Shown here piece after piece: positions 1-64,000 of a stretch of 64,000 nt of DNA (positions are counted from its first letter, which is position 1; every line of letters starts with the position of its first letter). Source of the DNA: Protoeuglena noctilucae (lineage: Eukaryota > Chlorophyta > Pedinophyceae > Marsupiomonadales > Marsupiomonadaceae). The stretch is taken from positions 1,633,694 to 1,697,693 of the forward strand of contig OY253670.1 of assembly GCA_958009085.1 (NCBI GenBank), read 5' to 3'. Below the pieces are notes generated by a model. It searched no databases and was not told the DNA's origin. It was given only the letters and a program-made list of their open reading frames with translations. The position numbers were made by a program, and so were the translations under genes.

Positions 1-1
1 G

Positions 2-1565
2 GTGGCCATCGACACGGGTGAGCGGCGCAGATGGCCACATGCTCTCACCCTCACTCTATCTCCTCCCCCCACTCTGCGCAGAGTTCGTGCAGATGGCCCC
101 TGCCGAGTGCACATGGTCACATGCTCTCACTCTTACCCTCTCTCCCCTCTCATTTGCAGAGTTCGTGCAGATGGCCCCCGCCGAGTGTGTCTACCGCGAC
201 GGTGCCCAGGTGGTGCTGCGACCGCCCCGACTGTCACTGGCACGCATATCGGGTGAGACGAGACGAGATGAGAGAGGGGCTGACTGGTGCGCAGACACCC
301 ACTCGCACTTACCGGGCGCCAACGCCCCACTGCCCTGCTCCCACCCCACCCCCAACACAGACATCCGCACCCACACCCACACCCACACTGCTACCCCCAC
401 CCCCACCCACCCCCTCCCCATCCAGTGGTGCGTGGCGACCCCGGCGACCGCACCGGCACGTGTTTCATCGACGACCACGTCCGCCGCGTGGAGCCCGTCT
501 GGGACTACCTGACGCGGTTCAGCGGTGTGTCGCCGGGTGACTTGGATGTGGGCACATCCCGCCACCACCTTACCAGTCTGAAGAAGGCGTATCTGAAGCT
601 GAGGTACCTGGTCGACTGCGGGTGCGTGCTCGTGGGGCACGGGCTCAGGTGAGAGGGAGAGGGGGGGGTGTTAGAGGTGATATTGTGAGGAACGTGCTGC
701 GACTAGAGCGCGTATTGGCAATGCATGGGCGGGAGAGTGCGATGAGAGGAGAAGGGCCGGGACGGGCGACGCGACGGTCATTGACAGTCCTCACCTCCCT
801 GCCCCCCCCTCCATCACAGGATGGACTTCAAGATGATCAACATCGTGGTGCCGCCCGAGCAGATCGTCGACACGGTGGAGCTCTTCCACTTCAAACACCA
901 GGCGAGGAAGCACAGAGACACACACACGCTAGCTCCTTGCTCGCTTGCGAGATCACAAGCACGCTGTCACTCCCTCTTCCCCTGTCTGCCACTCTCTCAC
1001 ACCCCGCCTCTCTCACCGCACACGCTGTCACTCCCCTATCCTCTCCTCACCCCGCTCGTGTCGCCCCTCCCGCACACGCGCACGCTCTCCCCTACCCGTC
1101 GCCCTCTCCTCACCCCGCTCGTGTCACCCACCCCCCTCCCCCCCAGCGCAAGCTCTCCCTCAAGTTCCTGGCCTCCTACCTCCTCCGCGTGGGCATCCAG
1201 CAGAGCGTGCACGACTCCATCGAAGACGCACGCACCGCGCTGCTGCTGTACCGGTGAGGGGTGGATGAGAGAGTGGCAGCAGACGCGTCGATGCACACAT
1301 GTCTACCCCATTCTATGGTCCGACCACAACCAATCGTACGACCTGCACCTGTTACCCATGCCATCACATCTCTCCCTGTCCCTGCGATGTTTGCAGGAAG
1401 TACCTATCCCTGGTGGAGCGTGGGGCGTTGGAGGAGACGCTCCTGGGGATGTATCGGTTCGGGAAGGCGCACGGGTGGGACCCCGCGCAGTGGGACGAGG
1501 CAGCCACGCGGCAGCTGCAGAGGGAGGGGGAGGGGCAGGGAGAGCAGGGGGGGCCTGCGGAGTGA
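2..1565 (+). CDS. PAN2: PAN2, C-terminal exonuclease domain (5' partial)
   Basis: Catalytic 3' part of the PAN2 subunit of the PAN2-PAN3 deadenylase, which trims mRNA poly(A) tails in the cytoplasm. The gene enters from the left edge, so WD40 and USP-like domains are outside. Exons read as about 2-17, 160-252, 425-648, 820-901, 1147-1253 and 1397-1565 (TGA 1563-1565). The DEDDh motifs are visible: VAIDTEFV, GHGLRMDF and HDSIEDARTALLLYRKYL, together with FIDD, WDYLTRFSG and PGDLD as in animal PAN2. The intron after codon HQ starts with GC (902-903), and no GT donor restores the frame. A duplicated acceptor lies at 81 (see repeats). Identity is from remembered family sequence and is secure for the exonuclease domain. 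Confidence 0.9.
36..187 (+). repeat. Tandem duplication of an intron acceptor plus exon start (PAN2)
   Basis: A unit of about 78-80 nt occurs twice: copy one about 36-109, copy two about 118-187. Each copy holds a pyrimidine tract, a CAG acceptor (ending at 81 and 159) and the first 28 nt of the exon encoding EFVQMAPAE. Differences between copies show they have diverged. The two acceptors are 78 nt apart, so using the first keeps frame and inserts 26 residues. Confidence 0.85.
1039..1132. repeat. Intronic duplication in PAN2
   Basis: The word CTCTCCTCACCCCGCTCGTG occurs at about 1041 and again about 63 nt later, inside the long pyrimidine-rich intron. It looks like a simple local duplication of intron sequence. 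Confidence 0.7.
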
Positions 1566-2420
1566 TGGATGAGGAGGGGCGAGCGACGTGGCTGCATGTT
1601 GGCCTTTGACCAAGCCATGCGATGCCGGTCGTCGACACTGGCAGTGCAGCGTATGTGAGATGGCATGCGCTGTGGCGCTGCCGGTACGTACGCTCGTTCA
1701 AGCAGGTACAAATACCATCCAGCGCATCGAAATGGCACCGGCAGATCAGGTGTCGTCACAAAGAGGCAGCATGGCAACGAGCGATGGGTTGACAGTGTGC
1801 ACGGCCGTGTGTTGGCGCGATCATTATCAAGCGTCGATACCTATGGGTACCTGGCACAGAGAGGGCGTGAGCCAGGGCTAGGGCCACGCCAAGAGGCGCA
1901 GCTGAGCCACTGCTGGGCTGCTGATGTTGATCGGGAACGAAGGCAGGGGCACGCGGGCGGGATGGCCGCCGGGTGCCGCCATGCCTGGGGAACACAGCGA
2001 GCAAAGGATCGACGACCCAGCACCGGAAAGCAAGGGGTGCTGGGCGGGGGGTTACAGGTACGGGTCACATGCAACGGGCGCATCGGTGCGGCCCTGCTGG
2101 GGGTAAGGCCAGCGGCGCGTTGCTACATGGCCGGCAGACGACACGCAAATCGTCCATCTGCCGCGCTCGCAACACAGAACGCAGGGCGAGTGATGAAGAG
2201 GATGTGGTGGGAGGGGTCGGCAATGGGGCGAGCTTCCATCACTCCGGCAGGACTGCGCCCGACGACCACAGTCGTTGCGTGGGCTGCGTCATCACTGCAG
2301 GGCTGGGAGCGGCGGTCACTGCAGGACAGCGTCGGTCACTGCAGTGCTTGCAGCGTCGGCCACTGCAGCGTCGCTCGCAGTGCCATCACTGCAGGGCTGG
2401 GAGTGTCGGTCGCAGTGCCG
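1566..2420. other. Intergenic, no gene recognised
   Basis: This lies between PAN2 and a convergent minus-strand gene. Open frames here are GC-driven, mutually overlapping and match no family I recognise. The 3' end holds the CTGCAG-rich repeat listed separately. Confidence 0.6.
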
Positions 2421-2445
2421 GTCACTGCAGGGCTCTCAGCGTGAC
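2285..2445. repeat. Imperfect tandem repeat rich in CACTGCAG
   Basis: Six or seven degenerate units contain TCACTGCAG followed by GGCTGGGAG, GACAGCGTCGG or GCGTCG. The phrase CACTGCAGGGCTGGGAG recurs at about 2294 and 2387. The period is irregular (about 20-45 nt). No function is visible. Confidence 0.7.
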
Positions 2446-3891
2446 GTGGAGGGCGTGGTCGGGGAAGAAGGCGTAGACGCCCGGAAGCGCCTGCTCCACG
2501 CATCGACGGAACCGTGAGATGCCACGCGCCAGCCAGTGGTCGTCGGGGAGACCCGTCGCGCGGGGGGAGGGGCCGCTGCCGAGCATCGTCCCCACGCGGG
2601 GGGGCATCGCGTGGCTGCCACGGGGGCGCAGCATGTGGGCCAGGGTGACCCCGAACGCGGGGCTGCGGTAGTGGCTCTCGCGGTTCCCATCCCCCGACAC
2701 GCGCACCTGCGGGGGAGGCGAGAGAGAAAGGGTCTACTGGGGAGGTGGCGAGAAAGGTGAGGGAGAGACTGTGACCGGTAACAACAAGGACATAGCTGAG
2801 TGGACCCCTGACTGGCAACGCGTGGTGTGCTTACATGCTTCATCGGCACCGCGTCTGCCATGCACTGCCACTCCCTGCCACTCACTGCCACTCACTCCCT
2901 GCCACTCACCCAGTAGTCCTCGCTCTCTGCCTCCCCCAGCACCGCGTCCACCCGCCGCGTCGACTCCGGGTCTGGGCCCTCAAAGACCGCGAACCCGCCC
3001 CTCAGGAGCAGCAGCGTCTCGGAGAGGGTCGCCTCGAGGGAGCGTTGCTCGTGGATCACCAGGGAACAGTGGCTGCGGGCAAGGCTAACCATCAGGCCTC
3101 GCCACATTGGCACCAACAGGTCACTACCCATGACGGCACACCCTTCGACCCCCGCAACAGTCCAGACATCCACATCACTTCCCAACGCACCTGACGAGGT
3201 ACCCCCTCCCCCCCGCCTCCCCCACCATGGCCGCCGTCGCCTGCTCGCACACGCGGCACAGCGCGGCGTACTGCACGGGGGTGAGGCGGGCGCCGTCCCT
3301 GACCACGCCCAGCGTGACCTTGGGCCAGAGGGACCCGGGGTTCTCCTTGCTGCGTTGCATAAACAGGGAAGTCAAGGTGCTTGCTCTGGGGTCCCTCGGG
3401 GCGCACAACAGCACCCAGGGACAGGCCATCACGCTCAGCGCTCAGCTGCGCTTGCTCACCAGACGCTGCGAAAGGTCTGCTCGATGTCCCTCTTGAGCTT
3501 TAATACGACCGACGGAAAGCCCCTGTGGACAGCCGCGGGCGAAGTGCGTCCCTGTCGCCCTTGTGCGGCAAGGCCTGGCCCTTGCAGGGATCGGGACGCC
3601 ACGTCGAGCCACAGACGGCGCACAGGACAACTCACGAGAATGCCAGGGTCAGGACGCCATTCCACGCGACGAAGAAGCTGCGAGGCGCCAGGTAGAAGGA
3701 AGGCATCGCCTCGACGAGGGCCGCCAGGGACGACCCCTCCCCGCTGGGCCCAGCGGGCGGTCCCGCTGGCTCGCTGTTGAAGCTGATAACGTTTGCGGAC
3801 GGTCCCGCCGGGGCCTCGTCGTTTACACTGACGACATTCTCTGCAAGGATCGCGAGGAGGACGGTGAAATGGAAGTCTGGGTCTCAGGCAT
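2422..3891 (-). CDS. Unrecognised multi-exon protein with two HxT motifs
   Basis: I do not recognise this gene by name. Reading minus-strand exons with GT donors gives an N-terminal segment containing FHFTVLLAIL, then FNSEP and FFVAWNGVLTLAFS (about 3650-3880). Next come GFPSVVLKLKRDIEQTFRSV (about 3470-3535), NPGSLWPKVTLGVV (about 3330) and SLVIHEQRSLEATLSETLLL (about 3030). The C-terminus has ESHYRSPAFGVTL and ends DHALHVTLRAL before a stop at 2422. The HFTV and HVTL words resemble the paired HxT signatures of 2H phosphoesterases (RNA ligase/cyclic phosphodiesterase fold), but the spacing was not checked. The 5' end is uncertain: a stop just upstream implies another exon. It may share a promoter region with the divergent HSP90 gene. 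Confidence 0.5.
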
Positions 3892-4202
3892 GCAACGAAG
3901 CAACCCTCGGGAGCATCCGCGCACCATGTGCGTGAGACTTTTTCCGCGCCGATGGGCCCGGGGATAGATGATGCTTTTTGCCAACTGACGGCGACGGCGC
4001 AGCGGCCCCAAGGGCGGCGCGCGCCACAAATCGGCCGCCAACGCCCCGTGGCCTCTTGCGCTTGCCCCCCATGGCGAACCCGGGCCCGTGTGGCCGGGCC
4101 GCGCTGTGCCCGTGCCGATCTCCCGCCCCGGAGACCCTCCCGCGCTTTCCGATCCCTCGCAGACCGCGAAACAGCGCTCTCTGGCTGACGTCAGGCCGCG
4201 GC

Positions 4203-4215
4203 ACTTTCGCGAACC
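4203..4215. promoter_or_regulatory. Possible heat-shock element upstream of HSP90
   Basis: TTTCGCGAA contains an inverted TTC-nn-GAA pair at 4206-4213, about 97 nt before the HSP90 ATG. Heat-shock factors bind alternating nTTCn/nGAAn units. Only one clear dyad is seen, so this is suggestive only. Confidence 0.3.
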
Positions 4216-4309
4216 CCGGGGGAGGGGGTCATCCGCGGAGCCGGGGCGCGGTGCGGGTCAGTTTCGAAGCATCGTGCGCGTACCCGCGGCGTCCCACTGC
4301 ATCGCGACC

Positions 4310-7102
4310 ATGGCGGACAAGCCGGAGGTCGAGACCTTCGCCTGTGAGGCCGCAGCCAGTTCTGGAAGGGGGCCGGGGGAGCGCGCCGGGCCTCCGGGCC
4401 GGGCCCCGATGGCGTTCCCGCGCTGACGAATCTCGTTTTCGGCGCACCCGCAGTCCAGGCGGAGATCAACCAGCTGCTCTCGCTCATCATCAACACCTTC
4501 TACTCGAACAAGGAGGTGGGCTGCCAAATTTGGAGCAGCGCTCGGCCGGCCCTCCCGATTGCTCCCCCCGCTGCCGATAGCGAAGACGCGCCTCGGGGCA
4601 CCGCGCGGGGCGCTGTCGTGGCCCCGGGAGGCCGGCCCGGCCCTTGGCGGGAGCCCGGTGTGCTGAGCCGTGTCCGCGATCGCCGGGCCCCTCTCGGGCC
4701 CCCGCACGCGGCCGAGCGCGTTGTTTGGATGTTGACGCATCTGCTCGCCGCGCCTCGTGGGCTCCCGGATCCGCTCGCGACGCGCCCAGGCTCCAGACGC
4801 CTCCCGGCCCCGCGTCCGCAGATCTTCCTCCGTGAGCTCATCTCCAACGCCTCCGATGCGCTCGACAAGATCCGCTTCCAGTCCCTCACGGACAAGTCGG
4901 TCCTGGACAGCGAGCCGGAGCTCTTCATTCACATCATTCCCGACAAAACGAACAACACCCTGACCATCCAGGACTCGGGTGAGCGCCGCGATGGGCCGGA
5001 GGACGCGTCGGAGTCGCTTTTCGGGCGGGGAGGCGCACGCGCGCCCCGCCGGCCCTCGCGCGCGGTGCACGGGCGGTCGACTTCTAGAAGCCCAAGTTGG
5101 GGCGCCCCGGGCGCGCGCGCGCGATTCCCTGCCCGCGCAGCAGGGGTCCGCGTGCGCCTCACGGTCCGCGGGAGACGCGGGGATCGCCTCCTGCCTCGCG
5201 CGCGATCGCCCGGCCCCTCACCGGTGCCGCCCGCCGCGCTCGCAGGTGTGGGGATGACCAAGGCGGACCTGGTGAACAACCTGGGCACCATCGCCCGCTC
5301 GGGCACCAAGGCCTTCATGGAGGCGCTCTCTGCCGGCGCGGACGTGTCCCTGATCGGCCAGTTCGGCGTGGGCTTCTACTCGGCCTACCTGGTGGCCGAC
5401 CGCGTCACGGGTGAGGCAGGCGCAGGCGCAGCTGCATGCTGATGAGACGAAGTGCGTTGCGATGCTGTGCGACGCTGGCAGCGCGGCTGTGTGATGGGCC
5501 ACCGCAGTCGCAGTGCTGCAGTACCTCGCTTGCTCTCCTGACCTGAGCCATGACCCCTGACCCGCCTGCCCCCCTTTCCCCCTCAGTGACGTCCAAGCAC
5601 AACGACGACGAGGTGTACGTGTGGGAGTCCCAGGCGGGCGGCTCCTTCACGGTCCGCCGCGCCAGCGAGGAGGAGGCGCAGGGCCTGGGCCGCGGCACGC
5701 GCATCTCCCTGGCGATGAAGGAGGACCAGATGGAGTACCTGGAGGNNNNNNNNNNNNNNNNNNNNNNNNNNNNNNNNNNNNNNNNNNNNNNNNNNNNNNN
5801 NNNNNNNNNNNNNNNNNNNNNNNNNNNNNNNNNNNNNNNNNNNNNNNNNNNNNNNNNNNNNNNNNNNNNNNNNNNNNNNNNNNNNNNNNNNNNNNNNNNN
5901 NNNNNNNNNNNNNNNNNNNNNNNNNNNNNNNNNNNNNNNNNNNNNCGGGGGAAGCTCGCGGACCTGATGCGCTACCACTCGTCCAAGTCGGGGGAGGAGA
6001 TGACCAGCCTGAAGGACTACGTCACGCGCATGAATGAGGTGCAGACGGCCATCTACTTCATCACGGGGGAGGTGACAGTGCCCGGCTGTCGATGCGTGCG
6101 CGCCTGCCCCCCTCGCTCGCTTGCCCCCCACCCAAGCCACTCACCCAGTCCCCCCCCCCTTCCCTCTCTCAGTCCAAGAAGGCGGTGGAGAACTCTCCCT
6201 TCGTGGAGAAGCTGCGCAAGAAGGGCATGGAGGTGCTGTACATGGTGGACCCCATCGACGAGTACGCCGTGCAGCAGCTGAAGGAGTACGACGGCCACAA
6301 GCTGGTGTCGGTGACCAAGGAGGGCCTGACGCTGGACGAGACGGAGGAGGAGAAGAAGGCCAAGGAGGAGCTCAAGGCGCAGTTCGAGCCCCTGTGCCGC
6401 ACCATGAAGGACATCCTCGGGGACGCGGTCGAGAAGGTGACTGGCGCATGTGCACGCATGGGTGCATGGGGTGTGAGATGTGTGTGAATGCATGTGCCGC
6501 ACCATGAAGGACATCCTGGGGGACGCGGTCGAGAAGGCGAGTGACTGGGTGTGGGGGTTGGCATGTGTAGCATCCCACCCAGGGTGCTGTCCTATGACTG
6601 CCAGGGGTGTCACAGCTGCATACAATTACTGCCACTGCCACTGACAAACCATCTCTCCTCTCCTGCTCCCCAGGTGGTGGTGTCGGACCGGCTGGTGGAC
6701 AGCCCTTGCGTGCTGGTGACGGGCGAGTACGGCTGGAGCGCCAACATGGAGCGCATCATGAAGGCCCAGGCGCTGCGGGACTCCTCCATGTCCATGTACA
6801 TGGCCAGCAAGAAGACGCTCGAGATCAACCCGATGAACCCCGTGATGGGCGAGATCCGCAAGCGCGCCGAGGCCGACAAGAGCGACAAGACGGTCAAGGA
6901 CCTGGTGCACCTGCTGTACGAGACGGCGCTGCTCACGTCCGGGTTCAGCCTCGACGAGCCGGCCACCTTTGCCAACCGCATCCACCGCATGATCAAGCTG
7001 GGGCTGTCGATTGATGAGGACGAGGTGGCGGGGGATGACGCCGACATGCCGGCGCTCGAGGAGGGGGCGGGGGAGGGGTCCCGCATGGAGGAGGTGGACT
7101 GA
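4310..7102 (+). CDS. HSP90: Cytosolic HSP90 chaperone (interrupted by assembly gap)
   Basis: ATP-dependent cytosolic chaperone. Exons: 4310-4343, 4454-4515, 4822-4978, 5245-5410, 5587-5745 (then N), 5946-6071, 6173-6436 and 6674-7102. The N-terminal ATPase domain shows [36 protein letters not shown], the [20 protein letters not shown] lid and [15 protein letters not shown]. The C-terminal part includes [38 protein letters not shown] and the MEEVD end that binds TPR cochaperones, which marks the cytosolic form. The start fits the family length, with a short first exon [11 protein letters not shown]. The missing middle (rest of the N-M linker and most of the middle domain) falls in the gap. An echo of one exon edge lies at 6493-6539. 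Confidence 0.97.
5746..5945. other. Assembly gap, 200 N
   Basis: Exactly 200 N inside HSP90. The flanking coding text stops at KEDQMEYLE and resumes at [12 protein letters not shown]. In known HSP90 proteins these are separated by roughly 250 residues, so about 750 coding nt plus any introns should lie here. The gap is a fixed-size placeholder, not a measured length. Confidence 0.95.
6393..6539 (+). repeat. HSP90 exon-edge echo, 100-nt spacing
   Basis: The last 44 nt of the exon plus its donor (6393-6439) are repeated at 6493-6539 with one exon mismatch (c/g) and GT changed to GC at the donor. Reading from copy one into copy two meets an in-frame TGA near 6498, so only the first donor can be used. 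The second copy is intronic. Confidence 0.9.
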
Positions 7103-7415
7103 GAGAGAGACTGTCAGGATGGGGTGTCGATGCTCTTGCCTTGCCTAGGGCTTGGGCGGGGTTTGGGGGGCGAAGCGCGGGGTGCATTGGCCCGGGGCGC
7201 GCCCTCATCTCTCGCCCGAGTGTGCCTGTCGCGTAGATAGCGGTGCAGCCAGCGCGGCGGGATGTCCGTTCCATTCAAGGGCAGACAGGACAGGCGATGC
7301 ACAGCAGCTAGTCGAGAGAAGTGACACTCTATCATCTACCAGTCGTACAAAGCAAAGAGGGGAACAAGAGGGGGAAGTGATAGTAGACATCCTAACTCTA
7401 TGCGGCACCCCCTTT

Positions 7416-10400
7416 TCACCGCCCCTGCTGCGCCTGCACGGCCCTCCGCAGCGACCCACGCACCGCCTCCCCCGTCCCCGCTGCAGCCCCGGGCGGCATG
7501 CACGCCACCCCCCATGCACCCATGCCCCCGCCACCCCCCGTCTCCTCCGGCCACTCCCCGTGCCGCCTCGCGTCCAGAAAGTCTTCCGCCCCCCTCATCC
7601 CCGCCGCATGCATCGCCCCCGCTGCCAATGCGTCCCTGGACACCGGCCCCTCCGCCCTGGCATCCACCTCCAGCCCCACCCCCAGCCCCAGCCGCGCATC
7701 CCCCGCACTCGCGTCCCCCTCCTCCCCCTCCCCCGCCAGCAGCCCCGCCCCCTCCCACGCCCCGTCCCACGCCCCATCCGCCCCCAGGGCGTACCTCCCC
7801 GCATCCCTCGCCACCCCCGCCACCTCCCTCTCCAGCAGCGCACGCAGCGCCGCCCTGCGACCCTCCTCGTGTTGCGCCTCCATCGCCGCCTCCACCTCCT
7901 CCTCCAGCACCCGCAGAGACACCGCCAATGTGCTGCCACTGCCATTACCACTGCCACTACCAGTACCACTGCCATTGGTACCCCCACTGTTACCCCCACC
8001 CCCGCCCTCCCCCTCCCCACCCCCGCCGCTCTCTTCCAACGACCGCCTGGGCCGCTTGGCCCCCCTCTCTGCGCTGAGGCACTCCCCCCCTGCCTCGTTC
8101 AGTCCGATGCCCCCCATCCGCCCCGCCAGCTCCTCGGGGGCACTGGTGGCCGCTCCCTCGGGCACCGTGGCGAGGCCCAGGGAACGGGAGGGGCGCCTGG
8201 GGGGGTGGGAGAGGTGGGTGAATGGTGAGGTGACATGGCTGGCATGAGATTGGCAGAGGTGAGCGCACGCACTCAGCATCCCCCGCATGTCACACACTCA
8301 CCTCTGCATGTCCTCGAAGTACTCGTGGCACTCCGCCTCCTCCGCCGAGCACCGCCTAGACGGATCGAATGCCAGCAGACGCGCCAGCAAATCCACCGCC
8401 TGCTCCCCCGCGAACCCGAACCGGGAGAAGAGCTTGGGCGCGCGTCCCCTCAGGTTGCGCAGGTACGAGCGCCACTGGGGGTCCGAGACGGCCTCGATGC
8501 ACGCCCAGGGGGGGGTGCCGATCACGTCGAATAGGGCCTGGGGGTTGAGGGGAGAGGGGAGTGGGGGGTGTTTGCAATGAGGGGGTGCCGATGACGTCGA
8601 AGAGGGCCTGGGGGGAGAGATGAGGCAATGGGGATGAGGGATGAGGGGGTGACGAGGACAAGGGTCGGCGCGCGCCTACCCCAATGCAACTCCCCGCTTC
8701 TTCTCCCTCACCCACAGCTCCCCTACTTGCCCGCTCTCCTCTCCACTCCCCTTTTCCCCACCCCCCCTCCCCCTCACCTGCAGTTCCCTCCTGGTCGTCT
8801 CGCTCCCCACCCCCCCCTCGTACGCATCTCCCTCGGTGGGTGTCTTGGGCATGCCCATCATGCCGTACAGGGCGAAGAGAGGGGGGACGTGCAGGCGGGG
8901 GACGGGGCGGGCGCCCGGCTGGGGGATGCGCTGCGGGGGTGATGGGTGGGGGGAGTGAATGTGAGTGGGAGTGACAGAAAGAGAGAGTGTGTGTGATAGA
9001 GTGAGAGAGTGGGAGAGTGAGTGAGACAGATTGTGCAATCATAATGACCTAACAAGTGAGTGTGACAGCCATTCATATGCATCACTCCTATCCCACGCCA
9101 CCCCCTCGCCTGCAGCAGTTCCGCGAAGATGCACCCCAGCGACCACATGTCCACGGCACTCGAGTACCCACCCCTCGACATGACCACCTCAGGGGCACGG
9201 TAGCAGGGGGTGGCCACGACTCTCGTCAAAGGGGACTGGGGGGGGCAGGCGTGGGTGCAGGAGGCGTGCGTGTGCGTGGGGGCGTCGTCAGTGTCGGTGT
9301 CCATAGACGGGCAGGGGTCCTGAGATGAGAGGAGAGGAGGGGGGATGCAGTTGGATGGGGTGGCGATGTGGAGAGGGGCAGCGGATGGACAGGCTCACAC
9401 ACTCTCTGCTGCTCCCCACGCACCCGCACCTTACCTCCCCAGCAACCCACCCTCTCCCCCTCACCTCCTGCACCCTCACCCCGTGCACCCTACCCTCTCC
9501 CCCACCCCCTCTCCCCCTCACCTCCCGCACCAGTATCACCGGCGCCGCCTCCGCCCCCGCCGGCGGCTTCTCCCCGTACCCCCTCGGCCTGGCGTGCCTG
9601 GCAGACCCCAGGTCGCAGAGCTTCACCACCAGGCGACCCCCCGCGGACCGCGTCAGGAGGCAGTTGGCGGACTTGATGTCCCGGTGCCAGATGTCGTTGC
9701 GGTGGAGGTACGCTGGGGGAGGAGTGGGGTGGGGGGGTGCTTGTCAGTAGTGACGAGTGAAGACTGCAAGTCATCATGCAATCCGTGACTACTTCGCAAC
9801 GGCCTGCAGCAGCTGTGGCATGTGACAGTGCACGTACTCACCGATGGCCTGCAGCAGCTGCCACATGAGGTCCCGCACCTCCCCCGCGGACAGCTGCCCT
9901 TGCAGAGAGAAGAGGTCGCCCCCCTCCATGTACTCGGTCGCCAAGTACAGGTCCAGCGAGTCCGCCACCAAGCGACCCCCCACCGCGTGACACGCCCCCG
10001 TGGATGCGGGGCGCAGGAAGGCGTCGCGCAGTCGCACCACCCCCGGATGCGCCACGCGTGCCAGCAGCCGCACCTCCAGTATCACCCGCCTGGCGGTGTC
10101 CGTGGTGGCCAAGGCGTTGCCGATGCGCTTCAAAGCCACGCGGGTGCACGTTCGGGCGTCCTCCGCCAAACACACCTGCGAGGGGATGCGCTAGATATAT
10201 CAGGTGATGACCACTCGTGTCCCTGTCTGCTGTCGCCCCTGCGCCTGGGTGAGCCCTGCCCTTGCCTGGCTGAAGGACCCCGCTCCCAGCTTGGACAGAA
10301 GGCGGTAGTGGGGAGGGAGGGACCATTGCTGGCCCTCCACAAACCACACGCCCTTCTCATAGCGACTCTCCACCTGCGCACGGTGAGGAGGAGAGTGGAT

Positions 10401-10586
10401 GCGCGCTGAGGGGCAGGGCAGACTGCGCCGGGGGTACGGGGCGCAGCACGGTGCGAGAGGCGCGACGGGGGGCGTGTGGGCTGGCGCGCAGTCTGAGTTC
10501 GGGCGAAATCTGAGCAAGCGGCGCATGGCGGACGCGCAGGCGCGTGGGACGCACCACCGAGGCGCTCTTTGGTGGCATCGCGGCAC
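7416..10586 (-). CDS. CMGC-group (MAPK/CDK-like) Ser/Thr protein kinase
   Basis: A multi-exon kinase. The N-lobe has G-loop [14 protein letters not shown] and VALKRI, interrupted by an intron with a GC donor (10265). The hinge reads [13 protein letters not shown]. The catalytic loop is [19 protein letters not shown] (HRD present) and the magnesium loop reads CDLGSA (DLG in place of DFG). The activation segment is enlarged by an Asp/Thr/His-rich insert (about 9235-9325) before [16 protein letters not shown], and [12 protein letters not shown] follows. CMGC features continue through the C-lobe to [20 protein letters not shown]. No TxY dual-phosphorylation motif is evident. A roughly 280-residue Gly/Glu/Ala-rich tail runs to the stop at 7416. 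The first exon is uncertain; an acceptor-like site at about 10380 precedes VESRYEKG. Substrate unknown. Confidence 0.82.
8505..8613 (-). repeat. Kinase exon-start echo
   Basis: The exon start with acceptor CAG|GCCCTATTCGACGTG (minus sense, about 8546) has a second copy about 68 nt upstream in the transcript (about 8581-8613), differing at a few bases. Both encode ALFDVIGTP. The outer copy is out of frame with the rest and is taken as intronic. Confidence 0.75.
9801..9859 (-). repeat. Kinase exon-end echo
   Basis: The 15-mer GGCCTGCAGCAGCTG (plus sense) occurs at the exon edge (9845-9859) and again inside the adjacent intron (9801-9815), 44 nt away. Confidence 0.65.
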
Positions 10587-10589
10587 CGG

Positions 10590-11150
10590 GCCCTCGGCGC
10601 GCCTGCGCAGCCTCCCCCGCTTCGGGTGAACCTTTCCCTAACCAATGCAAGCCACGACCTTGCAAGAGTGCCAGCGCAGGCCGCGCTATTCCGGGAGCAG
10701 GACCGCAACAAACACGCGGGGATGGTTAGCCCCGGGGACGGCCGCTGAGGAGCGGGAAACGCCTGGCGGGCGGCGTGCAGACAGAGTGAAGCTGAAAGAA
10801 GCCGTGCAGCACGGCCATAAAGGGAAAGATGCGGAAATGGCGCAGAAAGCCCAGACTCCAGACCCAGCGCGTGAGGTTTGGCTGCCAATCGTATGGCGGG
10901 TCAATGACGTCGGCCTTGCAAACAGGATGGAAGGATTCCGACCTTTGACGGGCCCGGCTAGCGAGTTTCTGACGGGGTTTTGACCGACGCAGCGACCAAC
11001 AGGGAGCCAATGTGTCGATCGCATATAAGTTTGTTCAGTGGGACATCGGGGGAGTGGACGTTGGAGGAATCACCTTCGTAGAACCGCATCCGAGGAGGGG
11101 CCCAGCCTAGCCCGTAGCAAATAGCTAGGCCCGTAGTCACTAGCCCAGAC
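10590..11150. other. Divergent intergenic region
   Basis: This region separates the minus-strand kinase from the plus-strand repeat protein and probably holds both promoters. I see no convincing TATA box or gene. The kinase first exon may extend into it. Confidence 0.4.
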
Positions 11151-14100
11151 ATGGCGGTGCGACTCAGGCTGGGCGCTATCGCCCTGATCCTGATCGCGGG
11201 CATTGCCAGGTGTGTGCCGAAGTCGGATGCGCTTGCCTGCCACGTCGTGTCCCGTGGGTCTCGTTGCAGGGAAAGGAGCGTCGTGAGTTGTGCCTGTCCG
11301 ACACGACTGCCTGCTGCGCTGGCGCGACCTCCCTCGCGCGAGGGACGGCAGGCGGGGCTGGCCGGCGGTTTGACTTGGGTCGTGAAATCCCTGCGCTTTC
11401 GCCGCTTGTGTGGGGAAAGGTCCGCTTGTGTCGTTCACGGAGATGCCGATCTTGCGATTTCTCGCCATCGCCACCGGCAATCGCCTTTCAGATGCCCGCG
11501 AGGCCTCCTCGCCATGCCCTGCGCTGTTGCGCCCCGTGAACCGCCGGCCGCGGCTTACCTGGACCCCTGCGCTGCTTCCGGGACTCACATAACCGCTCGC
11601 TTTGTGCTGCCGGCGAGTCACCTGCCCTCCCGGCCTCGCCCCGCAGCGTGCGCGCCGCCAGCATCCTCACCATCCCCGTCAAGCTCTCCACGGGCCAGGA
11701 CGTGTCTCTGCAAGTGGAGGACGGCGACACCATCGACGCGGCCGTGGACCGCTTCGTGGCGCAGTACCCCTCCGCTGCGGACTTCCATGGGTCGCTGGTC
11801 GACGCCGTCCGCAACGAGGCGAGGAGAAGGATGAGAGGGCTCGTGATGTGTGCTGCTACCTTTGCCCCTTCGCAGTCACCCTGCATCTTTCTTTGCAGCT
11901 GTGCGTCCCACTCAGTCATCGCATGCCACTCCCCCACCTCTCCCCAGGCGGTGGCAGCGCGTCTGATCCCCGAGCTCTCCGTCCCCGTGGCCCGCGAGCC
12001 CGACCAGCCCGCGCTGCTCGTGGTCGACGTCTTCCGCGGCGACGACCCCCTGGCCGTGGCGAGGGAGGCGGCGGCCAAGGCGGGGCTGGTGGGGGACGAC
12101 GTGGAGGCGGCCGTGGGGGTCGTGGCGCGGTTCGCCCAGCAGGCGCGGGTGCTGCCGCTCGTGTCGCTGCCCGTGGAGCTGCCCGACGGGTCCCAGGCGC
12201 CGCTGGAGCTCTTCAAGGGCGACGACGTGCCGCGCGTGGTGGCGGGGTTCCTGGAGGCGCGGGGGCTGGGGGGGGAGTACGCGCGGAACCTCGAGGACCA
12301 CGTCGGCGAGTAAACATGGGGATGGGTGGAGAGATGGGATGCTAACATGTCTGCAGTGACACACTTGATGCAATTGTTCTGTGACGATGCCGCGTGTCTC
12401 CTCCCCCGCAGTGCGTGAGGCGCAGAAGCTCCGGCTGATGCCCCTCATCTCCGTGGAGACGCAGATGGTGGTGCCGGGGCAGCAGGTGGCCGAGACGGTC
12501 ATGGGTGAGGCAGGGGGGGGGTTAGTGTGCACACGTGACCGCCACGGTCAAAACGCCAGGCACTGTGGCATTGGTGGCATGCGTCACCCTCTCATCTCTG
12601 CAGTGGAAATGCATGTAAGAGAGAGTACTCACAGTCACCTGCACCCCCTCTCTCCCCCCCCTTGCAGTGGAGGTGTACGAGGGCGAGAGCATCGACGAGG
12701 TGGTGGCCGTGTACGCCCGCGCCTACGACCTCCCCGAGGAGAGCCAGGCGCGGCTGGCGGCCGTCATCCACGACCGCGCCCGCTCAAGGCGCCTGGTGCC
12801 CGCGGCCACGGTGCCGACGCAGATCGTGGACGCCGAGGGGCAGGCGCGGGTGCTGGACCTGCCCATCTTCGTGGGGGACACGGAGCAGGAGGCCGTGGAC
12901 AGATTCCTGGCATCCCTCGGCATCGACAAGGCCACCATGACGCAGGAACAGGCGAGGGGGGGGTGGCTGTGGGAGAGTGTGCGTGTGCATGGCCACCGTG
13001 ACGCAGGAGCAGGTGAGGGAGCTGGGAGTGGGCATCATCACTGAGAGTGCCATGCACCCAGTGCCCCTCCGTCGCCCGCCACCCAGTCCCGCAACTGGGT
13101 GCCGTGTTGACCTTCCCCTCCCTCATCTCTCCCCCGCAGCTGGGTGCCATCTTGACTCAGGTCAAGTCCACGGCCGTGGAGGCGCGGCTGCGGCCGGCCC
13201 TGGTGCTGCAGTACGACACGCCCCAGGTGAGCATAGCATGGCATGGCGTGGCATGGCATGGGATGAGATGGCATGTGCTGCAGTACGACACGCTAGAGAG
13301 TGTCATGCGTATTTAACGGCAGCTGATCGGCAGCCACTGGCATCCCTGCATTACAGCCCCCTCTCCCTTCTCTCCCCCAGGGTGCCAAGGAGCTGGACGT
13401 GTGGTATGGCGACAGCGTGGAGGCCCAGGTCGGGTCCTTCGCGGACGCGCACGGGTACGCGGCGGAGGAGAGGAACAAGATGATCGCGGAGGTGAGGGGG
13501 GTGACACTTTCATTGCTATCTCTTCCATCCCATACACCACTCCGCTCTCCCCTTTTATAGGACAACACCACTCCCCTATCCCTCACCTCTCCCCCCATCC
13601 ACCCTACACCTCCCTCTCCCCTTCTATAGTACTACACCACTCCCATCCCTCACCTCTCTCCCCCCATCACCCCCCCTCAGGTCCACGACCTCCTCCGCCT
13701 CCGCGGCCTGGAGCCCCTGCTGGTCGAGAACATTACCCTCCCCGATGGACGCGTGGTGCCCTTCCGGCTATTCCAGGGGCAGGACGTCGAGGCAGCTGTG
13801 GCCTCCTTCCTAGACAGAGAGGGGTTCCCCGAGCACCGCGCCAACCTGCTGCAGCACGTGCAGGAGGTGGGGGTGCAGGGGCGGGTGCTGCCGGAGCTGT
13901 CCCTGGCCGCGCGGGTGAAGGGGAAGCCCGCCGAGCTGCACATGTTCCGGAGGGACGAGCCGGACGAGGTTGTCAGGGTGTTCGCACAGGTGAGGGGGGG
14001 GGAGGGGGTGGGTGGCAACTGTGTGTGACTGAGCCACACTGCATATCATCATGAGCCAAAGGCTGGTGTGTTCGCCCGCCCCTGCCGCCACGCATCGCTC

Positions 14101-14516
14101 ACCCCCCACTCTTTCGCAGGAGAACGCGTTGTCCCCCGAGGAGGCCTCCGATCTCCTCCGCGCCCTGGTCTCGGCTGCCATGGAGAGGCGCCTGCTCCCC
14201 GTGGCACGCGTGCCCATCGAGGGGACGACGCTGGAGGCGAGGCGGGGGGTTACATGTCACCACGCATGCTGTGTGGAATGATGACACGCATATACAGACA
14301 CTCGCGTGCGACGCACACCCATTGTGTGCAGCAACGCACCCCTGCTGCCCCGCATCACCCCCTTTGCCCCACTCCCCCCACCCCCAGTTCCTTCTCTTCG
14401 ATGGCGACAATGTCTTTGACAAGGCCGAGGAGTTCCTCCACGCCCACGACCTGGCAGACACCGTGGACCTGCGCTCTTTGGTGCGCATGGTGCAGCTGTC
14501 GCACGTGGGGGCGTGA
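11151..14516 (+). CDS. Secretory protein of tandem PFU-like repeats
   Basis: Not a protein I can name. The start (MAVRLRLGAIALILIAGIAS) is a good signal peptide, so it should enter the ER or be secreted. About ten exons (11151-11209, 11647-11818, 11949-12305, 12412-~12504, 12668-12951, ~13140-13226, 13381-~13492, 13681-~13989, ~14120-14236, ~14388-14516) encode roughly 530 residues. Units of about 55-80 residues recur: beta-like stretch, a GD/GQD/RDE turn, then AVxxFLxxxxL and a helix. Examples are LFKGDDVPRVVAGFLEARGL, LFQGQDVEAAVASFLDREGF, MFRRDEPDEVVRVFAQENAL and LFDGDNVFDKAEEFLHAHDL. This resembles the ubiquitin-binding PFU pattern of PLAA, but secretion argues for another ligand. Four introns use GC donors. 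The GC donor at 12306 is required because read-through meets TAA. Confidence 0.7.
12925..13295 (+). repeat. Three exon-edge echoes in one repeat-protein gene
   Basis: Exon edge ACCATGACGCAGGAACAG (ending 12951) recurs as ACCGTGACGCAGGAGCAG ending about 13011. Exon start CTGGGTGCCATCTTGAC (about 13140) is preceded by CTGGGTGCCGTGTTGAC at about 13098. Exon end GTGCTGCAGTACGACACG (13203-13220) recurs at 13275-13292. A weaker fourth pair is CAGTGGAAATGCATG near 12600 and CAGTGGAGGTGTACG near 12665. Confidence 0.8.
13545..13675. repeat. Intronic tandem duplication, about 70-nt period
   Basis: Two copies of a pyrimidine-rich unit, CTCTCCCCTTTTATAG and CTCTCCCCTTCTATAG followed by ACACCACTCCC..., lie inside one intron just before the exon at 13681. 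Each carries an acceptor-like TAG. Confidence 0.75.
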
Positions 14517-14918
14517 GGCCACGAACATGCTTAGGGGTGAAGGGAAGGATGCGAGATGGGGTGCTGTGGCCATTAACATGGCGTGTAGCTCGGCAGTTGA
14601 GGTGCCCTTGTGCAGGGCCATGGACGGTGGAGTGGGTGTGCTCAGGTGCTAGCTGAGACGCACCGCAAGGCATAGGATGCGAGAAAGCGAATGGGATGGG
14701 AGGTGGTTGATTCACGACAGCACTGGCCCGGACAACGGCCGTTTGAACGTGGCAGTGGGGCTGGCAACGCGAGTCACGAGTCACTTTCAGTCGCAGCGTC
14801 ACTGACACGGGACACGGCATCGCTTGCTTGACAGCCGCAGTCACGTGGAGTCACTAACCCTGGGCTTGGGGGCGCACCATCGCTGGCCTCGCCTGCACCG
14901 CCGCAACCCCCGCTGCAT
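14517..14918. other. Convergent intergenic region
   Basis: This is 3' flank of the repeat-protein gene and of the HAD-methyltransferase gene. No gene or clear polyadenylation signal was seen. Confidence 0.5.
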
Positions 14919-17580
14919 CTACGACCCCTCGCCCCCCTCGCCACCCTCGCTCCCCTCGCTCCCCTGCCCCGGCTTGCGCGCCACCAGCCTCAGCACCCGG
15001 TCCCGCCCCACCGCCCCCCCTCGCACCTGCAGCCGCGCCCCGTACTCGCACACCAGCCCCGCCGCCCACACGTGACGCAGCAACGCCCACTTGTCCTCAC
15101 TACGCATCACTGGGGGCAGCACGCGAGGGCACAGCATGGTGCACGCACATCTAGCTTGCCATGAGTAATATCGTCACACACGACAGTCGCCACCTCCGCA
15201 TCGCATTCCCAGGCACAGCCACCCCGCCTGCCGCACTGCGTCTGCGCCCCTCACCCGCTTCCAGGCACAGTGCCCCCCCCGGCCGCAGCACCGACGCCAC
15301 CTCGGCCACCGCCCCCGCATCCCGCACCAAGGCCTTCACCACCGCCGCACCCGACTCGTCACCCCCGCTGCCTGGGCCCAGGTACACCACTGCCACATCG
15401 AAGAGGCCCCCACCCGTGGGACCCACTGCGGGAAGAGGAGCAGTGACGCATGAGATCACGGCACCCGTATGCCACTGCCACGAGAGGCTTGCTTGCGATG
15501 CACAGAGACTTGCAAACACTTGACATCTCTTGCCATCTGCCCCACTCCCCTCGCCTTGCACCGCCGGCCCGCAGCTCCCCTCCGCCAGTGCCTCCCCCGC
15601 GAACGCCACCGCCATGAGACCCCTCCGCAGGCACAGGCCCGGGTCCGCGTCGATGCCCACGCACTGCAGTCCCTGGCTGGCCATGAGCTTGGTCAGCGCG
15701 CCCGCCCCGCTCCCCACGTGGAGCACGCGGTGACCTGGGGGCAGCGGAGAGGTGGCGAGGGTGGTGGTGCGGTGGCAAGGGTGGAAAGCGCACGTCAGGG
15801 AGCGAGGGTGGTGGAGCACAGGTTGTCATCATCGACAGAGGGGGAGATGGAGAGGATGGCACAGCTATGCGCATGCACACGTGAGTAAGAGTGACTAGTG
15901 CGTCGCGCGTGGGCTCTGCGCGCATCCAACTTCCACTCACCCAGCGTGGGCGACCCCTGCATGCCCCCCGCCGCGTTGCCCATCCGCGGGAACGACGACT
16001 CTGCCGTGGCGATCACCCCCCGGCTGTACATGTCATCCAAAAAGTCGATGCCGGGTGGGGGCGCGCCCGCCATGCCTGGGGAAGGAGTGGGGAGTGGGTA
16101 CGTGAGGGATGGGCAGTGGCATCCGTCAGTGTCAGTGCAAGGGTGAGTGGTGGATGCATGTGCCTGCCCTGCCAGCGTCACAATGTGCCATCACTCACGC
16201 ACTCACACCCACGGCCACCCCCCCACTCACCCGTGTCCGGCAGCTCCCCGTCGACGGACTCCAGCGCCGCTTCCCTCGCAGTCGCGCCCGCCTGGTCCCA
16301 CGAGAACCCCGGCTGCCAGGGCCGGGGAGGGGCGGGGCGGCCAAGCCCGGGGCTCACGCGGCCGTCTTGCAGCCGGGACAGCAGGTCGGGCAGACCCGAG
16401 ACTGGGGGGGTTGGAGGCGGCATGGGTGCGGAGAACGCAGGGGGCAGGCGGTGTGCAGGCCTGCCGAGCTGCCACTGCCCGTCCCCCAGTGTATGGTCAT
16501 GTCGCATGCGTGTCACACTGCGCATCTCCTGTGGCAACCACTGCACTCGCAGAGCACGCTTCACAGGTCTCACCCGTGAAGGTGGGCACTGCCCCCCCCA
16601 GCGCCCCCGCCGCCGCCACCTCGTTCCCCCCCTCCTCGATGAAGCACGTGGCGGTGCCTGCCCCGTTGCCGCACTCGACGTCCTCGGTCGAGTCACCCAC
16701 CATGAGCATGTCACGGGGATCTGAGGGGAGAGAGTGGCATATGGGCATGGGCACGCTATGGCAGAGAGGGCAGCGCAGCGAGCAGAGGGCATTACGTGTC
16801 GCATCGGTCAGGCATGTGTCGCAGCAGCACTGACTGTCCCCCCCCTGGCCTCACCCACGCCCCACTCGTCCGCCAGGTCCCTCAGCAGTCGGTAGTCGGG
16901 CTTCACATGGCGGTGGTGCCGAGTAATCACAGCGTCGAAATACCCCTCATACCCGGGACCCAGCACCCGCAGGAACCCATCCACGCTCGCGGGGGTGTTG
17001 CGCGTCACCAGGGCCACGCGGGTGTCACCCGACGCCTTGAGGTAGTCGAGGAGCTCTCGCAGACCGGGCATGATCTGCAGAGTCTCCACCGCCTGCCTCT
17101 GCGGACGGACCGGTAGGCGACGGTGAAGGGGTGGCAACACAAGGGCAGCGGTGGGGGCAGCGGTGGAGGGGGCAGCGCCAGGGGTAGCAGTGGGGACCGT
17201 GCACCACATCTGCCGCTCCTGCTCCGGCTGCCCCTCGCCTCGAGCTCGATGATGAGCGCCATGGCGTCGGCAATGCGGGCCTCGTCCGGCCAGGCCTCCA
17301 TCGTCGTGAAGAGGTCGCCGAAGGGGATGCCGCACCGCTCTCGCATCGTGTCGAAGTCGATGTTGGACACCGTCAGGGTGCCATCCATGTCAAAGACGAC
17401 GCCCTTGTAGCGGAACGGCTTTGAAGGGGCAGCCGGGACGGTGCCGGCCACGGCGGGCGCCGTGCCACGCGCCTGGACGAGCCGCGTGCCAGCGAGAGGC
17501 CCAACGGAACGAGCGGTCGGGAGAGGATGCAGCGTGGAGAACCGCGGCGCAGACTTCCGTCGGCTGCAAAAGGGGCACAC
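14919..17580 (-). CDS. HAD hydrolase fused to SAM-dependent methyltransferase
   Basis: One reading frame is maintained through about eight exons. The N-terminus MCPFCSRRKSAPRFS is basic and Ser/Ala-rich, like an organelle presequence. HAD domain: motif I GVVFDMDGTLT (nucleophile and acid Asp), LRELLDYLKASGDTRVALVT (motif II Thr), HVKPD (motif III Lys) and MLMVGDSTEDVECG (motif IV). A linker follows (LPDLLSRLQDG, ELPDTG then MAGAPPPGIDF, joined in phase across the intron at about 16070-16226). The second domain is a class I methyltransferase: motif I HRVLHVGSGAGALTKLM, post-I GIDADPG, motif II FDVAVVYLGPG and LRPGGALCLEA. It ends in a Gly/Glu/Ser tail at 14919. Introns at 17238 and 15554 use GC donors fixed by frame. 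Substrates are unknown. Transcript continuity across the linker is the main uncertainty. Confidence 0.75.
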
Positions 17581-18629
17581 GGTGAGAATTCGCGTCCATC
17601 AAGGAGATATGTGGGAATTGGACTGGTCCCTTGCGCGTCACTGACCTCCAGCTCACTGCATCTGCGACTCTTGCGGTCTCGGGGCGGACATCGAGCAAGC
17701 GCGGGCCCGCTCCCACAGCCGTAGGCCCCATCGCGCCCTCGACGCGCGCGCGGGCTGGAGAGCCGCAAGCGATGGGAGGATGGATAGAAGGGTGCGCTAG
17801 GCACGTCGGCACAGCGATGTATTCTGAAATGGCGCCGCCCACAAGCTTGAGATGTGCAGCCCCCAATTCAGTGCCGAGATTGCGGGTCCAAACCCCCAGC
17901 TCACGTTACAGATACGAATTTGTGCCGAGACAATGACTCGCTGGCCAACTTACCTCGCGACGGACTCGGGCACTTCTCGGGCACGCCCGCCCGACAGCTC
18001 TTCTCGCGATCTCCCCCGCCACGCCCGACGGCCAGTCGTGCTATTTCGAAGTCTCACTGCTGCCAGGTCGTAACGGTCGCAGCGCGGATCACAGGCGGAC
18101 CTCCGAGGTTTCACAACACCGCACTTGGGGGGGCGGAATGGGACGATGGCAGTGAACTCGTGAGTGCCCGGGCGTTCCTCGACAAGACATCGACGAGCGC
18201 TGCAGCTTGGCCCACCACCGGCGCTTCCCAGATCCGCGCCGCGGCCGGGAGGGGACACCGTGTCCGAATTAGGCAGGCTCCGCGCACGCGGCTCGCTCAC
18301 GCCCACGCCCCCCGCCTGCGCAGTGTGCCTGTCGAAACGGGGGGCAAGGATGCCCCGGCCATCAGCAGGCGCGAGCTCCTAGAGGAGTACGGATGCGCGG
18401 GAGGTGACGGCCTGACGACGGCGTGCCGCGCCGCGGCGGGCTCGCGGCCGCTGCGCTCGGGGCTTGTTCGCCCGGCTCCCGTGTGGGCGTCTTTCCCGCA
18501 GCGCCCGCGCGCGCCCCTGGCGGTCGGCGGACCCCTCCGCGGGGGCCAGCAATCTGTTGCGTGGCCGGGCCACGCCGCCCCCGCGGCCCGCTCGCCGCGC
18601 GACCCGCCCCTCCCCGCGCTCTCCGCAGG
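17581..18629. other. Intergenic region, may hold first desaturase exon
   Basis: This divergent region lies between the HAD-methyltransferase gene and the desaturase. The desaturase must begin with an exon here ending one base into a codon, but several ATGs (for example near 18349 and 18391) are possible and none is convincing. Confidence 0.4.
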
Positions 18630-20135
18630 TGCGGGCGAGCCGGTGTGGACGTCGCGCGAGAGGCGCCACGACTTCTACCGCTACGAGGCGGAGGAGGAGG
18701 TGCACACGACCCGCCGCAAGCGCATGCTCCGCAAGTACCCTCAGATCCGGGAGCTGTACAAGCCCGACCCGATCATCGCGGTGCAGACGCTGTCGGTGGT
18801 GGCCATGCAGATGGTCATATGCTGGATGATGCGGGACAAGGCCTGGTGGTTCGTCGTCCTGTGGTGCGTGCGGCCGCTGTCATCGCAGGCGTGCATGCCC
18901 TGGCTGGCTCTCTCCAGCACTCCAGGGTGTCGACCCCGTGTATCTCTCCCGCAGTGGCTACTTCGTGGGCGCATTCGCCAACCAGAACCTCTTCCTGGCC
19001 ATCCACGAGCTCACCCACTGCACGGCGTTTGGCATGCGGCGCAAGTGGCCCAACATGCTCGTGGGGTACCTGGCCAACACCCCCGCCGTCGTGCCCATGT
19101 TCACCAGCTTCAGGAAGTACCACATGGACCACCACACGGCCCTGGTGAGTGACAAGAGGAGGGGCGCATGTGGGGTTTGGTGTGTGACGATGCAGTCGCG
19201 GAAACGGGTCACCCCCACCAACCCCACCCACCGTCGCTGCTCCCCCAGGCCGTGGACGGCGAGGACGTCGACGTTCCCACGGCATTCGAGGGCCTCCTCA
19301 TCAACAACACCTTCACCAAGCTCACGTGGGCGTCCCTACAGGTGACCTAAACACACTCTTGAATGCCTTCCATGCGCATGCATGCATGCCCCCTCGCCAC
19401 TAGCATGCCCACCTCCCTCCCTCACCCCTGCAGATCCTCTCCTACGCCCTCCGCCCCGTGCTGGTCAAGCCCAAGCCCCCCGCCCTGGACGACGCCCTAA
19501 ACTGGCTCTACATCCTGGCCGTCGACGCCCTCGTCCTGCGCTTCTGGGGCCTCCAGTCCTTCCTCTTCCTCGCCTACTCCTCCCTCCTGGGGGGCGGCCT
19601 GCACCCGATGGCCGGCCACTTCATCGCCGAGCACTACGTCTTTGTGGACGGGCAGGAGACCTACTCCTACTACGGCGCCCTCAACTGGATCACCTACAAC
19701 GTCGGGTATCACGTGGAACACCACGACTTCCCGCGCATCCCTGGCACGCGGCTGCCCGCCCTCCACCGCATCGCCCCGGAGTTCTACCAGCACCTCTACC
19801 ACCACACCTCCTGGGTGTGGGTCATCTGGACCTACATCACCTGCCCCGCCATGGGGCCCTTCGCGAGGTACAAGCGCAAGAACTACTTCGAGACCAAGGC
19901 AGCGCGCATCAAGTCCAAGGTGAGAAGCGAGTGGCGTGATGCGCATGAACAGCATGTGTCTCCTCATGCCGTCTGGTAGCTGTGAGGTCGCATGCACTTG
20001 GACCACTGCCCCAGCATCACCGTCACTTTGGCCCCGTGTCGGTGCACGCAGCTGCTGCAGAGCTGCGACGACGACGGGCGCGCCACGAGCAAGAACAGCG
20101 ACGCCGCGCGCAGCCACGGGTCGAGCGCGACGGAG
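18630..20135 (+). CDS. DEGS1: Sphingolipid delta-4 desaturase (DES family)
   Basis: Membrane fatty-acyl desaturase that introduces the delta-4 double bond of the sphingoid base in the ER. The coding part begins after an acceptor at 18629: RHDFYRYEAEEEVHTTRR, then MLRKYPQIRELYKPDP as in DES proteins. All three histidine boxes are visible: HELTH, HMDHH and HVEHHDFP (YNVGYHVEHHDFPRIPGTRL). Hydrophobic segments flank them. Exons about 18630-18864, 18956-19143, 19249-19341, 19434-19920 and a probable last exon 20052-20135. The last exon is chosen because splicing from KSK to LLQSCDDD gives a hydrophilic tail ending ATE and a stop. Without that splice the frame stops at 19979. The first exon is not resolved. 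Confidence 0.88.
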
Positions 20136-20660
20136 TGACGGAGCAGCGTCGGGGTCAGCGCCTGCGGTGGCGGGCGCATCGGGGTGTGTGGCAGTGCCTG
20201 TCCGCGCCGGCTGCCCTGGGAGACGGGGCGTCGCTGGCTGGCGTGACGGCGCTGCTGTTAGTGCTTGCATGATGTGTCACGGTGATGCCGGCATAGAGCT
20301 GTGTTTTGAAGTCATGGTGTCGCTGTCAGCGTCAGACACTGGCGTGACGGTGGGGTGCCTAGCGTCGCTGTGGGGGCTATGATCCCCGAACCGTCGCGCT
20401 ACATGCCATTTTGCCCCTTCTTCCGGTGCGCCCGTCGTCCCGCTGCCGTCTCCTGACCCTTGCCTCCCCAGCACACCCAGCGTGTTATCTCAGAGAAAGA
20501 CTCCTGGCCACCCGCGTTGCGCGCTCCCGACACCCAGTGACTGTGCTGCTTCCAATCATCGCGACAAGCCGTTCGGCACACGTCGCGGCCGCTCTCGGCG
20601 CGCTGCTCGTCGGGGGAGACGCACGGACTGTGCTGCGCGGCCGTGGATCGCGCGCGGGCC
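20136..20660. other. Intergenic, nothing recognised
   Basis: Region between two plus-strand genes. It has scattered GCGTCACTG-type words similar to those near 2.3 and 14.8 kb, but no gene or clear promoter element. Confidence 0.5.
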
Positions 20661-21624
20661 ATGGCGGCGTCCGTGGGGATGAAGCGGAGGCCGGACAGCG
20701 ATGCCGTGTCCCTGGGTTTCGGCGTCCCGGCCATCCGGAGCCGCCCCACGCGGGCCGACCCGTTCGAGGAGCTGATGGCTTCTAGAGTGAGGCGCCCTCG
20801 AGGCTACGCGGCGCAGCTGTTCAAACGCTGCTTCCTGACGCTCTTACTGAACGCGTCGCTGGCCGGGGAGGAGGGCCCCGAGCGCCACGGAGGCGGCGCG
20901 CGGTTTCAAAACTGTTCGGCTGAGCTTGCTTCGGCCGCAGGGGCGTTTATTGACGGAGGAAGACTGTTCCATGGGCCTGGACGAGACGAGGTGTTCGCAC
21001 TGGTGAGACCCGCCTCCTCAGCCCCGCGCTGCCCTCTCTGCCGGGCCTCTGCCGGGCGACCCCACCTCCTCGCCTGCCCCCACCTCCCTGCAGCGGCACC
21101 TGGCTGGCGTGCGGGACCGCCTGCACGTGCGATCGGTGCGCCGAGGTCCTCTGCCCGACGTGCAGTGTCAAGGACTACGCCATGCCCCAGGACCGGACCT
21201 TCTGCCTTGACTGCCACGACGCCGAGAGGGCCGCACGGCGCAGGTGACGTGCAGGAGGCCTTGCTCGATGTTCCTAGTTGATATCGGTGCATGTATCTCG
21301 TGCTTGGTCATGATGGCTGTCCCTGTACTTGGCACGCGATTGACCCACACAGCTGCCGTGGCACGCAGGGCCTCCCCCTCTGGGCCAGCTAGCGGCCCCC
21401 ACACCCCATCCGCGGCGCGCGTCGCGAGCGGAGTGCCCCCCGCCAGCCCCGCCGCCACCCCCGCACCGGCGTCCACATTGCGGGGCAGCGCAGAGGCAAT
21501 CACGCTTGCCACGCCCCACTCCGGCGCGCCCTCCCCTCTGCCGTCCGGGGTGTGGGGCGCTGGCATCCGCAGGGCCACCGTGAGCCCCGCCAGCGCTGCT
21601 GTCGTGGGGGGCTCCATGTGGTGA
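20661..21624 (+). CDS. Cys-rich zinc-binding protein, Siva-like
   Basis: Four exons (20661-20786, 20941-21002, 21094-21243, 21369-21624) join in phase to give exactly 198 codons including stop. The N-terminus is MAASVGMKRRPDSDAVSLGF. The central domain reads CSHCGTWLACGTACTCDRC, then AEVLCPTCSVKDYAMPQ and FCLDC, enough cysteines for two or three zinc sites. The C-x2-C-x4-C-x2-C spacing followed by a DY and FCxxC ending recalls the C-terminal region of Siva proteins (apoptosis-regulatory Siva, PF05458). A Ser/Ala/Pro-rich tail follows and is not typical of Siva. The family call is from memory. The exon structure is better supported than the name. Confidence 0.55.
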
Positions 21625-21767
21625 TACGTGTGCCATGGTTTGGCTGCCGTGGTCGTGCCCTCCGTCTTCCCTCGCTGGTTAGTCTCCAGTCATTCGTATC
21701 TTCGAATACCTTAATCGGAGTCTATTTATTGAACCACTGCCGTACTACTCCAGCCCCACTCGTCGCT

Positions 21768-22873
21768 TCACTCCACGTCGGAGTCCTCCAGGTCCGCCCG
21801 CATCTGCTCCATCGCGCCCTCGTCCACCTCCACCCTAGTCTTCCCACCCGCACCCGCAACCCCGACTGCTTCTCCCCCGCCCCAGCCACTCGCGTGCGCG
21901 CCCCCTCCTCCCGACGGCGCCAGTCGCGCCCTCACGGCCATGATCTCCTCAGGCGCGCTGTCCTGACTCAGCCCCTCCTGTGCCAGCGAGCCCCGCAGCA
22001 ATTCCACCGCGAAGGACCCCTGTTCGTCCGCGTTCGCATCCGACACCATCGACAGCACCTCCGGCCCCACCTCAATGCAGGCAAGCCTGCAGGTGAGACG
22101 ACAGATGGCGGCCCACTCAGCAGCCGTGCAAACCGCACTCCTGACCATCAGCGGCACCTGCCATCTGTGCCAGGCAACATCCGTGCAAGGGCGCAGCCAG
22201 CCCTCTTCACCTGCATATCTGCAGCAACCGCCGGGCCAGGTGCACCTCGATGGGACGCCCCAGCACTGCCTTGGCCGCGCTGGTCCCCTTCTTGGCACCC
22301 GCCCGCGCCCTCTGCGGTGCAACGCGGTGCGACGTGGCGTCAAGGTTGCCAGTCACGTCCCATGCCAGACCACAGCTTGGCCGCACAGTGCCATGCCAAC
22401 GCTCGCCTTGGGTGCTGGCTGCTTCCCATCCTCATCTTCCTGCCCGCCCGCACTGCCGGCCGCGACTCCCGGAGACTGCTCGGCGAAGATCATGTCGACG
22501 GTCGCACCCGCCACGTGCTGCATTGGCACAAGCAAAGAGGGCCTCGTTGCTGGCCTCGTGACGGGCCCTAGCGAAGGCTCTACGGCCCCTGCCCGCGCAC
22601 CATGTAATTCTTCAGGGCTTTCTCCTGCAGGCCCAGCTCTTGCTCCAGCATGCGGAGCAGCCTTTTGACCGTGAGCGCCTCCTCATTCGCGAGGATGTAC
22701 TGCAGAGGGAGACCCAACGCGTTCTCCGCTGGCAGTCGCTGGCAGACAAGACCGACACTCGCGGTGCTGTGTCTCACCTCCTTTCGCGCGAGAATCGCGT
22801 CCCGCACGGACTCCACCGACACCGCCATCGGCGTTTGCGCCAAGGTGCACTCCCCGAAGCCGGAGTTTCGCAA
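21768..22873 (-). CDS. Unrecognised protein with acidic C-terminus
   Basis: I cannot name this. Exons read from a start at 22873 or, more likely, 22828 (MAVSVESVRDAILARKE). They continue ENALGLPLQYILANEEALTV and KRLLRMLEQELGLQEKAL, a helical stretch with a faint DEK C-terminal-like look. Next come HVAGATVDMIFAEQSPGV, a Gly/Glu-rich linker, and AAKAVLGRPIEVHLARRLLQ joined to ICRLACIEVGPEVLSMVSDA (intron about 22092-22211). The end is EIMAVRARL, a Gly-rich spacer and an acidic tail EDSDVE before the stop at 21768. It is probably intracellular, as there is no signal peptide or membrane segment. It lies convergent to the Siva-like gene, with 143 nt between. Confidence 0.5.
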
Positions 22874-23176
22874 TCTGCAGCGCCGAGCAGAAAGACTAGC
22901 AATCAGGCGACGTAATTCAGGAGGTGCGCTCTTCGAAACACCGGTCGCGAGCCGCAGGGACGCTCTGGTGTCTACGAGGAGGATTCGATAGATTTTTCAA
23001 AGTCTGTCCTTCCGCGCTCCCTTCTCTCGCCGTCGTTCGGTGCTGCACTGTCACTGAATCCAGCGGCATCGTCAGGATGTGCCGAAGAGCTCCGTTTGCT
23101 GTGAAACGGCAGCGGCTGTCGAGCGCCAGAGGGCAACAGGTCTTCAACGTCGCACCCGGCGCGTCATTCGCATTCA
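22874..23176. other. Intergenic, nothing recognised
   Basis: About 300 nt separating two minus-strand genes: 3' flank of the RSP7-like gene and upstream region of the unknown gene. No gene seen. Confidence 0.45.
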
Positions 23177-25219
23177 TCACTCGATGTTATAGCGCTCCAG
23201 CACGGAGGCCACCGTCTCGCGCTGCGCGGCCAGGTGCCCGAGCACGTCCGTGGCGAACTCGACGAACTCGTGCCAGTCGATCTCCCCGTTCTCGTCCGCG
23301 TCCACCGTCTGCACGATGGCCTGGATCTGCAGCGGCGTGAGCCCCAGCTCGGTCGTGCCCAGCGCGTGCAGCATGTCCACCGCCTCCACGTACGATAGCA
23401 CGCCCCGCCCGTCCGTGTCCGCGTTCTCAAAGATCTGCGGGGACACGCGGGGCTGGCGTCACATCACGCTAGGGCAAAAGAAGCGATCCCTCGTATGCCC
23501 GGGACCTCCCAGGTCTCACCTGCGCCAGGAGCCCCGCGGCCTCCTGCGGGTCCACGTCGGCGAACTCCTGCATGGCGTGGCTCTCGGCGGCCGCGGCGAC
23601 CGTCATGGCGCGGTCAGTCTGGCTGCGCATGCCCATGCTGCGCTGGATGACCTCGGCGGCGGCGGGGACCAGCCGCGCGTAGGCGATGGTGCCCGTGTCG
23701 GCGTTGGGGGTCGCCTGGGGAAGGGCCATGATGGTGGCCAGCTGGAGGCGGGAGAGGCCCAGCCACTGGTAGGACATGTCCATCAGGGCCGCGCGCACTT
23801 CCTTGGCCGGCAGGTGGCCGCTGTCCTCGGGGTCCAGGCGGGAGAAGCCCTCTAGGAGGCCACGCTGCAGGGCGTCCTGCGACACACGACACGGGGGGCA
23901 GGTGCTGCAAGGGGGATGGGTGCACGTCCAGGAGCCAGCGGTGTGGTGGGAATGGCGAGTGCAGAGTGCCGAGTGCCGCCAGCTGTGCCCCCGGGCTGGG
24001 CTCCCCGGCTGTACTAAAGCACTGTCCCTCGCACCTCGGACGACCACGCCGCCTCATGCACGAGGTCCTGCGCCAGTCGCTCGGTGAGCACGGCCAGTGC
24101 GACGGGCACGAACTCCGCGTACTCGATGGCGCCGTCCTGGTTGACGTCGGCTGCCGACATGATGAGGTTGATGTCCTTGCGCGTGAGGCCCAGGTCGGCG
24201 TTCACCAGCGCGTTGCTGCGGGCGGGGCACGGCGGGACGCCTCGCGAGAGGGCAGAGGCTGCAACATGTGTTGCCACATCTGCCGTGTGCATTATTACCA
24301 CGCATCACCCCCACGCCCCGCTCACCGGAACTCGGTGCGCGACAGCCAGTTGCTGCCGTCGCGGTCGGCCTTGAGGAAGATGGCCCGCAGACGCGCGTCC
24401 AGCTGCTCCTTGGACATGCCCTTCACCAGGATGGCCTCCGCCTGCCGCAGCGCCTCCGCCTCCCTCTGCAGCCGAGCGGGGGGGCAGGGCAGCGTGAGTT
24501 GACTGCAGCAGCGAGCACGCCACGCCTCATCTCCCGCACAGGCTCCCGCACCTGCTTGCTGGCCTCGGCCACCTCCCCTGAGACCTGCATCGACTGCAGC
24601 AGCTCAATGGCCAGGGGCATGAACTCCCCGTACTCAATCACGCCGTCCTCGTTCTCGTCCACCTCGGCCATGATGGTGTTGATCTCGCGGCTCGTGAGGC
24701 CCAGGCGAGCCGACGCCAGGCACTTCTTGAACTCCTGACGGTCCAGGAAGCCGCTCTGGTCCTCATCGAACTCCTGCAAGGTGGGCGGGCAGGGCAGGGC
24801 AGCGTCAGCGACCACCCACCACCGCAGTTAGCAGGTCCCATCTCGTCCCCCGTCTTGCCTTGAATATCTGCAGCACAATGTCCTCCAGCTCCTGCTGCGA
24901 CATGTCGGAGATCTTGTGGTGCTGGCTCGACGCCACGGCGCCCATGGTCCCCGCCGACTCGCGCAGCAGCTCCGCAAAGTACTGCGATCCGAACTCGTAG
25001 ATGTTGTCCGGCTGCGGGCGGCAGGGCGGGGAGGACAGGGTTCCAGGGTCGCGCCCAGCCGCGGCGGCACGGCATGGCACAGCGGAGGGCGAGGCACGAG
25101 GCCCGCAGCTCCCTCCGATGGGTCCTCGCCTGCTGCCTCAGGATCTCTCTGGAGAAGTTTTTTAGCAGCGCGGGGAACCCCGGCGGGATGCTAAAGATCT
25201 TTTGGTAGCGTGACGACAT
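23177..25219 (-). CDS. RSP7: Radial spoke protein 7-like (RIIa domain plus EF-hands)
   Basis: The N-terminus MSSRYQKIFSIPPGFPALLK followed by NFSREILRQQPDNIYEFGSQ is an RIIa dimerisation/docking domain of the kind found in ciliary scaffold proteins. It is followed by at least three pairs of EF-hands: DEDQSGFLDRQEF and DENEDGVIEYGEF, then DRDGSNWLSRTEF and DVNQDGAIEYAEF, then DTDGRGVLSYVEA and DADENGEIDWHEF. This architecture matches Chlamydomonas RSP7, a stalk component of axonemal radial spokes that regulate dynein. A middle segment (DPEDSGHLPAKEV) looks like a degenerate hand. Two introns use GC donors: 25129 (REILRQQ|PDN, within a strongly conserved stretch) and 24858 (QIFK|EFDEDQ). The start is set by the conserved IPPGFP spacing. 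It is the only spoke gene in the window. Confidence 0.82.
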
Positions 25220-26285
25220 GGCCCCGCCTGCCCGCCGAGGGGGCCTGCCCGGGGGTCTCCCGCACCTCCTCCGCCGAGTCTACCTGTATCTGCAACGGTG
25301 CGAGGATCCAGCGAAGCCAATAAGGGCACCACGGGAGCGAGAGACGGCGGACTCGGGAACGCTGCCCCGCCAGCACATCCAGCGCGCGGTTGAGAGCAGC
25401 AACCTCTCACCTGCTGCTACTTGGACTCCTCAGCAGTGCGCCAGCCTCAGACTTTGTTCACTGTGCGCCACACGCTCCTGCGGGCGACCCATGTCAGCGG
25501 TCACGCAGCAGCGCGCAGAAACGCCCCGGCCGCGACTGCATGGCAACGGGGGTGAGAGCGGGGGAACCGCGTTTGCAAGGTCAAGGCAGACCGCGATGGC
25601 GGGGTGCATTGGAAGCGGAGGGGAGGGCGGCAAGCAGACCAAAGATGGCACGGGGTGCCTGGCCCGCCCGGCGCTGCGCTTGGACTGAGGGAAGTGGACG
25701 CAAGCGTGCGAAACAAGGACTGTTTAGACAACCGAAGCGCGGCATTCCCATGTCAAGGCGCGCGTGTTTCGCGCCCCGCATGTCGGCCCCTGCATGATGA
25801 CCCCGGACATTCGTCCATGGGCAACAACTGGGACCGCGCGAGAAAACCAGTTGAATCACGATACCCCTCGATCAAACGTATCCCAGGGAAGCCGCGGCGG
25901 ACGACCCTCATCCGGGGCAACTCACCCAAACAATAAAGTCGCCCGAGATGCACAGGGAATGCGTACACTATCGCATAAGGACGCACAACGAAGTGGTGGA
26001 CCGCACGGGGCCCTCCTGGGGACGAACGAGCCCCGAGTTTCGCGCGTCAGAATTTGCCCCGTTTCACATCTTCCCGATGCTCTCGCGCCATCGTCGCCAT
26101 CAGTATTCCGCAACGTCGCTGCGCAACCAGCCCGCCTTCTTTCCACGCCCACTCACGGGTCGAACTCGCTCACAACACAAAGTCCGCGGCTTTTCTGCAT
26201 CGCAGCCGACCTTCGAGGCGACGGTTCATTGCGAGGCGTATCCCGTCATCGCGGCGTGCGCGAACCGACCGGACGGCCCTCAGAT
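25220..26285. other. Intergenic about 1.1 kb, divergent promoter region
   Basis: This separates RSP7 (minus) from the MscS channel (plus). Open frames are present, but with no family resemblance or consistent splice signals. It is somewhat less GC-rich than the coding DNA. Nothing more is supported. Confidence 0.5.
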
Positions 26286-28513
26286 ATGGCGATGCATGTC
26301 TGCGTCCCGCGCATCGCCCGTGCGGCGCCTGGGGCGAATGACGCGGCGCCTTTTCAGGTCCGCCGTGCAGCTGTGCAGCCCATCTGGCGTCCCGCGGATC
26401 GCCAACCGCTGGGACGAGGGAAGAGGGCGCGCGGACCCCCGCACGGTCCGTGCCGCGCCGCGTGGCTCGCCGACGTCGCGGCCGCGTCCAAGAAGCTGCC
26501 TTCGCCGCCGATGGAGGCGATGAAAGATATCGCGTCTGTTGGGATGAGCTTTTCCGCCGAGGCCACGCGCGCGACGGTGCTTGCGGCCTCGGGGATGGTG
26601 GCCACGTACGTCGCCGCGTGGGCCGCGCTGCGGTGGCTGGAGGGCGTGAACGAGCGGGTGCAGGCGGCCGCACGGGACAGGTCGATCGTCGATGGGACGG
26701 TGAGGCTCCCCCGATGCGCCGGAGGCCGTCCAGGCCTGGCGGCAAGAGCGAGGGTGCAGATATACCCACATGAATGTGCCCCCGTCGCAGGAACTCTTCG
26801 GCGTGCTCTTCTCTCGCGAGGTTCTCTTATCCACGACCGTCACGGCGATCAAGCGCCCCCTCGAGATCCTGCTGCCCCTGGGATCGGCCGTGCAGGCCCT
26901 GCGCATCCTCTACGCCTACATCGACTGGCAGGTCCACACGGCCAAAGTGCAGCTGCCCAGGTCAGATGCGAAGAGTGCTGTGACCGGCCGATGCCGTGCG
27001 TGTTGTTCCGCCCCAGCATGCCCACCGTCATACCCCCCCAACTGTGTCCCCCCCTGCAGCAGCCTCGAGAGCGCCGCGCATGCCGTGCTGCACGCCCTGG
27101 GCGCCCTGGACTCCGCCGCCTCGCGTGTCATGCACGTGGCCCTGGTGGCCCTGGCCGGCTGGGCCATGCTGCGCTTCAAGGATCGGCTGATGCAGTTCGC
27201 GGTGGACGACGACGACAAGCGCGTCGACAAGCAGCGAATGGTGCTCAGGGCGCTGCTGCCCATCTCGGGGTGAGACTGGCGAGGTTGAGCTGGGACGGAG
27301 CAGCCGCGGGCCCCACGCCAACTGAGCCGGGCTGCTAGGCCCTCCTTGCATGCCGCTCTCAGCCAACTCTCCCCTTCCCCTCTCCCCCAGCCTCATCACC
27401 TGGGTGCTCATCGGCGGCGTCGCCCTCACCATCCTGCGCCAGTTCGGCATCGACATCCAGCCCCTCCTCACCGTCGGGGGGTTCTCCGGCGTCGTACTCG
27501 GCTTCGCGGCACAGGTGAGGACGTGCCTCATCCATGGCAATCACATGACACGCATGCCATCTGCAGCTGTCCGAACACACAACACATCCCCCCCTCCACC
27601 CCCCGCCCTTCTCCCCACCCAGGGCCCCCTCACCAACCTCCTCTCCGGTCTCCAGCTCTACCTCTCCCGCCCCTTCGTCGTCGGGGACCGCGTGGAGCTC
27701 AAGACCCCCGGGGGCGGCACCCTCATCACGGGGTTCGTGGAGAGCATCGAGGCGAGGAGGGCCACGACTGCCACGTGTCATGCATGACGCGACGCTAATG
27801 GTCGCACCTAGTCATCATCGGCACTAGATGAGTGACACGAGCGGTGTAGTGGTCATGGTTGCGGACGGCGAGTGATACCTACACCCCCCCCGCAGCCCCT
27901 GCGCACGTGCATCACCTCCGACACCTATTACCCCGTCTCCATCCCCAACAAGATCGTCACCGACACCCTCGTCACCGTCCTCTCCAAGCCTGCCGCCAGC
28001 ACCTTTGCCAACACCCGCATCGGCCGCCAGGTCACCGCCACCCTCAACGTGCGATACCACGACATGGACAAGATGCCCGGGATCGTGGCGGAGCTCAACA
28101 CGTGGCTTAAGAACCACCCGGGCGTCGACCGCAACAAGCCCTACTACGCCGTGTGGAGCGACATGAGCCACTACAACCTGGCCATATCCGTCCTCTGCCA
28201 CACCAACCGGCTGTGGTCGCTGCAGGCGTCCCGACTCAAGCAGGAGCTCTTCCTGGAAGCCAACCGACTCATCCGCAAGGCCGGGTGAGGGATTGCGAGG
28301 GGCAGCGGCAGGCGGCAAGGACGGCGTGGTCGACATGCGAGCACCGACATGCGAGCATCCACACATGCATTTCGGCACCGCATCCGCAGGGCCGACTTCG
28401 CCGTGCCGACGCACATGGTGGAGGTCGTGGAGCGGGGCAACGGCGGCCACGCCAACGGCGTGTCGGACGCCGTCAAGGCCGCCGGGGCGGGTCCGGGCCT
28501 CGGGGGCCGATGA
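26286..28513 (+). CDS. MscS-family mechanosensitive ion channel
   Basis: Exons: 26286-26699, 26791-26960, 27060-27269, 27391-27514, 27623-27751, 27896-~28284 and 28390-28513. The first about 80 residues are Arg/Ala/Pro-rich with few acids, suggesting an organelle transit peptide (inference). Hydrophobic segments include MVATYVAAWAALRWL, VMHVALVALAGWAML and LITWVLIGGVALTIL. The MscS pore and beta-domain signature follow: GVVLGFAAQGPLTNLLSGLQ, LYLSRPFVVGDRVEL and VSIPNKIV. A soluble domain completes it. The intron at 27752 has a GC donor, and the frame (GFVESIE|PLRTCITSD) fixes it at the expected place before the IPNK motif. It probably relieves osmotic stress across an organelle or cell membrane, like plant MSL1-3 or bacterial MscS. 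Confidence 0.88.
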
Positions 28514-28883
28514 GTGCAGACAGGGTCCGCGTTGCCCCGAGACGAGCATCGTGCCGCACCCTTTTTTGCGACTAGGGGGCCCTTCCCTATTTTTTCACAG
28601 GGCCCCAGTTTCAGCCCCGACCTTTTCCTCTGAGTCCCTCCCTTTCATATGGCGCGCAAAAGTACGTCACTGCACCCTAGCATGCTTGTCAGTGGCGGCT
28701 CGCCCCAGGCGGGCACCGCGGGGACGGGCGTCCGCTCGTCTTCCGGCCCCCGCCCTCCTCCGACACGCCAGTAATCGCGCCGATTCCACATCCTCGCTGT
28801 TAATTGACGCGTTTTATCTCGCTGAAGAGACTGTGAGAGCACAGGGACGCGCGCATCGCCCGCTCGGCCCTCTCCTGCCCAGC
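28514..28883. other. Short intergenic region
   Basis: About 370 nt between two plus-strand genes, with an AT-richer patch (CTATTTTTTCACAG near 28590) and no gene. It should hold the 3' UTR of the channel and the promoter of the MORN gene. Confidence 0.5.
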
Positions 28884-31800
28884 ATGGTGGAAATCGTCGA
28901 GCTGACCGGCCCGGACGCCGGGAGCGTCACTAAGCATGGCGCCGCAGTCGAGCGAGAGATCCAGGAGGAGATCGCGCGGCTGAAAGCCGAGGTCAAGGCG
29001 CAGCGAGACCGGGCACTGGCCCGGGAGCAAGAGGACTTCTACGCCGACCCGGAGAACCGTCGAGGCATCCGGATCACGGAGAAGGATGTCCCGGTGTACG
29101 CCAAGGTCGTGCACACGACCCTGCAGTATCGGTCAGCCGCGGGGAGGCGCGCGGCTGCCTTGTTGACGCTCCTCCGGCCTGCCACTCTCGCCCCGCGCGA
29201 TGCCTGTTCCCCCGCGACCGCCCCCCAGGAACGGCGATTCTTATTCCGGGGAGGTCCTCGCGGGGATATACAGGCACGGGAAGGGCACGCACGTCTGCGC
29301 CAAAGGGGACAAGTACGAAGGCTCGTGGCACTACGACCGTCGGCATGGGCGCGGCAGGTGGGAGGCGGAGTCGAGCAGCGGTGTGCGATGTGGCATCGCT
29401 GGAGTGACTGCGACGCAGCTGCGTCCTTGCCGCATGCGAGCGCGCCCCATGCCACAGCACCTGCCACAGTGTCCAGACACGCACTCACCTGGTTATGCGC
29501 TCATGCCTGCGAAGCTGATGCCTCCACCCATCGCAGGATGGAGTTTGCGCGTGGCCTGATCTACGACGGCGACTGGGCGGATGACCAGGCTCAGGGGCAC
29601 GCCATGTGTCAGTACGAGAACGGCACCGTCTACAAGGTGAGAGCGAGAGATCCGTGAAGGGGTGAGATCGAGGCAGGCTCGCAGGGCAGGGACAGCAGAC
29701 GAGTGGTACTTTGCCATGGTGATGCTGGCATGACACCGGGCGATGTGCGTTAAATGCATGGCACATGGCCACATGGCCACCACATGCTGGCCTTGCACGG
29801 GTAGCCATCGCTTTGCGGCTGCAGGGGGAGTTCGCCAGCGACGTCCGCTGCGGTTGGGGCCGTGCCACGATGCCCGACGGGTCGTGGTACGAGGGGGAGT
29901 GGGACCGGGACCGCATGCACGGGCAGGGCGCCTTAACTCACGCGGATGGGTCTTACTTCGAGGGGACCTTCCGAGAGGTGAGGGGATGTAGCAAACAAAC
30001 ATATGTGAAGTTTTGATGTGGTGATGCGTGGTCAGCATGGCAATTGAAAGATGATGCGTGTGCATGCACCGCACTCGTCTGTCGGTGTTGCCAAGGGTCT
30101 CATCTGCCCCCCTGCAGGGCCAGCGTGTCCAGGGTCGCTTCGTGCATGCCGGGCAGGGCGCAGAGTACGTGGGCGAGTTCGCCCAGGGAGACCGTGAGGG
30201 CCATGGTGCCATGACGGTGGAGGGGCAGTGGCGATACGTGGGGGAGTGGCGGGGAGGGCTCAGGCACGGGAGGGGCACGTGCATGTACGCGGATGGGGCC
30301 ACGTATGAGGGCATGTGGGCGGAGGACGTGCGGTGCGGGGAGGGGGTGCTGGTGGAGCCGAGGGGGCTCAAGTGAGCGGGCGTGCGTGGTGGAACAGTGC
30401 GGGCATGCTGACTGCGTAGAGGCATGTGTGAGTGTGGGGTTGGGACTGGCAGCTATGCTAATATGACCCTTTCTTCCTGTTGCAGGTACGAGGGGACGTT
30501 CGCAGACGACGTGCCCCACGGGCAGGGGTGCATGGTGCTGCCGACGGGGGACAAGTACCGGGGGCAGGTGCAGAGGTGAGGAGTGCACGGTGATGGGGGC
30601 ACATGCAGAGGTGAGGGGTCGTGTGGGCAGTCACTGTCAGTGGCCACTCCACTCCCACTCGTCATCCCCGTCAGCTCTCTGCTTTCGCAGGGGCCTCCCC
30701 CACGGCCGAGGGCAGGGGGTGGGTGCGGACGGGGAGGCTTACGACGGCGAGTGGGTGGGGGGACAGCGAGAGGGGCGTGGCACGTGCCGGTACGCCAGCG
30801 GCGATGTCTACGAGGGCGAGTGGGCCGGGGGCAAGCGTCATGGGCGGGGCGTGTGTCGCTTTGCGGACGGCGTGACCTTCCGGGGTCTCTGGGAGGGCGA
30901 CCTGTGGGTGCAGGCGGGGGCGGATGCGGAGCGGAGTGAGGCGGAGGGGGCGGGGCTGGGAAGGGCGGTGGCGGGGGAGACGGCTGCGTTCCGAGTGCAG
31001 GTGCGGAGAGGCTGGACTAAGCACGGCTGCATGGCTTAGATCACTTTCTCTTTAGACATCCGTGACAGGATGTGCATGGCACAATCACCCGGTGCCTGTC
31101 CTGCGCCGCCCCAGGCCAGGGACCCCGAGGGCAACCCCCGACTGACGGGGGGCGATGCGGTGGAGGCGACGCTGCTGGGCCCCGGGGGTGTCAGGGAGTC
31201 AGTGACCGTGGCGGACAGTGGGGACGGGAGCTACGCGTGCACGTACCTGGTGCGGCGTGCGGGGTCGTGGCAGCTGCGCGTGGAGGTGTCGGGGGAGGAG
31301 ATGGCCGGGTCGCCATTCACGGTCCGCGTTGCACCGGGTGCCCCGTGCGTCAAGGCAAGGGGTGGGGGTAGCTGTGGGCGAGCTGTCTGTTTGCAGCGCA
31401 CTCGTAATCATGCTTCCAACCAGCCATCACCCACGCCTGTGTCGCAGAAGAGCGTGCTGGTGGGGGAGGGCCGCCGGTCCGCGCACGTGGGCGTCCCCAC
31501 CCGGGTCTTCCTGGAGATGCGGGATGGGTTTGGCAACGCATGTGGACCCGATCATTTCTGTGACTTGGCTGCGGTCTCGGCGGAGCTGGTGTCCCACGCC
31601 GACCTCGTCACAGCCGGTGAGGAAGGGAGGGGTGCGACTTGCAAGATGCCAGTCGATGAGCCACCAGTTGCATGGCTGCAACTCACCTCTCATTAATCGG
31701 TATCCACTAACATCCACCCACCTTTTCCGCACTCAGAGGCGGCCCTGGAGTCTGAGGGCCGCGTCTCTCTGACCTACGCCCTCCCCTGCCCCGGCATGTA

Positions 31801-32406
31801 CCGCCTGACGGTGGCTGTGGGGGGCGTGGTGGTGCCGGGGTGCCCTTACTCGGTGTCAGGGCAGCTGCCTGGGGTGGTAGGAGACGAGGCGAGGGAGGGG
31901 GCGGGAGAGAGCGAATCAGTGGGACAGGGGAGCGAGGGGCAAGGAGCAAGCGAGGCCGTGGCAGTGGCAGTGGGGGATGGGAAGGGAGAGGGTCAGGCTG
32001 CGGCAGGCGTGGAGGATGTGGCGGGTCGGTGGGCGCGCATCGCCGAGGCGGAGTTTGCGAGGGACGGGGACGCGCGCGGCTGGGAGAGCGAGGAGGAGGG
32101 GGAGCGACTGACGGCGCAGGAGCGGTACGCGAGGGACCACCCGGGGGTGCCCGTGGTGGAGAACCTGGAGGACATGTGGATGCTGACCAAGTACCAGGTG
32201 AGGGGGGCAGACGAACAGGTGTGGGACTGTGGGGTTCTCGTGACAGCTGCGAGACTGATGACCTCTGCCTGCCTCTCTCGTCACAGAATGAGGTGAAGGC
32301 GAGGGAGGAGGCCCAGGCGCGTGCCAGGCAGGAGGCCAGGCAGAGGCGCAGGCAGGGCATCCGCGCCACGCTGGCTGCCAAGTACGCGGGGGGTGCGGGG
32401 GCGTGA
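28884..32406 (+). CDS. MORN-repeat and filamin-repeat protein
   Basis: About twelve exons. The N-terminus is a short coiled stretch (EREIQEEIARLKAEVKAQRD). About ten MORN repeats follow, such as GDSYSGEVLAGIYRHGKGTH, GDKYEGSWHYDRRHGRG, GSWYEGEWDRDRMHGQG, ATYEGMWAEDVRCGEG and EAYDGEWVGGQREGRGTCRY. Two immunoglobulin-like filamin/ABP280 repeats come next. The first reads DGSYACTYLVRRAGSWQLRV to GSPFTVRVAPG; the second runs from GEGRRSAHVGVPTRVFLEMR to GMYRLTVAVGGVVVPGCPYS. The C-terminus is charged with a basic coil (REEAQARARQEARQRRRQG). MORN arrays bind membranes or assemble ciliary structures and filamin repeats bind partner proteins, so a cytoskeletal or ciliary scaffold role is inferred. 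The intron at 31355 has a GC donor (CVK|KSVLVG). Confidence 0.85.
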
Positions 32407-32633
32407 GTGTAACTGCCAGGGCAGCGAGCGCGTCGCTTTCAACAACAGCGGGGCGTCGATGGGGACGCCAGTCGCATGAGCCATGCCGGATGAGTGGCGC
32501 TAGGGCACTACGAGGGCGGCGATGCTTGGCATGCCTATTGAACAACAGCTGCCTCCTTCCCACCTCTGCCGCCACACCCACGGCCTCTCCTCAATTCACA
32601 CCTTGGCAACCACGCCCATGGCCTCTCCTCTCC

Positions 32634-35600
32634 TCACACCTTGGCCGTCTTGGGCCTCACGGGCGTCCCCTTGGGCCCCGCGCCCGGCCCCTTGGAGCTG
32701 GGTCGCTTGGCGGGGGAGGGCGCGGCAGCGATGGCCGCCTTGGAGCTCGTGGGGCGGCCCACGGTGGTGCTGTTCACCTGGGGACAGCCGCGAAGGGGTA
32801 GTGGGTCTCGCAAATGCACACTAAGCACACTAAGCACACAGCCCACGCCTCCCCATCTGCTGGAAGCACACAAGCCCACGCACACACACACCGCCCCAGC
32901 CACCGCCCCCCCCCTCGCCTTGGCCGCGAACTCCATGGAGCACTTGGTCTCCTGGGCCGACCGCACGGCCGGGCTGACGTTGACGAACATGAGCGTCTTG
33001 GCCTCCCCCTCCAGCGCTGGCTTGAGGAGCCAGGTGAGCTTGGAGGAGCGGTAGTTGACGTGGGCGCGCCCGTTCTGCGCCCGCGCCACCATCTGCTGGA
33101 AGCACGTCTTGACCGCCGACAGGGAGGCGTTAATGGACACGGCCTCGCCCCGGCGCTCCCCCTCGGCCAGCGAGTCCTTGAGGCGCTCGCTGCCCGCCAG
33201 GTCCACCATGTTGAGGCTGCTCTTGAACCGCACGCCCAGCTCGTCGTTGCGGCCCTCGATCCACAGCACGAACACGCTGTGCGACCGCGACGACCGCTCG
33301 TTCATGGCCGTGGCCGCCACGCTCCGCTGCGCCATGGCCCGCTCCACCAGCGCCTGCACTTCCCCCTCCGACGCCACCTCCACCACCGCGCAGTTGGTCA
33401 GCGTGGTGTCCTTGTCGAACTCGTCGTGCTGCACCTCGATGCGCTCCCCCTTGCGGCCGTGCGGGTCCCCCAGCAGGTCCCGGTACTCCTCCATGTAGAT
33501 CTCCAGCATGGAGACACGCATGCGGTACTCCCAGCCCTGCAGGCGCAGGGACTCGCTCTGCCGGAACACCTGGGCCATGGCCCTGGGGGATGGGGGGGGA
33601 GGGCAGCGAGTCAGCTATGCATATCTCTATCCAGTCTCCCTGTCATGACTGCCTCCCTGATAGCTACTTTTCATGTCTCGTCCCATCTCATCCCCTCTAT
33701 CCCGCATCCCTCCACGACCCCCCCAGGTCCCACCTGGGGATGGTGCCCGGGTCCTCCGGCGTCCCCATCATGGTGTGCGTCTTGCCAGACCCCGTCTGCC
33801 CGTACGCGAACACGCACACGCGGTACCCGTCCAGCGCTGACTGCACCAGCTGAGACATCTCCTCGAACACCGCCTCCTGGGACGCCCCGGGGCGGAAGAC
33901 GCGGTCGAAGCAGAACTCGTGGCGCTGCTCGCGGTCGTTCCTGATGACAAGGGGGTGGGGGGAGGGCGGTCGCGCTCAGTGCCACGACTTGCGTGCCCCT
34001 GCTTCACGGCAGCAACCCTCTCTCACTACACATGCCTCAACGACGCTCATCCCCCTCATCCCCCACCTGGTATACTTGAGCTCCAGCGCCGTGTCCCTCC
34101 TCTCCATGTCCTCGTAGTAATCCACCGCGCACTCCTCCGAGTCCCCCGCGCCGTCCCCCGCCCCCTCGGCGTGCAGGGGGCGCACGCGGCAGAAGACGCG
34201 GATGTTGCCGCGCAGGTCCTGGATGACGTTGTGCAGGCGGCGGCGGTGCGTCTCGGCCTCCTGGAGACTGCGGGGGGCAGGCGCGCAGGGACACGGGGTG
34301 AGGGCCGTGGCAGGTCACGCAGTCCGGCAGGCAAGGGGCGCCAGGGGACCCCTCACCTCTTGCGCAGGGTGTGGGTCTGCTGCTCCAGGTCCCTGCACCT
34401 CGACTGCAGCGTCGCCGTCCCCTCCTCGCTGCGCACCGCCGCCTCCCGGCTCATCCGCGACTGCGCCGTCAGCACCTCCACCTCCCGGCGCAGGCTGGCG
34501 ATCAGCTGTGCCTGGTCGCCGGACGTGCTCTGCAGCTCCTGGCGCTTCCGACGCAGCTCCGCCAGCTCCTCCTCCAGCGACCGGTACATGCCTGCGGGTG
34601 GGGCAAAGCAGCGCTACTGGGTTGGGTGGGCGGCACTGAATAGAGGCCAGCGTGGCGCTTTCTCCAAAGATCTCCCTCCCTCACCTTGCCACCGCTGCAG
34701 CTCCTCCGTGGCCGCCGCCAGCTCCCCCGCCAGCCTCTCCCGCTCCGTGGTCGCCTCGTGCAGCTCCCGCATCTGCGTCTGCGCCTCCCCACGTGCGCGC
34801 TGAAGGGAGGCCTCCAGGGACGCGGCGCGCTCCTGGGCCTCGGCGGCGGCCGCGGACAGAGCCTCGCGGTCGCGGCGGGCAGTCTCACGGACCACCTGCG
34901 GGGGTGGCGGGGCAAGGCATGGAGCGGGTCTGTGTCTCGCCCTTCCCTCGACGCTCCCGGGGTTGCCCCCGCCGCTTCTCACCTCCCTCTCCGCCCGCGC
35001 CTCATCCGCCGCCCGCTGCGCCGCCCCCAGCTCCTCCCTCAGCCGCCGCGCCTCATCCCCCGCGCGCTCGGCTGCCGCCCGCGCTTCGGCCGCCGCGCCG
35101 CGCAGGTCCGCCGCCTGGCACTGCGACTGGTGGAGCTGCTCCTCCAGGGATGCGCGCTGGGACTGCGGGGGGCGCCGAACGGTGTGTCGCTTCACACACA
35201 CCTGCGCATCTGCGCACACCTGCGCACCCATCCCAGCCTGTTAGGCATCTTCCCAACCCGCGCTCGTCCCTCACCGCGTGGGCCTCCCTCGCCGCCCCCA
35301 GCCGCTCCTCCGCCGCCTCCGCCCGCTGCCGCAGGGACCCCAGGTCGCCCTCGGCCGCGGCGCGCCTCTTCTCCGCCTCCTCCGCCCGCACCCGCATCGC
35401 CGCGGCCTCCTCTCCCGCCACCGCCGCCCGCGACCGCGCCTCGGCCGCCTCCTCCACCGCCGCCGCCGCCCTCGCCCTCGCCCCCGCCTCCTGCTCCTCC
35501 ACCCGGCGCGCGTGCTCCTGCACGCTGCGGGCCAGCTCCTGCGCCCGGTCCGCCACGCCGCGCGCCTGCCGCGCCTCCTCCCTCTCTGCGGCCGCCTCCT

Positions 35601-36814
35601 CCCGGGCAGCCAGCGCCTCGGCCGCCCGCTCGCGCAGGGACACCTCTAGCTCCGACTGAGGGCAGGGACAGGGGCAGGGTTAGCCACACGGTCACGGCAT
35701 GCCTTGACATCCGCAGTTGCGAGTATGGCCAGCATGGCACGCACAGGGCACACCGTGTCACCCCTGCCTTCTGCAGGATTTCCAGGGAGTGCACCCACGC
35801 CCCCTCACCTGCCGGGCCCGCGCCTCGTCCGCCGCTTTCTGCGCCGCCCTCTCCCGCTCCTCCGCCTCCCCCAGCCGCCCCCTCGCCGCGTCCAGCGCCT
35901 CCTGCCTCGCCTCCGCGTCCGCCTGCGCCTGGTCAGCTGTGGCCTGGAGCGCCGCCACACGAGCCTGGAGCACCACCACCTCGCCCTGCAGGGGGAGGAC
36001 ACGAGCAATCCGGCACCCCCGCGTGCTGCCAGACAACCCCTGCACTGCCAAGCCTTGCCTTTCATGCGCTGCCTCACCTCCAGGCGGGTGACGGTGGCGC
36101 GGCTGGCCTCCCCCGCGCGCTCCAGCTCGGCCCTCAGCCACCGCACGCACGCCCGCGTCTTCTTCAGCAGCGGCATCGCCTGCGCCAGCTTGTCCTTGTG
36201 GTCGAACTTCTTCCCCGTCACCTTGGCCGCCAGCAGGTCGTCCACGGTGAGGCCCTCCACGCGGGAGATCTGCGGGGGAAGCGCGGGGTTGTCAGCAGTG
36301 CGCAGCGCAGTGCGCAGTCAGGGGCCCCGCCACGCCGCGGCCCTCGCCTCCAGCCACTCGTCCGCCACCGCCGCGCCGTTCACGGGCGCGTCCTCGCACG
36401 ACGTCGTGTGGACCACCGCCGCGCTTCTCTTCGGCGCGGGGGGCTTCAGAGGCGTCGACTGCGTGTTAGGTACCGGCTCCTTCCGCTTCTGGCCGGGCGA
36501 GGCCGCGGGTCCCGGGGCCTGCAAGAGCGGAAGTGACGGGCTCCGTCGCGTCAGGTGAAGCGCTGAAAACCGGCACGGCCGCTTGAACCGCTTGCTAGGG
36601 CGATCGACATGCCGCGAAACGGTCGACATGCGGCCCGGGACGCGCCCTGCCGGGTGCGGGGCGAGGGCACCCCCGTTGTTGCCCCGGGGCGCCCCGGGCC
36701 GGTCACGTCAAGCAGCCATCCGGGATTCCAGCGAGACCAGCAACTCACGTTTTCATCTTTTTCACCGAGCACCACCTCGGTGGGCTGCTGAAGGCGCGAG
36801 CGCCGCGGCAGCAT
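32634..36814 (-). CDS. Kinesin-14 (C-terminal motor, minus-end directed)
   Basis: The probable first exon [20 protein letters not shown] (36814) splices to a basic Pro-rich tail with NLS-like KRK and PKR ([20 protein letters not shown]). The conserved-looking [20 protein letters not shown] and about 500 residues of Ala/Arg/Glu-rich coiled coil follow. The C-terminal motor has [32 protein letters not shown]-loop [10 protein letters not shown], switch [12 protein letters not shown] and switch [10 protein letters not shown]. Switch II is followed by a divergent [16 protein letters not shown] where most kinesins have INKSLSxLGxVI. It ends in a basic tail ([12 protein letters not shown]). Motor position and layout match Ncd/KIFC1-type spindle kinesins. 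Introns at 36347 and 32918 have GC donors. Confidence 0.9.
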
Positions 36815-37418
36815 CGTCGGCTGCCCCCAAAATCGAATTCCGCACGATGGGGGGCGATGCTATCGCTGTTCTGGAAGTGCCGAGTGGTTATGCGGCTGGA
36901 GACCCGGGAAGAGCGCGGAAAGCAAGTCCGTTGGCTCGGGTAGGTCACTTGCACCATGACCAGGGTTGCCCAAGCGCCGCATCCACGACACGGCATCCGC
37001 AAAACGCATCATGTTCATGTGAAGGGTATGTGTATGATACCACAGGACGTGTCCGACGCCTGATTGTGGAGAACCGGGAGCAGCCCCACTCCATCCAAGG
37101 TCACGCAGGCCTCTCGTGGTGCCCGGTCCATCTCGGCGACCTGAACTAGGAGTCTGCAAGCGAGACATAACCATAAATTCGCCTCGCTTACACGGCGGCA
37201 CCTATATCCCCGCAATTGCAAGCGACTGAGGGTCGGGGCAAAGGGCGAGTGGCGTGCGCGTGCTCGCGTCAGCTGAGCGCTCGTTTGGCGACGTCGTGGT
37301 ATGTGCGAGGACATACTCCATGCGATGTTACCTCCGGCTCATCCGTAAGTGCTCTCGCCCGCAGGCGTCGCCCGCCCGGCGACCAAACGGCGGGCACTCT
37401 GTTGCAGCCGCGCGCGCG
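36815..37418. other. Divergent intergenic region
   Basis: About 600 nt between kinesin-14 (minus) and the next plus-strand gene. No gene or clear core promoter was recognised. Confidence 0.45.
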
Positions 37419-39327
37419 ATGGAGGAGGACGAGGAGTGCGAAGGATTCCGCGTTGAGTACGAGGACAGCTCGAGCGTCCGATCGGGGGCGGCGCGCGATG
37501 GCGGAAGGCGCTCCGCCGCAGGTGCCCAGCCTGCCCCGCCTGCCCTGCCTATGCACGTGCTTGTATCCGCCCGTGCCCCCCGCCTCATGCCCCCGCCCGC
37601 CCCCTCCGCGCCTGCAGGAGCCCTGCGGCCGCGCCGCGCTGCCCCCTCGCCCCTCGAGGGTTTACCCAGCAGCCAGGAGGACCCCCGCCCCTTCCCCGCG
37701 CCTGCCCCGGGCTTCCCCGCCCCCGAGGACCTCCTGGCCCACGCGAGGGGCATCCTGGAGGGACTGCAGGGGGAGGAGCCTCCCGGCGGCACCCCGGACG
37801 TCGCCCCTGCGGCGCCATCCACGCGTGAGACGGGGGTGCATGCGGTGGAGGGGCGGTCAGAGAGCAAGCGCCCTGTCCCGCCGGCACTGACTCGCGTGGC
37901 GGCGGCGACGGTGACGGCAGCGCCAGGGTCGCCGCGACACGAGCCCCCGCCCCAGACGCCTCAGCCCGGCACGCGCTCTGCCCCCGGTGAGCGTGGACGC
38001 AGTGGTGGCGTGTAGCAGAGAGTGCTGCACAGGTATGAGTGTGTTCTCTGTGCGGGATGCTTTTCCCCCCTTTCTCCACGCAGCCGTGCAGCCCCGCCCC
38101 CCACCAACCACCCGTGGCGGCCGCAAGCGCAAGGCTCCCCAGGAGCACCCCCTCTACGGGAACCCCAGGGCGGGGAGGGGCAGAGGCGAGTCGGCCAACG
38201 CGTCACTTGTTTGCCTGTCACATACCCCCTGCTCCCTATCCCACATGCCTCTCCCCCACCCCAGGCCGCTCCCCACGACAGACGGGGTCGCCCCCGGGGT
38301 TCTCCATCCGACGCCCAGCAGCGCCCGTGCCACCCGGCGCCCCCGCCACTGTGGCCGCGGCCCTGCGCGCGGCGGCGGCGTCCCCTGCCGGGGGAGCGGG
38401 TGCGGGCGGGGCGGGTGTCGTGGGCCGAGCCACGGCGGTGCAGCGAATGATAGAGGGGGCGGGCGGTGGATGGGACGGGGGTGCCGACGAGGTGGAGGGG
38501 GGCCTGGCAGCTGAGGAGGACGTGGGGCGAGGGCAGGCGCACACCCCAGACACGGCCGCTGCCCCGGCCGGGGGTGCGGGGGCACCCTCTGCCATGCGAC
38601 ACTTCCTGCGGGTGCGATGGCCAGCATGCGCATGGAAGCGACACCTGTTCGTCGCATACAGCCTCGATCTGTGACCCTGCGCTCCCCTCCCCCAGGTCAT
38701 TGGCGAACAGGCCGGCCCCTCGGCCGCCCCACCCGCGCCCCGCCGTGCGCGTGGGCCGGCGAGGGGAGGCGGCCCGGGGTCGCTGGTGCAGCAGATGCGG
38801 CACGCCATCGAGAGGGCAGGGCGAGGGGACGGTGACCGCCTGCCCCACCTCTGTTGTTGCTGCCGCTGCCTTTGTCGCACTCGCACCCCATGCCCCACCC
38901 TGCCCCGCCTCTGCCTCTGCCCCCAGGGTCACCTCCCCCCGCCCCTCTCCCCGCCGCCCCCCGCGTCCGCGTCCTCTCCGCCACCCGGGCCCTGGGAGTG
39001 TGGCTCCTGGCGTGCGTGGGGGAGTCGGGGGCCGCCCCTGCCGAGGCCGACCTGGGTGCCCCCGGCATGGAGCCCGGCAGCGCGGCCCTGGGGGAGCTGC
39101 CGCTGGGGGCCAGCATGGCGCCTGCCAGGCCATCGCCGGGGTGGGAGGGCGGGGCCTCGTGGGGCGCCGAGGGGCGCGGGTGCGCGGTGGTGGTGCTGGA
39201 TGCGGTGGGGGACGCCGCGGGGGTGGCGCCGGGGGCGCGGCTGGAGCTGCGGGGGCCGCTGTGCGTGGCGCGGGGGGAGGGCGAGGACCCGCCCGTGCTG
39301 CTGGCGCTGGCGGCAGTGTGCGTCTGA
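37419..39327 (+). CDS. Unrecognised low-complexity protein with C-terminal beta-rich domain
   Basis: Start MEEDEECEGFRVEYEDSSSV. A long Pro/Ala/Arg-rich region contains PRPFPAPAPGFPAPEDLLAH and ARGILEGLQGEE. Spliced exons then give GGRKRKAPQEHPLYGNP (NLS-like), PPGFSIRRPA, GGPGSLVQQMRHAIERA and finally a compact domain VRVLSATRALGVWLLACVGE to GCAVVVLDAVGDAAG and LLALAAVCV, with stop at 39327. The last domain alternates hydrophobic strands and glycine turns, compatible with an OB-like or small beta barrel, but I cannot assign a family. The intron at 38186 needs a GC donor (RGR|SPRQTG). The one at 38821 could use GC, or a GT 10 nt further on with the frame kept. A nuclear role is a guess from the basic motif. 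Confidence 0.55.
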
Positions 39328-39413
39328 CGCAGTCGCACGCAGGACAGCGCAGGGGTGTCTGTGCTTGACACAGTCGCATTCAAGCAGGGTCGGGCAATGC
39401 AGACATCTACGCG

Positions 39414-41025
39414 TCAGTTGAGGGCGTCCCCCTCGCTGGGCCTCGCCATGCGCCCCGCCACGCTGATGCTCGCGGGCTGGGCCGACAGCACCAGCCCCTC
39501 CCCCTCGGCCCCCTCCTTCCCCCGCCTCCCCCGCGCCTCCCTCCCCGCCGACACGCGCGTGGCCGTGGCAGCTGCAGTCGCATTCGCCCCCGAGGCCGCC
39601 ACTGCGTTCAGGTCCTCTGCGGCAGCCCTGGCCGTCACGTCCTGGAGGGTGCGGGAGAGGGCCTCGAAGAAGCAGAAGAACACGGCGGAGTTGATGCCGT
39701 TGGAGATGGCACGGGGGCCAATGCCTGGGGGATGGGGGTAGGACAATGGGCGTAAGACTGTCAACTGCGCTGGCATGGCAAGGCGTGGCAAGGGGGTGGT
39801 TGCCGGGTCGCCATGGCCCTTATGTCTTACCTCGGAGGAACGCGCCGGCACCCCCCTGGCTCCACACGTTGGCCGCCGCCTGCACCATGCCCGGCCGCTG
39901 CGAGGCGTTGACCATCATGTTGGTCTTGACCACGTCCAGTGGGGTGGTGGCCGCGGCGGCAAAGGCACCCGCCACGGCGCCCATCGCGAAGTCCTCCTGT
40001 GGCGACGCCTGGCGCCCCTTGACCCTCCGGTGCAGCTGACGCTGTGGAGGCGAGAGAGAGGCATGCGATGAGCACGTGCCAGTCCATGCCATGCATGCTT
40101 GTGCATACTATGCGTACCACCGCACATCTCGCCCCCTGGTCTCACCAGGCTCTCGTAGGCTGCGAATTTGAATGCCATGTCCGGGATGTCCTCCAGCAGC
40201 GTGGGCACGAACCCCGTGAAGAGGCCCCGGGGCCCCACCGCGCGGAGGATGGACGAGGCGGCGTGACCGGCGCTGGGGTAGCGCCCCGCCTGCACGCTCC
40301 GGATGCACACCGCGATCGGCACCTTGACGAAGGAGCTGCCGGCCGCGGCGGCCGCCCCCGCCACGAACGCCACGGCCCAGGCGGGGGCGGAGGAGAAGGC
40401 ACGGCTGAGGGCGTTGTGCGCCGCGCCGTAACAGGCGAAGTAGGCCCCGATGGCGATCCCCGCGCCGGACGCCGCCCCCACCACCCCAGAGTAGAGGGAC
40501 GCCACGCGGGGGAGGGCGCGGCCCAGGGCGTCGCGCACACCTGCCCCGGCCAGGGGCGGGGTGACGAGCTGCGGGACCTTGGAGGAGCCGGCGCTGGAGC
40601 CGGACTGCATGCGGACCTTGATGGTGTCGATGGGGTGGATGGTCGACTGGGACGCCGCCCGCGCCAGGGCACCCGCCAGCACATCCGACGCGGGCTTCTC
40701 CCCGCTGCGTGGAGGGGGCAGGGGGCGGTGAGCGGGGCGGGGCTGGGGCGGACCCACCCGGTGCGGCGTCAGCTGACGGGGCATCGTGCGCTCACCTGGC
40801 CGGCGACGGGGTGCCCGCCTTGGCGTCCGCGGCAGCCGTGGCGGTCATCGCCGCGAGCGCCGCCCCTCTTCGCCGCCTGCGCCCCCCCGGCAGGACGCTG
40901 CGCCGGGCGCGGTCCAGGTGGCTGGCGAGGGCCGAGAGGGGGCCCGGGCTGGCCTCACAACTGCCGCCCCGGGAGGCGAGGGGCGTGAGCGCTCCCCCGG
41001 CGTCGGAAGCGGCAGTCCTCCCCAT
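39414..41025 (-). CDS. Mitochondrial carrier (SLC25) family transporter
   Basis: Start MGRTAASDAGGALTPLASRG; a basic extension (PGGRRRRRGAALAA) precedes the carrier. Three carrier repeats are recognisable. The first contains STIHPIDTIKVRMQ (Px[DE]xx[KR] signature), the second SSFVKVPIAVCIRSVQAG (degenerate) with FVPTLLEDIPDMAFKFAAYE, and the third AAATTPLDVVKTNMMVNASQ then GIGPRAISNGINSAVFFCFF. An Ala-rich hydrophilic tail ends at 39414. The family exchanges metabolites across the inner mitochondrial or plastid membrane. IHPIDTIKVRMQ and the layout recall S-adenosylmethionine carriers, but the substrate cannot be read from motifs alone. Exons are joined by GT-AG introns at about 40036-40146 and 39728-39829, with the first intron near 40706-40796. 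Confidence 0.85.
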
Positions 41026-42407
41026 GCAGCACTCGATTTCTGAGCGGGACAGGAGGCGGCGGCGGCGTCAGGACGGGCGGCGCGAGGGCATGGCAGGTGC
41101 GGCTGTGCTTGTGCAGGGGCCCCCGGCGGTCTGCGGGCCCCCGGGACGGCCCGGGGCAGCGAGAGCTCGAAACCGGCTACGACCATGAGATCTAGGGAGC
41201 AGCGAGCAGGGCGGGGCCCTCAAAGCCGCCGGATTCGCGGCCTGCCAACGAGCCCCCTGGACAGCCCCCGCGCGGCCGAGTCGCTGAAAAAAGCGCCTCC
41301 CCCGATCGTCCAGCGCTCAAAATATAACGCCTGCACTCCGCGCAGTGGCGCGATTCCGAGAAAGCGCACCGCGCGGATACCGCGGCGAAATTGAGGGGAC
41401 GCGATGGAAACGCGCGAGCCCTCGCCCCCTGCACCCAGCACCGTGTGCGCTGCGCAAGACCGGTCTCTCAAAGCGACGTGGCCACGTCGCGACGGTCGGA
41501 AAGGGGGGATCGCCGCGTGGGGGGACGCCTTCAACGGGCGACCGGTCCCCGGGCGCACAAACGCGATCGCCCGGCGCGCACTCGCTAGACGAACGTCCCA
41601 AGGCCTGAATGCAGCGCGGGCGATGACGCATCACGCTCACCCTGCGGAAAAGTCGCTCAATTCGCTGGGCCCCACAAGTGTGCGAAAGACAGGAGAATGC
41701 GCAACTGCAAGGACAAAGCTGGTTCGTGTAACTGATGGACAGCCAGTCGTGGTTTGTCACTGAGGTCGTTCAAGAAGTTCGGGCAGGCCTTAAAACCCTA
41801 CCCAGCAGTGGGAGGGTCCCGGCCAACGAGCAAGGCTGCAAAACGCTGGTGTGGTGACTGCGGGACCGGGTCCGGCAGCAGCTCCAGCAGATCATGTGTT
41901 CAAACGTCGGGTCCGCAACAAACACGAGTGCGGGCCAAGACGCGAAGCCAGCGGGCGCCCAAGGGTGTCGTGGTCTGGAACAGCAAATGTCTCGCGCCAG
42001 CAATGCTGGCTAAACTCTCCAGCGCCGGGCAACGCGTGCCCGGCAGCGGTGGCGGGGGCGGCGGACATGAGAGGGAAGTGGGGACAGTGCGAGCCCGGCA
42101 GTTGCTGTGCCGGGCTCCCGCGCAACATGGGCGTACTCGGAATGCATCGACGGGCCACCGCGCGCCCGGCTGCCCATCCCGGGTGCGGTCGCTGCGGTGA
42201 CGGGGGGATGCGAACGGAGAGGGGTGGGGAAGGATCCTGTCACTTGTAAGCGCCCACGGGGAGGTCGGCGGCAGAGGGAGGGAAGGCGGGGTTGCGCCAG
42301 GGCGGGGCGCGGGCGACGTCCCTGCGAGCGACAAATGACGGACAGACGTCAGCACCCGCCACGCTGCCCCAGCCCCGCCTGCCCGGCACCCGCCCGCGTC
42401 CCCGCCC
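41026..42407. other. Intergenic about 1.4 kb, no gene recognised
   Basis: Between the GATA gene's 3' end and the carrier's 5' end, both on the minus strand. A TATA-like stretch (minus GTTATATTTTGAG, about 41319) sits about 300 nt upstream of the carrier start, too far to be a clear core promoter. No open frame shows family resemblance or splice support. Confidence 0.55.
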
Positions 42408-44476
42408 TCACTTGCGCCCGCTCGTCCCCTCCTCGCTCTCCTCGCTGTGCGCCTCGTGCACCGTGCCCGGCCGGCTGCTGTCGGCCTCCTGCGTCTCCTC
42501 GCTGGCCATGGCGCGGCTGCCCACGCTCAGGCCGCTGGGGGACACGCGGGAGAGGGGGCGGACGCGGGAGGACCCGGGAAGGGGGCCCGTGAAGAGGGGG
42601 AGCGCCCCCGGCGACGGCAGCAGCGCTGGCAGCCCCGCGCCCGGCTGAACCGCGCTCGGCCCCGTCTGCGTGCCCACCGTGGCGGTCGAGGCGCGCCAGG
42701 GGCCGGTGCCGGGCAGCGCCGACGCCCACGGCGGGCTCGGCGCCTCCGCGGGCCCCGCCTGCACCCCCTGGGACCGCGGCCGCGGGGCGGGCGTCGACCG
42801 TGTGGCCAGGCTGCGGCGGCTGGGGGCCACCTCCGTCTGCGGGCAACGGGGGAGAGGGCACTGAGCGCGGGGGCAGCGGCGCGCGCGTCGGCAGCTCGAG
42901 AAACCCCGGCCACCCTCGGTGACCCCGGCATGCGCGTCCCCCGCCCCCCCACCTGCGCCACCCCCGTGCACTGGGGCGACCCGCACTGTCCGCAGCGGTG
43001 CTTGGCCCCCGCGGCCCCGGGCACGGCGATGGACCCCCTGGCGATGCGCTCGACGGTGCCGAACCGCAGCCAGCGCGTGCCGCACGCGTTGCACAGCACG
43101 GGCTTGCAGGGGGGGCCCCGGCGCCACTGGGGGCTCTCGCGCGTCCCGCAGTGCGCGCAGGGGCCCAGCAGCTCCTGCCGCCACCGCCGCCGCCGCTTGG
43201 GCGTCCCCGGGTCCCCCGTCGCTGCCGGCTCCAGCCCCATGGTGGCGTCGTCGTCCGCCTGCCCCGCCTCGTCGTCGTGGCTAGAGATCTCCACGGCGTC
43301 CAGCAGCAGGAGCAGGCCCGAGGTGCGGTCGCGGTCGAAGTCCCCGGAGCGCCCGGACGACGCGTGCCCCGCCTTCACGTGCCCCTCCGAGTTGCGCTTC
43401 AGCCGTGCCAGTCCCGCGTCGGCCGAGTGGCGCACCAGGCGGCCCTCGCCGCGCAGGGGCTGGCCGGGGCCGCTCCCCGCCCCCGGCGCCGCCTCCAGCG
43501 CGCTCCCCCGCCCCCCCGGCACCGTCCCCGTCTCGCTCGACCGCCCCTCGGACCCCTCCCCCTTGGGGCGCCGAGGCCCAGACTCCTGCGCCGAAGGGGG
43601 GCGCCCGCCCACCAGCCCGCTCTGCCGCAGCATCGCGCTCATGCCGCGCGCCGACGCCCGCTGCGGCCGCAACCCCGCCCCCCGCGGCTCCCCGTCCGCC
43701 CCCGACCCCTGTCGCGTGCGGCGCGGGGGCAGCCCCCCCGGGCAGCCCCCGCCGGCCTGCAGCACCTCGCGGAGGTCCTCGAGGTTGCGCGCGGCCGAGG
43801 CCCGGCGCGGGTTGGCGGCCAGCACCAGGTCGAGGGGCGGGCGCCGGGCGGGGGCCCACAGGAGCAGCGTGGACCGCCCCGGCTCCCCCAGCAGCGACAG
43901 CCAGGCGGGGAGGGCCTGCGCGTGGTCGGGGCGGTCCACGAGGCGCAGCAGCCCCAGCGGCACGCCGGCCGCGTCCTCGATGACCGAGGGGTCCGACGCG
44001 CACGCCCCCGCCAGCGCGGCCCGGGTGCCCTGGGGCAGCGACGCCAGCCACGACAGGGCGCCGGGGCCGAGGAAGGCCGAGGCGGGCGCGGGGGTGAAGG
44101 GCTCACCCGAGGGGACGTAGCCAGGCACGGCGCCCACCGTGGCCAGCACGGCGTGGGCCAGCGAGAAGCGGTCCTGGGGTCTGCGGGGGTGGGTGGGGGG
44201 AGGGCCGGGTCGGAAGGGAGCGGGGAGCGGGCTGCGGTGCACGCATATCGACGGCAGACGCGGCGGGGGGGCGGCCCCGCGCTCGCACCCGAGTCCCTCC
44301 AAAGCCGCGGCGAGGCCGGCGTGGTCGACAGGTAGTGCCCGAGGCGGGTCGAAGACGAGGCCCATCTCCGCCTCAAGCGCGTCAAGGGCTTCCTGGGGAT
44401 CCATCACGCCGCCGCGCCCAGCGCTGGGGCCGGCCGCGGGGCCGGGCGGAGGGCCCGGGTCGCCCATCTGTCTCAC
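42408..44476 (-). CDS. GATA-type zinc-finger transcription factor
   Basis: A few large exons. The N-terminal region ([28 protein letters not shown]) continues with hydrophobic stretches ([37 protein letters not shown]) of no known family. A long Ser/Gly/Arg-rich linker follows. The GATA finger is [20 protein letters not shown] followed by [10 protein letters not shown]. It has the form C-x2-C-x18-C-x2-C and lies just after a basic [16 protein letters not shown] second short Cys cluster [14 protein letters not shown] lies about 27 residues after the finger. A Ser/Pro-rich tail ends [12 protein letters not shown] at 42408. GATA factors bind (A/T)GATA(A/G) in promoters; targets are unknown. Confidence 0.85.
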
Positions 44477-45662
44477 CCGTGGCCCCTCCAGCAGGCGCTA
44501 GGAACTGCGGTGCCGGTCGTCCGCTCTATGGATCTGACAGGTCCGCGTCTTCTCCACCGTCTCTACCCCGCTGAATGTCGCCCCGTCCGGGGACGCGCGC
44601 ATGACCGGAGGCTGCGCTTGGCTTGCCAAGTCGCTTCTGCGGGGACGAGGAGGCGTGTGCGCGCGTGCGCGAGCGGAGCACCGAAAGCGGGGCTGTGGAG
44701 GGCGCAGATGCGTCAGGCGGGACCCCCTCCGCCTCCGCGGCCTCGGTGCGATCCGCGAGTCCGCCCATTATGCAAGCACCCGAGGGCGGGGGCGACAAGG
44801 GGTGCGACACGGGGCAGCCCTGCTACAACCAATCCTCTAACGTGCGAGTTGTGAGCCCCGGGGCCCCGAGGGGCGAGGCCGCGGGGCAAGGGCAGAACGC
44901 ACAGGTTTACACGATATAGGCCACCCGAGGCTCCTTGACGAACGAAACTCTCTCAATATATACACGTTTGGTTGACAGACACGACCGCTGCCCGGGAGAC
45001 GGCGTCCAGGGCAGGCAGATCGCGGAGTTCGGGACGCGGCTCCCACGACTCGCCAGGTCACCTGGATGCTGGAGTCTGACGATCGTAGATGTGAGATGTG
45101 GCCCGCACGCAGGACCCTTTTCGCCCGCGTGCCGGGCCGCGTCCTGAAACGCTTTGTCTGATGGCGATTGAACTCCCCCGAAGCTGGACTGCGAGTCCCG
45201 GACAGCGGACTCACGCCTCGGAGATCTGTGTGGCAGGGGAAGGCTGCGGCTGACCGCTGGGTCAGCACGTTGGCGCGATTTTCGCAGGAGAGGAGCGCCG
45301 CAGTGGGGGATTCCAGTTCCACGACGGGAGCACGGGAGCCATGCCATTGCACGTTCACAGCGCGAGTGAACACGCATCGCTGCCATTAATGCAGCCGCGA
45401 TGCGGCACGCGGCATCTCTGCGGCCCGCAGCGGTCGCTGCCCTCTCTGCCCCGCCCTTGGCTGGCCCGCGGCACGCTCATCCGGTCTCCGCGACAAGGAT
45501 CCCTTCCAATACGGGCCTGGTGGAGAAAAGACGCTCCCGCTCCGGGCGCGGATGGCCCGGACGACACGGCGGTGCGTGCCAGCGTGCTCGGCTCGGCACG
45601 CTCTGCCCTGCCCACCCCAGGAGTCCCACCCAAGCCGCCGTGCGCCCCGACCGCAGGCCCTG
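44477..45662. other. Divergent intergenic region about 1.2 kb
   Basis: Between GATA (minus) and lipase (plus). It contains an AT-rich TCAATATATACACG at about 44952, but 700 nt from the lipase ATG. No gene recognised. Confidence 0.5.
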
Positions 45663-48245
45663 ATGGACACCGGGGTGGACGCTGCGTCCCAATTCGACGT
45701 GCGCCGCGCGATCCTCCTGGGCCAGTGCGCCTTTGAGGCGTACGGGGAGCCGCGGGGGTCGCGGCTGGCGGACGTGGCCGTGGACGGCACGTGGGTCACG
45801 TACGCGGACAAGGGATTCGTGGGCGAGGCCTTCTCGGGCGTCCTGGAGGTGCAGGCCGTGGGCAGCGAGGGCACGCCCCAAGGGGCCGACGCACGCCTGC
45901 AGGTCTTCTGCCGGGCGGGGTTCGCGGAGGCCAGGGGCAAAGCAGCGGTGAGGAGGCGGGGACAGACATGCGAGGAGTCACGGGTGGCCTATCCTCGGCC
46001 CAACCAGTGCCCCTGTGCTCCCTCCAGGGCAGCGGTGTGGACTGGTCGGGTGCGAGGGCGCGGGTGTTCCTGCCCCGGGGGGAGTCGCGGGTGCGGGTGC
46101 GCGTGGTCGGCGGCGGCGGTGGGCCCCTCTCCCCGGAGACCCTCGTGGGCGACGCGTACCTCGACATCGCCGAGCTCAGGTGGGAGAGGAGCGGCAGGTT
46201 ACACGAATCACATGCACTCATGGCGCGTGTCGCAGGTGCTTACCCGCCCCCTCCTCGTCTCTTCCAGGGACCGCATGGACAAGGTGGGCCCCTTCGCCGT
46301 CCTCCAGCTCCCCTCCGAGCACACCGCCATGCTGCGGGGTCCCAAGGGGCCGGCCGGCACGGTCCGCCTGCAGCTGCGGCTGTATCCCTTCGACCCCACC
46401 GTCACCTGGGACCCACCGAAGCCCATCGCGGAGGCGAGGCGCACCACGCGTGGCACTGTGTGGGTGTATGGCACCGTGCGGCATGCGATGACCAGCCGCT
46501 GGTGCTCTCTGCTCATTGGTCGCAGTTGCTGCGTCGCCTGCCGTTCGGTGAGAAGCAGGAGGAGGGCCCCATGGAGTCCGGGTGGCAGGCGCTGGCGGCG
46601 GCCGTGAGGGACGGCTTCCTGGTGCCGGCAGAGTACGTGCCCGTGGCATTCGTGGAGAACGAGCAGTCGGGTGAGGGAGAGGGGTGGGTGTGGGTGTATG
46701 TACGTGGGTGGGTATAATCGTGACCTCTGTTAAACACGAGCAATCGGTTCAACTGAGGGATGGATTTGTTCTAATTTCCCTACCGCCACCCCCACCCCCA
46801 CCCCCACCCCCTCTTGCAGACACGCAGGTGTGGGTGTACCGCGACCGCCCGCTCAAGGAGGTCGTGGTGTCCTTCCGTGGCACAGAGCAGGTCAAGTGGA
46901 AGGACCTGCTCACCGACCTCAACCTCATGCCCGTCGGACTGGAGCCCGAGGGAGCGGCAGCTAGGCAAGCGACTGCTGGCGTGCCACCTCCCCTGTGCTG
47001 CGTGACTCCACCACCCTCGCCTCCCTCTCTCCTCACACCCACACCCATTCCCTCTCCTCCTCTCAGCACCCCCACCCCCTTAGACCTCCTCTCCTCCGCC
47101 GCCTCTGCCGCCGCGGGTCTCCTCAGCAACAGCCCCAAGGCGCCGACGTCCAGTGAGGAAGCGCCGCTGATGGTGCACCGGGGCTTCCTCGAGGCCTACG
47201 ACTCGGTCAAAGTGCGCGTGGGGCAGCTGGTCGACGCCCTGGTGGGGGACGGGAAGGACTGGAAGGTCCTCGTTACCGGTGAGGGGCGCTGCTGTGTTGC
47301 AAACATGAACATCGCAGTCAGTCACGGATGACCTTCCCATGCCTCGGTCACACTCACCCCCTCCTCTCTCCCTTCTCCCCAGGCCACTCCCTGGGCGGTG
47401 CCCTGGCCACCCTGGCTGCCTACGACCTGGCCACGCGCACCGCGGCGGATGACCGCCCACGACTCCACGTGGAGATGTACAACTTCGGGTCACCCCGCGT
47501 GGGCAATGCAAGGTTCGCGGCAGAGTTCAACCGAGCCGTGCCCACGGCATTCCGAGGCGAGGGGCTAGGGCACTGCGGCTCGCGGCAGGGCATGCGCCGT
47601 GCGACTCGCTCCCTCACTTCCAAGCATGGACCTCATGTGACGAGGTCGTGTAGCATGCATGGCGACGGCATGAGACAGGCTCTTCCAACCCCCCGCAGTG
47701 ACCAACAGCCGCGACATCATCTGCACGGTGCCCAAGCTGCTGGGGTACGCGCACGTGGGGACGGAGGTACGGCTGTCGGGGGACGGGTCCCTCAGGCGAG
47801 TCATGAAGTGGGAATGGGACATGGTCTGTGCAAGTGGGTGCGCGTGGTGAGTGACACCAGCATCGCCATGCGCCGCGCCCGCAGCATCGGTGGCCGCACG
47901 GTGTTGGACGGGGAGGAGACGGCGCAGTTGGCGGAGAAGCTGACGGAGGAGTTTCTGGGCCGGGGAAACGAGGTGTCGAAGGGGCAGGTGAGGGGTGGCA
48001 TGGCATGCTGGTGGATGACTGAGTGGATGGTTGGTCGGTGTTGGCGCAGACACAGACACAGGACCATTAGATGTCCCTCGCTTTCTCAGCTGGAGCGCAT
48101 CGTGGAGGAGGAGATGGCCATTCTGCGCAACCTGGCCGACGGCAGCGCGCTGAGCGAGCACATGGAGGACTGCTACCTCAACGCCCTGCAGCTGGCCGTC
48201 ACGGGGGGGGTGGTGCCTGGGCAGGAGCAGAAGGGGCGGGGGTGA
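45663..48245 (+). CDS. Class 3 lipase with N-terminal C2-like domain
   Basis: Start MDTGVDAASQFDVRRAILLG. A C2-like beta region follows (ADVAVDGTWVTYADKGFVGE, ARVFLPRGESRVRVRVVGG, LVGDAYLDIAEL, TVRLQLRLYPFDP), which in plant and algal homologues binds calcium or lipid. The alpha/beta-hydrolase lipase_3 domain has VWVYRDRPLKEVVVSFRGTE, VHRGFLEAYDSVKVRV, the nucleophile elbow GHSLGGALATLAAYDLA (Ser active site), YNFGSPRVGN and FRVTNSRDIICTVP with the acid Asp. An insert of about 30 Ser/Ala-rich residues (LLSSAASAAAGLLSNSPKAP) lies before the elbow. It probably hydrolyses acylglycerols or membrane lipids. Three introns (donors at 46434, 47557 and 47796) begin GC. At 47557, FR|VTNSRD is a highly conserved junction. 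Confidence 0.87.
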
Positions 48246-48357
48246 GGGTGAAGTGTACTGTGCGGGCGCAGAGAGTGCGTTTGAATGGATGCGCGAGGGA
48301 GGGTCGAGGACCAGAGGCGCTGCGCCCGAAATGCTGCGTGCGCGCTGCGGCTGGTGC

Positions 48358-49762
48358 CTATCTCAAACAGGCGTGGGTTGCGCGTCGCGTCAGGGGGTGG
48401 GGACGCCCGCCGTCGGGGCCTCCTGCCCCGGGGCGAGGAGCGTGACCTGGGTACAGAGCATAGCAGGGACGGTGTCGCATGGTGCAGTGCGATGTGCATG
48501 CCCGGTGAGCCACCCGTGCCACTTGCATGCCGCGCCTCGCCTGGTCATCGAGGATGTGACGGACTTGCGCGAAGCTGGTGGCGAAGAAGTGCGGCTCGGA
48601 CTCAGTGCCCCTCAGGCAGTCCCGCTGCTGGGGTGCCGCGAATGCGCCGTACGAGTCGAGGAGCACCGTCAGGGCACCGGCCCTGCGGCCGAAGGGGACG
48701 TCGTCGCGGGCACTGTCCCCGACCATGAGCACCTCCGAGGGGGGGATGCCCTGGGGGTGGGGAGATGGGCAGGGTCGAGTGGACTGATGGATGTGTCGTG
48801 GGGTGGGGAGAGGGACAGGGATGTCAACCATGCTGCAGAGTGCAACAAGGGTGTTTTCGAGACCATCCATTGCGCACCCATGCGTCGCAACAGGCCAGCA
48901 GGGCGTCCGGGTGGGGCTTCACGCGGTGCCCAGAGTCACGGGAGATGGCGGGGGCGAAGGGGCTGCGGGAGGGGCAGAGAGATACGAGAGAGTGGCAGAT
49001 CGCGGCCAATCGCACCCATGGCCCGCTGCTGCCTCGTAGTGAACGTCACTACTCCCATCGTGCTCACGGGAGTGGGAAGTGGTGTCGGTGGAAGTAGTCG
49101 AGGTTCTCTTGCGCATTCTGGGTGACCACGGCCCTGGGGATGCCCCGGCGGTCGAGGTCCGCGCACTGCAAGGGACGCGGCATGTAGCAGCGTTGGTGAG
49201 GCCAGACAGGGACCCCCAGCTCAGATGACACGCTCGACCCCGCCACACCCTCACCAGCTCCAGCACGCCCTCCGTCACTCGCAGCTTGACCAGCGCCTCC
49301 CGCTCCATCTCCCGAATCACCGCGCGCGCCGCCGACTGGCGCTCCGGGTCCCACGCAGCAATCGTCTCCAGGATGTGCGCGCCCTGCGATGGGCGTGGCG
49401 GCCGTGTGGGTGTGAGCGTTTGCGGGCAGGCGAGGGGCCACCTGCGGCTCATCAAGGCGAAAATGGGCAGACAGGGCCCTCACCGGTGCAAGGCCTATCC
49501 GCCTCCGCATCTCCGCGAAGTCGAAGACCGGCGCCGTGAGCGTCCCATCTGCGGCAAGTGGATGTGCGTGTCGTCCGATGGGAGCCGCCGGCCGGCTGCA
49601 TGCGGAAGCTTCCATTACGATCGCCAGGCTATCGGAGCGCGACTCACCCATATCCCATACGATGCCGCGCACGATGGGGTGCCCGGATACGCCCGTGCCA
49701 AATGGCGCCCCTGCGGCGCGGCTCTCCTCCAACCAAGGGGAGTGGGAAGCCGTCGACAACAT
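48358..49762 (-). CDS. HAD-superfamily hydrolase (stand-alone)
   Basis: Exons splice to GIVWDMDGTLTAPVFDFAEM (motif I assembled across an intron, 49551 to about 49650). Then follow RRRIGLAPG, ILETIAAWDPERQSAARAVI, REMEREALVKLRVTEGVLEL, ADLDRRGIPRAVVTQNAQEN (motif II Thr), SRDSGHRVKPHPDALLACCD (motif III Lys) and PSEVLMVGDSARDDVPFGRR (motif IV). The C-terminal frame runs to 48358 but may end earlier by splicing. The start at 49762 (MLSTASHSPW) is provisional because the frame stays open upstream with a basic, presequence-like stretch. It resembles the HAD half of the gene at 14.9-17.6 kb, so the two may be paralogues. The phosphorylated substrate is unknown. Confidence 0.8.
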
Positions 49763-50154
49763 GATTTGCTTATCGCTCGGTCGACGAAGCCATCGAAGCG
49801 CTGCCGCCAGCCGGTCAGGCCTCTGGAATGCTCGCATCCATCGCATCCATGCACTCGCTGCCCCGTCGCGCGGCGGGGTGACCCGATGAAAGGGGTTGGG
49901 TTTGCTATGAATGCGACATAGCAGACTGAGCTGTCCGGGACGCAGCAGCGCTGGCAAATCGTTTCTCAGCGCCGGCAGCCGCACCGGTGCCAGTCCTGGC
50001 TTGCACCGACAGACTCCGTGACCCGATTGACTCATGGGAACTGCCGAGCCATGTCGTGGAACATGAAAGAGTATCGTGGGCTGGCGGCAAGTGAAGCTGG
50101 GCGGTCGGTTCAACGGCTGCAGCGTCTACCCATCCGCCATGCCCCCCTGCGCTC

Positions 50155-50854
50155 TTAGGCCGTGACCTGCTCGCGCAGACGCCTGATGGTCGACCGCACT
50201 GTCACTGCGAGACACAGAGGCACGGCAGGGAATGCTCAGCAAAGGCACTGCCAATCATTTCGTCGCGGTGGCAGCCGCACCCCTGCTTCTCCTTGCGCTA
50301 AGAGGACAGCAGCGTCGTGCGCCCGATCCCCACCACCCGTGGTATCGTCCGCGCTAGCAGCCGCACTAACCCCCCGCGCTGACAGCCGCCCAAGCCCCGC
50401 CCGTCACCTGATGCCGCCGTGTTGTACACGTACGCCCCGCCCGCCTTGGACTTGTTGCAGTGCTTGCAGCCCCAGATGCCGACGGCGACGCGCTGCGGGC
50501 AACGCATCGACTCTCGTGCGCATGAGGCCACGGCATGAACACAGAGGCAGGACACGCTTGCCGGCTGTCCCCTTCTCATGCCAAGTGCGACCCCGCCCCG
50601 TCCATTGCTCCCCTCATGGCTACCAGCCTTGCCACCACCGACCGTGCGTCATGCCGACCGCCCACACACGCACCCGCCCCGGAAGCACCACCGCCAGGGG
50701 CGCCGCTCACCTTCATGGCGTACTTGCCGCAGAACTCGCACAGGTACTTGGAGTGCTGCGACACCTCCATCTTCTTGATGACCTTACGGATGGAGGCACC
50801 GTAACGGGTGCCGTACTTGCCGACGATCCCGACCTTCTTGGTGCGCTTGGACAT
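50155..50854 (-). CDS. RPL37A: 60S ribosomal protein eL43 (RPL37a)
   Basis: Three exons, 50711-50854, 50408-50492 and 50155-50204, join in frame with GT-AG introns. The protein starts [20 protein letters not shown], continues [17 protein letters not shown], then [20 protein letters not shown] and YVYNTAAS, and ends [16 protein letters not shown]. The four zinc-binding cysteines (CEFC and CKHC) are intact and total length is about 92 residues, normal for the family. It is a structural component of the large cytosolic ribosomal subunit. The last exon is only 50 nt. Confidence 0.96.
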
Positions 50855-52079
50855 CCTGTGGAAGTAGGGCGAGCAGGAGAGTTGAGAAAGCCGGCGCGAG
50901 GCAGCAACGCGACTGGGTGGAGGGAAGGATTAGCCCGAACGACCGAGGGGACGCAAGCGCCGGGCGAGGGGCAGCAGGCGCGGCGACGGGTGCCCCGTGC
51001 AGCCGGTCCCCAGCCTCTCGTGGGCGCCGCCGGCATCCGCCCTGCCCCGCGCCGTCCATGCCACCCAACGCATCCATGCAGCACAGCGGCGGAGGGCGGG
51101 ACGCTCCAGGGGGCGGTGAAACGCGGGCCAGCAGCCGGGGAGAACTCGCGGGCGACCCGCGGAGCAGCCCGCTCTCCGGAAATACCGACCGACCCATCAA
51201 AGGAAAGGTACAAGCGGCACGACAGCGGAGAGCGCGCAGTCGCTCTGCAGCGGCTCGAGGTGGCTGCCACCGCGACGCCACGACGCGCGCGCGACGCCCC
51301 GGCGCAAGAGCAAGCACCGGTCGCGCTTCGAAAGCGAACCGGGCACGCTGCGCCGGCCAGGGCCCCGAGGAGAGCCCCAGGAGGCGACCAAACCGAGTTG
51401 CGCCCCGGCCAGGCCCCGGCTGCTGGAGCTGAGATGACGCGCGGCTGACATAGGAAAAAGGATGCAAAGGTGACGCCGGCAAAGACCAGGAGGCCCTCGG
51501 AACCCACCTCCTCTGCGCCCACGCTCGCCGACGCCGGGATTCGGCCTGTGAGAACCAAGCGGAGGGTCCGAGATGCGAGAAAGGGAGAGGAGGGGGCGCG
51601 CGGGGAGGCCATCCGTGCGACCCAGCGTTTTCTGGCAAGACGCATTTTCTGACATGTGAAGGTGGACGCACCGAGACAGGTTTTGAGGGTCGGGGATGGC
51701 GTAAATGATGATATAATGCGCACGTGCACCACCGCATTTAACTAGAGAGGCTGCTAGGAAGGCGTCCCATCTCCGCTGACTCTGCAGCGTTGCTGGAAGC
51801 CTAGTGTTTGTCTCCGAAACGTTGAGGCTGGGGAGGCTTGGGGCGTGCTCCCCCCGCACCCCCTCGACACATTTGGCACTGCGCGCCGCGAGCGTGGCCA
51901 AATCAGGGCGAGGGGGTGAGTGAGTATGGGTGCGCCCTCTCCAGGCCATAACTTGCATTGCCGTTGTCACGCTGGTAGGCTGGCAGCGTCATCCCGGCCA
52001 TCCTAGCGACGTCCCCGATGGCGCACATTTCCAGCCTCGCGCGTCGCTGCCCACGCAGTCGTTGGGGGTGTGAGCAGCC
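50855..52079. other. Divergent intergenic region about 1.2 kb
   Basis: Between eL43 (minus) and DNAAF6 (plus). It includes an AT-rich GATGATATAATGCG near 51706. No supported gene. Confidence 0.5.
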
Positions 52080-52994
52080 ATGGATGCTGCCGCGATCGAG
52101 TCCTTGTCGAAGCTTTTTGATGTAGGAGAGAAGGCGGTGGAAAAAGGTGAACGCCTACGCACTGGTGCTTGTGTGTGTTTCCCGACTGTCCTTGCTGCTC
52201 GCACCGCCTTCACACATCCGCCCGTCGCAGATGTGCAAGTGTCGGGAGCGTCGCGGGGTTTGAACCCAGGTGGCATCGGGGGCATCATTCCAGGGGTCAA
52301 GGTCAAGGCACCGCGACGAGACCCCAAGGTGCCATGTGACGCAGAGACCCTGCCCTCACCGCTGGTGTCGTGTGCGCAGGCATCGAGTGCCACGCCCCCG
52401 CTCCTTAGCTGCCCCGCAGGCCATCTGGGACGACGACGAGGTCCCGGAGGTGGTGGTGGACGAGGTGGACGACGGGAGGGAGCGTCCGGCGCATGAGTTC
52501 TACGTCAAGCAGGCCGTGGGGACGCAGGACGTCTTCTTAGGCCTCAGCCTTAAGGTGGGGCGCGAGGTCATCGCTGGGGGGGCAGCGCAGTCTCAGCGTC
52601 ACCTGGTGCTTGTGAGGCCATCTGTGCCTGGTGCCTCGCAGGACCCCTCGTCCATGTCATGCGAGACGCTGGTGGTGGAGGTGTCCCTCCCGGGCACCGC
52701 GTCCGCCCAGGAGATCGACCTGGACGTGCAGGAGAACTACCTGCGCGTGGCGACGGCGCGGTACAAGCTGGGCACCTTCCTGCCTCAGAGGTGAGGGCAG
52801 GAACACAAATGGCGGCTGAAGTGGCGCTGGGCGAGTGTCCTGGCGACGCGGCCCTCCTCACCGGGTCGCTCTGCGTGCCGCTCAGGGTGCGCAAGGACAA
52901 GGGGAAGGCCGAGTGGATCAAGGACAAGGGCGTCCTGAAGCTGGAGCTGCCCTTCATCAGCGACATGCTGGAGATGATGGGAGGGGGGAGCTAG
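52080..52994 (+). CDS. DNAAF6: Dynein axonemal assembly factor DNAAF6 (PIH1D3/TWI1)
   Basis: Cytoplasmic factor that works with HSP90/R2TP to preassemble outer and inner dynein arms for cilia. Start MDAAAIESLSKLFDVGEKAV. Later exons give GGIGGIIPGVKVKAP, WDDDEVPEVVVDEVDDGRER, EFYVKQAVGTQDVFLGLSLK, SCETLVVEVSLPGTASAQEI, DLDVQENYLRVATARYKLGT and KGVLKLELPFISDMLEM. QQVGTEDIFLGL and the CS-like domain match human PIH1D3. Length (about 200 aa) is normal. Two other ciliary genes are in the window (RSP7 and IFT121), and an HSP90 gene lies 45 kb away; no linkage is implied. Confidence 0.9.
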
Positions 52995-53358
52995 CTGTCG
53001 GGTTGAGAGCTCGGAGATGCGGGGTTCCCCCGCTCCACGCCTCCACCCGCATCTGTCGTGCAGCCTCAGGTCGCGCCCGACTCCCTCGGGAGTGCCCTGC
53101 CTGCGTCATGATCTGGCAGCTGTTGCTGCTTGAGGAAACTAAACTCCTTGATGCTGCCGTGTACGACATCAGTCGTTCACGCCGCCTCCGCTTCGCTCTG
53201 TGCCGAGACTGAGTGTGTTTTCTATCAGCCGCGATTTTCATCTGAAGTTCTGCAGCTTTTGGACTCCAACTTTGTTTCATCGGCTGGTCAGAACGATCGC
53301 GCACTCTCTTGACGTAGGCATCTGATGCGCTGCGCGTGGCTCTGACGGGATCAGCGCG
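52995..53358. other. Short intergenic region
   Basis: About 360 nt, 3' flank of DNAAF6 and promoter of the splicing-factor gene. No gene or strong element seen. Confidence 0.5.
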
Positions 53359-55831
53359 ATGGCGGGGACCGAAAGCGATGTGGAGAGCGAGGGGCCCGAT
53401 GCCGTGGGCCCGGCCTCCGTTGACGCGGGAACGCAGCCGGGTGCATGGTTCTACCTCCACCCTGGCACTCAGCAGACATACGGCCCATATACCGTGGCCA
53501 GTGAGGAGCGCGCTCCGTGCCTGGTCTAGCAACGACCATCGCCGCGTCCGGTGCGCACGATCCGCGCTGCGAGGTCCATCCGCGCAACGTAACGCTATTG
53601 TACATCATGCAGGCCTGGTCGAGCTGGCGCGGTCCGGCTTCCTCGTGCCGTCGCTGCCCTTTGCCCATGCGGGAGGGCAGGAGTGGGCCGCCCTGAGCGA
53701 CGTGGCGGAGCTGAGGGGCGTGTATGAAGCGATACCGGAGGAGATGGCGAAGGTGCGTTCACGGGAGGCGCGTGGGACTTGGTTGGCAGCCTGTACTGGG
53801 CAATCCAATTCATGCAGTGCCCCGCGCTTCTCGGGCAGGTCGCCGGACAGCCCGCGGCCGCGGACTCGGCGCCGGGCGCCTCCCAAGCCACCGCAAGACA
53901 GCCATCAAGCCAAGGCGCCGACGGCCGGGACGCGGATGCGCCTGGGCCAGCGGGTGCCCCCGACCGCTTACAGGCGCACCTGGCCAAGCGGCAGCGAGCG
54001 ACGGTGGGGCAGAGGGCCGAGACCGTGAGCCACGCGGACCTGGACATGCTGCGCTTCCAGACGGAGGTGGCAGGCGAGATGTCATGGTAGTCACTGCATA
54101 CACTGTGCCTTCCATGGCCGTGCTGGGGGGTCAGGGCGTGTGTCGCACAGCGCTGCCCGCAGGGCTGATGGGCCGGCCCCCGCCCACGGCTGCTGCGGCT
54201 GCCCCCGCGCCCGTGCCTGGCCCTCCTGAGGAGCGTGAGTTCGTGGATGACGATGGGACGCGGTACGTGTGGGACGAGCGGGAGGGGCGGTACGTGCCAG
54301 CACCCGCGGGGCCCGTCCCCACCTACTCGGTCGACGACATGGTGTTCCAAGCAGAGGGGACGCCGGCGGACCCGGTGACACCTGCAGGGGGACCAGCACC
54401 CACTGTGTGCCAGCACGCGCATGTGGTGGCACTGTGCTGGCTGTCATGGCGCGTGCCAATGAGCCCCTGACCACCCCCGCAGCCGACCAAGGACCCTCCC
54501 CCCGCGGACCCACCCGGCAAGCCCCCCCAGGCCCACACCACCACGTGCGTCTACATCCAGGGCCTGCCCGATGACGTGACGGAGGAGGAGGTGGCAGAGG
54601 TGTTCTCCAAATGCGGCATCATCCGGGAGGATGAGAACCGCGTCAAGAAGATTAAGGCGAGGCGACGGGGAAGGGATGCTGAGGGATGCGGGGCGGGGTC
54701 GCCGGCAACATCAGCATGGCGCTGTTCCCGACGCAGATTTACCGCAACAAGCAGACGGGACGGCCCAAGGGGGACGCCCTCGTGACCTTCCTCAAGCGCC
54801 CCTCCGTGGACCTGGCGCTTCAGATCCTGGACGGCGCGCCCTTCCGCCCGGATGGGCTGCCCATCAAGGCGAGTGAGGGTGGTGGGGAGGGGCGGGGCAG
54901 GGGCGGGCTGCCCATTATGGCGAGTGACTTAGGGTGGTGGGGAGGGGCGGGGCAGGGGCAGTCACCGCGTCTGCCTGTATGGCATTGCTTATCGTGCATT
55001 CAACCTCGTCTGCAGGTGATGGAGGCGCAGTTCGACGACAAGGCGCAGGGGGGAAACGACCGGGGCGCGGAGCAGGGCGGAAAGGCCAAGGGGAAGGTGG
55101 GCGGGACTGCGGGTGCGGGAGATGGGCGACAGCGCTGGTTGTGCAGGTGTTGACCGCTGTCCGTCCCCTCGCTCGCAGCCCGGCGTGTCCCGGGGCTCCA
55201 AGCGCCGGCGCACCCCTGCGCAGGAGCAGCTGCTGCACTGGGCGGGGGACGACGAGATGCAGCGCCCGCAGGAGGTGGTGGTGGTGCTGGAGGGGGTGTT
55301 TGACCCCCAGGACATGGCGGTGGGGACGAGGGAGAAGAAGGAGGCGCTGCTGGCGGCGCTGATGAAGGACATGGCGCGGTTCGGGAGGGTCGACAAAGTC
55401 AGGTGCGACGGTGGGGAGAGACTGCGATGTTGTTGTCTCGCCATCAAGCTCTCCGTCCGTCGACCCACCCCGCGTGTCCCCTTCTTCTCCCTCCCAGGGT
55501 CTTCCCCCAGCACCCCCAGGGCGTGTGCACGGTCAAGTTCATCGACGGCGACTGCGCCACGGCCGCGGTGGAGGGCATGGACGGGGGCGTCTACCGGGGA
55601 CGCACCCTGCGTGCGTTCAAGTGGGACGGAAAGCGCAAGTTCGCTGCGGAGAAGGTGCAGGAGACGGAGGAGGACGAGGCGAGGCGACTGGAGGCCTTCT
55701 CGCGGGAGCTGGAGGGGGAGGAGGGAGGGGCGGAGGCGGGGGCAGGGACGCGGGGGGCTGACGCGGGCGCAGAGGCACAGGGCGCTGCCTGGGGTGACGA
55801 CGAGGACGACGACGAGGGCTGGCACCACTAG
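53359..55831 (+). CDS. HTATSF1/CUS2-like splicing factor with GYF domain
   Basis: U2 snRNP-associated factor. The N-terminal GYF-type domain is assembled from two exons: GAWFYLHPGTQQTYGPYTVA joined to SLVELARSGFLVPSLPFAHA. A linker (VDDDGTRYVWDEREGRYVPA) precedes RRM1: TTCVYIQGLPDDVTEEEVAE and FSKCGIIREDE, continued in the next exon as KIYRNKQTGRPKGDALVTFL. The second, UHM-like RRM is VVVVLEGVFDPQDM, ending GVCTVKFIDGDCATAAVEGM and RGRTLRAFKWDGK. The C-terminus is acidic (DDEDDDEGWHH). Plant homologues also carry the N-terminal GYF-like module. Donors at 54657 and 54869 are GC; the first is in the highly conserved KIK|IYRNKQTG junction. A stretch around the second is duplicated (see repeat). 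Confidence 0.9.
54855..54957 (+). repeat. Exon-edge echo in splicing-factor gene
   Basis: GGGCTGCCCATCAAGGCGAG (about 54854) recurs as GGGCTGCCCATTATGGCGAG (about 54905) and both are followed by GTGGTGGGGAGGGGCGGGGC, a period of about 50 nt. The second copy lies in the intron. Confidence 0.85.
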
Positions 55832-55933
55832 TCACCGCGAATTGCAGAAACATGCGGGGCGGCGAGGCCATGGCTCCTTCAACCCCGGCCGGGGCGCCTG
55901 TGTGCGGATCCTAGTGCATCATACGCGCGACGC

Positions 55934-56459
55934 CTAGCTGGGCGGGAAGAGCTGCGAGTTGATGACGATGCCGGCCAGGCCGATGAGCACGAGGTCCTTA
56001 ACAGCGGTGGCCACGATCATGCCCGTCGGGCGCTGCGGGAGAGGCAGGAATCGGCCGCCCCTCGCCGCGCCGCGGACCCGGCTCCGGCCCGCCCAGCACG
56101 CGGGCGTCTTCTTAGGACCACAATGCTTCACGCGCGCTGCCCCCACCTTCTCGTCCGCGTTCATGTCGGGCTTGAGCTCAGGGTACAGGTCCGTCCACCG
56201 GCGAGAGTACTTGCGTGCGACAAACTCCCTCACGTCCCCCGCAGCCTTGGCCTCCACGTTAGACGCTGCGGGAGAAGCACATCGCTGGTTGCCGAAGGTC
56301 GCTCGCAGGGCCACGAGGACGCAGGGAGGCGACAAGGGAGCAGGACGAGGCTCCGCTCGCTGCGCACGCTTGCTGCCGGGGCAGGTCGGTCCTGTGCTCA
56401 CCGAAGCCGCGGCAGGCGCCGAGGCCGCGCGCGGCGGCCCTCGCCGCGTTCCCAAACAT
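55934..56459 (-). CDS. Small predicted mitochondrial membrane protein (91 aa)
   Basis: Three exons, 56402-56459, 56147-56265 and 55934-56032, join in phase to exactly 92 codons with stop. The N-terminus MFGNAARAAARGLGACRGFG is a typical arginine-rich, acid-free presequence. The middle (AAGDVREFVARKYSRRWTDL, YPELKPDMNADEK) is hydrophilic. The C-terminus RPTGMIVATAVKDLVLIGLA followed by GIVINSQLFPPS holds one membrane helix. Size and layout suggest an inner-membrane respiratory-complex accessory subunit, but I do not recognise the family. An upstream in-frame ATG at 56519 is possible but gives a less presequence-like start. Confidence 0.65.
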
Positions 56460-57001
56460 CGCCCCCGCTCCCGCTCCACTCCCCGCTCTGCGTGGGCGCT
56501 CAGGCGCGCTGATGACCACGCTACGTGCCCATGCTCATCACAAGCGTCTTCCACGCGCGCATCAGGGCAACCGCGCGCCCTTCCCTGCCTCACCGGGCCC
56601 AGACTGTGAAACTCGCTGCCGATCTCGGCTCTTGGCCCCCCTCGCTCTCTGACAACCCCCTGACGCACAAAACTGGACGGGCGAGCTGCCCGATGGACGC
56701 CATCGGCGCGCGCCGCGGAACACGGACGTCTGGCGCGCCACTGGCACTTCAAGTCGGCTCTAAATGCTCCCCGCGGCATCCAAGTCCGCGTGTTTTTCAT
56801 CCATGATCCTGTGGCGCGATCGCTGCGCCCGCAGAGGCACGCTCCTGCACGCAGTGGCCATCGCGTTCCGCCACGCCCCGTGCTCGCCGCCTTCCAGTGT
56901 TCCCGTCGAGCCCTGCGAGTCTGGCGTCCCCGAGACTCTGAGCTGAGTCCCGTTTTCGGGCCTGAGGCCGCGGCCGGTGGGCCGCGAGGGCGGGAGAGGC
57001 C
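56460..57001. other. Divergent intergenic region
   Basis: About 540 nt between the small membrane-protein gene and RWDD1. No element recognised. Confidence 0.45.
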
Positions 57002-58283
57002 ATGGACCCGGCCGAGGAGCAGGCGATGGAGATCGAGGCGCTGCAGGCCATCCTGATGGACGACCTGCACGTGTACGAAGGGAGGGTGCCGGACGTAAGG
57101 GCCACCTGCCGGGGCCGGGCACTCTAGGCCGGATATTGCATTGCGAAAGCAGACGAGGCACGCCCGAGCCGCCCCTCGCTTGCAGGGCTGGCCCGCCGAC
57201 GCCCAAATCTACTCGATCATCCTGTCGCCGCTCGAGGACGGCAGCGTGGGTGAGCAGCGCCCGCTGCCACTTGCCAGACGCCCGGCCCCGCAACCCTGCG
57301 TCACTGCAGCCACGCCACCACCTTTTGTCCCCTGCAGAGCGCGACAAGGCCCCGGCCCTGCTTCAGTTCCTGTTTGCGCACACCCCCGGCTACCCCGCCG
57401 AGCCTCCCCTGGTGCGCCTTCGCAGCGAAAAGGGCCTGAGTGACGCGCGGGTGGCGTCTGCTTCTGCCGTGGTGGACCGCGTGGTGGGGGAGCACCTGGG
57501 GACGCCGATGGTGTATGACCTGATCACGGCGGCGAGGGAGTGGCTGATGGAGGCAGCGGGGCAGGCGAGCGGGGAGCGGGAGCGGACAGGAGGGTGTGAC
57601 GTGGGTGGTGTGCGTGCGTAATGAGTGCAGTGGGGTGCCCATGGCTGCAGGCGACGCAGGAGGCGGAGGACGAGATGGACCACGTCAAGGCACGGAAGAG
57701 GGAGGAGAGGGAACTGAGGGACAGGGAGGCGCAGGTGGGGGGAGGGGAGGGGGCAGGTGTGGGAGTGGGGCAGCGATGGCGCATGTGTGTGTCGCCCACC
57801 CCTGTGGTCATCCCGTGCCTGTCCCCGCAGCGCGCCAAAGGCACCGCGGTGACCCCCGCGTCGTTTGCGGAGTGGAAGGAGCGCTTCGACGCCGAGGCTG
57901 CCCTCCAGCAGGCCAAGCTCATGGACGTGCGTGCGCACGAGGAGCGGATGAAGAGGCCCACGGGGCGGCAGTGGTTCGAGGCGGGGAAGCACGCGGCAGA
58001 CGAGGAGCCGCTGGGTGAGAGGGTGTGGGTTGCTGTGGTGGGGATGGTGACTGTGTGTGTCTGCATGCTCATGTGATGGTGATGGTCGCGTGTGTTTGTG
58101 CTCGGCAGGGGAGGGGGACGAGGACGGCATGGACGGCATCGGGGAGGGCGGGGACAGCGACGAGGACGACGACGAGGGATTCCTGGCCGCGTATGGCAGG
58201 GGAGGGGAGGGGAGCGACGGGGATGTGTTTGACGATGATGATGACGATGAGGACGATGAGGACTACGTCGAGGGGGAGGACTG
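57002..58283 (+). CDS. RWDD1: RWD-domain protein RWDD1 (DFRP2-like)
   Basis: Start MDPAEEQAMEIEALQAILMD, the hallmark RWD N-terminus. It continues with SIILSPLEDGS, LQFLFAHTPGYPAEPPLVRL and a C-terminal helix LITAAREWLMEAAGQ. The DFRP-type tail follows: EAEDEMDHVKARKREERELR, then TAVTPASFAEWKERFDAEAA and RPTGRQWFEAG, as in RWDD1/Gir2. It ends in an acidic DDDDDDEDDEDYVEGED tract. RWDD1 partners DRG2 GTPases and influences translation. The intron at 57565 starts GC (MEAAGQ|ATQEAED). Six exons. Confidence 0.88.
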
Positions 58284-58445
58284 ATCAAGGGCGGGGGAAC
58301 CTGATATGGCGTGTGTTTCATGTACACATCACGCGTGCGTTGAAACGCAATGCGAGAGAAAGAAACGCTTATGCGACACAGCAAACGTGGGCAACACCAG
58401 CAGCATCCCCAGGCGCATCCCTGGCCAGGCATCTCCCCGCCTCCA

Positions 58446-61400
58446 TCACCGCCCGTATGCCGGCCCCGGTGCGATGGCCATGAGTCCCCCCTGGTCGCCG
58501 CCTCCCCCCACGGGCCCCCCGCTCGCCTGCAGCGGGGCGTGGCACAGGGGGCAGGCCACGTGGCCCAGCACGTACTCGCTCAGGGAACTGCGGGATGAAG
58601 ACGGCAGGAGAGTGTCAGCCATGCGGGCAGGCACATGGGGAAAGCCCCCACACAGTGCCTGCTTGAACAGTGCAGTGCCTTCCCACACAATGCCTGTCCC
58701 TCGCCTGTGCCCGCAGGTGCGGCACTTGACGGCCGACCGCGTGCCCAGGAGGTGCCCCGAGGACACGCACACCCCGCTGCGGATCTCCGCCGCACGCAGA
58801 CGCTCGGCCTCGTCCGTGGGGTCGCGGGGCTGCAAGGGGCGACGAGTGGATCACAGTCGCATACACGCACACGTGGAGTGCCCAGGCTCGTAGATGCTCT
58901 CATCTGCGCCTCACCTGGTGCTGCGTGAAGATGGCGAAGGCAAGCTCCGTGAGTGCCTCTGCCTCGGCCCCCTTCCCCCCCCCCATGAGCTGCAGCCGCG
59001 TGAATGCCCGCGAGCACTCCCCCATGTACCCCGCGTAGAAGGACGTCAGGGCCAGCACCGAGTGCACCTCGCGCGCACCCAGCGCGGACTCGAACTTGAC
59101 AAGGTGGATGGCTGCGCGCATGCCGCCCTCGAAGTCGCCCTCGTAGATGCCGCGCAGGGCCATGAGCCAGAAGTGCCACGCCAGGGCGCCGTCCCAGGCG
59201 CTGCCCACCTCCCGCACCGCCATCTGGGGGGGGACAGAGATGCACGTTGTTACTCAACGGCGCACCCTGCACCTCCACCCCACCTCCGCACACCCATCGG
59301 CCATCCCGGCTGCTCCCACCCCTACTCCTCACCCCGGATGCGTCTGCCTTCATCAGCACCTCATCAGCACCCTCATCCACTCCTCACCTCGGATGCGTCT
59401 GCCTTCATCAGCCCCGCCAGCGTCTGCTGCGTGGCGTTCCCCCCCCTCGCCCCAGCTCCCACCATTGTCTGCCCCGCCCGCGTCGCCAGCCGCGTGGCGC
59501 GCGACGTCACCCCCGCCGCCGCCCCCCCCACCTCCGCCGCCAGCGACCGCCGCTTGAAGGCCTCCACCTCCAGCGCCGCCAGCACGTGCAGCTTCTTCAT
59601 GCGCAGGGGGGGCGCCCCCCTCTCCCCCGCCTCCCTCGCCACCTCCAGCAGCAGCTTGGCCGCCTCCAGGTGCTCTAAAGCACGTCGGTACAGGTCCACG
59701 GCGCGGAAGGTCTGCTGCCGGGCGCGCAGCTGGCTGGCGTGGCGCACCAGCACCTGCGCCGCCTGGCCGTAGTCGTGCTCCTGGGCCAGGTCGACGGCGA
59801 TGTCCCACTCGTGCAGCGCGATGCAGCAGTCGATGGCGCGCTTGACCTGCCCCGCCTTGAGGAAGGCCGTCACGGCCGCGTCGCACACGCCCGCTGCCGC
59901 GAGCTTGTCGCCCAGGGCTGGGGGGAGGGGGAGGGGGGGATGGGGGTTGGCTGTCACCTGAAACGGAAGGGGGTGGGGGAGTGGTGGAGAGGGGTGAGCG
60001 GTGGGTGGACTGGGGGGAAGGGGTGAAGGAGGGAGTGGCGCAGAGGGGTGATGGGCGAGGAAGTGTACGATAGAGGTGGATGCTAGAGTGAGAGTTGGAT
60101 GCCTGCACGCGATGCCACCGACGCGTGACTCACTGAGCAGGAGCGGGTCCCCCTCGGTGAGTGCGTCGATGAGGCTCTCCAGTCCCTTTAAGTCGTCCAG
60201 GCGGTGGAAGCACTCCAGCGACTGTGCGGAGTTCTTGGCCATGACGAAGTAGCGCACCGCCTGCCGCCACGCGCCCCTCTCGGCGTAGTGCTCGCCCAGT
60301 CCGTTGAAGGCGCGGGTGCGGAGGGCGTCGTCGCCGAATCCACTGTCGAGGAACTTGGCCACGTGGAACCAGTCGCCCAGGCGCACGCGGAGATCCAATG
60401 CCAGGTCCACGCGGTCCATCTCCACTAAAAGGGCCTGAGAGAGAGAGAGAGAGAGAAGGGGATCGTGCACTGCCACTCGCAGCTCAGCACAGCCACGCCC
60501 CAGGCAAACGCGGTGACGAAAGCCCGCCCTTACATGTGACGCCAGTGCCTGCCAGTGACTGCACCCACACCTCTGCCACAGTGCATGTACAACCACAGTG
60601 CTCCACTCACCTCCGCCTCGTCGAATCTCTCCAAGAAGGCCAGCGCCTCGGCCCTCTGCTTCCACGCCTCCCCCAGGCCCCGCAGCCGCTTCACCAGCTG
60701 GATGCCGTGCCAGTCGCGGCCCTGAACGGTCGACGCAGAGAAGCAGGCGTCACAGACAGGCATGCGGTGTCACAGAAAGGCACGCGTTACAAAGAGAGAG
60801 AGAGACGCCATTGGTAGAACAGCATGGCATCAGCCACTCCCCTGCTCTCCCCACCTGCACGAATGCGCGGTCTGCCAGGTCCAGGTCGAGTCTCTCCAGG
60901 GCCGTCTCCGCCACCACGCGCCACAGCCGGGGGTGCCCCGCCTTGCGCATGAACTCGAGCAGGTCGTCGCGGGTGCCCTGGGCCAGCAGCGACCGCGCCT
61001 GCTGCAGGGGACGCGTCTCCACACGCTGCACCCACGCGGGCTGCGGGTCGGCGCCTTCCCCGGAGCAGAGGCGGTCCACGTCCACCACCGTCACTGCGAG
61101 GGGGCGATGATGCATGTAAGTACTCTTAAGCACGCCAGCGCAGACCAGACCCTCGCATGCGCCACCACCCACGCAACCATGCAAGTGCTGATCGATCACC
61201 CCCGCCCCTCCCTTCTCACCCGTGAGTCCCTCGAATCGTGCGATGTACGACGAGCACGGCACGGGCTCCTCCGCCTCCCCGTCCCGCATCACCACCAGCC
61301 GCGCCTTCTCCATCACCGCCTGGGGGTGGGGTGAATGAGACAGGGTCAGTCCGACACCGTGGCATGGGTCCATGCATGCGTGCATGCCAAGCACACACAG

Positions 61401-63534
61401 AGAGAGACAAAGAGTCATGGCATGCATGACACATGCCACCATGGCACACGGCAGCAGCCCAGCACTCACGAGGCTCAGGGGGTCGTCCTCGGCCCATGCC
61501 ACGTCCCACACGTCCCTGCGCTCCACCCCCAGGTCCGTGGCTGCGCACCCCGCCACGCCCAGCTCCAGCCGCTGCACGCACAGCGCCCCGTGGTCCAGCA
61601 CCGCCGCCAGCCGCGTGCCGTCGCAGTTGGCCGCCAGCCGCGCGGGGGACGCGGGCAGGGCCAGGCGCCCCAGCAGCCGCATGTCCGACAGCTGGTACAC
61701 GGCCACGCCCCCCGAGGCCCTGCCCACGAAGAGGTGCGTCGCGGACAGGGCCACGCACGTGGCGGGGTCGGCCGTGCCGGCGGGGGTGAAGCGGTCCAGG
61801 GCCCAGTTGTCGCTGGTGCTGCCGGCGTCGACGGAGAAGATCCACTCCGAGCGGCGGGAGGGGGCGGGGGGGGCGCCGGGCCTCGCGGCGGGCGGCAGCC
61901 GCCACACGAACACAGCGTCGTGGCTGGCGGCGGCGAAGAAGGCCTCGGTCATGGCGGCGGCGCGGAGGTCGACGGAGAGGGCGTGCTCGGCGAGGGGGGT
62001 GCCGATGCTGTCGCACAGGGACGCCACGCTGCCCCCCGCCTCCCCCCGCGACACCAGCACCGCCGCCGCCCCCGCCGCCCGCAGCAGCGACAGCCGCGGG
62101 GCGGGCTTCACCACGGCGTCGCCCGACCGCGGGTCCCAGAAGACCACCTGCGCGGGGCCGCGGTCGGGGCGCGCGGCGAAGGCCACGGTGCCGTCCGCCA
62201 GCGCCCCCCACCGGTGGTCGGGCCTCACGGTGGCGAAGTAGACGAAGGCGTCGACAGCGGCTGCCAGCCTGAGCCCCGTGCCCTCCCATGAGACGCTGGA
62301 GAGGGAGGATCCGGGGAGCTTGAGGCTGCGGAGGTGGGTGCCGTCGTGGGAGAAGAACTCAACCACTAGCGCTCCCCCTTCAAGGGACGCGGGGGACATG
62401 CCCTGGGGGACATGGGGGGAGGACATGGGTGTGGAACAGGACATGAGTATGGGATGCAGACATGCTTTGTAGGAGAGCAAAGGAGTGGCAGTGGATGCCA
62501 TGCCCCCCTCTCTCTCTCACCGGCGCCTTGAGCCCCCCCGCCACGAGGAGGACGTCGCCCGTGGGGGACCACCTCAGGTGCTGCAGGCGCAGACCCGTGT
62601 CGAGCTCGATGGGGCTGGGGTCGCGGTGGCCGCTCATCAGCTGCACGTGCCCCGTGCTGATGCCCACGGCCAGGCACGCGCACCCCTCCTCGGGGTAACC
62701 GCGGGTGCCCGCGTACCACTCCACCGCCACGATGCGCGCATTGGGGCGGCCCTGCGAGGACAGGGGGAGTGGGCCACGGCAGTCGTTGTCAGGTCACACC
62801 CAGCTTCTCCATGCACGGCACGCCACCTTGCATCCGCATCCCCGCCCCCTCTCCCTCACCTGCAGCACTGCGAGAGGGACCTGCTGGATGGCGTTCCCGC
62901 TGGCGTCGTACAAATGGCACTCGGTCTCGGTGCAGAAGAGGATGAGTCGGCTGTCCGGGGACCACTCCACCAGCGCCAGGTTGGGCAGGGCTCAGGTCCT
63001 TGCCCCACAGGCGCTTGCCGTCCACGGACCCCACGATCACGGCGGCGTCCGCGTACGCGATGCAGATCTTGAGGCCGTCCGCCGACCACCGCATGTCCCG
63101 CACCGTCGACTTGTTGCGGTTGTTGATCATCTCCTCGTACCACTGCCCGTCGTGGAACATCCACACAATGATCATGCCGGACTCATCTGAAGACGTGAGC
63201 TTCTGGTACTGGTCGTTCCAGCGCACCACGCGCACCCCCTCCTGGTGGCCCGCCAGGCTCTGGTTCATCGTCAGGTTGACGCCCGCGCTCCCGGGGTCGA
63301 TCTTCAGCACCTTCAGGAGGCCCTTGTCGCCGCCGAGGGCCACGAAACCCTCCGTCATGCTCCAGGCGATGCACCTGCGCGGCATACGGAGACGGGGGTC
63401 CCGGCGGGGCGCGGCGGGCCTCAGCATGGCAATGAGCGCTCGGGTTGCAGGGCCCTCCACGGCCCCGGCGCGCGGGCTTGCCTGGGCATGATGCCGTCGG
63501 GGATGGCGATCTTCTTCGAAAGGTACGCGTTCAT
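58446..63534 (-). CDS. IFT121: Intraflagellar transport protein IFT121 (WDR35)
   Basis: IFT-A retrograde transport subunit. Start [18 protein letters not shown] joined through a GC donor (63481) to [20 protein letters not shown]. Two WD40 propellers: [80 protein letters not shown] and later blocks to [21 protein letters not shown]-like helices follow: [40 protein letters not shown] and [20 protein letters not shown]. The C-terminal zinc region is CRTCGH joined by a second GC donor (58704) to [20 protein letters not shown]. Order and motifs match human WDR35 throughout. One extra base appears between WGKDL and NLALVEW (about 62985-62998), shifting frame in this assembly. An exon-edge echo lies at 59325-59412. 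About 14 exons. Confidence 0.95.
59325..59412 (-). repeat. Exon-edge echo in IFT121
   Basis: A 33-nt block, CTCCTCACCTCGGATGCGTC and onward, spanning exon end and donor (plus sense 59380-59412), recurs at 59325-59357 with one mismatch, period 55 nt. Only one copy is needed for the reading frame. Confidence 0.85.
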
Positions 63535-64000
63535 CCTGGGAGGCTCAACTCAGCGGGGGGACGCCCCTAGAACGGTCTGCGTGCAGAAGGGCATGTGTCG
63601 GGCCTGCCGAGGGGCGCGGCCGGATCTGTCAGGAGAGACGCTCGCCGCCGAGACGCGTGATGCGATCACCGACAACAGCGACGGCGCGGGGCCCGGTAAA
63701 TCGGCAGAGAGCGCAATTCACCTGCGCCCGTCGATGGCCGGGGCGTGGCGCGCCCTTGCGGCAGACCCCGGGGGAATCACGGCTCGACAATGGCACGCCT
63801 TCGTTCTGGATGCAGAGGTCACGGACAGATGACCCGGGGACGCCGGCGCTGCGCCCCCTCAGCCTCCGGCAAGGGTTTGAACACTCGTCGCGTGCCACAG
63901 GCCCCGTCCCATGCGCGCCTGACTCGCGCTCGCGGCAGCGTGACGGGCTGGGCTCCTCCTTGTCACCGTGGACCCCGGTGACAGGTTAGAGATGCTCTCT
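63535..64000. other. Upstream of IFT121, no gene recognised
   Basis: The last 465 nt hold the IFT121 promoter side and possibly the start of the next gene. Open frames are short and unrecognised. Confidence 0.45.

Follow-up and report, generated by a model that had tools for sequence, protein, structure and literature searches.

How is a stretch of DNA to be read in which about one intron in five appears to begin with GC? The window, i.e., the whole stretch of 64,000 nt that was analysed and from which alone all intron and GC-donor figures below derive, had been annotated by eye, and this first-pass annotation claimed at least 24 introns with a GC donor among about 140, roughly one in six, with nearly all donors reading AG/GCGAG or AG/GCAAG (the slash marks the splice junction).

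GC donors recovered by a gene-structure model

A direct check of the letters found GC, in the annotated orientation, at 24/24 of these positions, and AG/GCGAG or AG/GCAAG at 23 of them; the exception, 12306, reads CG/GCGAG. All 24 sites were also recovered by a gene-structure HMM whose starting weights were the same for each of the 15 non-GT donor dinucleotides. In its first pass the HMM placed 23 GC donors and at most 4 of any other non-GT dinucleotide among 139 introns, and after convergence it contained 144 introns with 108 GT, 33 GC and 3 other donors, GC being the sole non-GT dinucleotide to emerge from the equal start. The acceptor dinucleotide was left unconstrained, and AG ended 139 of the 144 introns. 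The three other calls, 2439 (CT), 5730 (AT, beside an N run) and 18540 (CG), had a low support of 1.4-4.3 nats and were not counted.

Nine GC sites were added by the HMM to the annotated ones, and five of these (22406, 36595, 46965, 48540 and 54074) were retained. Four GC calls were removed as doubtful: 6537 falls in a tandem copy within intron 6437-6673, which is defined by Hsp90 homology; at 63003 the IFT121 alignment reads through the donor, and a 49-base off-consensus gap is put at 62974; and 8093 and 29147 deviate from the consensus at +4. The share of GC donors is thus 33/144 introns in the raw model and 29/137 GT-or-GC introns, 21% (95% interval 15-29%), in the curated set, compared with 24 of about 140 by eye. 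The curated GC-AG introns are given below with strand, gene and support ("added", absent from the first-pass annotation).

902..1146, +, PAN2: HMM; spliced alignment to two PAN2 homologues
8931..9109, -, protein kinase: HMM; context-blind run
10176..10265, -, protein kinase: HMM; context-blind run
11819..11947, +, repeat protein without Pfam match: HMM; context-blind run
12306..12411, +, repeat protein, donor CG/GCGAG: HMM; context-blind run
12952..13006, +, repeat protein: HMM
14237..14387, +, repeat protein: HMM
15426..15554, -, HAD-methyltransferase protein: HMM; Pfam
17099..17238, -, HAD-methyltransferase protein: HMM (top GC support); context-blind run
22312..22406, -, protein without Pfam match, added: HMM (12.3 nats)
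24774..24858, -, RSP7: HMM; Chlamydomonas RSP7 alignment; context-blind run
25012..25129, -, RSP7: HMM; Chlamydomonas RSP7 alignment; context-blind run
27752..27895, +, MscS-like channel: HMM; Pfam; context-blind run
31355..31447, +, MORN/filamin protein: HMM; Pfam
32778..32918, -, Kar3-like kinesin: HMM (3.2 nats); Kar3 alignments
36270..36347, -, Kar3-like kinesin, outside motor domain: HMM
36519..36595, -, kinesin N-terminus, donor TA/GCAAG, added: HMM
38186..38264, +, unknown protein: HMM
46434..46525, +, class 3 lipase: HMM; context-blind run
46965..47066, +, class 3 lipase, added: HMM (11.5 nats)
47557..47698, +, class 3 lipase, FR/VTNSRD: HMM; two lipase homologues
47796..47884, +, class 3 lipase: HMM
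48447..48540, -, HAD hydrolase, added: HMM; Pfam
54074..54162, +, Tat-SF1-like splicing factor, added: HMM; context-blind run
54657..54736, +, Tat-SF1-like splicing factor, KIK/IYRNK: HMM; Tat-SF1 alignment; context-blind run
54869..55015, +, Tat-SF1-like splicing factor: HMM (3.6 nats); context-blind run
57565..57650, +, RWDD1-like: HMM (2.3 nats); context-blind run; RWD domain
58588..58704, -, IFT121 C-terminus: HMM (3.5 nats); Chlamydomonas IFT121 and WDR35 alignments
63375..63481, -, IFT121 N-terminus, PR/CIAW: HMM (weak, 0.8 nats); Chlamydomonas IFT121 alignment

Among the sites annotated by eye, the lowest HMM support was seen at 63481, 57565, 32918, 58704 and 54869 (0.8-3.6 nats).

Controls with mutated and forced donors

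Sites chosen by eye might be artefacts, i.e., stretches of GC-rich coding sequence, in which AGGCGAGG occurs often, that can be skipped without loss of frame. Spurious sites did arise, since forcing another non-GT dinucleotide with a prior of 0.22 gave 4 to 23 of them, in controls that are impure nulls because the other dinucleotides partly replace the forbidden GC sites; furthermore, 4/33 HMM GC calls appeared wrong or doubtful, and 6/13 of the GC sites chosen by homology (see below) were off consensus. Against this origin, the free start yielded 33 GC donors vs 3 for all other non-GT dinucleotides, and when the 33 GC sites were mutated to GT in a control copy and the HMM was rerun, GC introns dropped to 0/143. 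The likelihood gain over a GT-only model was 272.8 nats for GC and 104.9 for AG, the next best, and when the HMM was retrained for each dinucleotide GC reached 4700.5 vs at most 4555.3 for the others. With seven full-consensus junctions also backed by homology, we regard an artefact as very improbable.

In a context-blind version of the HMM, 23 GC sites were chosen, 13 of them with all five consensus bases, whereas the other 14 non-GT dinucleotides gave one such site in total. The total score of this run did not single out GC (AG 4258.4 vs GC 4238.9); GC was set apart solely by how well the chosen sites fit the consensus.

Homologues select some of the same introns

Spliced alignment to solved homologues takes no account of donor context; it settled on 13 GC donors, of which seven carried the full consensus and a YAG acceptor, compared with one full-consensus YAG site for the other 14 non-GT dinucleotides together; the remaining six (5712, 24549, 34081, 55126, 62498 and 62974) were off consensus and were treated as alignment artefacts. 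Since a free donor is able to slide, the gain in total score for GC (304) was only moderately above that for CA (218) and GA (207); the discrimination comes from the consensus of the chosen sites and not from the total score. At three of the junctions that had been singled out as conserved, FR/VTNSRD (47557), KIK/IYRNK (54657) and PR/CIAW (63481), the homologue alignments chose the very same introns. In the kinesin, the Kar3 spliced alignment stops exactly at 32918, 5 residues short of the template end, and in the Kar3 protein alignment those last residues match across the 32918 junction (VNST). Two retained sites are without homologue support in the spliced alignments: at 46965 the two lipase alignments bridge the stretch by a GT intron from 46896 instead, and at 54869, in a poorly conserved stretch, the Tat-SF1 alignment takes a GT at 54879, 10 bases downstream. 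A search of the kinase domain against PDB gave no match at 1e-50.

The HMM and the homologue alignments, two independent methods, agree on abundant GC-AG introns. The observation is confirmed, chance being excluded by the mutated copy, the likelihood gain and homology. The same junctions bear on whether the GC donors have a function in regulated or alternative splicing, to which such donors have been tied in human, nematode and Arabidopsis in the portion of PMC2490688 used here. At the seven homology-supported sites the conserved protein requires removal of the intron, and a class that accounts for about 21% of introns and is spread over many genes would hardly be a special regulatory one, so that we consider this role unlikely.

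A stricter donor context in ordinary U2-type introns

The standard U1 snRNA 5′ end reads, over 11 bases, AUACUUACCUG. The first-pass annotation had proposed that a strong remainder of the donor compensates for the mismatch at +2, and this gained statistical support. In the trained set all five consensus bases were present in 27/29 GC vs 30/108 GT donors, a comparison that removal of 8093 and 29147 tilts slightly toward stricter GC. By position, A at -2 was found in 27/29 GC vs 60/108 GT donors, A at +4 in 29/29 vs 83/108 (the two off-consensus GC calls having been removed beforehand) and G at +5 in 29/29 vs 94/108. A at +3 was also in excess (6/29 GC vs 2/108 GT, p = 0.001), which opposes both the trained donor matrix and the composition. 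In the context-blind run, with the count limited to sites that match four or five of the five consensus bases, all five were present in 13/14 GC vs 27/75 GT donors (p = 8e-5); over all chosen sites of that run, the excess of A at +3 was again seen (4/23 GC vs 3/118 GT, p = 0.014), and GC and GT donors did not differ at -2A, +4A or +5G. These results indicate that the context is stricter around GC than around GT donors, and C at +2 is therefore not neutral here.

The 29 curated introns have GC at +1/+2 and AG at the 3′ end, as U2-type GC-AG introns do. A U12-type donor resembles ATATCC, as given in the part of PMC3033335 used here, and a U12 assignment was rejected, since from +3 to +5 the curated GC donors read RAG in 29/29 cases. 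A repeat search of the window (seed 18, minimum 30) detected no intron-wide repeats across genes of the kind expected of introner-like introns; the six direct-repeat families that it returned were short and nearly all local. No Rfam match was obtained within the window at the gathering threshold.

Composition, lineage and known GC-AG-rich algae

The G+C content is 68.1% in the window and 0.643 in its introns, with a GC3 of 0.912. As a neutral pyrimidine proxy, C/(C+T) in introns is 0.617 vs 0.212 at +2, from which a scaled preference for T at +2 of only about 1.8 may roughly be estimated. The best PDB matches were green-lineage proteins, and the window is probably green-algal; relatives were sought in viral_contigs with part of RSP7, the IFT121 N-terminus and eL43, and none was confirmed. 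With G+C above about 65% and a GC-AG share well above 2%, this one window has the profile of a GC-AG-rich, high-G+C alga.

A high GC-AG share is already on record for several GC-rich algae, and the window adds another. The values taken from PMC3033335 are 39.6% for Aureococcus anophagefferens, 22.2% for Micromonas pusilla (65.9% G+C), 7.7% for Chlorella and 2.7% for Micromonas RCC299 (64.1% G+C). The first three are, like the window, high-G+C algae with an elevated share, although the Chlorella average is below that of the window (P = 5e-7). At similar G+C, the two Micromonas differ so widely that high G+C alone is not predictive of the share. In M. pusilla intron density is low; unlike it, the window is intron-dense (144 introns modelled) and, at the settings of the repeat search, showed no repeated introner-like introns, and therefore does not look like M. 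pusilla. The haptophyte Emiliania huxleyi is, like the window, a very G+C-rich alga with common GC-AG junctions, but its reported share is 56% vs about 21%, and the best PDB matches of the window are green-lineage. In the part of PMC4028052 used here, that figure refers to 241 junctions, and RT-PCR was used to check 13 junctions, among them 9 with GC. Chlamydomonas reinhardtii, a green alga with the same intron class, has 532 GC-AG vs 25,053 GT-AG introns (532/25,585 = 2.1%; PMC2846911, Table 2, the part drawn on), compared with about 21% in the window; even the 24/140 counted by eye departs from this value (binomial P = 2.7e-15).

How the GC donors may have arisen

We consider it likely that these are ordinary U2-type introns with C for T at +2, produced by G+C pressure together with a strong U1-pairing donor context. 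In a genome driven toward G+C (68% overall, 91% at third codon positions), T to C changes would recur at +2, and they could be fixed where AG ahead of the junction and RAG from +3 to +5 pair strongly with U1 despite the mismatch, while the acceptor remains AG. The GC donors preserve frame and homology, they account for about 21% of modelled introns, and the composition is extreme. The introns are presumably removed by RNA splicing, the U1 of this alga would have the usual 5′ end, and composition pressure is the putative driver. In mammals, donor conversion rates showed no clear dependence on regional composition, according to the portion of PMC2490688 used here.

The splicing machinery of the lineage might instead be relaxed or altered at +2, whether in the catalytic core, in a variant U1, or by way of base modification or the proteins of the U1 snRNP, with composition merely supplying the mutations. 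The relevant part of PMC3033335 found composition a partial and U1 sequence an unlikely explanation in the species with a high share, and proposed base modification or U1 snRNP proteins; the weak selection on T at +2 implied here, about 1.8 scaled units, points the same way. However, GC donors still require a stricter context than GT donors, and the same part of that work reports standard putative U1 5′ ends in Aureococcus, M. pusilla and RCC299, so that altered recognition appears doubtful to us. Equally tentative is the idea of an independent lineage with flagellar genes in which a machinery change would have removed most of the constraint on +2, with GT-AG drifting toward a mixed GT/GC donor code whose only limit is how strong the rest of the donor is.

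The window adds an apparent further GC-rich green lineage to the short published list of algae with common GC donors, and it alone already shows signs of donor compensation (+3A, -2A). Gene finders restricted to GT would mis-model about one fifth of the introns here. The cause of the shift to GC-AG was called an enigma in the part of PMC3033335 used here, and if a close relative proved to have a low share, that cause would become open to a direct test.

GC donors in the gene models

The first-pass annotation had listed 24 introns that keep the reading frame only with a GC donor. The GC was present on the strand given for all 24, and the donors were, as it held, mostly AG↓GCGAG or AG↓GCAAG (23/24). 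The window was then analyzed with a purpose-written two-strand gene-structure HMM, whose components were the periodicity of coding sequence, the content and lengths of introns, and matrices for donors and acceptors. At the start GT was weighted 0.5, and the remaining 0.5 was split evenly among the 15 non-GT donors (0.5/15 each), which put GC on the same footing as the 14 others. In its first pass the HMM modelled 139 introns, with 100 GT donors, 23 GC donors and at most 4 of any other dinucleotide. After self-training, 144 introns were obtained (108 GT, 33 GC and one each of CT, AT and CG), and 139 of these ended in AG with the acceptor dinucleotide unconstrained. All 24 listed sites, named here by the first GC base, were recovered among the 33 GC introns.

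Four GC calls were removed: 6537 lies within the Hsp90 intron 6437-6673, the IFT121 alignment runs through 63003, and 8093 and 29147 are off-consensus. The GC share of the GT-or-GC introns was then 29/137 (21.2%, interval 14.7-29.0%), a figure for which the GC calls were curated and the GT calls had no equivalent curation; the earlier estimate by eye was about one in six of 140 introns. Chlamydomonas reinhardtii is reported to have 532 GC-AG and 25,053 GT-AG introns (PMC2846911), and at that rate the probability of at least 24 GC introns in 140 is 2.7e-15. The mean GC-AG share reported for 121 plant genomes is 1.2% (PMC6310983).

Three of the predicted proteins were noted for their make-up:
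14919-17388, a protein in which a HAD hydrolase domain precedes a weak match to a methyltransferase
28884-32406, MORN repeats and filamin repeats in one protein
11492-14652, a repeat-like protein (repeats seen by eye) that carries four GC introns and had no Pfam match at 0.001

Resolution of the junctions by homology

The model proteins matched Chlamydomonas RSP7, plant eL43 and Chlamydomonas IFT121 (the second match of the latter being WDR35), as well as Hsp90, class 3 lipases, HIV Tat-specific factor 1, PAN2 and Kar3. The best PDB matches, a small and uneven set, would suggest a green affinity. Twelve homologue templates were placed on the genomic DNA by spliced alignment, scored with BLOSUM62 and constrained only by AG acceptors and the donor dinucleotides permitted in each run. 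GC donors were chosen at ungapped protein-alignment junctions at 902, 24858, 25129, 47557, 54657, 58704 and 63481. All of these have full consensus and a YAG acceptor, and they make up 7 of the 13 homology-chosen GC sites; the other 14 non-GT dinucleotides gave a single site of this kind (AT at 24530). The Kar3 spliced alignment ended exactly at the 32918 junction, 5 residues short of the template end, and VNST past this junction was matched in the Kar3 protein alignment. Two GC introns were retained without homologue support, both in poorly aligned stretches, where the homologue alignments take GT at 54879 (for 54869) and at 46896 (for 46965).

Short local duplications were also observed. In the Hsp90 gene, which contains a 200-base N run (5746-5945), an exon end and its donor are present as tandem copies (6393-6443 and 6493-6543; 100 bases apart, 94% identical) that differ at the donor by a 4-base indel. 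The first copy has a GT donor, used according to homology, and the second, intronic, has a GC donor. This may be the record of a GC to GT donor change via duplication, or else an assembly or allele artefact. The PAN2 acceptor and exon start are doubled (78-109 and 156-187; 78 bases apart, 97% identical), and further tandem duplications, spaced 55-94 bases, lie at 2260-2411, 54871-54959 and 59312-59415, one of them within the GC intron at 54869.

Controls on the HMM

When training was rerun on a version of the window in which all 33 GC donors had been mutated to GT, 143 introns were obtained (141 GT, 1 AT, 1 CG) and none was GC. With parameters fixed, the addition of GC to GT changed the score by +272.8 nats, and that of any one of the other 14 dinucleotides by -21.1 to 104.9. 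With the model retrained for each, GC reached 4700.5 and the other 14 reached 4489.4-4555.3; the score with only GT allowed was 4503.8. Once GT and GC were both permitted, any third dinucleotide was used 0-4 times. When another dinucleotide was forced at a prior of 0.22, 4-23 introns with that donor appeared, so individual weak calls need caution. A context-blind run picked 23 GC donors, 13 of which carried all of -2A, -1G, +3R, +4A and +5G, and the other 14 dinucleotides combined gave a single full-consensus site. The total score of this run did not single out GC, and AG scored higher, which counts against the GC-AG reading.

Donor context

GC donors are stricter in context than GT donors. 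In the trained set, -2A was present in 27/29 GC versus 60/108 GT donors, +4A in 29/29 versus 83/108, and +5G in 29/29 versus 94/108. The model's own selection of sites could be behind part of this strictness, hence the importance of the context-blind run. Among its sites with at least four of the five consensus bases, all five were present in 13/14 GC versus 27/75 GT donors (p = 8e-5); among all its chosen sites only +3A differed (GC 4/23 versus GT 3/118). In the trained set +3A was likewise enriched (GC 6/29 versus GT 2/108), which is hard to explain by call selection, because the trained matrix prefers +3G. Median intron lengths were alike (102 and 111.5).

Possible origin of the GC donors

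The simplest account would be U2-type splicing in which the +2 mismatch is tolerated, so that C at +2 would be supplied by composition pressure and would persist through strong flanking pairing. The G+C content of the window is 68.1%, and in the gene models GC3 is 0.912, intron G+C 0.643 and intergenic G+C 0.664. The main rival is an altered recognition machinery; in the species with high GC-AG shares of one study the U1 5′ ends are reported to be standard, and the cause is left undecided there (PMC3033335). The ratio C/(C+T) was 0.617 within introns and fell to 0.212 at +2. If a simple balance of mutation, selection and drift is assumed, we infer from this one window a scaled preference for T at +2 of about 1.8, which is weak but not zero.

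Comparison with other algae

Micromonas pusilla has a low intron density, and the window differs from it in this respect and in introner repeats; a repeat search of the window (seed 18, minimum 30) found no introner-like introns repeated across genes. Reported GC-AG shares are 39.6% in Aureococcus anophagefferens, 22.2% in M. pusilla and 7.7% in Chlorella, and high shares are tied there to high G+C, with the exception of Micromonas RCC299 (2.7%) (PMC3033335). For Emiliania huxleyi, GC-AG is reported at 56% of 241 junctions, with an RT-PCR check of 13 junctions, 9 of them GC (PMC4028052). Given these published shares, the abundance of GC-AG introns in the window is a further case of a kind already known from other algae.
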